A DNA stretch of 64,000 nucleotides, from contig JBAJFG010000501.1 in the NCBI GenBank assembly GCA_037903475.1, positions 62,001-126,000 on the forward strand, in the 5' to 3' direction. The position numbers and the translations under genes are program-made. Positions 1 through 64,000 of this stretch are shown here, one piece after another; position 1 is the first letter of the stretch, and the number at the start of each line of letters is the position of its first letter. The notes under the pieces are model-generated. The model made no database searches. It worked only from the letters and a program-made list of their open reading frames with translations, and was not told where the DNA came from. Source of the stretch: Ancylostoma caninum (taxonomy: Eukaryota; Nematoda; Chromadorea; Rhabditida; Ancylostomatidae).

Positions 1-1850
1 ACCACTGGCGGGAAAGTTCTGACCAACGGACCCGTGTGCCCCTTTACCTGAAACCAGCACATGTTTGCCACTGGCCCAGTTGAACCCAAGGGAAAGTCCT
101 GACCAACGGACCCGTGTGCATCTTTACCTGAGACCAGCACATGTTTGCCACTGGCCCAGTTGAACCCAAGGGAAAGTCCTGACCAACGGACCCGTGTGCA
201 TCTTTACCTGAGAGCGGCGCCTGTTTACCACTGGCCCAGTCGAACCCAAGGGAAAGTCCTGACCAATAGACCCGTGTGGTCCTTTTCCTGAGACCGACGC
301 CTGTTTATCATTGGCCCAGTCGAACCCAAGGGAAAATGGTGACCAACAACCCATGTTCCCCTTTACCAGAGACCAGCAACTGTTTATCACTGGCGGAAAA
401 ATTCTGACCAACGGACCCGTGTGCCCCTTTACCTGAGACCGGCGCCTTTTTACCATTAGCCCAGTCGAACCCAAGGGAAAATGCTGACCAACAACCCATG
501 TTCCCCTTTACCAGAGACCAGCAACTGTTTATCACTGGCGGAAAAATTCTGACCAACGGACCCGTGTGCCCCTTTACCTGAGACTGGCGCGACAAGTGTG
601 CCCCTTTATCTGAGCCCGGCGCAATTTTGCTGCTGACAATCGCAGTCAAGGTTAAAATCCTGACCAACGGACCCGTGCGCAGCTTAGAGAGGACCAGCGC
701 TACTTTACCACTGGCCCAGTCGATCCAAAAAAAAAATTCTGAGCAACGGACTCGTGTGCCCCTTAACCTGACACCAACGCCTGTTTACCACTGGCCCAGT
801 CAAACCCAAGGGAAAATGCTGACCAACGACCCATGTGCCCCTTTACCTGAGACCGGCGCCTTTTTACCATTAGCCCAGTCGAACCCAAGGCAAAGTACTG
901 ACGAACGACCCGTGTGCCCCGTTTCCTGAGACCGGCGCCTTTTTACCATTAGCCCAGTCGAACCCAAGGTAAAGTACTGACGAACGACCCGTGTGCCCCT
1001 TTACCACGGATCAGCACCTGTTTATGCTGGCGGGAAAGTTCTGACCAACGGACCCTTGTGTCCCTTTACTTCAGACCAGCACCTGTTTACCACTGGCCCA
1101 GTGGAACCCAAGGGAAAGTCCTGACCAACGGACCTTTGTGCCTCTTTACATGAGACCAGCGCCTTTTTACCATTAGCCCAGTCGAACCCAAGGGAAAGAG
1201 CTGAGCAACGACCCATGTGCCCCGTTACCTGAGACCGGCGCCTTTTTACCATTAGCCCAGTCGAACCCAAGGCAAAGTACTGACGAACGACCCGTGTGCC
1301 CCTTTACCACAGATCAGCACCTGTTTATGCTGGCGGGAAAGTTCTGACCAACGGACCCGTGTGTCCCTTTACTTCAGACCAGCACCTGTTTACCACTGGC
1401 CCAGTGGAACCCAAGGGAAAGTCCTGACCAACGGACCTTTGTGCCTCTTTACATGGACCAGCGCCTTTTTACCATTAGCCCAGTCGAACCCAAGGGAAAG
1501 AGCTGAGCAACGACCCGTGTGCCCCTTCACCAGAGACCAGCATCTGTTTACCACTGGCAGGAAAATTATGACCATGGACCTTTGTGCCCCTTTACCTGAG
1601 ACCGGCGCCTTTTTACCATAAGCCCAGTCGAACCCAAGGCAAAGTGCTGACCAACGACCCGTGTGCCTCTTTACCACAGACCAGAACCTCTTTACCAATG
1701 GCATGAAAGCCCTGACGAATGCACCCGTGTGCACCTTAGATGGGACCAGCGCTACTTTACCACTGGCCCAGCTAGCTGAACCCACAGGAAAATCCCGACC
1801 AATGGGCCCGTGTGTCTCTTTACCTGAGACCGGCGCATGTTTACCACCAC
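1..1850. repeat. 80-bp tandem satellite array
   Basis: Imperfect tandem repeat with an 80-bp period: the phrase GACCAACGGACCCGTGTG recurs at 21, 101 and 181 and then in diverged form throughout. Each unit carries a CCTTTACC block, a GTTTACCACTGGCCCAGT block and a GAACCCAAGGGAAAGTCC block. Shortened units of about 64 bp lack the CCCAGTCGAACCCAAGG part. The array enters from the left edge, so its true length is unknown. Open frames of up to 164 codons on both strands change frame because 80 is not a multiple of three, so they are not taken as genes. A short duplicated unit containing CCACTTCGTTTCAAAACC follows near 1848-1910. Confidence 0.93.
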
Positions 1851-1910
1851 TTCGTTTCAAAACCATGACAGGAAACGCTACCACTTCGTTTCAAAACCGT
1901 GACAGGAAAC

Positions 1911-2344
1911 AAAACCATGTGCTAGGATTTTGGTGAAACGTTAATCGACATTATTAGGATTATTGGGCTCCAAATAGGATTTGCAGGAAGCCTCCTCCCC
2001 CCCCTGAGAATGGCTTGCTGAATTTAAAAAATCATATCTGTTTGATTCTTTAAATCCAGTTGTTTAGTTTCATCATTATTTTTTGAATATTTATTACTGG
2101 ACGGTGTACCCGGCTTTGCTCGGGTCCTCTGTTTCTCCCGGCTATTTGAATCTGATGCCAACATTTGTTGAGCCAAAAGAAACCTATCGAGATATTCATC
2201 ACTTAGTGATCAGCCTAAATGACACTTCTTCATTCCGTCCCCTTCCCTCAAAAGTAAGGTAAAGTTGTTTGGCTGGTAAATTCTTCTAAAATGCTTCCCA
2301 TATTTACGCTGAAAGTTTCGAAAAATCCCAGAAGACACGGTTTC
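1911..2344. other. Unique AT-rich spacer between the two satellites
   Basis: No gene recognised. The stretch is AT-rich and separates the 80-bp array from the 120-bp array. It contains a C-rich run near 1994-2004 and no convincing exon. Confidence 0.6.
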
Positions 2345-3870
2345 ATTGACCTGTGAGCATTAATACCAAAAAATCAATAAAATCGATAAATCGATAGTGC
2401 CGTACGAAACGGTTGTCATATTCGTGTTCAGCGTATTGACATACCCCAGCAGCGATGTCTTCACCGCGCCCGGGGCAAAATTAGCGAAAAATCAATAAAA
2501 TCGATAGGCCGTACGAAAATCATATTCGTGTTCAGATTGACATACCCCAGTAGACATGTCTTCGCCGCGCCCGGGGCAAAATTAGCGAAAAATCAATGAT
2601 AAATCGATATTGCCGTACGAAACGGTTGTCATATTCGTGTTCAGCGTGTTGACATACCCCAGTAGACATGTCTTCGCCGCGCCCGGGGCAAAATTAGCGA
2701 AAAATCAATAAAATCGATAGCGCCGTACGAAACGGTTATCATATTCGTGTTCAGCGTATTGACATACCCCAGCAGACATGTCTTCGCCGCGCCCGGGGCA
2801 AAATTAGCGAAAAATCAATAAAATCGATAGCGCCGTACGAAACGGTTATCATATTCGTGTTCAGCGTATTGACATACCCCAGCAGCGATGTCTTCACCGC
2901 GCCCGGGGCAAAATTAGCGAAAAATCAATAAAATCGATAAATCGATGCCGTACGAAACGGTTGTCATATTCGTGTTCAGCGTATTGACATACCCAGTAGA
3001 CATGTCTTCGCCGCGCCCGGGGCAAAATTAGCGAAAAATCAATAAAATCGATAAATCGATAGTGCCGTACGAAACGGTTGTCATATTCGTGTTCAGCGTA
3101 TTGACATACCCCAGTAGACATGTCTTCGCCGCGCCCGGGGCAAAATTAGCGAAAAATCAATAAAATCGATAAATCGATATTGCCGTACGAAACGGTTGTC
3201 ATATTCGTGTTCAGCGTATTGACATACCCCAGTAGCATGTCTTCGCCGCGCCCGGGGCAAAATTAGCGAAAAATCAATAAAATCGATAAATCGATATTGC
3301 CGTACGAAACGGTTGTCATATTCGTGTTCAGCGTATTGACATACCCCAGTAGCCATGTCTTCGCCGCGCCCGGGGCAAAATTAGCGAAAAATCAATAAAA
3401 TCGATAGCGCCGTACGAAACGGTTATCATATTCGTGTTCAGCGTATTGACACCCCAGCAGATGTCTTCGCGCCCGGGGCAAAATTAGCGAAAAATCAATA
3501 AAATCGATAAATCGATAGTGCCGTACGAAACGGTTATCATATTCGTGTTCAGCGTATTGACATACCCCAGTAGACATGTCTTCGCCGCGCCCGGGGCAAA
3601 ATTAGCGAAAAATCAATAAAATCGATAAATCGATAGTGCCGTACGAAACGGTTGTCATATTCGTGTTCAGCGTATTAACATACCCCAGTAGCCATGTCTT
3701 CACCTCGCCCGGGGCAAAATTAGCGAAAAATCAATAAAATCGATAAATCGATAGTGCCGTACGAAACGGTTATCATATTCGTGTTCAGCGTATTGACATG
3801 CCCTAGTAGACATGTCTTCGCCGCGCCCGGGGCAAAATTAGCGAAAAATCAATAAAATCGATAAACGAGT
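2345..3870. repeat. Satellite of about 120 bp, roughly 13 copies
   Basis: Tandem monomers each contain, in order, CGATAAATCGAT, GCCGTACGAAACGG, TCATATTCGTGTTCAGCG, GACATACCCCAG, ATGTCTTCGCC and the GC-rich CGCGCCCGGGGC, then AAAATTAGCGAAAAATCAAT. Thirteen copies of CCCGGGGC can be counted. Full monomers are 120 bp; shorter ones lack part of the repeated ATCGAT block. Because 120 is 40 codons, the minus strand stays open across several neighbouring monomers with a recurring peptide containing CQYAEHEYDNRFVR. Copies are very similar, which suggests recent amplification or homogenisation (inference). Confidence 0.95.
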
Positions 3871-4452
3871 CGATAATCCCAGGTGCGAAGTAGCCTAAAA
3901 CCTACGCCGGCCCTTAGGGAAGTTCCACCCTATAACAAGGAAGATGAAGATCTAGGACGAAAAAAGCGCACAATGTGGAAATTTAGGCCAGAGGCCCCTT
4001 TTTTAAAAGACTCGTCACAACACTGTGTATCGACAATGCGCTAAGAGTAACACGCAGTAACAGACGCGTTCTCGGGAATTAGCGACCAAATCTTTTAATA
4101 TAGTAGGATTGGCACAGAAGCACCATAGTGTTAACGACAGTGTCTCCACCCTAGACCTGTTTTTGGAATTTTTATGAGAAAATGTCATCAGGAGACGCTT
4201 ATGACGAAGGTATACATTCATAGTATCTTACAAAGAGACGTTGCTTCCAAATGAAACTAGAAACCCATAAGTACGTGCATATGTTAGCGAGGCAAGGGAC
4301 CACGTATTACCAGTACTACCTACATATATACATATAGCTATCCGAAGCTTTACAATTTTCCTGATTAGAAACTGATGGGAATTACTACGAAGCCCTTGTT
4401 CTCATGAATTACCAGCTTCGGATGCACATAATATTGTTATACATTTATTAGC
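3871..4452. other. Non-coding spacer
   Basis: No gene recognised between the satellite array and the foldback element. Short open frames here have no family resemblance and no splice context. Confidence 0.5.
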
Positions 4453-5034
4453 TTTCTATTGCTGCTGTGCCAACCAGGTTGTTAGATGGTAGCGTTTATT
4501 GTCGGCCTGACGTTTCGACAGGATCGTCTTCTTTAGAGGCCTAAAAGTGTATCGCGGTTCGTTATTTGCGTCAAACGTCTCCACCAACCCTGCTAGTTTT
4601 TGACGTTACCCCAAGCTTGCTACTCAAAAAGACCCCAAGACAAAGGATAAACCAACCCGTTTCCCACCGTTATTGCGGAAAGTCCGCAGCTGACTGTCGT
4701 TGCGGACATGTGAGCAATACTTGGGTTGCGCATCTTATATTATATACAGTCTACAGCTCGCATAACGATATGTAAGGCAAGAAATCACTGGTTATGGATA
4801 AGCACTCAATCCTATTGCTCTATTGTTTATTCCAACAAGTAGCATTCCAACTAGTAGCAAGCTTGGGGTAACGTCAAAAACTAGCAGGGTTGGTGGAGAC
4901 GTTTGACGATCTCGATCACAAATAACGAACCGCGAGCCACTTTTAGGCCTCTGAAGAAGACGATCCTGTCGAAACGTCAGGCCAACAATAAACGTTACCA
5001 CCTAACAACCTAGTTGGCACAGCAGCAATAGAAA
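4453..5034. mobile_element. Foldback element with arms of about 175 bp
   Basis: The left arm (about 4453-4630) is repeated in inverted orientation at about 4850-5034. Both ends read TTTCTATTGCTGCTGTGCCA, and the arms meet near the AGTAGCAAGCTTGGGGTAAC block. The roughly 220-bp centre has no recognisable transposase. Each arm carries a segment resembling a hammerhead ribozyme core on the strand reading TCCTGTCGAAACGTCAGG; the right arm has the better core (see the ncRNA entry), while the left arm has CTAAAGA in place of CTGAAGA. No clear target duplication is seen. Non-autonomous foldback or MITE-like unit. Confidence 0.85.
4945..4984 (+). ncRNA. Hammerhead-ribozyme-like motif, short stem III (candidate)
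   Basis: Core elements appear in canonical order: stem I GGCCT (4946-4950), CTGAAGA (4951-4957), a weak stem II of GAC/GTC around a short loop, GAAA (4971-4974), then C and the cleavage triplet GTC (4976-4978), then AGGCC (4979-4983), which pairs with the first stem. Stem III would be only A-C/G-U with no loop. Such minimal stem III motifs have been described in Penelope-like retroelements, where activity depends on dimer formation. The base before stem II is unpaired and stem II is only 3 bp, so cleavage activity is uncertain. Confidence 0.35.
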
Positions 5035-6121
5035 TCTTCAACAAATCATGCCCAAGTTCAGAGAAGAAGATACATAGAAGTTATTAAAACATTTATTAGC
5101 GATTATTTTAAAAACACATATACATAACAGTCTTGCTGTCCTTCCTTTTTGAAAACCTGACGACGAAGATCATGAAACTGAAAACAGCAATGATTAAAGC
5201 ACGCTGTGCTCAATGAGTTTGAAAATGGATGAAAAGTGATGAAATGAAAGATTAAAAAAATTAGCTACAAGATGAGGCTTTTTGGAACGGGATGACCACA
5301 GGTATGAGATGAAGTCAACAATGTGCAATGGTGATGCAGCGGTTAAATGCCTTTTTAACCCCTGCACTGCATGACGGAGCCCACGCAAAAGCTCCGTCAC
5401 CATTAATGCACATCATGTGCTTCGAGTTCAGACAGGGTATACGACGCCGTCTTTGATGCGATGTCTTCTTTTATACACCAAAATTCTTGCTTCGATTGTA
5501 GGACTTAATATCTCATACATATTTGCAGGAGGACCGCGAAGAACCTCCCCCTCTACCCGGAAGTCCTGCGAATTCACCAGCCTACAGCATATAAATCTTT
5601 TAGCTGCCCCAGCCTCGCTCCAAAACGTTGTGATCCAAGTTGAAATGCAGATCTACGTTGTAGACGCTTATTAGTTCTTATCAAAATATTGAGCCCACTT
5701 TTTCCCTCGAAGATAAGATTTATTTGTATTTTCTCATAGACTTCGTCTATGCTTATGAAACGGCACATTCAAAGGTGATGTGCTAAATCTATCCCGTATT
5801 TTCCATAATCACTAGTGAAACCACGCAATCTTAGGTTTTCTGGCATGCTGAATTGATTGACGTTTGTAACTTTTCTCATGAACCCGTGGTGAACCGGGTA
5901 CCGGCACTTTCTGGGGTGCGTCTATACTTATGAAACGCACTGTACATATATGTACGACTCAGTAAGCGTACTACCAAAGTCTTCATATTTGCTACAAGTC
6001 CTACTTCCCTTATTATTTCTGATATTGGTTTGAATTCGACGACTAATCAAGTATTTGAAAAAAGAAAAGTACGCTAAATTTCCATTTTAGTTATTTAATT
6101 GTATGTAAATGTAGAAGAGAA
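5035..6121. other. Non-coding stretch
   Basis: Nothing recognisable. Small open frames on both strands lack splice context or family similarity. The stretch lies just past the proposed 3' end of the minus-strand TSP1 gene and may hold its 3' UTR. Confidence 0.4.
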
Positions 6122-9100
6122 TTACACATCCAGATTCTCAAGACTTTTTTGCCGACTCCATTTCTCCAGTGCTATTTGGAGATTGTTCATGTCAGTTCCC
6201 CATGCTAGTAGGATGACTGCGGGCACTCGCCCATTGCAGGCAAGCTCCGCTCCTTGCAGTGAAGCTCCTCCCACACTACTTTTCTGAGCCACCTAATGAG
6301 AGTCTCGTGATCTGTGAAATACTCCCCGTACAGGGTGCAGACATTTGGAGCAGCATTCTTTTTACCATAGGGAAAGGAAACGCAACTTCCGAAATGGAGT
6401 TTTTTTTCCGGCTCGCATTTTTACTTCCAAGGTTTCAGGTTCGGAAAACTTAAGTAATTCTGAAAAATTGTTTGGATATTCTTGTAGAGAAAGCAAAGCG
6501 TTTTTGGGTGACTATGAACAATTGACAAGTCAATGGAAAAGAGAGGAAATACAAACAAATTATTGAAAAACGCAGAAACTATTTGAAAATCTGATATAAC
6601 ATTTTTGTCCTCATTCACTCCTAAACATTTTTCAGTCCAAAAGAGGTTGAGCTCACATAGTGCACTCCTAATGTTGGACAAAAATTTATAAGAGCCATCA
6701 CTCACGAGACGTAGCCGTATGTAGCTGAAGTGGCCTAAAATGGCGAAGTGGATCGCTTGGCTTTTCAGATGGTACCTAAAATTGCTTGAAACATTCAAAA
6801 TTATTCCATATTTGGTCATCAGACAGGTCAGCACCTCGAAACGGTGCTGACAGGATATGCCCAAAAAAACGCCAAACCGTACCTGCGGCATTTTCGTAGT
6901 GGTAACTTCTGGCCGAGTTGTCTCTGTTGGCACTGGGCACCATCCACCAGTGCAACTTCGAGACTCATATGAGTTACCTGGAAAATGTAAGGAGATGACA
7001 TTTAGAATACTGGGAAGCTGGTCGCCTAATTCCAAAAATAGTGTATTATTATTTCTAGTAAACAACAAGGTGTACCTTGGCATCCTGAGCTCATTGCACT
7101 TGAATATATACACCGCCTTGTTCGAACTTGCTTTCCACAGAAACAATTCGCCCAGGAACCCCACTCCGTCCAGTGGGAATCTGGAATAAGCAAGTTTTTC
7201 TTAAGCTATCGTGCTTAGAGAGAAATAACGAGAGGTCATTGATGGAAAATTATTGTACTACCGCTCACGCACGCCTGTTATTGGGCAGTGACCCCAAGCT
7301 CACTACGTTCTTCCTCTGCACTGGTTTGCCTTCTATGGCCTTGGAGAAAAGGTGTAGGACAGGAAATTACCTCCAACTGCGGCAGTGCCCTCTGTAATTA
7401 TGTGCATGGGCTGCTGGTGGAATTCTTGGTTATGTCCTGGTACGAATCCAGTTTGTGAAGGAACTAGCGACAGATCCATTGCTGCAGGTATTTCCTGAAG
7501 TCAGGCCCAGATTGAGTCCTCCATTTTTCAGGGATCAGAAGCTGCAAATATTTGGTATGAGTTTTACCACTGACCTCCGGGGGATAGCTAGGCGATGTCC
7601 CCTCCTGCGATTTCTTTTTCGCGGTCTCTTGGTCTACGGTGATATTGTGCACTCGTTTTTCCATGTCGTCCATCAAACTCTGGAACATTTCATGGATGAA
7701 TTAGCCAATATGTATATGTAAAAAAGGAGGATTGTTGTATTAGGGAGCGGGGCAAAAATTGTCCAACAAATCAGAGAAAGTATGTCTTGGTGAGCGTAAC
7801 TGGTAAGGCGGAACAGGAACTTCGAATTTAACTATTAGACGACGAGAAAAGTGCTCTTTCTACAGAGGAGCAAGAAGTTTGGAGTGGTCTTGGTAAAAAC
7901 CTGTGGTTATCTTCATTCGAAGATCTCTAGATATTAAAGATTTTCCTAACAGGAATATAAAAAAACGTATTGCATCGTAACAGGGATATAAAAAATGTAT
8001 TGTTGATGATAACAATGTCAAGAAGCGTGAACTACAGAGGTATCAAAAAGTTTCCGGCCTCCGCTCGCCTGTTCCATATTTCTGCACTGTTTTGAGAGCG
8101 CCATTTATGGTGAAGCCTTTCATGTCAATTTGCAAATTTTCAAGAGGTTTCGTTAAACTTCTCAGAACTAAGAACGTTTTATTCAATGGTTATCGCTCAA
8201 AAAATGTGTATCCAGCGAAGGCAACCGACGAATTTTTGTTTTGTAAACCGCCCCTTAATTGTAAACGAAGAGCAAGCCTTCAACTGAGAGCCCATTAGCA
8301 TTCAGTTCTGACTTTTGGAGATATGCCGTTCATGATCCGATATGAGCACTAATCAGGTTTGGATCGAAAATTCTCCAATGATAATAGAATAAAATCTATT
8401 CAAAAGAGATTTCACAGCAGAGAAAGTGAATGAAATGCAGATAATCTCAATCATGTTATCTATATGCTCACCTGTAGTGTTTTTATCTCTTCCAGAAGCC
8501 GAACTGGATCTTCGGTAGTGGCTAAGTCTTTCTTCTCAACTTCCTTCTGCGAAGTGGTCTAGAATTGAAAAGAAAAACGTAAAGGATCAATCCAAGTAAA
8601 AAAAAAACAGGAAATTGGTAGAAATTCAGATGTAAAGGCAAACCTTGGGAGCTTCCTCAATGATTGCCTGATCCCACTTGTTCTCATCCTTGTCCTCGTT
8701 CACTGTTCGAACACCGAATGACCGTGCACGGCTCGCCATGGTTATGGTGCTTTTGAATTTTGGGAACTGGAACAATGCACTGTGCACTCAAAGGAAAATA
8801 CAGCACTCTACAGGGAAAGTTGTTTACCATTTTTTTCTTGTCCACCTGCTTTGGTTTGAATTCTCCTGAATGCACATGACCAACAGGATCTCTGAGTTTC
8901 TTCGCCTTTCTCTTCATGGACAATCCCTTTCGTCGACCTTTCTTCGTCTAAATCAAGCTACTATAAGTAGTCTTTTTTCAAAAACAAATTGCTGGATCTG
9001 CTCACGAATTTTGGAAAACCTAAGAAGAGGCATCAAATTGTAAAAAACAATCAAGTATGTGTTATACCTGCCCCTTTACCTCAAATTACTAGAGAATTTT

Positions 9101-12100
9101 TTACTTTTTTTTACAAGTGGTCAAACTTTCCCCCCTCCCCCCCCGCATCATGGCAAATTCTGTCCTTCAACGCCTTCCTCATTCCTTTTTAAAAAACTAT
9201 TTGCTTTCTCGTCGTATGTAGACGAATAAGATTCAAAACCGAGCTATACAGGAACATATACATATGTATACATATGCGGATGTTTGGATGAGATGCAGGA
9301 GAATAAGGTAAATTTTCTGAGAGTAATCCATTCAAAATGTTTATATAGGCCTCTGCTAAAGTTGATTCACCTTCTTTGGCTTGCTTGATTTCTTGTGGTC
9401 CGGCCGCTTGATCGTTGCTAATTGTACTGCGAGTTCAGTTGGTTCAGAGTTGGAAGCCTGAAATCAATGTTCTGGACACTAGAATTATTCCTTGATGAGA
9501 AGAATTAATATTTATAAAAAAAAGAGTAGCAAAACGAGGCTACGGCCGCATTTTTGCAAAGCCCACTTGTTTAAAAAAAGATGGAAAAGCAAATGTATTA
9601 GGTTGTTGCGAAATGAATTGCCGAAGTGGACCCTTCAGTTCAAAGTGTTGTAACTCGGCTCGAACACTACCTTTTTCATCAATTTAGCAACTATTCAACT
9701 CGGTAGATCATTTCCGACAATCCAGCGCGGATTGCATGCCTCTACCACAAAAACTGAGATCACAAGAATTTGCAAACTTTCGGAATGCAGTGCCTCAGGT
9801 CAGCAATCTGTTGCTGACATAGGCTTGTATCTGGAGCTCGGAAAAAATCATATACGATAGGGTAATGGTCTAAGGAATGAGGGCATTGAGTGAGAACGTC
9901 GATGCCTTACTGCATCAGTTTTTGCCGGGTGAGTTTTGGAATGTGAGGTTTAACGTTACCCTGGAGCTGGGGAAAGCCAGATTTGTTCATTACTATCGAC
10001 CAAGTGAATGGCAGATTTGAGACATCAACTCGAAGTTACAATTCTAGGACTCTGTTGCCAATGCTTGGCTAGGCTGGGGCAGACTGCAGTGGATCACACT
10101 CTTACAGCACCCCCCAAATTCTTGACACAACCTCTCCTAGTGTGAAGATCTGGTTCAGGGAAATTTGGAGATGGGAGGAAGTCTTTACCGATACAAATTC
10201 ACGCTTTCTTTCATAGTACAGGAACCAAGCTCCATCATAGCCCCTACAGGGTCTAAAAATAGGCAACTTTTGGGGCGAAAAATCAAGTTGGAAAAGATGT
10301 CACAACGGGTGAAACGCTGGTCATCTGTCAGATCGTGGGGTGTTCACTTCCGCACCTTTCTCGTCACGTCGATTGAAGTGAAATGTTTTGAAACTGTGTT
10401 TCAGTAAACGTCCATCCATTCCCTCAACGTTCAAATGGTAGGACCCGGTTCAGGTTCCACGGTTGTCCTCAACGCTTGATCGTCAGGGAACAACCTGCCT
10501 TTACGACTGTGGTTGCCCTGGCGATCAAAATCGACGGAAAGAAAATTCGCAATCCAGCAGCCCACTGCCCATTGGGAAGGCGATTCCAAGGCAAGACAAA
10601 CGGAAGATTACCGCATACCTCCGAGAAAGGATTATCGACTTTGAATTCATTACTCATAATCAGCCGAAAACGCGTCGGCTTATCATTTGTTCGCGACTTC
10701 ATAAAAATTTTCACGGATGAAGCTAGCCAGTATAGCTTCAAGCAGCATTCGGAAGAGGAAGAAAAGCCTCACCAGAGGGTTACATAAATTGGGTTGAATT
10801 TGCTCAAACTGGGCAGCAGAGAAAAGGTTAGTTGAACATATTCCAAAACGGCTATTAGTTTCGCAACAACCTGGTAGGGCATCACTCCATTATTGTTATT
10901 TGTATGTGAAAGAAAACCCACTTCTTGAGGAGTATCCACGAAGTTGATATGGTCATCCGAGTTAACTTGAAGTGCTCTGAAATCGTCATGTTCGATTCAT
11001 TCATTCATTCATTCATTCAATCATTCATTCATTCATTCATTCATTCATTCATTCACCCATTCATTCACTCATTCCCTCTATTTCGTTCACTTACCTATTA
11101 ATATAACATGGTAAAACATACTTCATGAAGGCTTCATCTCCTTTTTCAGCAATCTTCGTGATGTTCTGCAACATCCAGTCGAGAGCGTGCAGGGTATCTT
11201 GGGAAAGCTCCTGCAAGGCTTTAAAATTTTTCAAAAAAATTTAAAAAATTGGATGCGCCCTATCAAAAAGTGCAGGACAATGCCCATTTAGGAACAACAG
11301 GCTTACCTGCGGGTCCTCCTCTATTATTGGCTCTCTCGTGGTTGTTGACGTGGTGGTTGGACGAGCGGTGGTAGTTCTTACAGTAGTCGGATGAATGACT
11401 CTCTTTGTAACATCTCCTTCATGTATGGCGCTTTTCTTATGATTTTTACGGAAGAAAATTCCAGTGATTCCAAAGCCTGGAAGAAAAGAATTTAACGACC
11501 AACGGAACGTCGGTGAGAAATCTCAAGACGACCTCTACCCTTCATTTTCTTCTTTTTTATGGCATTTTCTGGTACCACCTTGCTAAGGCCAATGTATGCC
11601 TTGTTCGCTTTGTACGTGAGCGGATTGGTTGGTTCTAGAAGCGTTCGTTCATCGCTGAAAACGAAAGCTAAAGACAATGTCCTCTCTGATTTGGGCATTT
11701 GAATTTTTGAATGATTGAAAAAAATTGCCGATTTGATAATTGAAAAAAAAAACAAATAGCAAGACGATCAGTATATACGCGAACCACTTATACAAGCCAG
11801 ATGATCAATGGATAAATGAGTAAAAAACAGATGTGTAATTAAACGTCAATGAATGAATGTTATGAAGAGTGGTGAAGGGAGGTTTACGTACATGGTTAGC
11901 CGATGATTGAGTGTTAAAGACATTGAATGAATAGCGAAGGAATGAATGAGAGCAGGACTAGTTGATTGAAGTAGAGAAGCAGAAAGCAGATGAGTGAATG
12001 AATGAATGAATGAATGAATGAATGAATGAATGAATGAATGAATGAATGAATGAATGAATGAATGCGGTAAATGAATGAATGCGATGAATGAATGAATGAA

Positions 12101-15100
12101 CGAATGAATGCGATGAATGAATGAATGAATGAATGGATGAATAATGAATGAATGAATGAATGAATGAATGAATGAATGAATGAATGAATGAATGAATTCG
12201 ATGAACGAATGAATGAATACGGTGTGCCAAATGAACGAAGGAGTGAAGCAATGTGTGAGTGAGCGAAGGATGACAATAAAGATAAAAATAAGAAATAAGA
12301 AATAAGCAAACAGACGAGAATTTTACCCTTGTAAATCTACACAAAACTAGCCCAATGTATAAAACTGTCAACATAGCAGCAGGGAATCGGCGGTATCCTT
12401 GCGGTAATTATCCACCCATTATACACAGATCTTCTTGTGTTTCGATATTTTTTATTGGTTTCCAATATTTTTCCGTACTAGCTACATATTCTCGCCAGCG
12501 GTGATTTAGCACTAATTCCTTCGAAATTTCCAAATTTTCACGGAAGAGGGCAACTCACATAATGTCCTTCTGAGCACCCGTCAGCTCATTCACCAGTGTA
12601 GTGAAGATCTCCTCCGAGGTTGTGTCTGCACCAGTAGTAGTTGTCGATGGTGTTGAGCTGATAGTTTCAGCTGTCGTGGGTGGGTCCGTAGATGTCTGAG
12701 TCGTTGGAGGAGGCACCGTTTCGACAGGTACAACTATTTCTGGCATGACGTCTTCATCGATGTCATTTTTGTTCAGCTGAAATATAGGTAAAGAAATAGA
12801 ATACCTGGCTACCAAGCACTTGAAGAAAAAACATCTTCTCATCAAGAAGAAGTGCGATTGAATGTGTATTTTGAAAAGTATTGTATTGATATTTAGTGAT
12901 GCACTAAAAAAACATTGACTGAAACTTCCCAGGACAACTTCATAGCACAGCCTAAGAATTTTTTTAATCATTCTTGCTGCCACTTAACGTTAGCTGTCAA
13001 ACCTATGCAGATTACCCTCTTTCTATTAGAATAATCTCTTGCGAACCGAGAGCTGTCCGCCATTGGTCCACCTCGAGCTCGCCAAAAGATCCCTATTCCA
13101 ATGACCAGTGGCGTTCGCGCAGCATTCACTCCCCCAACCTCTCTTCTCTTCGCCATCCAAATTCCTTTCTATCCATTTTTATAGTTTTTACTATTGCAGC
13201 TGTTTATTCATAGGCTCAATATCAATAAACATCACAAAAAATAGCTATAGAATGAAATAATTCCAAAATTGAGTATAATAATATGTATAAATATAAATAC
13301 TAGGGACTCACCGTAGGTAGTACCACTTGCGGTCGTGTACCAAATTCTTCGAAATGCTCTTCGTCTTCGAGAACCGGAACAGATGAGGTTGTAGTCTGTT
13401 CTGCAGGTGCTGAAAAATAAAACGCAATGTATGCAATGTTCAAGCAGGAACTGTGGAAACTTTGAAGTTCATGAAATGAGTGAGAATCACGATAAATATA
13501 TCATATTCCATTAGAACTAGCGTTTAGTACTAGTATGACAACTAAATTCTTGCTTTCACAAATTCTGCCAGTTTTTGACATTTTGATTTTTGCCTTATTT
13601 CTGCACCATATGATAGCAGACGGAGCTGCGCGTGGCTCTCTAAATTCCTGTGTCCTACACGGCATCCATCTTGTTACAATTATTTCTCCAGTGTGATTAG
13701 TAAATGACAAAAGTTTTGTAGTTTGCCAGAGCAAAATTCTTAAGTTTTTATGGGAGCAATCCTTTTGTGCAACAAAGAGTGGTGTATTCAAAGTAGTAGT
13801 AGTAGTAGTTTATAGCCTCCCATTAAAGGAGAAGTCAATGTCACTGCTCAGAAAGAGCTCTGTGATGGAGAAATCAACTTCGAATACAAGACTGTGATTA
13901 GGAACGCAAACGAGAACACTGTGAGCTCATCTGCTCGAACATTTAGAAGGATGATTGACATCTGCCATAGTTTAGCAAAGTGTACCTTCTCCTCTTTTCA
14001 AAGAAAAAACCTTATAGGTAGCACATCATGCAAAGCGAGAAAAACGTGGTCGGAGTTAATTGATGACCGCGCTTTTGAAGACCCTACTGATTTATTGCAA
14101 ACTTTGACGAAACAGTCGGGGGCAGGAGTTCCCTACAGATTTTCTATTTAAGCAGATATTCCACTAATTAAATAATGCTTGCCCTGATGCCTAAATCATC
14201 GATTAGAAAAGCAACAACTTATAGAGTTTGTTAGCTTCTAAACACTCATGCATTTCTGTGAACTGGACCGGCCGTAAACCTGGTCACAGCGCGCAGAGAA
14301 GCTGTCACAAAAATGGAAACGCACTACATATTCAAATTATGCATAGTTTAAATGGCCACTTGTCTTGTGATTTTTTTTTTGAAATAATTTTCAAGTATTG
14401 CATATCGTCAAACCCAAGAACTTAGTTGCCATGCTAATATTAGCATTTAGACAAGGCCCAGCGAGTAAATGAAAATGTAAATGCAAAATAGATAGTAGTA
14501 GAAAATGATTACAGGTAGAAGTAAGTGAGGCAATCAGGTCAATTATAACCGAATTGTATTATAGAAGACAAGTTCACCTGGTGCAGTAGTTAGATCTGGA
14601 GTAGTAGCCTGCTCCGTCACAGGCGCTTCTGTCTGCGCTTCGGCGACTTCGGCCACTTCTTCTTCAACCGTTTGCTCATGAACTTCTTGTAGCGTTGTTC
14701 CCTTAGACTGGAATTAATATGTATAATCACATCTCTTAAAGCATAAAAGTTTGGGTGGAATGAGTTGCAAATCCAGACTTCTGATGTCTACCTTTTCCCT
14801 AAGAACGACATCCTTTGTGCTAGAGAGGCTATCTTTCGAGAAGTCTTGGACATTCCTCCACTTTGAAAAGTCGCTGGAACCTCTCTAAAAAAGTGATTGG
14901 AATTTTCAAGGAAGATAATTAGTCCTTATTTGCTTTAGAAGCATGCTACAGATTTGTTGAATGAAACGGCATAAAAGATAAAAACGTTCAGATATAATTG
15001 TATAATATAACCTATTAAATAACTAAAATAACTTATTTGTCAGGGAAAACCTTTTGTATGAAACCTATACAAGAGGTTTTCCCCGATGGACAATTTATTT

Positions 15101-18100
15101 TAAAGACAAGAGAAAGAGTAGTGCTGCTGCTGCATGTTACGAGTAAATGCATTAAATTTCACAGGAATGACGAGCCAAAACTCAGAGACCAGTTCTAGGC
15201 TGAGATTTTTTTTGCATTGGAGCACTAGGAATCATAGTCGCTTGCACAGATAGGTATTCAAAAGGATATTCAAAGAGTTTGAAAAGTGCTGATGTTTGAT
15301 TGGTCCATTATTTGAATATTCGAAAATAAAAACTCGAAGACCACTGGATATGCAATCGCTTGTCACAACAAATGCTTCACTTGTAGAGATGACAAAGGAC
15401 ACCGACAGAGAGCACGTGATGAGAGGTAGAGAAGAAGATTTAGAGGTTACTTGGTCAGAAAATAGGTAAAATCCGTAAAAAGGGGAAGTCCATATCAGTT
15501 TTTCCTAAATATTAAAGCGGAGCGTATTAATCACCGTCTTCTTTTCTGGTTCAATAAGCTCAGATGGGTCCCAAACTCGTATGTCTGGCTGCTCTCTGGG
15601 AACCTCTTGACCGCTTCGTCCTTCATCACGAATATGCAGCGAGTTCAGCCTGAACAAGAAACTTTATTTTTGGACCAGCTGTTCGGCTAAGAAGAACGAT
15701 AAGACCCACGCCGCTTCAACTTCTTCTCGGTGAAGCTCGAACTGTTCTGCTTCCTGCGGATCCTGCAGAGATTCCATAGAACGAATCAAGAAATCAGGGA
15801 ATCGGGGGTTTTACTACGTTTAGCAGAAGGAGATTCGGAAAAGTTCGGAAAAACGTGGGGAAAAAAAGCGTGAAATTTCCATTTAGTGAATTTCCGTATA
15901 GCTATTGCTCTTCAAACACTATATAAACATGCATAAAATATCCAGAGTAGTGGGAAGAAGGAGTATTTTACTACTTACTACTGAATAATACCAAATGGTT
16001 GAATTATTCACCTTGGCAATTTCTGGCTCTACATCCTTATCGGCAGGAACTGTTTTCACCGCGAATTGCCGTGGTCCAGGAGGTCCGTATCCGCGTCCTA
16101 AATTTCATATTAATCTTTTAGATATACATGAAGCAGGGAGCAGGCAGAAATGTTGCCAATTTTATTAGAAAAAAAACAATTGCACTGCTTGTATCCTATT
16201 TATTTCTTCACTTCTGTATTCCACTCAGTCTCAGGCAGTTTCAGGGGACCGCCCGCGCCCCTTCTTTATTGTAGAGGACCGCCCGCGCACCCCTTTTTAT
16301 CTGAGCGGACCAGCCGCGCACCCCGTTTTATCTTAACTGACCAGCCGCGCACCCATACTTGTCTCACGGACCGCCCGCGCACCCTTCTTTATCTCAGCTG
16401 ACCAGCCGCGCACCACAATTGTAAATAAGTTCTTTTATGTGATATGCAGTATCACCTATCTTCACCCAACAGTGTAAATACAGTTCATTCGATCCCGTGT
16501 TGGTCTGCCCTACGTCAAATGCGTACCAAGGCCCTCAAACGTGTGTGCGACACGGATGATCGTTGTGAGTTGTAATTGCAATAAGGGATAGGCGTCACAT
16601 GAGCGCCATGGGGGCAGGGTCATATGTGACGGAGGCGGGAAGATGGGGGTCGTGTTGGAGGGAAGAGGGGGGTATGTAGAGGGGTGAATTGACCAGTGAA
16701 TATGCCGTGAAAGTTATGGTTATTTCATGACATTATGACGACTGACTGTCCCCCTTGTCAGTCGTAACCACTAACCATTACGTCACAACATGTAAAAACG
16801 GTACTGACAGGCAGCACATGCGAAAGATCAGCTGCAGGGCTGGCTTCTGCTGCACCACTAGTTCGATTCTCGATATTGGAAAAAAATTTTTTTTGAAAGG
16901 GCGGAATCGACTCAGAATAAATTGTGGGGCAAAGAGGGTGCAACTGTTCGGAGATGAAGTGCGGAAAGCTGATTCGATCGATTACTCATTCGTCTGTAGG
17001 CCATAGGTGCGATAGTCCGAGCCAAGGCTCAGACCCTCTTCACTTTGGGAGAGGGCCAATAGACCCCTTTCACCAAAGCAGTTACAGAAGACAAGGAAGT
17101 GAAGAAATCAAAAGTTTAGTAAAGTGAAACTGAACAAATTCAATGATAGAGGATCGATTCTATTGCTGTCCATGTGAATAAAGGAGTCAGGAATCGAAAT
17201 GATGTTAGTGTTGAATGGAGCGCGCAATGTGACCATTGCCGCAGACAGGGAAAATGACGAGCGAATTTCTATGTGAAGGATAAAGAATTAGATATGAGTC
17301 AGGGTATCTAATTGAAGCTTAAACTAGTAGAGTTCACATGTTAGAAGTGGGAAGCGATAGATAGCATGTTTGCGGAGAAATTTTTGAACACATAAGGGTA
17401 TGAAAAACATAGCATGTATGTTTGTAAGATCATTATGGAAAAGTTCGTGAACTAAGCGGAAAGACGATAGTCCTCCACAATTTGCAAGGATTTTCTCTTC
17501 ATTTTCGTGTATGAGTTGTGATAGTTAGCGTAAGATGAGCAGGCAAAAAAGTGGTACCAACAGGACGGTGGAAAACTCTACAAATTAGGTGTTTTTCAAA
17601 GGATTTCGTCTTGTGTTTCCGAGAAAGTGGTAACTATTTACATGTATACATACTAGAATAGATGTGCTTTCCACCCATATACAAATGTATGGGGGAAACC
17701 CTTTTCTGGTTGAAAAATAGGGTGGGTGAGCCGAAACAACGGGGCATTTTCGTGCCCGTTGGTAGACAAATGGCGAGGTAGTGCGATGAGGGAGGAGAGG
17801 CGCGCGCATGGGGTGAGAATTGCTTCAGAAACATTCTCACCCCCCTTCACAGGAAAAGACCCGCAACCACATGAAACGAGATGTGGTTTATCAGTTGGGG
17901 GATTGGAGGAGGAGAACATAGATACCCTTCACTCCTAGGTTTCGCTTCCGAATAAAGGCGTAATAAGCAAAAATTGCTCAAAAGCAGGTGTAATTTCAGT
18001 GTCAAATTTTTGTATGTAGGAGAGAAGAAATGTTGTGCAGTTGTGTATGTATGAGTGGACCATATCATGAGGGTGTGCTGAGGACTATCTTCATTCATGT

Positions 18101-21100
18101 AATCAATGGCTGTTTCCTCACTTGAAAGCAGTATCCTAGAGCATCCGCAGCACGATAGCGATGACTCATCACTATCGTACGGTTTCATGAGACGCTTAAA
18201 CGGTGCGTTTGCAGAAATATATTGCAAGATTTGCTCAGTTTCCACGGCATTTGAAGACATGTTGGGTATTACATCAAGGGATAGGGCTTTAACGCTTACT
18301 TACCAATACAACAACTCTTGCTAAAAGAAAGCAGAAAGCCCCCTTCCCCCGGTCGACACCCTTCACTTTTTGCCTGATGACCCCCTTCACTTTGGCAGGG
18401 GCGTTGTCATCCCTATCGCACCTATGCTGTAGGCCCCAATAGTTCGTAGAAAGGTAGAGCAGTTTAGACCTTGTGCTGAAGTTGTCCGACCTAAGACCAA
18501 AGATCTAAATCTGAAGTTGTCAGAAGACCTACTGGGTCTCGGAAATGATGAGCTAAAAATTGCCGACAGCAAAGCTTGTGCCAAGTCCGGGTAAATTAGC
18601 TATCTGAATGGTTCTCTCTTTCTTATCAGGGTCGAGCTCCTTAAACTTTCTTTGAAGATTTTTCATTGGTCTCGTATATAGCGAAGAAGAAAGAAAAAAG
18701 GTGCATGACATGCTAGTTCTGAGCGAACAACGTGGAGACCACTTTTTAAAGCCTTGCAGAAGGCCTTGAGCTGCTGAGGAATCCTTATATATCTCCGCCA
18801 GCTGCGCTGAGGTAGTTTTTCCTAGGAAGGATGTAGGCGGCTACTCGCATAGTGGTGATTCCTTTCATGGCACCTTCAAATGGGTCGCCAACAGTGTAAG
18901 TTCAATTTTCTTCTTCCCATAAATTTTTATTATCCTGAGTTCTCCTTCACCCTTTACTGGAAGGCGCGCGTTTGGGCTCAGCCAAAAAGAGGTGTGGCTA
19001 ACGCGTCCCACGGGAACGCAAGCAACGCGCCACCGCTAGGTGGCAGTCAGGAAAGATCACGCAGAGGGGTGTAATTCTTGAAATGTAATTCTTCAAACCC
19101 TCCAAACTTTTCCCATAGAAGGCTACTTGCTGGGCTGATCGAGGAATCGGTGTCCATTTTGTCAAATGACGTCATTTTTATCCACTTGAAGAGCTAATCT
19201 TCGGGTTCAGTCCGTGAAATAAACCCTCTGTACAATATTTCAGGCGATTCTACGATCATTCATCAGATTCATGAATCCCTCTACTGAATATAGAGTTGCG
19301 TACCAATACCCTCTTTGAAGACCTCCCTGTTGCCACGTTTATTGAATTTCCGCCTAGATAACCGGAGAAATTCATTTGCCTTCGTTTTTGGTTTTCGTGC
19401 CTGTGAATTTTCGTTTTTCATGATTATATCGAGTTTTATGCTGTTGAGATGCGTATTTGAACGAACAAATAAACCTAAGATGATGATATACATATGATTG
19501 ACGATGTCAGATGCATGACAAAGATGTATCGGAACGGAAAATATGCAAAGAAGGCTGAATTCAAAAAGAGAAAGCAAGGGTGCTCGTCTCGTCAGGAAAT
19601 GTAGCGCGGCCCGTCAGCAATTGGGTGCGCGGCTGGTCCGTTTTAGATCAGATGCTGACCGCCCGCGCACTCAATTGCTGACCAGTTTTCATCCCTTACG
19701 CGGCCCGTCAGATTTAGGTCAGCGGCTGGTCCCCTAGAAGTGCCTGAGGTGATGTAAGATGAAGAACAAGAAAAACACTAAATTTTTTCATTGAACACAT
19801 GAATAAATTGAGCGGTTCTATACTCCTAATTCTGTAACATTTTTCATTTTTATATGCTCAATGTTCCCTCAGTAGATTTTTGTATGAGACATTTTATCAC
19901 GAAATGATACCCACTTCCTACCGGCGTTTCTAAGCGAGAGATGAGAGCGGAGGCACCGAAGTGGAGGCGTGGCCTAGTTCTACATCCACGACGTCCTCTG
20001 TCGCGATTGGCTTATTACCTTGCTCGCACTACGAGACATTGAGGGTGAAGTCCGCAATAGGAATTTGTCGCATATGGCAGGGTGCGAAGCGGTTATAGAA
20101 TGTGTCTTGTATAAAGTGAATTTACCCTTTTGATGGCTTTCAAATTGGGAATGGTTTAGCAAACAAAGATAAGACACAAAAAAATGAAAAGATGGAGAAG
20201 AAAAAACTATTAGGAATGAGCATGCACAGCGCTGGTCAATTATTTTTGCATCACAGAAGACCACCCATGTGATCTGGTGCGGCGGACCAGCTGGACGTTA
20301 TGGGCGTTGCCGGTACTGATGTTTTGCCAAAGTTTTTTTTTGAAATGAAAACAAATTCACAAAAAAGAAATGGTGACGAACATGAGCAAAGCAGCAAAAC
20401 GGACAACTTTGACAACCATAGCGTCCAGCTAGTCCGCCGCGCCGCGCAGCTGGTGCAACGCGGCAGAATTTCTGTAGTGCAAAAATGACTGGCCAGCATT
20501 ATATGTGCGCACTACTTTTATAAATGAGAAAAAATACACACAGTTCCCTAATTTCAGTTACCATCAGCACAGTGGCGAACGCAGAAAGTGGGCGGGAGGA
20601 GGGGGGGGGGCGTGGGAAAAAAGTGGGATCTCCGCCGATTTGGGGACCCAGACGGAAAATAAAAGTGATAAAAATAATAATTATAATAATTAATAACTAA
20701 TAAAAATTATATAAGAAACAATAATAAAAATAAACAAGTAAAAATAAACTAACACAAGATGTTTATTTGTATTGTAAAGTAAGTTCAAAAATTTGGCGAC
20801 CCATTCTCGGGGGGAGGGGGCGCCCCCCCTGCGTCCGCCACTGCATCAGCAGTTCTGTCGTGAATTTTTGATGAGCGCTCCTTCAGAGGCCTTTCTTCCA
20901 AGAACTATCGGTTGACACCAAGTTATAAACTATATCAATTTATCTAAAAGTTACTTTGCTACCAATACATGGTGTATTTTTACTTTTGATTTCATTGCTG
21001 AGGGAGATGCAGACACCACTCTGCTTCTCTGCACTCTATCAGAAGTAAAAAACGTACGTTTGCCGGGATGAGCTGGTGACCTAGATGAATGGTGATGATT

Positions 21101-24100
21101 CTTCTCGAAGTCGCTCACCGAGATTGGGGTCCTTTCTCCTGAAAACGATTGGATCAGAACTGGTTCTGGAAAAATATGCGAGTTAGCATCTAACTAGTAT
21201 AAAACCACATAACTAGCCAACTATTCAAAGGATGGTAAGCCAAGCCAATCATGGAGGGTAAACAATATTCATTCGCAGTTGAAGCATCTACACTTGCACG
21301 GCACACTGTTTGCACTCACCCTGCTGGATTACTGTAGACTACCGTAGCAAAATGAAACCACGAACAGTACAGCCGAATTGCAATGATTCATTACGGTATT
21401 GCATGACAACGTTATGGCACAGGAATATTACAGTACAAAGGGGTAAGTACGTAGGCAATGCTCCCACCAAACATTCTATGTGGGCGTAGGTGTGAAAGAG
21501 GTTGAGCAAGCAAAAACTCCACGTTCACTGATTCTATAAATCAATTTTTTAACTCCTTCTTCCCATTACCACCGGACTAGCATGTCCAAGGCACGGTTGC
21601 ATCATTGGATGGATGGGTAATCACACAGCCATGCGTGTAATTACTTTTATTAGGTGTAACACCTGGATACACACAACGTCCTGTGTGGGTAAACACGTTG
21701 AAGAAGGCCAGGTAAAGGGTAAATTTGGAAACGTTGGTACGTTTACCACGTTAGTCCCAATGATGCACCCAAGCTTTGGTCGATTATTTTGGTAACCCAT
21801 CATGATTTCTTTTCCGGAACTCAACACCCATATTATTCTAAGTGAATAGTTATGTGAACCTTAGGTTTTCACAGCAATTGTGCTTTATGATAATATTTGT
21901 TATTGATCGTGGATTTTATGAGATTGATATTATATTATTTATTTAAAATGTAGGGGACATGGGTAAATGTAAGGAAAGGAAGAATTAGGGGAAGAAGGAC
22001 TGGGTATACGTACGCAGGGGTTTGTCAGTGACCGGAATTGCGATATTCATGATCGCTTGCTGGAAGATTGTGACCTTCCCGCTCTTGTAGGCCCGCACGC
22101 ATAATTCAAAGGATGGGTAATCCTGTACCCATGGATACGACTACCTATGGGTAGCGGTAGGGTATAGACAACGTCCCGGGTGAGCAAACATTGTGACGAC
22201 TGCCAGGCAAAGGATATGGGTACGTTTTCAAATTATGAAACTGGGTCATAAAGTGGGCGAGTTCTCTAGAATAGTTATACTTTGCCCAACTAGCTCGTCT
22301 CAGTCAGCATTGACAAATATTGGAGAGGACACCAAGATAAATTGATTTTTCTTTTCGATTTTGCTGGAAACTCGTTCATTTCTAATGAACGAGAAACAGA
22401 CCACCTTCCTGGGAATTTTCAAAAATCCTGCTATAGAAAGTAGGATGAGATACTAGGAAATACAATATTGTTGAATGCAGTAGAGGTAGGAGTGAGAGGT
22501 TCTTAACGGGAAGAAATCCAGAATCCAAAAAAGACGCCCAAACACTGAGATATATTGTGTTTTGGTTAGAATTCTACAATTTTTGCGCTTTCCTCCAAAA
22601 CATCGGCATTATTTCTTGGAAAAAAAATTGGTCTTCACACTCTAGAAGTTCTTTCATTTTGCTCTAGCTTCTCTCAAAATTCATATCAACAAAAGAAATT
22701 CGATAAAGGGCCTACTGATCGCCATTTAGTGGTTTTGGTATCCCATACACACTTCCGTAAACGCCTTTAGCCAGATTGTCATCAAAAAGCGGGTCTTCCA
22801 GCCATGGATATACATATCTCGGAGTGGTAATAGCTATAAAAACCTGTTCCTCGTTAGCACCAACTTTTTCCGTAGGAAGCAGTAGACTCGGAACAGGGCT
22901 CGTACTAGCAACTGGCTCCGGGCCAGGGTTTGGCTCCGCCCTAACGCTACTTAGAGAGGGTTTCTGGATGTTGTCTAGCACTGTCCAGTCATACTCGGGA
23001 TTCTCCACCCATTTGAACACTTCCTTGGAGGAATCAACACTGCCTACTTGTGGCTTTGCCTCCAAGGACTGAACATCTACTGTAGGGACGCCAGCGACTT
23101 TTGTGATGTCAATCACCGAGGACTCACTTATGGGCTCAGCAGCATGGACTCGGAAGCCGCCCGATTCTGGTTTGGAGAGCTTAACAAAGTTTGGATTATT
23201 TTGCTCCTCGGCGGCGGGGAAGTCGTCCGGGTAGAGTTGTCGCATCGCCTCGCGACGGTCGGCTTCGTACGGATCGACGACGTCGTAGTCGGACGGTGCG
23301 GACGGGTTGTGATGTGAGTGGCGCACTGAGGGGTCACATGGCTTGAACTCCTGAAGTATGTGAACATCAACAACTTACCATGCATCACGACCGCCATACT
23401 ATGAACCCTACAGACGGAGCGAGACATATAACAAAGCCGGTGCTTCCGCGGCCTTTAAGGTAATAAAGCGAAACGGCAAAATTTACACTAATTTTTGCTG
23501 AAAAAAAAAACGAACCGTTCCTCTTTTTTGCACAGTTTAACCACATTATTTTAGTCCAACCAAGATCAAAATAAACAGGCTCATACAGACATATCACACA
23601 GACCGCTGCGAATTAATCGATAATGCATGGTGTTCCATTTCCTCTGAAATGTCGCCCTCGTATCTGAGCGATTCTGCTTATTAACTTCTCGTATATGTAC
23701 ATATTGTACTGACATTACTTATTCATTTCTATAGTACTGTATATACAGTATGTATATACAGTACTGCTCCTAATCTTTGCGCGCTAAGCGTTAAACCGTC
23801 GCTAAGCGTCGCTCTTTCATAACATCCTTAGAATGAAATCAATTCCAATTTTTTTGAAAAGCCAAATAGTGCGTTTCATGGCGAATCTTACTATATATAA
23901 AATTTTCAACATCGTGCTTTTTAATCTGCAGAAAATACCATTAAAAATGAAGTATATTGATCACTCTGGATTAAGGCGGTCAGGTACAAGGAAGTCTGCT
24001 CAAATTTGTAGTGATTTTTTTTTGACCGGTATAGAGAACAATATTGAAAAATTCATGAATCATTCATTGTAATACAGAGATTCCATATATTCAGAAAAAA

Positions 24101-27100
24101 TTGGATATTCTTATTTCTAAGAAATTTACGAACGGGAGACGCTTTGCGACGTATTAGTGCGTCGCGCGCGACCTTTTTGCAAGGATTAGGAGCAGTACTG
24201 TAAATTAGCGTGGTATCTTCACGCACAAAGAAAGAAAGAAATAAACATAGAAGCAGCCGCAATGCAGTGTCAGTAGGCTGATCCTGCGACCAACCAAAGG
24301 GAAGACATTGCAGGGTTCGTTTGGCAGGAGATTTTAGAAAGTGATAGTAGGAAAACAACAAAATGAAAGGAATAACACTGCATATGTCAGAACTGTCAGA
24401 GGAAAGCCTAAATAGCTGATCAGCCGGCAGATACCACGCCGCAGCTGTAAATGCAGACGAAGTCGCATACGCACTCCCTGAGCTGCCACTTAACCAATTA
24501 TGATCGGAAAAAAATTTGGCTACATGCCAGCTGTTAACAACAACGTAGGTTGCTGCAATGTGAAAAGAAAAAATATATGTCGACTCGGCGGATATTTGTG
24601 CAGCACTTTGTAGACAAGATAAGGATGTAATGAGAGAATCGCTAAGACCAAGCAAAAAAAAGGAGAAAACGGTAGAATCCTCGGTAAGTTGTTTCAGGTT
24701 CAAGTGCAAGTAGGAGCAGAATTTCGCAGTTAGACTTCTACGCGGCTGAGTCATGGATGAATTGTCCTATGCAGTTAATCACTAATAGCAGCGAAGATTC
24801 TCAGGGTCCAAGTATTTTTTTTTTCAAAAATCTTCCTAAAACACATGTATCAGAGGAGAAAGGAATGAATGAGATAAAAGGCTGAGAAAAGAAACTAGAG
24901 CTACACCGTCATCTTCTAATGCTAAGTCACAGATCTCGATTTTATAACTATGGACACAAGGAACGCATGCGCAAACATTTCGCGACAATCCACATTACAA
25001 GAAATCAATGTCATTTTTTGAATCCTCAACGCTTCATCAACAAATTTTCATATTAGTAGCAAAAAAATTACAGCGAAAAAAAATGTGAATAGATAATCAA
25101 ATGTGGTCCATGAATAATTACATGTTTTAAAGTCGAAATGAACAGAACTCCATTAGAAAACTACGGATTAAAGCGTTAACCCACCTTGTTAGGTCCAAGA
25201 CAATTAAATCCTCTGACAGTGTTACATGCTCGTACTCGCATCCGAACTCCATTGGTGCAGAATGACCAGGCGGACCATGCTGCCCACACGGAGGCATATA
25301 CTGAAACGAAGTAGTCTGATAGCCCAGAGTTTCCCGAAGAAGTTGATATCATCCCAAAAAAATCCTCTCTCCCTGCAATGACGTGCGTTTTAAGGGCTAG
25401 GAATGCTGTTCCTAGGGTCGTAAGGAGGACTATGGCAATAATTAGCTAAAATCCTTGAAAAGTGGCTCAATGATGGGAGAACTTTTTCCATCAAATCCCT
25501 CTCTGGATTTTTTTACCTTTCACTTCATTTATTCGCGCTGAGGGCTCCCCAGGAGTGCGCCTACAGTCGCTACCATTGCCGGGATCCAAGCAAAGAATTG
25601 TGGCAATCGATAAGCATCTTTCCTATGGTCGTTATCGCTTTCATTGCAGGTTCAATTTATTTCATTTAAAGCGGAGACTCTTCATGTACCCTAAATGGGC
25701 ACTTTCTCCGAGTAAGAGACATAGAACCGGGGTAGCATGCATCACTGGGGTTACCTTGAAGCTGCACGAAAATTACCCATTTTTAATAACGGCATCGAGA
25801 CATTTATCCTGGGTAATCTCAATTATGCGTTCACGTCTTGTAGGGTTGCGATGAAAAAAAAAACACCTTCACCAGAAATTTTACACGGACTGCAGGAAGA
25901 AATTCACCTCTTTTTAAGCAATCCTTCAGTTCACCCATCCTAACGGAATCTACCCCCGCCCATCCAACCCTCCACCGACCCCTCTCTTCCAGAGAACCTC
26001 CCTTATTGTGAAAGTTCGACGCTGCCTCCGAATCAAGTGGAAGTGATCTCACTGATTAGTGATCACCGCACACGCTCGCTCACTCGCACGCACGTGCGCG
26101 TATGTTGTCCGTTTTCGATTTCGGACGAAATTTAGTGGGTCACATCGCCTATCACTGGCGCTGAACCTGCAACATCAGCGCTGGCGATTTCGCATAACTC
26201 GATGATTACAGCCACCCCCAGGATAGTGATCCAGCCGGAGAAAGTTCCGGATCGGCAACCGATGCACGCAGCGAAATGATCCATAACATCCCGGCGCATC
26301 CTACGCGCTTCTGGATCTTGATGAAGGTGAAATTGCTCGCAAACAAAAAGACATTTAAGCGGTTTGAGCAGCAAAAGAAAGCGCTCCGAGGAACGATAGG
26401 AGTAGGCAATGGATGTGCGCTGCTTCAATGAGTCATAAAAGGTACGTAAAAGGAAGATAATCGTGTAAAAACCATGGGAAACTTGGGTAAATGAGAAAGA
26501 TTGACGAATAACCTAGAAAACAAAGAAAAGAGCGAAAGCTTACCGAATTCCGCGTTAGGAGGAAGAGGTCGAGGAGTGACGAAACCTCGGAACTGATTAA
26601 GTTTTCCCGTTGGAGCCCACTCTGGCTCGGGTGTTTGTGCAGCTAAAAAACCGAAATTAGCGACAATTAAGGACATAAAACAGCAAGAAAATCAGGAATA
26701 ACTCTAAATGGAACTTTCTCAAGAAGCAGTGAGATGTAGGGGCAGTAAGAGACTTCGGAAGGGTTTCTCCGTGTTTTCAACTACATTATTGAGAATTTCT
26801 GCTACTTTCCAGATACTAGAGGTATTTCATATTGTAAAAAAATCATGAGTGACTTCAGGCATTCCGTTTCAAATAAGAGGGTGAAACACATTGTAGATGA
26901 ACTTAAATCTGCCAAAGTGCTGTGCAGCTGTAGTTTCTTATCCGGTAAAAAAATGACATATAGGTCACGAAGAAATCGAAACGTTTGGAAATTTTTTCAT
27001 TTCAATTCATGGAAATCGCAGTAACAATCGAAATTCCATCCAGTATACTGACTCGTAAAGAATTCCTTAAAACTGTATCATACTAAAAATAAAAAAAAAC

Positions 27101-30100
27101 ACCCGATTCGTCGAATTCCGGACAACTTCAGGTTTTTCGATCCTACGAACTCTTCCGAATGATTGATGAAGCCTAACCGATTTCGCGCGAAAAGCGCGAA
27201 ACGCAACAATAGAAGAAATACGACCACCTATGGAATGCTTCATGAAACACGCTCAAGAGAATATTCTCGTGGTCACCAGTGCAAAAATTGTTGCTTAATA
27301 CCTTGTGTTTGCCTTATTCTTATAGATTCCATTGAAGCTTCAAATTGAGATGGATTTAGAAAGTTCAAGTAATCAGTAAAGAGGAAGGAATAATAGATAA
27401 GTTTAAAAAAGAAGAGTCAATTTGTATTACATGGCCTTGTGACAACTACTAATCTGCCCAAAACCTCATCAGGACTTTTCTCTCATCTGACGGCTCAACC
27501 AACTTCATCTACATAGGAATGAAACAGATCTACAGCGTGAGAAACAGACTTTTCGAAATCAAGAAAAAAGTCACAGAATTTTCACAGAATGGGCCTAAAT
27601 TAGTAGCGAAATGGAAAAGATACAAAAGAAGCAGGAATTCTTGTTGGATGCACACATACAGAGTGGGCCAAAACTACGGTAACAACACGTGTTTTTTTTT
27701 TCCAAGGCAGCATGTTCCGCCTTGAGGTCATGCTTAAGTTGGAGGTAGTTCCCGGAAGTTTTATCAGAACAGTTCTGCAGAATTAAAGCTTCGTCTAAAC
27801 CACGAGTAGGAAAACAATAAATTTTAGGACCTACAGGTTTTGTCTGGTGGCCACTCAATTCCACTAATATCAACCAAATCCATTAGTGCATAGGTTTTGT
27901 GATAATCGAGACAAAGGCTAGCTCAAAACCCCCTAGAAATTGGGAATTGCCACGGAAGCACTCAAAAAATAGGGGATCCATTGCCCAACCATTTGCGCGC
28001 CACGGCCTGCTAGCCCACTGGATGTCTCAGGGTTAGACTCCTAACAGATGAAGTATATTTCTAGATTTTTCCTTGTCTTATGTTCCTTAGCAGTCAATGA
28101 ACACAAATCATATGACAATGATGACAATGTTCCAAATTGCTTTGGAAATCTTTTTCTGATAGCCACTTTCCTTGTTTCCGTTTTTTTTGCGCACCCTGTA
28201 TGAAGTGATGCGTAATTATTCGCCATTCCGCATTTGCTTCCATAAACTGTTGTTAGCATGGGGATTACGCTTTTTCTGCGAAACTCCATGACTATGAGAA
28301 TGAATAAAATAGAAGTGTTCTTTTTACTACAAGTCAACAAAAAAATTGACGCCTATGACATGATTTGTGGAGAGACGAGTTTTCCAAAATTGAGGATGGC
28401 TGTGCAGTGAACACCTAAGGAAAAAAATAAGAGTCTTGAAGCAAAGATCTCACAAATTCGCTAAGGGGAGGGGGGGGGGTCAGGATTAAATCAGAGCGCG
28501 AGAAAAACGTGATTTGTTAATACTCACAGCGGAAGGACACCAGGTATTTATGATTTCTAGCAACGAGGCGTATTTGGGTCTTAGACGCTTTAGAAGGTCA
28601 TGTCCACCTGGCAGTGCCGAATGCAAGAGTTGTTAGCCCGAGGGGGGGGATGGCAGCTCCACCTCTCCGCAGACCCAAATACAGTAATAAAATTACAAAA
28701 ATAGACAGTAAAAATAGGCCCATGTAATATTTCCATCTATTATATTTTATAAAGCAATTCCAAAAACTCTGCTTCCTATTCTCGGGAGGGGGCGCTCCCC
28801 CCCCCCTGCGTCTTGCCCTTGGTATCCTTCCCTCGTCAGCTCAACATCGTAACCACACTAAAAACAACTGAACTAATACTTTGAAATCTTGATTCAAACC
28901 GGATTCCAAGGAAAGTAATAGTGATTACGTCTTAGAGGCAAAGATTGCAGGGTGGCTAGTCTGATTTCTTTCGTGCATGTCTTTCGCCGAAATTCGGCGA
29001 AGGCTATTCACATAAAATTGCGTACATCTTAGTATGCGTCGCAAGCGCACGTTCGCTTGGTAAGAACTAATGAAGCGGCAAAGGAGATCATTATCGACGA
29101 TGCTCGCGAAGTACTCTAGAAGAACATCCTGGTCAAACACGTTTTTACCTCGCTGTTGATCCCTAAAGCGTGCATTGTTAGGATATGGTAAATCGCAATC
29201 TTGTGTAACTGCAGACACACGACATTGGCATTGCAGATTGGGCCGTGAACTTGTTTTGAACGGGTGAAGAACAAGCAGGGTCCAAGGGATCGCTGACACA
29301 TTGCAAATGCATTGAAGTATGAAAATAAATAACATAGGCAGCAGTGGCAAAGTGTGCAGAAAAATAACTAATCAAAAATAATAATATAATGTTTGTATGG
29401 TTCACAAAATCATGAAGGGCGTGAATGGAACACACATTCTTGATTTTTACACAGTAGTCCCGTCCGTAACAAGGGGAAGTTCGTATAAGATTTCATATTC
29501 TAAACCTAAAACAAGGTGTAGATTCACAAGCTTCACAGCCCGTGCAGGATCCATATATGTCTCTCTGAGCAAAACGGTGAAAACCAACTCTACCTTGCTT
29601 CATTTAGAAGAAGCGCTGCTTCGAAACTTCTGACGTTTTAAAAGACCACAATTCACCTGTGGATTATTCAACCTCGTTAGAACTAACTATTTGGTTGCAT
29701 TTGTGTATTGTGTACTTGTCAATGTTAGCGGTCTGTCCAGAGTTGCTTACACTAACATTTTCTAACGACTGTCTTAAACAGCGTATTGAAATAAATAAAT
29801 AAATAAATAAAAATAAACGGCTTAAAATAAAATGGTACAAGATTTCCATTTATTTTGAAGAGTTATTTTTGAAATTTGACGACTCATTCGCTGGGCGAGA
29901 GCACCACCCCCCTCCCCTCCCCCGCTGCTCATTTTTCTAATTAATAGAGGGAACAATTCCCTTAGGAGGACTCTCCTCAGATTCACAAAATCTAGCTCTG
30001 CTAATTAGCACTGTTCTCGCTTTCGCCGCAGATTGAAACGCAGCTCCATGGGTAGAGACGTTTTTCTGTGAAACGCAGAAAAAAAACTCAACTGGCCCAG

Positions 30101-33100
30101 AAATCGGGTTGTTTCAGGTGTTCAGCGTCAAATTGCAGCGAATTTAGGCATTCGAACAAGACAGAATCACTAACAAGACAGTGCTTGCGAACAAGGCCAC
30201 GATTTGTGTGGTCAGCCGTGAGGAATTCGTGCGAAATCCCGTGAAACATGAGCTACGAACAGCGCAAAAGCGAAATCGCTGCAACATTCTCTAATAAGCT
30301 GTCGTCAGCTTCAAAAAAATGTAATCTTTCATGAAGTGAAAACAGCTGCAGGATTGGTGCTTTGCTCGATGCGTAATCGTGAGATTTGCGCCTTTCACCG
30401 TGTTGGACGTGAGCCAAATCTACAGCAAACCCGAGTTAGTATATATTTACCTACCGAATGACCACAAACATTATGCCTAGTTAGTTAGTGATCAATGTAA
30501 TCATACAGAAATGATGATTATAGAATTCCATCACGTGCCGCTTCTGGTACATCTTGTAGGCTCCAGAATTAAGGAGACAGGAGTACAGTGTGCGTTTTTC
30601 AAGTTATCACGGACTTAGACGCTGTCCCATCTTTTGTTGTTCATCTACTAAATCGTACAATATCTCCCGAACCAACGCCCTATGCCACTGAATTCGGCAT
30701 ATTGAGGTTTTGTTGCTGTTTTTTTTAAACTGTTGCCTAATTAATTAATTAATGCACGTCACAGGGCGCGCCAATTAATTGATAAATGTTGGAAGAGTAA
30801 GGGTCAGCTCGCTTCCTAACTCTAGATATGGATCGTTCACTAAGTCTGCGTAATTTTGGATCGCTCTGTACAAAATTCGTTCAGTGGATCATTGCTCTTT
30901 GATAAATCCACTAGCTGAAATGTCTGGCCTATGTTATTTCTAGCAGCATTCCCCACTCAAGGAAATAGAGATTTGTAATCCCTTTGTCCGTATATATACT
31001 GCGTGTATTGGCGTATCGATGCTCTTGTAACAATAAACGTTCGGCCATAAACAAGAGCCAAGTCAAACATTTGACGGGCAGTTAGTTATGATTAATGATT
31101 GATGACTGCATCTAATTTTTAGTTTACATTCACGACTGTCAACTACAGCATGTTGTGTATTGGACGTATTCCAAATTCGAACCTAGAAAGAATCACCACG
31201 ATGTCTTATTTCCAGCATGAAAAGGAATACTATTACGTGTCGAGAAAACCCCTAATTGTGCACTAACACTCAGCAAGTGAAATCAGCATAATTTCTGAAA
31301 TAGATGGAACATATCCTGAGGAACCTCATCATCACAAACCGCAAAGCAGAAGCAAAAGGGTTCACATATTCTGCGCCGCTTATCCAGACTAAAGCAAGAC
31401 CAGAATAGTTGTCTCGTTGTCTTTTTCAAAATGACATTTGGAGTTAGCGTCGCGCTGGAATCCTCGCTCCGACTGTATAGCCGCCCCGACTTACTATAGG
31501 GTTTTCTTGATAGTAAGTTTTCTTGATGGTTACCACCAAATGTGACGAAAAACAACCAAGGAGAACCCTGATTTGCCAATACCGCGGCGATTCCAGCGCG
31601 AGCAGCGCGGCCGCGTCGCGTGCTTCCTAGGCCCGCAAAAAAAAACGCACTTCCATTGACGTTCACTGTAAGGAAAATTTGCCAAGCGATGGTGATGCTA
31701 GCAGGAAAACGGAAACTTCAAGGTTCTTTTGTTAAATTTCTACGTTCATTCCAAGATTCTTTCCCCTTGTATGGATAGGAGAAGCAGGAGAATGTTTCGG
31801 TGCTAGGTGCAATGAATTAAACAGTGGAAATAGTAGCCGATATGAAAGGGTATTGACACATCGTAGAGCTAGCTCTATTAATTAGCAAAGAATTTCCATA
31901 GAGGCAGGGAAGTTGGGTTGGATTGCATGTTGACCATGATGTCAACGAAACAAAAGAAATCGGAAGTCTGGAAACAAAATGTATTTCTGTAAATGTGATA
32001 AATCCGAATATAATTTTGAGAATTTGGAAAAAAAGATTGTGAACTATTATAAACTCATCTCAGAGATAGCTTTTCCATGATCTCCAGAAAATATGTGATG
32101 GAATTGCTCTGTTGTATGATTATGAATATATGATTGAATTGAACTGTTTTTGAACATCTTTCTCTCTAAAACCGCAGCTAGGATACTGCTGTAAAATCGT
32201 AAAATTAGAGCGACTAGAAGAGAATGTGGTAAGATGTTTACCTACTTAAGCCTCTGATTTTGTAGAAATTCAGCACTTTCAACGCCTACTCAGCCTGGAA
32301 TATTCCTCTTCATCCGCTTTACGGCAGCGCTTTTGAAAGATTCGTTAGCATTGTGTAGTCTTCACGACTTTCCGGATCCGCTTCCTCAATGATCAATGGC
32401 TAAGCTTCTGGTTCTTCTCCTCTTTTATTCGCGTCGTCATTTTGCTTGATTGCAGCTCTAATGCATATCAAGCTTAGCATAACTAGCCTAACGACTGGTT
32501 TATGGCAAGCTGTAAACGATGCTGACAATGGCTGTTATGATGGAGCGAATCTCCTGCGATCGCGTCGAGCTGGAACTGCTAGGAACACCAAAAATTGCCT
32601 GGTTTTTATCTTTGTGGGAGCAGCGAACCATCACATAGCATGATTCAGTTATTTGAATCATGCATTCAACGTGTGCCTTCCAAGCATGAACGCTTGAAAT
32701 GCGGGAAGCAAGAGAGAAGAAAGGTAACGAGAGAAATAGAATCTTTGTAAGCTAAGGTAAAAATTCAGTGATGAACGAATATTTGGATGCTATAACAAGA
32801 TTCTCCTGCAGAGAATTTATCTTGAAGACGAAAACAAATACGAAGCTGCCTGGTCCCATCTCTCACAGGTTCTAAACAACGTCGGCAGTCAACTTGAAAA
32901 GAACCAGAGTAGAGAGAAAAGTCAGTCTATTGTAAAAAAAATAAATCAAGGATAGGCAACGCAAACATTCCGTTGCATATTGCTTGCTCAAAAAGCTACC
33001 CAGACGCTCTGGCCGAATCCCTTCAAAAAGCCCGTTCCATCGCATTTTAGCACTGTTAAACAGACAAATTTTGTAGCATCTTGGTACAAGACCAAGTCTT

Positions 33101-34563
33101 TTTAGTCCAGTCAAGCTGTTTTCCACATGAAAATTACAGCTTTTCTTAGACGAATCCTCTATCGTAATGATCTTTTAGAAAAGTTTCCTGTTAATCCACA
33201 CAAGCTATTCTAAACCCCTTCTAAAACCTTCCTTTTTGAATCAACAACTTCCACAACTTCCTTAGAAAGAGTCCCTTAATAAAAGATGTTGTCGCATACC
33301 TTGCTCGACGAGTTAGAGGATTATACCAAGGTTCAACTACCCAACTTCCAGAAATTCTCTATTCTTCTACTGCAATAGAGTTCTTCTGCTGCTTTCTACT
33401 GTTTATTATTTATTCGAACTAATCAGTCAGCAGGAGTTCAACAATTTTGTAACGTAAAGGATGTAGATCTTTGACTTCACACACAGCATTCAGAAAATAT
33501 ATACAAAACAATTTTTTAAAAAAAACTGCAATTCCAAAAATGTACACTTTTTTCTACTGCTATAGCACCATATTTCTGTTATAGTATACTATATTTTCTG
33601 CTGCATATTTTTACTATAACAGATAGAGCTAGTAGAATTCTCACAAATGGCGGCCAAAGAGCGTGGATTTAGTGCTATTGTGAATCCTTTTGCATTTCAT
33701 ACTTTTCCTTAGTTTGATCCTCTGCTCCATTTCTGTCAAGAGAATCGCCGTGCTTTTCATTTTAATCTTATACAAGGAGTACATGCAGTACTTACGAAAC
33801 AAAAACCTATGGCTAATAGTATTTTTACTCTTCGTTCTATTTATTTACTACACTTATGCGAAAAAATAGTGGATATTCCGTATTAATATCACGAATAGAC
33901 TAAGGACTTATAAATGAGGGCCAGTCCATGACAACAGTGAAAGTGACAGTTAGTGACTATATTGAAATGGATTCCTGTCGAAATATTAATTCACTATTCT
34001 TACACCGGTGAAATACACCATCAGTTCACCACAAACGCGTTAGCGAAGATGATTCCGCCGAAGATCATCGCTTCTCATTGACGCCGGTGATAGTGGGTCA
34101 GTGGTAATTCTCTCAGAATGTGGACTCGTTTCATTAAGTACACTCGGAACCACACACAAAAACACTTGCGTTTTCAGGTCTTTCAAGTCTATTAACGCGA
34201 TGATAAGGTTTAGCTCAAAGTGACGGTCAATGAATTTATTGTGGAAGTATGGAAAAACAGAGACGGTGAGAAAAAACCAGGATTTTCTTCTATTGGGCTA
34301 CTTCGAATAAGACAGAAATCCCAGATCAACAGTACTTAAAAGGAATTTTCTAGGAAAAATTAAGCCTAGGCCCAGCTTAGAGGCCTTTATGGGCCTAATT
34401 GGCCTGGAGAATATCCAAGAATGGTCATGGATAACATCAGAAAGTGATAAAGAGAAGAAGAATAAGCGGAGAGCGGAACAATAAAAGCAGACTCACTTGC
34501 CAAGGGAATAAGTAAGCACAAAGTGCCTACGGTGGCCGGTAACTGGTAAGCTAACCGTCCCAT
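6122..34563 (-). CDS. Secreted protein with two thrombospondin type-1 repeats, 24-exon model
   Basis: Rebuilt from splice sites with phase kept at every junction; about 1,021 residues. Exons in transcript order: 34497-34563, 26544-26642, 25185-25300, 22753-23350, 21058-21138, 16012-16097, 15710-15762, 15535-15649, 14792-14884, 14578-14707, 13312-13409, 12559-12776, 11539-11654, 11307-11476, 11122-11210, 10922-10976, 9371-9457, 8846-8947, 8644-8766, 8472-8558, 7568-7679, 7076-7180, 6883-6977, 6122-6292. Exon 1 encodes a signal peptide (MGRL, then hydrophobic TVGTLCLLIPLA). Exon 3 encodes a first TSP1 domain (WAAWSAWSFC, RMRVRAC), closed by KPCDPS in exon 4. Exons 22-23 encode a second (WTEWGSWANCFCG, VRTRRC, ESRSCTGGWC). 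Between lie Thr/Pro/Glu-rich segments, a Lys/Arg-rich stretch (TKKGRRKGLSMKRKAKK) and a probable coiled coil (RLLEEIKTLQSLMDDMEKR). TSP1 domains bind extracellular matrix, so a matrix or cuticle-associated secreted protein is likely (inference). A longer in-frame N-terminus could start at 34731. The 22753 donor (GTGTGT) is the weakest link, and the last exon is uncertain. Not a protein I can name. Confidence 0.7.
6883..7180 (-). other. TSP1 domain 2 exon pair
   Basis: Exons 7076-7180 and 6883-6977 join in phase to give a second TSP1 repeat: HWTEWGSWANCFCG, VRTRRC, SSGCQG, SYESRSCTGGWCP. The six-cysteine pattern and WxxWxxW core match the family. A Thr-rich tail (TETTRPEVTTTK) follows. The reading frame also continues unspliced into the intron on either side, which produces a misleading long open frame at 6421-7164. 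Confidence 0.85.
9598..10874. mobile_element. Mariner-like TIR element, no intact transposase
   Basis: Inverted ends AGGTTGTTGCGAAATGAAT (left, from 9600) and, read inward, AGGTTGTTGCGAAACTAATA (right, ending 10872). The element is flanked by TA on both sides and about 1.28 kb long, as usual for mariner. The ends resemble the AGGTTGGTGCAAAAGTAAT-type ends of the cecropia/Hsmar1 group of mariners. I found no continuous transposase or D,D(34)D region on either strand, so this copy is dead or non-autonomous. It lies in the TSP1 gene intron between exons 10922-10976 and 9371-9457, ending about 50 bp from the former. Confidence 0.75.
10994..11075. repeat. (ATTC)n tetranucleotide repeat
   Basis: About 20 units of ATTC with a few variants, in an intron of the TSP1 gene. 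Confidence 0.97.
11993..12197. repeat. (TGAA)n tetranucleotide repeat
   Basis: About 200 bp of TGAA units interrupted by GCGGTAAA- and GCGA-type variants, in an intron of the TSP1 gene. It is the reverse complement of the unit at 10994-11075. Frames through it give His/Ser/Phe/Ile-rich pseudo-peptides that are not genes. Confidence 0.97.
16230..19748. mobile_element. 3.5-kb element with subterminal repeat arrays
   Basis: Both ends begin CTCAGGCA and continue to AGGGGACC (left from 16230, right ending 19748, inverted). Just inside the left end are six direct copies of GACCAGCCGCGCACC or GACCGCCCGCGCACC spaced about 30 bp apart (16246-16415). The right end has the same motif in both orientations (19605-19735). 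This layout, short TIRs plus clustered subterminal repeats, is that of DNA transposons whose transposase binds the subterminal motifs. No transposase is visible inside and no target duplication is clear. It sits in the TSP1 gene intron between exons 21058-21138 and 16012-16097. Confidence 0.6.
16994..18434. mobile_element. Nested inverted-repeat unit inside the 3.5-kb element
   Basis: CTGTAGGCCATAGGTGCGATAG at the left is matched, inverted, by the segment ending at 18434 with CTATCGCACCTATGCTGTAG. Next to both ends are CTTCACTTT-containing segments. It may be an older insertion that the larger element carries or was interrupted by. Nothing coding was recognised. Confidence 0.4.
20231..20497. 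mobile_element. 267-bp MITE with imperfect TIRs
   Basis: Outer inverted ends GCTGGTCAATTATTTTTGCA / GCTGGCCAGTCATTTTTGCA, plus an inner inverted pair GCGGCGGACCAGCTGGACG (20280-20298) / GCGGCGGACTAGCTGGACG (right arm). The GGACCAGCTGG part resembles the subterminal motif of the 3.5-kb element. No coding capacity. It lies in a TSP1 gene intron. Confidence 0.65.
20570..20843. mobile_element. hAT-type MITE with 8-bp target duplication
   Basis: Starts CAGTGGCGAACGCAG and ends CTGCGTCCGCCACTG (inverted; one mismatch). It is flanked by a perfect 8-bp direct repeat CATCAGCA at 20562-20569 and 20844-20851. The 8-bp duplication and CAG...CTG ends are diagnostic of the hAT superfamily. At 274 bp it is non-autonomous. 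G/C runs lie next to both ends and the core is AT-rich. Confidence 0.92.
21139..22711. other. Intron or intergenic stretch of the TSP1 locus
   Basis: No exon recognised. If the long isoform is right, this is the intron between exons 22753-23350 and 21058-21138; otherwise it is the 3' flank of the short form. Confidence 0.4.
22712..23350 (-). CDS. Alternative terminal exon of the TSP1 gene
   Basis: If the donor at 22753 is not used, this exon reads on for 13 codons (ending KPLNGDQ) to a TAG whose last base is 22712. That would give a short secreted form of about 300 residues: signal peptide, one TSP1 domain, then an acidic, Pro/Ser-rich tail (YDVVDPYEADR, NPEYDWTVLD, YVYPWLEDP). The exon starts at a TTCAG acceptor at 23350 in phase with the TSP1 exon. 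Whether the locus makes short, long or both forms, or is two genes, cannot be told from sequence alone. Confidence 0.5.
   Translation of the reverse strand, partial: EFKPCDPSVRHSHHNPSAPSDYDVVDPYEADRREAMRQLYPDDFPAAEEQNNPNFVKLSKPESGGFRVHAAEPISESSVIDITKVAGVPTVDVQSLEAKPQVGSVDSSKEVFKWVENPEYDWTVLDNIQKPSLSSVRAEPNPGPEPVASTSPVPSLLLPTEKVGANEEQVFIAITTPRYVYPWLEDPLFDDNLAKGVYGSVYGIPKPLNGDQ
23759..24200. mobile_element. TA-flanked MITE, 442 bp
   Basis: Left end CAGTACTGCTCCTAATCTTTGC and its inverted copy at the right end (CAGTACTGCTCCTAATCCTTGC) differ at one base. Both ends are flanked by TA. This is the pattern of Tc1/mariner-type MITEs. It lies in the intron between the first TSP1 exon and exon 22753-23350. 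Confidence 0.88.
25185..25300 (-). other. TSP1 domain 1 exon
   Basis: Encodes the WSxWS-type first half of a thrombospondin type-1 repeat: WAAWSAWSFC, then RMRVRAC and FNCLGPNK. The CLGP...KPC ending, typical of TSP1, is completed by the first codons of the next exon at 23350. Acceptor TTTCAG; donor AAG|GTGGGT. The upstream exon 26544-26642 ends in the matching phase. Confidence 0.85.
27659..28198. mobile_element. TA-flanked MITE, copy 1
   Basis: Ends CAGAGTGGGCCAAAACTACG and, inverted, CAGGGTGCGCAAAAAAAACG, each flanked by TA. The interior matches the copy at 38112-38628 along most of its length, for example GGTGGCCACTCAATT, TTCCAAATTGCT and AATCTTTTTCTGAT. Tc1/mariner-type ends; no transposase. 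Confidence 0.88.
28612..28821. mobile_element. Degenerate hAT-type MITE
   Basis: The right half (CTATTCTCGGGAGGGGGCGC, then CCCCCTGCGTC) matches the right end of the 20570-20843 hAT MITE, and the left side begins CAGTGCCGAATGCA. The ends have drifted and no 8-bp duplication can be shown. Confidence 0.5.
28925..29350 (-). CDS. Small secreted hypothetical protein (141 aa ORF)
   Basis: Uninterrupted frame with a good signal peptide (MPLLPMLFIFILQCICNVSA), then a mature part with a CxC pair (LQCQC), a basic central section (NVRLRRILRC) and no transmembrane segment. It lies within the large intron of the TSP1 gene on the same strand. I recognise no family. The CxC after the signal resembles how netrin-like/TIMP domains begin, but the other cysteines do not obviously fit. 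Chance open frames of this size occur in the window, so this is tentative. Confidence 0.28.
   Translation of the reverse strand: MPLLPMLFIFILQCICNVSAIPWTLLVLHPFKTSSRPNLQCQCRVSAVTQDCDLPYPNNARFRDQQRGKNVFDQDVLLEYFASIVDNDLLCRFISSYQANVRLRRILRCTQFYVNSLRRISAKDMHERNQTSHPAIFASKT
29868..29930. mobile_element. Truncated hAT-type MITE right end
   Basis: TTTGACGACTCATTCGCTGG followed by C-rich sequence resembles the right terminal segment of the hAT MITE at 20570-20843 (TTTGGCGACCCATTCTCGGG then C-rich). The terminal CCACTG is absent. Confidence 0.4.
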
Positions 34564-36953
34564 AGGGAGAAGGTGAATGGATAACGACGACGACAACAGC
34601 GACGGCGACGACTGTGGCGACGGCGACGACGACGAGAACGAGAGAGCGACCGAGCGAGAACGACGGGCACAGCGAATAGGGTCACAGCGTACGACGGGGG
34701 AACCAACGCCTACGCCCGCGGGCTTGTTCACGGGGTGGTCCTAGCCGCGCTAGCTTCTCTGCCAGCAAATGGGATCGGTCTATGGTGATGACTGCTGAAG
34801 AAAATCGGACTAGGGTCTCAACGTCCGGCTATTATAACTGTAGAACTAGTAGAACATCCTTGGGCCTTCAAAAAACACATCTCCGCCCTCAACTTCTTGA
34901 AATTCTCGAAATTTCTAGGAGATTTGACTTTAAGTAATGAGTAGTGACTGCTTCTGTAAGCAAGTCCCCTCCGATGCGGAAAGTAGCAACAAAAAACCTA
35001 GTCGCGTCACAAATTCGGCTTACCGTCGTTCGGCAATGCTCTCATTCTCAGGCACGGAGGAATCTTAGCCAACCTGGATTAAGAAACCGTATGGAAGGAG
35101 GTACTTAACCTATGACCTATGACCTATAACCTATAACCTATAACAAAAGCATAACACTAACGATAGGCCTAAATTTTGCTATCTAACGATCTCGAAGCCA
35201 GAATATTGCAATTCATCGAAGAACCTGTTTCATTCGAAAGTGAACAGAGATAATCTCGTGTCATTTCAAAGTGTTTTCTCATAAAATTTGTCAGCATGAC
35301 GATAACATCTCCTTTTTCTGAGAAGAACAGTCATAGAAGCGACTCATTCTGTGCGAATCATGTACGTACAGACCTACAAAGAGAATCTCAACCATTCCAG
35401 TGCTCGTAACGCCGTTACTGTGATCTGGCAAATAGAGAAAAGATAGAAATTCCATTCTTTCCAATTGCTTTGAAATTGTTGTTTGGTCATAAGTTTGCTG
35501 TTCCTCAATAAATTGTGCTATGCCTCGGTTCTGTTCTTAAATTATGCCCATCAAGTGCGAAACGAGAGTACAGCACGTAAATAAATTAATAAATTTCACG
35601 AGATTTCTGACAATTTAATTCTTCACATTACTTGATTGACTGCTTGGCAAATGCCACTCAATTTGCAGTTTGCAACACGTGTCTAAAGTTTTTGAAAACA
35701 ATAATTGCTCAACAAAATTGCTATGGAGAAGGTATTGAATAATCCGACCAGCGATTATTCAAAGAAGTTTCGAAAATGAATCCTGCGTTGGTTTATTGAT
35801 ATTCGTCCTGAATTCCGGGCAAGAGCATCGAAAAGAGCAGTGAGTACATCGATTCGAAGTTCGTCCACTGCATCAAAAATCAAAAGAATTTCGAAATATC
35901 TAAAAGACTTTCAGAATCTCAGAAATGAAGCGAGCGCTGGTCTTCTGGTGCTTTTATGGGAGCCATATTACTTGTAGGTACTTCTAACGCGTAAAAGGCA
36001 ACGTATTTAACTCTGATGCATAGATGCCGCCAATGAGGACAAGAATCGAGAAGTTCTTAACTTCAAAGGCGTAGGGCTCTAACTGTAATTGCACGATGAA
36101 TATTGGTGCGGAACATTTTGATTATTCATCGGCTTCACTCCAGAAGACCATGTTTTTGTTTCTTCACTGGCCAACGCAAAAGTGAGTAAATGGCTGCATT
36201 ACGCCTTAAATATGAGCATGTGGAATGCAAGCATTACTTACCAGAGTGGTCACATTTCGTTCTCGGAATTTGTTATGTCGAAGGACTGCACTCATTTCAT
36301 TGCAATTTCGTGGACTTATCTCAATCTCAATAGGTTTTCGCAGATTTGAGCAAGTTTAATTAGATAATCGACTAATGAAATTTTGGCAGAACAGGTCACC
36401 GAAGCCGCCCTTTGGCTGTTCTTGGCAAGGTGATATAACGCCACAAGTTTCTTAAGTTTTGAAGGCAGCATACATGGAAATTTTTGGTTTGACGATTTCG
36501 CGGTATACTGGGGTTTTTAGGGGCAATGAACTCATCGACAACGATGAAGTAGCGTGACACAAGCAAAAAGCACAGAAAATGATGGCGGTATTTCATGTAT
36601 GTCCACAGCGTGGACGAGTGTTCCGTGGTGGGTCCCGCCACGAAACTCTGCCAATGATACGAATTTCATAAACCAGTCTCCGCTAAACCACATGCGCACA
36701 CCCTGTCGACGGCGTTAGCTGGTGCGACGAAACCCTTTTGTCCGCATTACACAACTGTTACCTTGCAGCTGAAATTAGGCACTTCCTTTGGAAATTCGGA
36801 ACCAACAGAAGAACGATATGCCTTCCTTGACTTCTTTTTAGCGAAGAGCCTAAGGTGTAGCGGGACAACGCTATAAAAATAAATGTTTATTTATGAAGCA
36901 GAAGGGATAAAGAATTTTTGAAAACGTGTGCATGACTGGAAGATTGAGCCGGT
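34564..36953. other. 5' flank of the TSP1 gene and intergenic repeats
   Basis: Immediately upstream of the signal-peptide exon (34570-34670) is a CGACGA/GCGAC-rich stretch, probably 5' UTR or promoter-proximal (inference). Near 35109-35143 five short ACCTATAA/ACCTATGA units occur in tandem. No conserved exon recognised to 36953. Confidence 0.4.
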
Positions 36954-39900
36954 TTGGCCCTTTCATATTTTCTCATAGATTTTTCTTCCTTTTTTGTTAC
37001 AACGGTTAAGCAGCGGATAGTATACTTGAAAGGACTTTTGAAGAAAAGATCGAGTTTTCTTCATAAAATCTCCACATCCATCTTTCAATTGCAGGGAAAT
37101 CTAAGCCAGTCTTCCTCATTCTTCTGTATTGAGTCATTTCCTGTTCGCTTCTCAGTTCTTCCAAACTACATATATGACCATCAACGAAGACAATTGCTGC
37201 CCTACTAAATTAGGGCCGAGTGAAACCCGCGCCGACTCGGTGGTATTAAGCGGAAACCTTGTTTCGCAGTATAACGACGGTGGTTCGTAGTGATCTACAT
37301 TCCCAAGCCCGAACTCATTTGGGCGACTTTCTCCCGAAACATCAAGCTCGTTCCGCGGTATTTCCCGCTGTTGTCTCATAAAGCATCGCAGGAAAATCCG
37401 CAAAAGAAGCAGCAGCCGAAAGTCTGCGCCGCGGGTCGTCGGCGGTTATCTCGAGATTCTTCCAGGAGTCGTCGCGGATTATACGCCGCCGCCTCGCACC
37501 GACAAGTTCATCCGAACTTCCCTATCATTTATCCCTTTAATCGCGACCTATTTAGCATGTGTCGCAACTCTTCAATTCCCGTCATTCCACATATTCAACG
37601 GGTATACGTAACCGCATCCAGGATGATGGACATGCGCAATTGTCCACAAAAGGAGTAATAGTCGTGTCACTTTCAGAAGCGAACGGAGGGAAGACGAATA
37701 GAAAGAAAAACGATCGTGAAAGAAGAAGACCACAGACACCAACGGTTGTCTACAAAATTGGATCAACCTCCCTCATCACTATTCAAAGCTAAAAAGTGGA
37801 CACTATTACTATTATCTATAATATTATTTATTACGCCACTTAAGGTAGACGTGAAAAAGACAATGACATGACATGACTTGATCGAGTAGCATCGAGTAAA
37901 GCATTTTAAAAAAATCCACTCATTGCACTGGTGACACAAAAGAAGACCCAATGTTTAGAAGAAAATAACTTCAGAGAGGTGGGATTAGTTTCATATCGTA
38001 AGGTCAGATAAGAAAATCCTCCCCGGTATGTGAAACTTTCTCGCCTAGTAGTTGTTCCTGGACCTACATAGGGAGTTTTCTCCGAAAAAACTCTTGTTTT
38101 TGATAGAATGACAGGGTGGGCCATAAATATGGTAACAAGACGTGTTTTACTTTCAGACGAGCATGTTCTTCGTTGAGGGCATGTTTATTTGGGAGCCAGT
38201 CTCCGGATTTTTCACCAGGACAGTGCTCATGAACTCAGGTTTCGTCTGGTTCGGAACAGGGGAACAATAACTTTTAGGACCTACTGGTTCGTCGAGTGGC
38301 CACTCAATTGCACAGAACTCAGTCAATTGTGCTAGTAGGTTTTCATGGTGCCTGAGACATAGGCTTGCTCAAAACCCCGCAGGAGGCGGGAACCTCCAGA
38401 AAGGAACCTCAAAAATAGGAAATGAATTTTTGCGCAACCACTTGCGCACCGAGGCGTTCGTCTTCATTTGATGTCTAGGGCTCTGATTCCTAGCAAATGA
38501 AGGATATTTCTAGATGTTTTCTTGCATCAACATCGTTGGTAGTTAATGAATGCGACAATGTTCCAAATTGCTCTGAAAATCTTTTTCTGATCGCCCTTTT
38601 GTTTGTTACCGTATTTTTGGCCCACCTGTAAGTTACAAAAGTTCATCACATCGATTTTCATCATGCCACTTAGAATTTTTTAGACAGTACAAACATCCTT
38701 ACCCTTCTTCGTGATTCAGGGGTATGAATTTTGTGTCGTGAATTCCCTGTCATAGCACCGGTATGTTTGAGTAGTGATACCCTCCACATCTTATCATTAT
38801 TTTCCTGGTTGAATAACACTAGATGAACACTATGTAGAAGTTTCCGAGTAGGTTACGAAATTCTTACAATGTGTGGCATGTAGTACTTAGTTGAGAGCAA
38901 TACAGGGTGCGCCAAAAATGCATGCAATGGGGTTCACATTCGTCGATTAGTGAATAAGTTGTGAGACTTGCCTTGAGTATAGTAGTGTTTTTCTACTAAA
39001 CTACAAACAAAATATATTATTGCATTTCAAATGCTCCCTTGTCATTTTCGAAAAAATTCGGAGAAACTCAGACGGGTGTCCTCAATGATTCGACCAGCCT
39101 TTGCCGAGATGATTACGCGTTTCCTGAAGCAGTCATTTCGAAGACACCATTTTACGGGGGCCAGGAGCGGGCTTTAGCATCGAAATCATATGATGACGAG
39201 AATTCTGTGCGAATTTGGTATGAATATGCTTAGTTTTAATGGGATAGTCATTGCTGCTGGAGCTGTTTTAGCTTCAGTTTTGCCATTTAAGAAAGTTGTC
39301 TTTTGATTTCCGCTTTTGCTTTGTCCTGTACGTAGATTCCGGTGAAAATCAGTAGCATCCGCTGAATTGCTCCTGGACTTGCACTCCCTCGCAGATCCGA
39401 GTACTGGCGAGTTCTGAAAAGATAGAATTTAAAATTTAATGCCCTTCATTTGCTATGTGTCTTATGAGGTCTGAAATTTTATTTCTGCACACTCTTCATC
39501 CCAGTTCGTCAAGAAAACTTGTTGTTATTCGTTAGACTTATAGATAAGATCGCCTTGCCATATTTGACTCTCCAACGCTTAACACTATTATAACAAACTT
39601 TTTATATTTCCCTTTTGCTTTTTTCATTTGCTTCCTCTTCAGAATGGATATAAGGAAATACAAAATTATGAGGGGCAAACTTCAAAACCTGCAGGGATCA
39701 TTACTATTGCGACTAGCGCCAATTGCTTCATCTCGCAGCGGATTCAGCAACAATGTCTTTGCTTCCAGTTACTCTTTGTTTCATGCAACTCGAAAGGAAA
39801 ATTAGTGTGACTCCAGAAGAAGGGGAATGATGGCTATTTCAGGCATTTGCCTACGAATTCCATCAACTTTTGGTGGCACTTAATCTTGCCCCCTCAATAT

Positions 39901-40342
39901 TGCTTCATTTTATTTTGTCTTCCTTTCGTCACAGGAATTTAATTTAAAAAAATAAAAATCCGGCAAGAATGCGAAGAACATGAGATGAAGGAAACTGGAT
40001 GGTCAGAGAAGCTAAACCCTTGTGGATTTCAAAGAAAAACCATAGCTCGGGCGGCGCCAGAAAGCCTCCCCATCTTATCTTAACGACGGCCAGGTCGTTT
40101 TCATCAGCGTCGCTTAATAGAAGCAGTGAAATCATGGTTATTTCTTCATAGCTGATGATGACTCTGCCTGAATGAGGCGTATCCCTCCCAGTCAGAGCAG
40201 GCGGCTGGTTGAAAGCGAGAAAGCCATCTTTCGCAGCCATCTATTCTGTAACTGCAGCCTTTTTGCATCTGTGAATGGTCTGCAGTTACGTTAGAATTCC
40301 CTCCCACCGCTTATATGTTCAATCTTTTATGCGATCACATGT
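36954..40342. other. Intergenic region with MITE copy and small ORFs
   Basis: Small open frames on both strands (for example around 37152-37658) are GC-richer and contain the phrase AAACCCGCGCCGACTCGGTG, but show no recognisable domain. A 517-bp MITE lies at 38112-38628, and a CAGGGTGCGCCAAAAATGC segment at 38904 looks like a lone transposon end. No convincing gene. Confidence 0.4.
38112..38628. mobile_element. TA-type MITE, copy 2
   Basis: Second member of the family at 27659-28198, same orientation, with ends CAGGGTGGGCCATAAATATG and, inverted, CAGGTGGGCCAAAAATACGG, the latter followed by TA. The left flank is GA rather than TA, so that side of the duplication may have mutated. No transposase. 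Confidence 0.87.
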
Positions 40343-40873
40343 ATGTCAAGGGGGGGAGGGGGAAAGAAGAAAAAACGCACAGCTAAGGAGTCATCAGAGT
40401 TTCTAGAACGAAATGAAGAAAAAGTAAACATAAAAGAGAAAGAAAACAAGGAACTTATGTTTAGTATGTCTCCATATGTATACTACATACAGAAGTATAC
40501 GGATGGAGAGATGTTATTTCGTAGGAATACCGTACAGGAAGTGAGTGGACGCTGTACAAGAAGGGTGAAGAGACACTCCACAAAGAGTCATCCTAAATAC
40601 AATGATATACTGAGCAAACTAACAACTAATGAAAATCTAGCTTCTAGAGGTAGTCTGACTGAAGTAGTTAGCGACAAAATTCAAAAATTCTTTTGTAAAA
40701 CTGAGGAAACACTGTATTGCTTTATCAAGACCTTATCGGAACTTCACGATGCACATCTTCATGTGGAAGCATTGGCTGCCAATGTCCGCTACCCATACCT
40801 GAATGCCTATTCTCTCGGTTCTTTGCCGAGCCGCGAAATGAGAGTGTACCAGATCGCCGATTACCCTAAGTAG
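40343..40873 (+). CDS. Hypothetical protein, 176 aa ORF
   Basis: Longest plain open frame in this intergenic part. It starts after a G-rich run (MSRGGGGKKKKR), continues with a Lys/Glu-rich stretch, then a mixed C-terminal half (HPKYNDILSKL, LYCFIKTLSELHDAHLHVEA). Not recognised. No signal peptide or membrane segment. A donor-like GTAGGA overlaps the stop region, so it could be spliced onward to the plus-strand frames at 40889-41164 or 41946-42218. Could be a lineage-restricted gene, part of a decayed element, or chance. Confidence 0.28.
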   Translation: MSRGGGGKKKKRTAKESSEFLERNEEKVNIKEKENKELMFSMSPYVYYIQKYTDGEMLFRRNTVQEVSGRCTRRVKRHSTKSHPKYNDILSKLTTNENLASRGSLTEVVSDKIQKFFCKTEETLYCFIKTLSELHDAHLHVEALAANVRYPYLNAYSLGSLPSREMRVYQIADYPK

Positions 40874-41050
40874 GAAGGATCAGCAGTAATGAAAAACACT
40901 AATATCATTGCGAAAGAACAACGAGAAAACGTCGTAAGAATTGAAGCTCAAACTGCTCATGAGGAAGAGGATAGGAACAGCACGCTGGAATTTATAACGC
41001 CAACTATTCTGCTCTTGATCACGGTGTTCCTACAAGCGGTAAATAAAGTC

Positions 41051-41521
41051 GTTACGCGAAATCGACGGAAAATTTTCGAGCGCACCCAGCATGGGACACG
41101 TGCGCGGCTCGGCCCTCTTGTGGCAGCGGCCCCTCGTCGTTCGTCAGATTTTTGGCCCAGGTGAGTGTTTTTCCTTCATTTTTTTCTTTGATTGAAGTTT
41201 ATCTGAAGGTGTGAGGTCTGTGGCTGACCGATGTCGACCTTACGGCTCCGCATACCTCATAAAAACAATAAAGACAAGCATTTGGGGCATGCATAGGGAA
41301 AACGTGGAAAATATGAGGCATACGGGGCCTTCCGGTGCATATCGTCAGCCAGAGGCCTCATAGCTTCAGATAAACTTCATTTTTAAAAAAAAATGAAAGA
41401 AAAACACTCACCTGGGCTAAGAATCTAACGAACGACTGGGGACCTCTGCCACAAGAGGGCCGCGCCGCGCACGCGCCGCATGTTGGGCGCGCTCGAAAAT
41501 TTTCCGCCGATTGCGCGTAAG
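41051..41521. mobile_element. Foldback MITE with arms of about 158 bp
   Basis: The left arm 41051-41208 is repeated inverted at 41363-41521. Both arms contain GGAAAATTTTCGAGCGC, GGCCCTCTTGTGGCAG and CCCAGGTGAGTGTTTTTC. The centre (41209-41362) is unique. Each arm carries a good splice-donor consensus (CAG|GTGAGT), so the element could donate splice sites to a host transcript on either strand (inference). No coding region. Confidence 0.9.
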
Positions 41522-41945
41522 GACTTTGCCTGAGACCAGAGAATCTCTTCATTCTAAAAAATGACGTATTCGCTCTGAGATGTCCAACGGTTGAAAACCC
41601 ACGAAACCTCTCCCTCTGCCCATTTGAGGGCACGTGCGAATGTTTCCCCACTGCTACAGAAGTCAACTGTCAATGCAAAAACAAGAACATAACGGAGAAG
41701 ATCAGCTCGGTAGCGAGCAGGCTACCATCATCTACATCTCACATCTGTTCTTCAACTACAGGGAGCAAATCACACAGAAATCCACAGTAGATTTGATAAT
41801 AATGACAACTGGAGAATCGGATACGGCGAATAGCATCAATGATGAGGACTGTAGGATTTCTGCTTCAGCCGCTCGTGGATGCTACAGTTGCTCAATTGGA
41901 ATACGACTGACTTTATCTTGTCTACATTCACAACACATACTGTAG

Positions 41946-42218
41946 CAACTCTGCACGCAACAGCAGCAAACTTCATCATCTAGTGCAAAGTCAGATACAG
42001 CGGAAGCATTTACGTCTTCAACACCTCATCAACGTTGGCATACCATCCTCACCAAGTTCTTTAACGACATAGAAGGAGCGTCATGTGTCAACTTATACAA
42101 CTACCCGGATATTGGACACATCATCAGCGCTATCTTCATGAAGGATGATCGCTGTAGCAGTTCTGGCACTCGTTGTGCTAGTGGGTCTCACAGGCTCTGT
42201 ATCTCGAGAATCATATGA
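41946..42218 (+). CDS. Possible terminal exon of an unrecognised gene
   Basis: Frame open for 90 codons after an acceptor-like ACTGTAG, ending at TGA (42216-42218). The peptide starts Gln/Ser/Thr-rich (QLCTQQQQTSSSS) and then looks protein-like (RWHTILTKFFNDIEG, NYPDIGHIISAIFMKDD). It has no start codon of its own and no identified upstream exon. Tentative. Confidence 0.25.
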   Translation, partial: QLCTQQQQTSSSSAKSDTAEAFTSSTPHQRWHTILTKFFNDIEGASCVNLYNYPDIGHIISAIFMKDDRCSSSGTRCASGSHRLCISRII

Positions 42219-43368
42219 AAGTTATTGTTTTGAATTACTATTGTTTTTTAGTCATGTGTCCGAGAAAATGGTAACTGCATTTGCAAGAAAAATGCAGTAT
42301 ATATTTTAGTGACCGGGATCTTCAATTTTACACTTCCCCCTCTGCTTTAAAGTTCCTTAATGTGAGAAACTCAGTTGAACTGATGTTAATTCTCCCAGTA
42401 TGTATTATACTTTGAAAGTCAAGAGTAGGTCGTTTTTCTTTCTTCGGCTGTACAGACTAGATAGATTAAATTGTTTCCTTCTCTGTTTTCCATTAGGGAT
42501 ATATTTTTAATAATCAAGACCATTACAGCGCATAACCAGTTTGCGAGCGAAGTTGTTTTGGACACTCTCTAGCAGAACTTAATATGTATGATATATGCCA
42601 GAATTTTATTTGTGATGTGTGAACTTGCTTAGGTCCATTGTCAATCGTTGTAGCTTTTAACAAGTTCCCATGATTTGTCATCAACCAGCACGCTCTTCTT
42701 CAAACCACCACCCACTAACTTTCCATTCATAATACCATGCACATCGCTGACCTTAATCTCAGCGCCCAATGGCATACGAGTCCATGTGCCCTATACCCTT
42801 GCCTTACAAACTGGCCTGCATGCCATGTTCACAAGTCATTAGTGGCATATAGCAAGACTCAGTACCTCCAGTATTCCTTATCCCCTTCCAAATTACGCCC
42901 GTCCATAACCCTTCCAAGATCATTACAATGGGGAACTCCAAACGGAAGAAGCAGACAACCAGAGCCAGAAGCAGAGCGCCCGTCTCTCTGCCCGCAGGCA
43001 AGGGACGGCACCGCGCCACGGTCCCGCCCTTGCCTGCGTCCGCATGGAGTTCCCCGGATAAATGTGTGTACGATTAAAAGCGTTAATATTTAATTAGAAT
43101 TCTGAAATACAGTTTTTTCTCAATTCGGAATGCGCTTCAAAAGTAGAGTAATGGCCACATCAAAACAGAACACGTCAAAGCTTATACATACACATAACAC
43201 AGAGAAATGACCAGAGAAATCTGTGATAAGAATTAGTTTCACTAATATTATGTACAGCAACGATCAGATATACATATAAATAGAGAGCAGATCGTCTACA
43301 CTACACTTCAGCAGCTTAGCTAAACATGCTCAGATGCAATAAGACTCTGAAAATAACGGCTGGTTCCT
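42219..43368. other. Intergenic spacer upstream of the VPS45 3' end
   Basis: No conserved exon recognised. It includes a strong GC-rich hairpin at 42930-43055 (listed separately). The part nearest 43369 probably contains the VPS45 3' UTR. Confidence 0.5.
42930..43055. repeat. Two-step GC-rich inverted repeat
   Basis: Outer arms GGGGAACTCCA (42930-42940) and TGGAGTTCCCC (43045-43055) enclose perfect 12-bp inner arms CGCAGGCAAGGG (42993-43004) and CCCTTGCCTGCG (43027-43038). It would form a long hairpin in RNA or a cruciform in DNA. Function unknown; it may be a small foldback element. Confidence 0.7.
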
Positions 43369-46300
43369 CTAGCGTGCCCAATGAGAAGATATCGAAAATT
43401 GTTGAATAAAACTGCAAAAGAAGAATCATAGCAGGTGGTAAAGATAAGCCATTAAAACCGGACAATGGAAAAAAAAACTAACCTAGTTGTATTGTGCATA
43501 AAAGTCGTGGCAAGAGTCACTGCAGGTCCACCGCCTCCTTGCATCCGCTTCTCATTCTGAGACCGAACAAACAGTGCTTCTTCAAAGGTTGCCCCACCAA
43601 CGATGAAGATGATGAGATTATCTTGGCGACTACTGCAAAACCATGTCCGCTAATTGTGAAATGTACAGAAAAACCTTGAAACACTCAAACTGCGTTTAAC
43701 GGCACGAGAAAAAATTACAGCACATTGGTAGAAATCAACAGCATTTTCATTATTCGTGGGCTCAGAAGAATCATTAGCTTGGCATTAAAATCTAACAAGA
43801 GAACTACGGTATTGAAACAACTCCAGCTATTTCCCCGAAAAATTGAGCCAATCATCTCCCTCACAAATCCGCAAAAAGTAAAGATGAATATCAGAGAAGA
43901 AGAACTGAAATACCTTGTTATGTCTCCTGTAACATAAGGATATTGTTGGTCCGACAGTTTTCCTCTCGCAACGTTCTCCATGATAGTTTTGATGTACGGT
44001 TCGTGCTGCGTATAAATATTCTCCACACCTTTCAATCCCTTGATAAACCTAAACCAGATTAAAGTGAGAACTTTGCCTACAATATAACCAAAGTTAATTC
44101 AGTTAGAGAATTTCCGCGAAAATGAACCTCATTAACAAATTAGCTACCTGATTTTGGGAGCTAACTCTTAGTGATCACTTTGATAGCAGCTACTCCATTT
44201 CCCATAGGCTTTCCCCTCTTTAGAAACCACAAAAATTTGGAAAAGAAACTACCTCTTCGTCATTTCCATGGTCGAACCTTCACCGAAAAGATCGCTCTTC
44301 CTGCGAGCAGAACCACCATATCGCAATAAAGCGCGCACCACATTTGCACCGTCTGCGTCCTACAAATTTCACTACAAAAACAGCATAAGTAGGACTAAAA
44401 CATTGATTACTATTTTATTAATGAAACATTGACGAACCCTCCTAAGCAAATTCAATAGTCCATTGAGATCATTGTTTGGGTTCCCTTCAAATCGTAGTGC
44501 ATACAATAGCACAAGTCTCAGGGCATTCTGAATTACATGCGAGAATTATTCAGTATATTTATAATGAACATTTAAAGCAAATTGAATGAACAAAATTCTA
44601 ACCAAGCTAGTAGTTTTAGGATGATTAATGAGTGCGCGAACCCGTTCTAAGCATCGAGAATGATCGCCTTCAGCTACTATACTTTGTTCCACCTGAGGAA
44701 AAAAACTAAAACCTTGCAATACTAGAAAGTTGAAAAAAAACAGTACAACCAGTTTAGACAGGAAAACTGAAACTGAAAACAAGCAAATATGTAGAAGAAA
44801 ACTAACCTCAGAAATTTCTAATAAATTTTGATTTGCAACTATTTTGCTTAGCTCACCGACCAAAGTAACGTGCTTGGAAACAGTTCCTGGAAAAGATTCA
44901 GAATGGATACTGTAATTAACAGATACTAACAGATACTGCAAACAACGAATAAACAACCTGATATTTTCTTGAATTGCGGATACTCCTCCACAAAATTCTT
45001 CATGTCTGCTATTGATTCCAAATTCTTATGGATCTGAGATTTCTGTTGAAACTCGTTCATAAGGAGCTTGATATTCTGCCCGATTTCACCGAAATTTGAT
45101 GACACATTCTGAAAATGAAAATTGCATTTTGTTTGTCGTGAGACCATTCAAATCATGTCTATTCAAAAATCGTGGCTGTTTACAATCGAACTTTCAATTT
45201 TCTTTGGTTTTTTTTTTTTGTAATTGTGGCTATTTTAGTCCTAACAAAAAACCATAGGGACACAGAATCTGAAAAAAGAAATTACAAGAAACGATGTTGC
45301 AAAACTACAACACCACTTCATCAATTGCATTACAACAAGATGTGCCGCTTCAGAATTCAAGAAAAAGTGGTGCTAAGGCATTTTCCTGGATTTAACGAAC
45401 CACAGTAATGCAAAGGAGTAGCACTTACCTTCGCATAGAATTCGTCATGCAATTCACTCAGCACCATACTCTGATTATCAACAGCGACCCTGTTATTGTT
45501 GATGGTGATTAATTCATGAACCTAGAAAACTGAATAACAATATACGGACGAAAAACAGATAAGCGGGGTTACGGGAACAAAAACCATGGGAGAAAAACCA
45601 AAACGGTATAAAAACGCAATCTTACCATTGCCTCGTACGTCCACTGATTTAGTAAAGGAGTAACAGGATCTTCACTACGATCTATGATCAACAAAACAGT
45701 GTCCCGCTTTGCGTTGTCAAATAAGCCTTCCTCACGTCGTACAACCTGTATCAAGAAAATTACCGTCTGCGCACTGAGCTCAACTAAAGTGAAAGACAAA
45801 AAAAGGAAAGTGTCGATAATAGAGGACTAAATTTATAAATTACCTGGTTCAAGTCATCGGCAAGGCGTTTGCAGTCTTCCGACGAACGCTGGTACCTAGA
45901 CAAGAGAATCGCTCGGACCAAGTGTTCAGTAAAGCTAACGACAACTACCTTATCATGGGTTTTTTCTTCTGATTGAGAAGCAGAGCAACAAGCGCCTGCT
46001 TGATTCGAAGAAAGGCTGAAGGAGTTAGATTGAAGGAGCGGTCGTAGACCTCCTTTAGGTTTATGGAGAAAAGTGGTGGACTCAAGGCGATGCCGTCGAC
46101 GAAGAACTCATGTACTTCTCTGACCTACGATATGGAATAGGTCAAATAAAAGCGGATGAAAAAATGTAAAGAAACACAACATAAACAAAGGTAGGAACGC
46201 AGAAAAAACACAGAAAAAATGAAAATAAGTACGGAGAAATGAGATAAAAGTAAGAAAAATAAAATGAAACGAAATAGACAAGCACTAATGATAAATCTAA

Positions 46301-47276
46301 ACAACAGACATTTTCACTTCTCTCTTATATTTCTTTACACTGGGAGATCCCCATGTAATTCAAATGAATACACTGTTCCTCTCCAACTACAGTACAAGAG
46401 ATAGCCAAAAAAGCTGTCGCTGAGTAACCGTTGCCCTAGCTTTTTTTCACGAATGACATCTGTCCACTTGTAGGAGATAACAATGGAACATCAATAGGAA
46501 TGAAAAAGAAACCAGAAAGACACTAAGCAGAGAGGGTCATTTTTCATTTATTGAGTCTAATGAAAGAAATTCACCTTGAAAAGTCCCCTAGCATTAAGAA
46601 AGAGAGAGTACAGAGTCTTCTCAGAAAAGAAGTTGCGATTAAGGCAAAAATAAGAATGCTAGCATGGCATAAAGCCGATTAAAGAGGGAAAAAAGATCAA
46701 ACATCCGAAATCGACGCGACAAACTGACCGTTTCATGTTCGTCTGCTTCAGCCAGCATCTTCAAGTCGGTTTTGCTTACGATATTAGAGAAATCTGGAGC
46801 GGAATGACCTCGTTCTTAACTTGGTGAACTTGTTGAGATGGAATGGAGACTTACAAATGTAGTATTGAGCGTAACGAGGATTCCTCAGCTCTGTAGACAG
46901 AAGTTGTACGTTATCAGGAGTGGGCCTTACGAAAACAAGGCATTTCAAATGCTTGATTGGCTCACGAGGAACAGGTGAATCCAGACGTTCGAACAGGTAC
47001 ACCTAGACGCGGGAAATCACAGTTGAAATATTAGACTACTGAAGATGCATCGGAAACTGATTCTTACCTCCTTCTGCATCATTTCTGACTGGGCAAAAGC
47101 GCAGGAAACTATAGTGGTCTAAAAAGTTGTGTCCAAACAAGGTCCCGATCATTTCAGGGTAATGAATCTGAAGGAAAACCCACAGTTTCCTTGTCCATCA
47201 AAATCACTTTCATTTGTGGACCAGCCAGATTAACCATTTCCTTTATATAGGCACGAGCCGTGCCGAGGACGTCCAT
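43369..47276 (-). CDS. vps-45: VPS45, Sec1/Munc18-family vesicle fusion protein
   Basis: Sec1/Munc18 protein that controls SNARE assembly in Golgi-to-endosome traffic. Sixteen exons, phase intact throughout, 547 codons plus stop: 47184-47276, 47068-47118, 46855-47002, 46729-46793, 45949-46124, 45844-45895, 45626-45745, 45429-45521, 44958-45108, 44807-44886, 44603-44692, 44438-44527, 44253-44359, 43914-44048, 43483-43632, 43369-43411. Length matches the family (about 550-580). The start [14 protein letters not shown] is the family start. Family signatures include [20 protein letters not shown], the SM-protein core [20 protein letters not shown] with [46 protein letters not shown] and a C-terminal MHNTTSF. 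It is cytosolic and peripherally membrane-bound, with no signal peptide. It starts 1.24 kb from the divergently transcribed COG6, so the two may share a promoter region (inference). Confidence 0.96.
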
Positions 47277-48515
47277 TTTTGATCAGGAATCCTTCAAATA
47301 TTTCGTCCTGAAACGAATGAGCCTGACAAAACAATGGTGGAATATATACATTGGTAGTCGAACGAATATTTTGGGACGAATATTCGAATAATTCGAAATT
47401 TTCGTTATTCGAATATTCGAATAATTCGAAATATTAGAATATTCGATTATTCGAATATTCGAATTATTCGAAAAAATGAAATATTCGATTATTCGAATAT
47501 TCGAAAGAAAAAATTCGGATACCAATGTATAGTGGGATACCAATACTGTCGAAATCGAAATCACTATAGAATTCTTCTAAAGCTATTTGCTTTAAAGGCA
47601 GGGGTCCACCTCATTTTCGTAGTTCAGCTAACAGCAGATTCTGCATCTACTCGGCGCGATGGTTCCAACGGTATACATAAATTGTCTCAGAATGGTCTAC
47701 AAACCCGTCTTCCAGGACGCGGTCTGTAACAGTTTGCCAACCCGAGTTGACATGTGAAATCGTTGATCTTATCGATTGGACACGTCAACGTTCACCGACG
47801 TGGCAGCCGTGGCAGGCAGCCAGCACAGCTTGGAGCGATCCGCCTCCGGGCTCCAAATTTTTATCCAGTTCGAGCCTTTCAAAAATGGGGATTTCGTCGC
47901 TTCTGTGCCTGTTGATGTACATCCCAGGGATCAACATGATGAGGTCTAGGTATGTTGGTAAATCCAACAGGCAGAACGAGGTGGCCCTCTACCTTTAACA
48001 GGAAGAAAGTTTATAAGTCTCTCCTAAAGTGGGAAGAACTCATCAGTTCAACTAAAAGATACTATCTAGTAGCCACCATAAGCAATAGTCTATTTCGAAA
48101 TCAATCATGGTTTACAGTAAGGCCTATCTCTCGCGCTTTAATTAATGCCCCTAGTCCTAATGAGGATAAGGAGAATTTCAGCTAATCCACAGTAGCTTCC
48201 ATACATTTTATTCTCACGAAAAAAATGGAAATTCGAACGTTACTTCCGTACCAGCACCTTTAGAGAAGCTAGGAGAGGAACTCACCCACTTGGTTTGACT
48301 TAAGTCCTCGAACTCCAATGGTACGGCAAAACCAGAACCTCAAAACAAAAGGAAATGATCCAAAACCACAGATAGTGCCACCAAAAAAGTTGCCGTCCCT
48401 TCGGCCGCAATTTTACGTGAACGTCACTTTACGGAATTTTGCGTCCTACACCTGTGACGTGGACTGGTTGGCACCGGCTGAATCCCCGTGCCCCTTTCAT
48501 TTCTGAAGAATCTTC
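47277..48515. promoter_or_regulatory. Divergent VPS45/COG6 intergenic region
   Basis: 1.24-kb spacer between the starts of two divergently transcribed trafficking genes. Close to VPS45 it contains a palindromic AT-rich element (47343-47532); no other structure was recognised. A shared promoter is possible from geometry only; no specific promoter motif could be identified. Confidence 0.45.
47343..47532. mobile_element. AT-rich palindromic element with TIRs
   Basis: Ends ATACATTGGTAGTCGAAC and, inverted, ATACATTGGTATCCGAA bound an interior made of overlapping AATATTCGAATAATTCG units in both orientations. The whole unit can fold on itself. It starts about 70 bp upstream of the VPS45 start codon. 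It looks like a small MITE built from self-complementary repeats. Confidence 0.7.
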
Positions 48516-51063
48516 ATGGAGGCAGAGACGGACGGGTCAAAAACAGCTCCACCGCAGTCCGCTCCAGTGGACAACGCTGCCTCAGTGACGAATCCGATCA
48601 AGAGGAGGATCGACAAACTCGTTGCCAGCAAGTTGCACAACGATCCTGTGAGTTTTTGAAGTCCGAGTTACAATGAAGGATCAAGTAGATGTGTACGTTC
48701 AAAAATGAATAGCTATAAAGCCACAGCGGCTATTTGCTACTTGCAGGACCAGCAAGGAGATCAAAGATTTGTAGTTCTTGTGCTCTGATGCTTTTTTTGG
48801 TACCGTGGTGATAGCGTTGAAGAGGTCATTTTTGATCAGAAAAGCGAAAATCAGTAGTTTTCCGTAAAATTCCAAGCAAAAGAGATCTTGAGACTAGAAG
48901 TTATGATATGAAAAGAAAAGGGCTTGTCAGATAAGGTCCGTCGTTTTTTTTTATAAATTGAAGTTTTAAGTCTATTGTTTCTGAGCCGTAACTAAGATTG
49001 ATGTAGCACTTCAGTAAACGACCATCGGTTTTGCCAAGAATCATTGGACATCGAACATGGAATTTAAAGTTTTACGAGTGTGGGGGGGGGGTTGATAGAG
49101 ACATGGGATATGGATGGGTGAAGGTTGTACTAATTTAATGAATTTAAGCTACGCCCTTTCTGGTTAAGCCCCGCCTACCCCTTTTGGCCGGACGGTGTAG
49201 GGTAAGCTGAGCGAATCTCGAGCAATCCTGTCAGCCCTATCAATGCCTTCTTGACAACTGTAAGATCAGATACAGGAGGTTCAGAAAGGAGTCGGTATTG
49301 GTGCATTCACAGACTGAAGGTAGGCTGTGCGGTTGTGCGCTATCAAGCATACATGATATTGATTGAGAACGACCGCGTATCAATCCATCAGCCTTCTACC
49401 AGTACCTACTACCGGTTGAATGAACTGTAAAGCAGGGATAACCTCGTAATTTAATCCCGCTTCGCACTTTGATACTTAGGCGAGAACAGAGAAATAAGGT
49501 TCCCTCTCATCAGTAAAATAGCGCAAACCGTTAGGGTGTAAAACAAAATGAACTTCTAGTTAATGGGTGGAAAAAGGAAGTTGAGAGTAAGGAAGTACTT
49601 TTCAATTTTTATCTGAATTCGAAGTTTTAGCATGTTTGTTCGCGGAGAGAGAAGAGCTCTGAAAGCACATTTCTTGACAGTTTAGCTAGTCTTCCGTTGA
49701 AAAGGTATCGCCTTGGTTCGCATTCCAATTTAAAGGATCTAGAGATGCATATTGCTTTGGATTTCGCGTACTTCTCTATATCGCTATCTGGATGAGGGTG
49801 AAATCACCTTGAGATCTGAAATGCATGCAAAATCCTTCATCCTGTACAAATGTAGTATCCGCAGTGTGGAAGAAAAGCTGTGAACTATTTCTTATTTTCT
49901 GTTTTGTTGTGTCGTTTATCTGTTTGTTATCTATATAGGAGTTTATAAAAGTGGTGGATTATGTTGCACCTATGGTTGAAAATCTTGACATTCACACTGA
50001 ACGACGGCTACTTCGAAGTTTGGAAAAACGACAGTTGGAATTAAACAAAGAGTACTTGCAGGAATTCGAAAAGGTTTGGTTTAACGTAGCTTTACAGTTT
50101 TCATCCATATTCCTTCATTTCCAACCCTTTAAGGTCAACGCCCACGTTCAAGATTTTGCCGAAAAGGTTCGTACCATGCACCGAATTTGCTCCGATCTGA
50201 CAAACAGAATACAGCAAAATAAGGAGAAAACCCAGGATCTTCTCAGTAAAACAAGCGCTCTACAGAATCAGAAGTAAGTGTTGTTGTATGGAACGATGGT
50301 GTTTTTCTTCAACTCTTTACTTCAGAAAGCATCTCGAAGCGAAACAGAAGGCTATCGACGACTTCCTGGGAAGGTTTTCACTTACTGATGCGGAGAAGCG
50401 AGCTTTGGAAGGAAGCACTAAAGGTTAGCTTCCAATAAGAAGTTGCTTTCCTATCACTGTAGTGATCATTGCACTCTTCATACACTTGGGGTTATGTAGT
50501 GTTTACTTCTCCCAACACCCAGTATTTCAGATGGCACGATAACGAGTGATTTCTTCCCCGCTCTCTCTAGGGCTCGAGATATTTACAATGACAGCAAAGA
50601 ACTGCTTCGCAGCAATGGCGAGCATTCTGCAGCGTAAGTGTTATAAAGTTTCTCAAAAATGGCGATAGTTAAGTAACTGTGCGTACTACTATTTTCTCTT
50701 TTTTCATTTCTGTTTTTGCAACTATCCTCCCCAGTAAGATGGACAAGCAAAGCCTGTTTTTTTTTCTATGTTCAAGTTTTATTTTTGTATAGTATTAGTT
50801 TTATTTCTGTATTTGCATTCTACGCTCTGATAGTTTTGACATTTTAAGGGTGGAAATCATGGAAGAGATGTCACAGACGTTAGAAAGGGCATACGAAGTG
50901 TTGTACCGAAGTATACAAAGTGAGCACTTTTTCTATTAGCCGTTTGACTCGTTGCCCTATCTTTGTTGGCTATGCAGTACTCCACTTTTTTCGCTGAATT
51001 TTCATGTGGCATAATGCAGAAAATTCCATTTCGTCCTCTTGCTCTTCCTTTCTCTTCCCTCCC

Positions 51064-51123
<60 letters not shown>

Positions 51124-54100
51124 TTCTGTCTGTCTCGCCCGTTTTCATAACCATCTGGACATAGAGCAAGGAGCCCTTCGAGAGTACTACTCGAATTTTT
51201 CAAAAATACTTCATGGAATATTTTGCATAAGCTTGTCTTCATGGTTTATTTTTACCACATGTTGGCGTGTTTTTAATCGTTCACTTTTATTATTTCCTTA
51301 GATATTCGCTTTTAATCATTTATATCAAAATTAATATTCTTTTAGTAAATTGATTTTTTCGTCTGGGTCCGCAAAGCGGTGATGGCCCCAGTTTTTCTTC
51401 TGATGGCGCCTCCTCTCCCCTCCATCCCCATCTCGGCTAGGCATTTCTGCGTCTGCCACTGCTGTGACCCTAACCTTTACTTAAATTTGTAGATTCCAGC
51501 TTCTAAGTTGAGTTAAGGAGAGAAAATTTTGGCATTTAGAAGGGTGAAACCGTTGACATTTTCATTTGCATCCTATCACATATAATTTTTAAACATTTTG
51601 TAAAATTTTCTCATCGACACAATTACATTTCAGGAGAGTGTCGGATTTTAAGCGCCGATTATGTGGAAATGAAAGCTGTCCTCTGTCAATCCTTCGCCGC
51701 ACTTCAAGAAAGGGAAGTTCTGTTGAAGTACGCTTTAGGTCAGTGAGTATTTCATGATTTTCTTCCAATTTATCGTTGGAAAGAGCCTTTTCTTCAGATG
51801 AAATTTGCACCGCTCGAAAAAACCAAATTCTCAGACTGTATATTGATGCTTTAACGAAGGGAACACAAAGTAATGGAAAGCCGATCGAGCTGATGAGTCA
51901 CGATCCCTTGAGGTAGAAGTTTGTACTCCTTAAAAGTTGTCCTAATTAATTAATTGGAGTCTTATAGGTATATGGGTGATATGCTTGCTTGGATTTATGA
52001 GGCGTTGGAAGGTGAAAGAGAATTACTGCAAATGCTCCTCAAGGATTGTAATCCCCAAGGTATTTGTTGGAGATTCCTTCTCAAAGTTTTGATTCTCTAT
52101 TACTTTACATCTCTTTAGTCATTCGCGACAACTCGGTCAGTCTTCTGTCACAAATTTCTAGCGCCCTTTGTCGTCCATTCAAAGTGAGAAGATTTCTTCT
52201 TGTATTTCCTTTCTCTTTGTTGTGCACTTTTTTAAACATTCGTGTTGACAGCTCCGAGTCGAGCAAGCTCTTGCTGGTGAAACGGACTCTGTGGTACTTT
52301 ATCGCCTTTCGGCACTTTTCACCTTCTATTCCGAGAAAATGACGTAGGTTTTCTCGTCTTTTTATGACTTTTTTGTTGCTTTGACCTTGTCATTTTTCTG
52401 TTCAGCCCTGAGATAGGACCTGACTCCGAGCTCTCGCGGACAATTGAGGAGCTCAATCAGCTCACATTGAACATATTCTACAGTGGTTTGAATGGAGCTG
52501 TACAAAAAATTCTCTCGAAGGTTAGATCGAAATTGGTTTCGCTCAATTTTCTATAATGTTCGGCTACTTCTTCGCCTTTCTTTCTTTTTTTTTAGTTTTT
52601 GTTTGATCTGGTTTTACTGTCAGTTTAATCACGCTCATTATCCATTCACAGATGGGTGCACCAGACTATGACCTATTGCCAGTGCCAGCTGTTCACCAGA
52701 TTCTGATGCTACTAAGGTATGTTTTATGACCTTTCAAAACTAAGCATAAGAATGTCTAATATAGTATGCCTGGTATTTTGTTTAAACGTCGCCAATTTCT
52801 ACCTTTAGAGATGTTCTCGAAACCCATGATGGAGCAATGGCTGGTAAGACCAACTCAGAAGAGGAGTTCAACAAGGTCTTGTTGACACATTGTGTGACTC
52901 TTTTGTTCGTGATTGATTACGTTGTATTTCAGATCTTCAGCTGTGTATTGGATCCACTGTACAGATCAGTGCAAGTTGCTGCCACACACCTGCATTCGCC
53001 ACTAGGTTATTAGAATTTTCTCCTATTTTCCATTTGTTAAAAAGAAGTAAGAATATCGAACGAAGATAAAAAGGACATTCCGATGTTTGTTCCCGATCTT
53101 CGATAGATTTGTGCCTTAGAATGGTAATCTTCCGGGAATCATCGTAGAAAGAATGATCGGGAAGGGTTTTTTCTCATGGGATGAGGCGAAAGAAAATGGC
53201 CTGTCTAGAGTTCTCAGTTACTAACTAATGCAAATCCTAGTTCATCTTGCGAAATGCACATCTTTGAGTTCTCATTTTCAGATGTCGCTGTCTATACGCT
53301 GAATTGTTTGTCTGCTATATATTCTCTGGTCATCCTCTATCCCTTCACGGATTCTCGACTTGAGATGATCAAAGCTTTGGTAAGTTCTTTTTCCAATCGT
53401 CTGTCTTCTCATAAGTTCTCCTACTTCTTTCTCAGATGGAAGGAAACGAGGATGTGCTTGTCTCTGAAGAAGCCTCTACAATCTTGGCTAACACTGGTCT
53501 CATCAATTTATACCAGAAAGCTGCCGCACATGACAAAAACCAGGTTCTGGAAGACCCATTATTGGACTACATTGAATTCATCTGATCTGTTTTCAGGGCC
53601 CACTCTCTGCTATCCCCGGAATGGATGCGGCAAGTGTTAACAATATTATGGTGCAGTTTGACGTATTCCTGGCGCAACCGGATAAATATGAATTGGATCA
53701 AATTGCAAAGATTAGCAGCGCTCGCACCAGGTAAACTTTCTGGTTTTGCTTTAACTTCTACGTAAAATACCTGTTTGATCTAAATGAGTGTTGTTTTAGA
53801 GAAAGTGTCAAGCAAAGGACCGTTGATAACGTGGTTGCCGCCTATTCAGTTGTTGTCAACAAGTTGGAGGATCCATTCAATGCCTATCAAAACGTTGCGT
53901 ACAAGTCTGTCGAACAGGTTGGTTGGAGAAGAACTGCTATAAACACAAGATACTCTGTAGGAATATTACTGTACAGCAGTACAGTAATTACATTTATTCG
54001 GCTAACGTTCCGGCGTACTCGCCTTCGTCAGAGTCTGGAAAGTCAAAAACATACGCAATCTACCCCCTTAAACGCTTTATCATGCTATTAGATATGAATT

Positions 54101-54291
54101 ATCAGAATGATAGGCCGTAGTTCCACGATCTAGTGGACCACATTGCAAGAATAACGGTGCTACTGGTAGTAGGTGTCGTGACCACCTTCCCCATCTTACT
54201 CCATGGATCAAAATCGTTTGGTACAATTTGCGTTCTGGCCAAGAAACAAAATAGTTTCGCCATTTTTCAGGTGAAAGAGCTGTTGAAGTAA
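48516..54291 (+). CDS. cogc-6: COG6, conserved oligomeric Golgi complex subunit 6
   Basis: Subunit of the eight-protein COG tethering complex, which holds retrograde vesicles at the Golgi. Twenty exons, phase intact, 648 codons plus stop: 48516-48647, 49939-50073, 50134-50273, 50326-50423, 50531-50633, 50849-50919, 51634-51738, 51798-51912, 51968-52059, 52119-52183, 52252-52343, 52406-52520, 52652-52716, 52809-52875, 52933-53005, 53282-53379, 53436-53543, 53597-53730, 53800-53917, 54271-54291. Length matches the family (about 650). The N-terminal third is coiled-coil-rich (ERRLLRSLEKRQLELNKEY, TQDLLSKTSALQ). Family signatures: YRSIQRECR, IELMSHDPLRYMGDMLAW, SALCRPFKLRVEQ, VLDPLYRSVQ, YPFTDSRLEMI, MVQFDVFL. 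Cytosolic and peripheral, no signal peptide. Intron 1 (48648-49938) is the largest; the last intron carries a ribozyme-like repeat. It converges with POLE. Confidence 0.96.
48648..49938. other. COG6 intron 1
   Basis: 1.29-kb intron; nothing else recognised in it. It contains a G run near 49082-49091. Confidence 0.6.
51063..51128. repeat. (CT)n microsatellite in a COG6 intron
   Basis: About 60 bp of CT dinucleotides with a single CTTT interruption, in the intron between exons 50849-50919 and 51634-51738. Confidence 0.97.
51355..51464. mobile_element. hAT-type MITE right-end fragment
   Basis: Ends CTGCGTCTGCCACTG, one base different from the right end of the hAT MITE at 20570-20843 and preceded by a similar C-rich tract. 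No matching left CAGTGGC end was seen, so this is probably a truncated or diverged copy inside a COG6 intron. Confidence 0.45.
53965..54034 (-). ncRNA. Hammerhead-like repeat fragment in the last COG6 intron
   Basis: On the minus strand CTGACGA (plus 54025-54031) is followed by A, a 4-bp stem GGCG/CGCC (54020-54023 with 54012-54015) and GGAACGTTAGCC. The layout parallels the 4945-4984 motif, but GAAAC is replaced by GGAAC and the cleavage triplet GTC by GTT, so it is unlikely to be active. Next to it is a perfect 9-bp hairpin ATTACTGTA/TACAGTAAT (53965-53973, 53980-53988). Confidence 0.3.
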
Positions 54292-54478
54292 TTTATTCTT
54301 CCTGTATGAACTCGTCTCGTGGTCTGCCCACCTTTAATGCGTCTGGTCTTCCATTCTATCACTGTGATATTAATACATATGAATTCATCATTCTCCAGTC
54401 TCTATGCCAAGTCTTTACAGAAGTTTGATGAATGTGACCTAATGTTAAAATGTAAGTGCAATTCAAGGTATTTCATTT

Positions 54479-54484
54479 AATAAA
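54479..54484 (+). terminator. COG6 polyadenylation signal
   Basis: AATAAA, 188 bases after the COG6 stop, in the short space between the convergent COG6 and POLE genes. Assigned by position. Confidence 0.6.
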
Positions 54485-54559
54485 TGGGTATGTCTGGTAA
54501 TTCGTAGCGATTTGTCGCCATTTTTCTTCATTTCAATCAGAAAAACGTTGTTTATAACA

Positions 54560-54565
54560 TTTATT
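54560..54565 (-). terminator. POLE polyadenylation signal
   Basis: TTTATT on the plus strand is AATAAA on the minus strand, about 170 bases after the POLE stop. Only about 75 bp separate it from the COG6 signal, so the two 3' UTRs probably abut or overlap. Confidence 0.55.
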
Positions 54566-54732
54566 TCCCAATGTATTTGCCTTCCAATGTTAAAATCACA
54601 GAATAAAAATCTATAATATGTACAGACACATGGAATTAATTCAAATGTAAAATGTGAGTGTTTGAGATCTGTTCCACTTGAATATCGTAAATATACTAGA
54701 TTAGTAATGTTAACCAGTACCCGTGTCTTTAG

Positions 54733-63770
<9,038 letters not shown>

Positions 63771-64000
63771 CTAAGAAAGAAGACTTTGCAAGAGATTCAA
63801 CAAGGAGGGTATGATGAAAGACTGCGAGCTAGAATGGACAGAAGCACGAAAAAATATAATAAATGAAAGTTGAGGGTCAAAGCTGAAAACGAGGGAAGAA
63901 ATCATGTCAAAGTGGCAGAGATTTCATTCGAAAAAAAAGGTGTAGAAACCAAAATTCCAGCTGAGTGCAGCCCAAGGATTAGTTCACAGTTCGTACTTGT
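63771..64000 (-). other. POLE intron running off the window
   Basis: No further POLE exon is visible upstream of 63770. The exons for roughly the first 500 residues, including the proofreading exonuclease, must lie beyond the right edge. Confidence 0.7.

What the first reader, a model, noticed from the sequence alone, without database searches (positions are those of the whole stretch)
6122..34563. A 28-kb, two-TSP1 secreted protein gene hidden in small exons
No single open frame shows this gene. Joining 24 minus-strand exons by splice signals keeps phase at every junction and gives a signal peptide, two TSP1 domains about 750 residues apart, and a low-complexity Thr/Pro, acidic and Lys-rich linker. 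I do not know a named family with this layout. It could be a lineage-specific matrix or host-interface protein (inference).
Basis: partly seen in the sequence, partly recalled or inferred. Interest (0 to 1): 0.75.

Follow-up and report, generated by a model that had tools for sequence, protein, structure and literature searches.

The report
Nematode-wide two-TSP1 secreted protein gene
A real, many-exon hookworm gene for a secreted protein with two thrombospondin-type modules at either end of a long flexible linker; it is not special to parasites but belongs to a little-described protein family found widely among roundworms.

Summary
The gene is real. Splicing the minus strand gives 26 in-phase GT-AG exons, 34563..5170, encoding 910 residues. 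783 of 910 residues are identical, end to end, to a predicted Ancylostoma ceylanicum protein, which hits 24 of 26 exons and nothing else in the window. Exon 4 has a second 5' splice site (22753) adding 125 residues, matching one A. ceylanicum and two Necator models.

It is not lineage-specific: 38 of 110 candidates match the N-terminal core; the 34 that carry names are all nematodes, free-living ones included. The first TSP1 is a four-cysteine variant with identical spacing in 41 of 42 proteins. The second, six-cysteine TSP1 is in Plectus but missing from all six named Caenorhabditis proteins found. Both carry C-mannosylation sequons; none of 42 proteins has the O-fucosylation consensus.

Most likely a secreted, C-mannosylated, mucin-linked matrix or adhesion protein of the worm itself; function is inferred. 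Eleven identifiers of family members occur in no held paper. Interest moderate.

The parts
34497..34563 (-). exon 1: ATG and hydrophobic signal peptide (aa 1-23)
   Evidence: 21/23 identical to A. ceylanicum P0001; the most hydrophobic 19-aa window of the protein starts at aa 4
26544..26642 (-). exon 2: P-T-G-K-L-N-Q-F-x-G-F-x-T-P-R-P motif (aa 23-56)
   Evidence: 34/34 identical; motif table
25185..25300 (-). exon 3: most of TSP1 module a (Trp ladder aa 61-70, Cys 70, 81, 89)
   Evidence: Pfam TSP_1 8.4e-6; 37/39 identical; four-Cys spacing in 41 of 42 proteins
23128..23350 (-). exon 4, short form: last Cys (99) of TSP1a and conserved D-Y-D-x-x-D-P...Q-L-Y segment (aa 95-169)
   Evidence: 69/75 identical
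22753..23350 (-). exon 4, long form: alternative 5' splice site adding 125 residues
   Evidence: insert 100/129 identical to A. ceylanicum P0002; 57/118 and 54/106 to Necator P0003 and P0005; Necator P0004 lacks it
21058..21138 (-). exon 5 (alternative in-frame acceptor at 21165)
   Evidence: 21/28 identical; acceptor 21138 scores higher and gives the residues of P0001
16012..16097 (-). exon 6
   Evidence: 21/29 identical
15710..15762 (-). exon 7
   Evidence: 15/18 identical
15535..15649 (-). exon 8
   Evidence: 39/39 identical
14792..14884 (-). exon 9
   Evidence: 27/31 identical
14578..14707 (-). exon 10, acidic
   Evidence: 36/44 identical
13312..13409 (-). exon 11, Thr/acidic
   Evidence: 28/33 identical
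12559..12776 (-). exon 12, Thr/Pro mucin-like
   Evidence: 59/73 identical
11539..11654 (-). exon 13
   Evidence: 34/40 identical
11307..11476 (-). exon 14: first H-x-G-[ED] motif (IHEGDV, aa 516-521) and Thr-rich stretch
   Evidence: 53/57 identical
11122..11210 (-). exon 15: conserved helix LSQDTLHALDWMLQNITKIAE (aa 557-577)
   Evidence: 29/30 identical; helix 559-588 in the model of the A. ceylanicum protein
10922..10976 (-). exon 16
   Evidence: 14/19 identical; not hit by tblastn
9371..9457 (-). exon 17
   Evidence: 23/29 identical
8828..8947 (-). exon 18: Lys/Arg-rich stretch and second H-x-G-[ED] motif (VHSGEF, aa 657-662)
   Evidence: 31/40 identical
8644..8766 (-). exon 19
   Evidence: 35/41 identical
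8472..8558 (-). exon 20: start of predicted helix
   Evidence: 23/29 identical
7575..7679 (-). exon 21: rest of predicted helix (conserved segment aa 732-752 spans exons 20-21); least conserved exon
   Evidence: 16/35 identical
7371..7494 (-). exon 22: A-x-D-L-x-L-V-P motif
   Evidence: 38/42 identical; a loose form of the motif is in 11 of 42 proteins
7076..7180 (-). exon 23: first half of TSP1 module b (Trp ladder aa 822-831, Cys 831, 833, 842, 852); phase 1 at both ends
   Evidence: 34/36 identical
6883..6977 (-). exon 24: second half of TSP1b (Cys 862, 867)
   Evidence: 32/32 identical
6706..6775 (-). exon 25: C-terminal tail
   Evidence: 23/24 identical
5170..5177 (-). exon 26: last coding bases (L-S-stop); AATAAA at 5097 and 4831
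   Evidence: gives the same L-S end as A. ceylanicum P0001 and Necator P0003/P0004

Best explanation
This is a single intact hookworm gene (an Ancylostoma species close to A. ceylanicum, inferred from identity) for a secreted extracellular protein of a family found widely in nematodes. Shown by sequence: a hydrophobic N terminus, a four-cysteine TSP1 module, a long linker rich in Thr/Pro, acid and Lys with a few conserved helices and short motifs, a six-cysteine TSP1 module, and no second hydrophobic segment. Inferred: the protein enters the ER, its Trp ladders are C-mannosylated by the worm's DPY-19 enzyme, and its Thr/Pro stretches are O-glycosylated. It is then secreted into the worm's own extracellular matrix, where the two TSP1 modules and the basic patch bind matrix glycans or receptors at two points joined by an extended mucin-like tether. 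An alternative 5' splice site in exon 4 sets the tether length or adds a binding segment in hookworms.
Confidence: 0.6

Rival explanations
1. The protein is a host-interface secretion specific to blood-feeding or parasitic worms, for example binding host matrix or a host cytokine, as whipworm p43 does.
For: Secreted hookworm protein with TSP1 modules and a basic patch; p43 of Trichuris muris has TSP1-like subdomains and binds heparan sulfate and IL-13 (PMC6538607, passages).
Against: Orthologues with the same four-cysteine module and flanking motifs occur in worms recalled as free-living (Caenorhabditis, Plectus, Panagrellus, Auanema), so the core function predates parasitism. In the main text of two hookworm secretome papers the terms thrombospondin, Y032_0012 and TSP gave one reference title and nothing; supplements could not be read, so presence in secretions is not excluded.
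Confidence: 0.12
2. It is a cell-guidance or signalling factor, a secreted partner of UNC-5/UNC-40 or MIG-21-type pathways, rather than a structural matrix protein.
For: Among solved structures the family profile's module b matches netrin receptors UNC5D and UNC5B, along with thrombospondin-1; the known DPY-19 clients named in the passages read are guidance or migration proteins.
Against: The match is to the TSP1 fold in general, and module a matches complement C7 better; a mucin-like linker is not typical of guidance ligands (recalled). No genetic evidence was found.
Confidence: 0.2
3. There are two adjacent genes: a short 306-residue protein ending at the open-frame stop at 22712, and a downstream gene holding the second TSP1.
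For: Exon 4 stays open to a stop at 22712 and the extension looks coding.
Against: Orthologous models in A. ceylanicum and Necator join both halves, with or without the extension; members from Plectus to hookworms have both TSP1 modules in one protein.
Confidence: 0.04

Closest known systems
A. ceylanicum Y032_0012g1791 / ANCCEY_08507 and Necator RB195_004352 (predicted proteins)
   Same: Same modules in the same order; 783/910 identical to Y032_0012g1791
   Different: Nothing essential; the models differ in use of the exon 4 extension, and P0002 and the older Necator model P0005 lack the first half of TSP1b
C. elegans 'Mucin-5AC' (P0030, 680 aa)
   Same: N-terminal motif, four-cysteine TSP1, D-Y-D segment, Thr-rich linker, W-M-L helix, two H-x-G-[ED] motifs
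   Different: Lacks the second TSP1; ends in a tail shared by 6 of the 9 Caenorhabditis-type proteins
MIG-21 (C. elegans TSP1 protein, DPY-19 client)
   Same: Nematode TSP1 protein with C-mannosylation
   Different: MIG-21 is described as a transmembrane protein; no second hydrophobic segment here; MIG-21's sequence was not compared
Trichuris p43
   Same: Secreted nematode protein with a TSP1-like part that binds glycosaminoglycans
   Different: p43 also has an IL-13 receptor-like part and is described as having a unique overall structure; sequences were not compared here

Membership tests
TSP1/TSR domain proteins (PF00090) | Pfam TSP_1 above the curated cut-off | tested here: met
   Whole protein 26.3 bits from module a, cut-off 21.6 (first-pass model); module b alone 14.1 bits, below it
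TSP1/TSR domain proteins (PF00090) | Trp ladder and six cysteines (canonical pattern recalled) | tested here: inconclusive
   Module b has the ladder and six Cys; module a has the ladder but only four Cys, C-x10-C-x7-C-x9-C
Nematode orthologue family found here | N-terminal motif, four-Cys TSP1 and D-Y-D...Q-L-Y segment in order | tested here: met
   Window model hits at aa 33-55, 57-100, 114-134 (the window sequence is one of the seeds). Independent of seeds: 783/910 identity to P0001
Nematode orthologue family found here | C-terminal six-Cys TSP1 (taken as ancestral) | tested here: met
   aa 820-868, 80 bits against the family model (the window sequence is one of its seeds); six-Cys pattern in 23 of 42 proteins
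Secreted protein | N-terminal signal peptide, no further transmembrane segment | tested here: inconclusive
   Hydropathy agrees; no dedicated predictor run
DPY-19 C-mannosylation clients | W-x-x-W/C sequons | tested here: met
   Sequence pattern at aa 61-70 and 822-831
DPY-19 C-mannosylation clients | Mannose on the Trp residues | not testable with these tools
   Needs mass spectrometry
POFUT2 O-fucosylated TSRs | C-x(2,3)-[ST]-C-x-x-G (consensus recalled) | tested here: not met
   0 of 42 proteins
Mucins | O-glycosylated Ser/Thr-rich domain shown by experiment | not testable with these tools
   Composition only: Thr 21.9% in aa 364-468 of the first-pass model

The most novel reading that the evidence does not exclude
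An undescribed nematode-specific family of bivalent, C-mannosylated, non-O-fucosylated TSR scaffolds, built around a fixed four-cysteine TSR variant and a repeated H-x-G-[ED] linker motif. The second TSR is ancestral and was lost in Caenorhabditis, so the standard model worm carries only half of the machine that other nematodes, hookworms included, use.
Probability: 0.4. Interest if true: 0.55.

Novelty: new member of a known kind. Interest (0 to 1): 0.35.

Why it matters
It turns a scatter of 'hypothetical', 'Mucin-5AC' and 'Titin' entries into one defined nematode family with a testable architecture. It predicts a further DPY-19 client in C. elegans. It also warns that a C. elegans mutant alone would not report on the second TSP1 module that hookworms, filariae, Strongyloides and plant parasites keep.

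Tried and rejected
Whole-genome search of the window's own assembly: four identical requests got no answer because the machine was busy, so paralogues in the same genome were not counted. Profile search with alignment A3 returned only 6 proteins, all already known, probably because low-complexity linker words filled its candidate list; it says nothing on distant relatives, so the last search used the conserved N-terminal region. My first exon 7 end was four bases off and broke the frame; corrected. My first last exon (6459-6421) was wrong; the tail of A. ceylanicum led to exons 6775-6706 and 5177-5170. A first module script stopped because a typed motif was not found in one protein; I dropped the A-x-D-L-x-L-V-P module from the rerun and counted it loosely later (11 of 42). 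My first pattern for the four-cysteine module was written wrongly and matched 0 of 42; corrected (41 of 42). My first tag search in papers mixed in a broad Haemonchus prefix, so 47 papers came up and only 10 were listed; I repeated it without that prefix (0 papers). A plasmid BLAST and an inverted-repeat scan of intron 1 found nothing. Sub-threshold Pfam matches (DUF3294, SKA2, MOV-10_N and others) were set aside as noise. Passages of a C. elegans secretome survey did not name this family. The two-gene reading was rejected because orthologues join both halves.

Full report
What was checked. The window is an intron-rich nematode sequence. On the minus strand I located exons by splice signals (with the sequence read), joined them, and corrected the model twice. 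The final model has 26 coding exons, 34563 to 5170. All 25 introns begin GT and end AG, the frame is kept at every junction, and the protein has 910 residues.

Why it is real. The first protein search, made with the 906-residue first-pass model, returned 34 proteins at E <= 0.001 among the 7989 candidates scored. The best is an A. ceylanicum predicted protein, 909 residues; 783 of the final model's 910 residues are identical to it, end to end with three gap positions. Exon by exon, identity ranges from 16/35 (exon 21) to complete (exons 2, 8, 24 and 26). tblastn of that protein against the window covers 24 of 26 exons with no hit elsewhere; of seven further orthologues tried, Necator covers 19, Haemonchus 12, Auanema 6, Plectus 5, C. 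elegans 5, Steinernema 4 and a filaria 3, again with no hit outside the model. This also points to an Ancylostoma species near, but not equal to, A. ceylanicum (inference from the identity level).

Corrections to the finding. A. ceylanicum P0001 and Necator P0003/P0004 end in H-T-A-T-S-L-S; the window encodes this with exon 25 (6775-6706) and an 8-base coding exon 26 (5177-5170) after a strong acceptor, and AATAAA follows at 5097. Exon 5 starts at 21138 in the orthologues; the in-frame acceptor at 21165 may be an alternative. Exon 4 stays open beyond its donor at 23128 and has a second in-phase donor at 22753. The 125 residues so added are 100/129 identical to the A. ceylanicum model P0002 and about half identical to Necator P0003 and P0005, while Necator P0004, with the same gene tag as P0003, lacks them; the best hit in any other species is Haemonchus at E 0.025. 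I read this as an alternative 5' splice site of hookworms; it rests on gene models, not on reads.

Family. A search with the conserved N-terminal region of the Ditylenchus protein scored 110 candidates, of which 38 passed, the query included. Four come from a source without names; the other 34 are nematodes: strongylids, Caenorhabditis, Mesorhabditis, Steinernema, Strongyloides, Parastrongyloides, Panagrellus, Bursaphelenchus, Ditylenchus, Meloidogyne, Globodera and filariae; Plectus, Auanema and Angiostrongylus came from the first search. No Trichuris or Trichinella protein and no other animal appeared; the search needs shared five-residue words and a length window, so absence is weak evidence. 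The module table shows module b in Plectus, filariae, Strongyloides, tylenchids, Auanema, Mesorhabditis and strongylids. It is absent from the C-terminal part of all six named Caenorhabditis proteins (P0014, P0015, P0018, P0022, P0025, P0030; five species) and of three unnamed ones like them; 6 of these 9 share one C-terminal tail. The simplest reading is one loss in Caenorhabditis.

How it probably works. Both modules carry the W-x-x-W-x-x-W-x-x-C ladder, three C-mannosylation sequons each; none of 42 proteins has the O-fucosylation consensus. In C. [quoted passage not shown] I therefore infer an ER-processed, C-mannosylated, O-glycosylated secreted protein. Two TSR modules at the ends of a long tether with a basic patch suit a bivalent binder of matrix glycans or receptors. 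Because worms recalled as free-living have it, the core job is in the worm's own tissues; a host-facing use in hookworms is possible but has no support here.

What is known. Database names shown include 'hypothetical protein', 'Thrombospondin type 1 domain', 'Mucin-5AC' and 'Titin'. Four hookworm gene tags and one Haemonchus accession, and six tags from other species, occur in none of the held open-licence papers. In the main text of two hookworm secretome papers 'thrombospondin' gave one reference title and nothing; supplements could not be read. A cuticle review (PMC11304992, passages) says C. elegans has more than 20 predicted mucins, some combined with other matrix domains. So the gene is a new member of a known kind, TSR secreted proteins, in a family that is predicted but undescribed as far as these searches reach.

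Noticed in passing
window 49939-53640 (+): Exons of the Golgi complex subunit COG6 (Pfam COG6_N 2.1e-9; COG6_C 1.6e-6).
   Followed up: partly
window 56083-56451 (-): Exon matching DUF1744 (8e-15), which I recall as the C-terminal part of the DNA polymerase epsilon catalytic subunit.
   Followed up: partly
window 44546-45025 (-): Open frame with a weak, sub-threshold Sec1-family match (19.5 bits, cut-off 30.7).
   Followed up: no
window 10-1831 and 2369-3863: Two long tandem arrays downstream of the gene: units of about 79-80 bases (higher-order 144-303) and 118/456 bases.
   Followed up: no
window 10995-11074 and 11990-12218: Four-base ATTC/ATGA microsatellites inside introns of this gene.
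   Followed up: no
window 16241-16414 and about 19620-19710: A GC-rich 31/61-base repeat inside the 4.96-kb intron 5, with similar-looking words near 19.6-19.7 kb (seen by eye); possibly a dispersed hookworm repeat.
   Followed up: no
P0002 and P0005 against exons 22-24: One A. ceylanicum and one older Necator model leave out exon 23, the first half of TSP1b (P0002 also leaves out exon 22; read). Exon 23 is 105 bases with phase 1 at both ends, so its skipping would keep the frame: a prediction error or a real form.
   Followed up: partly
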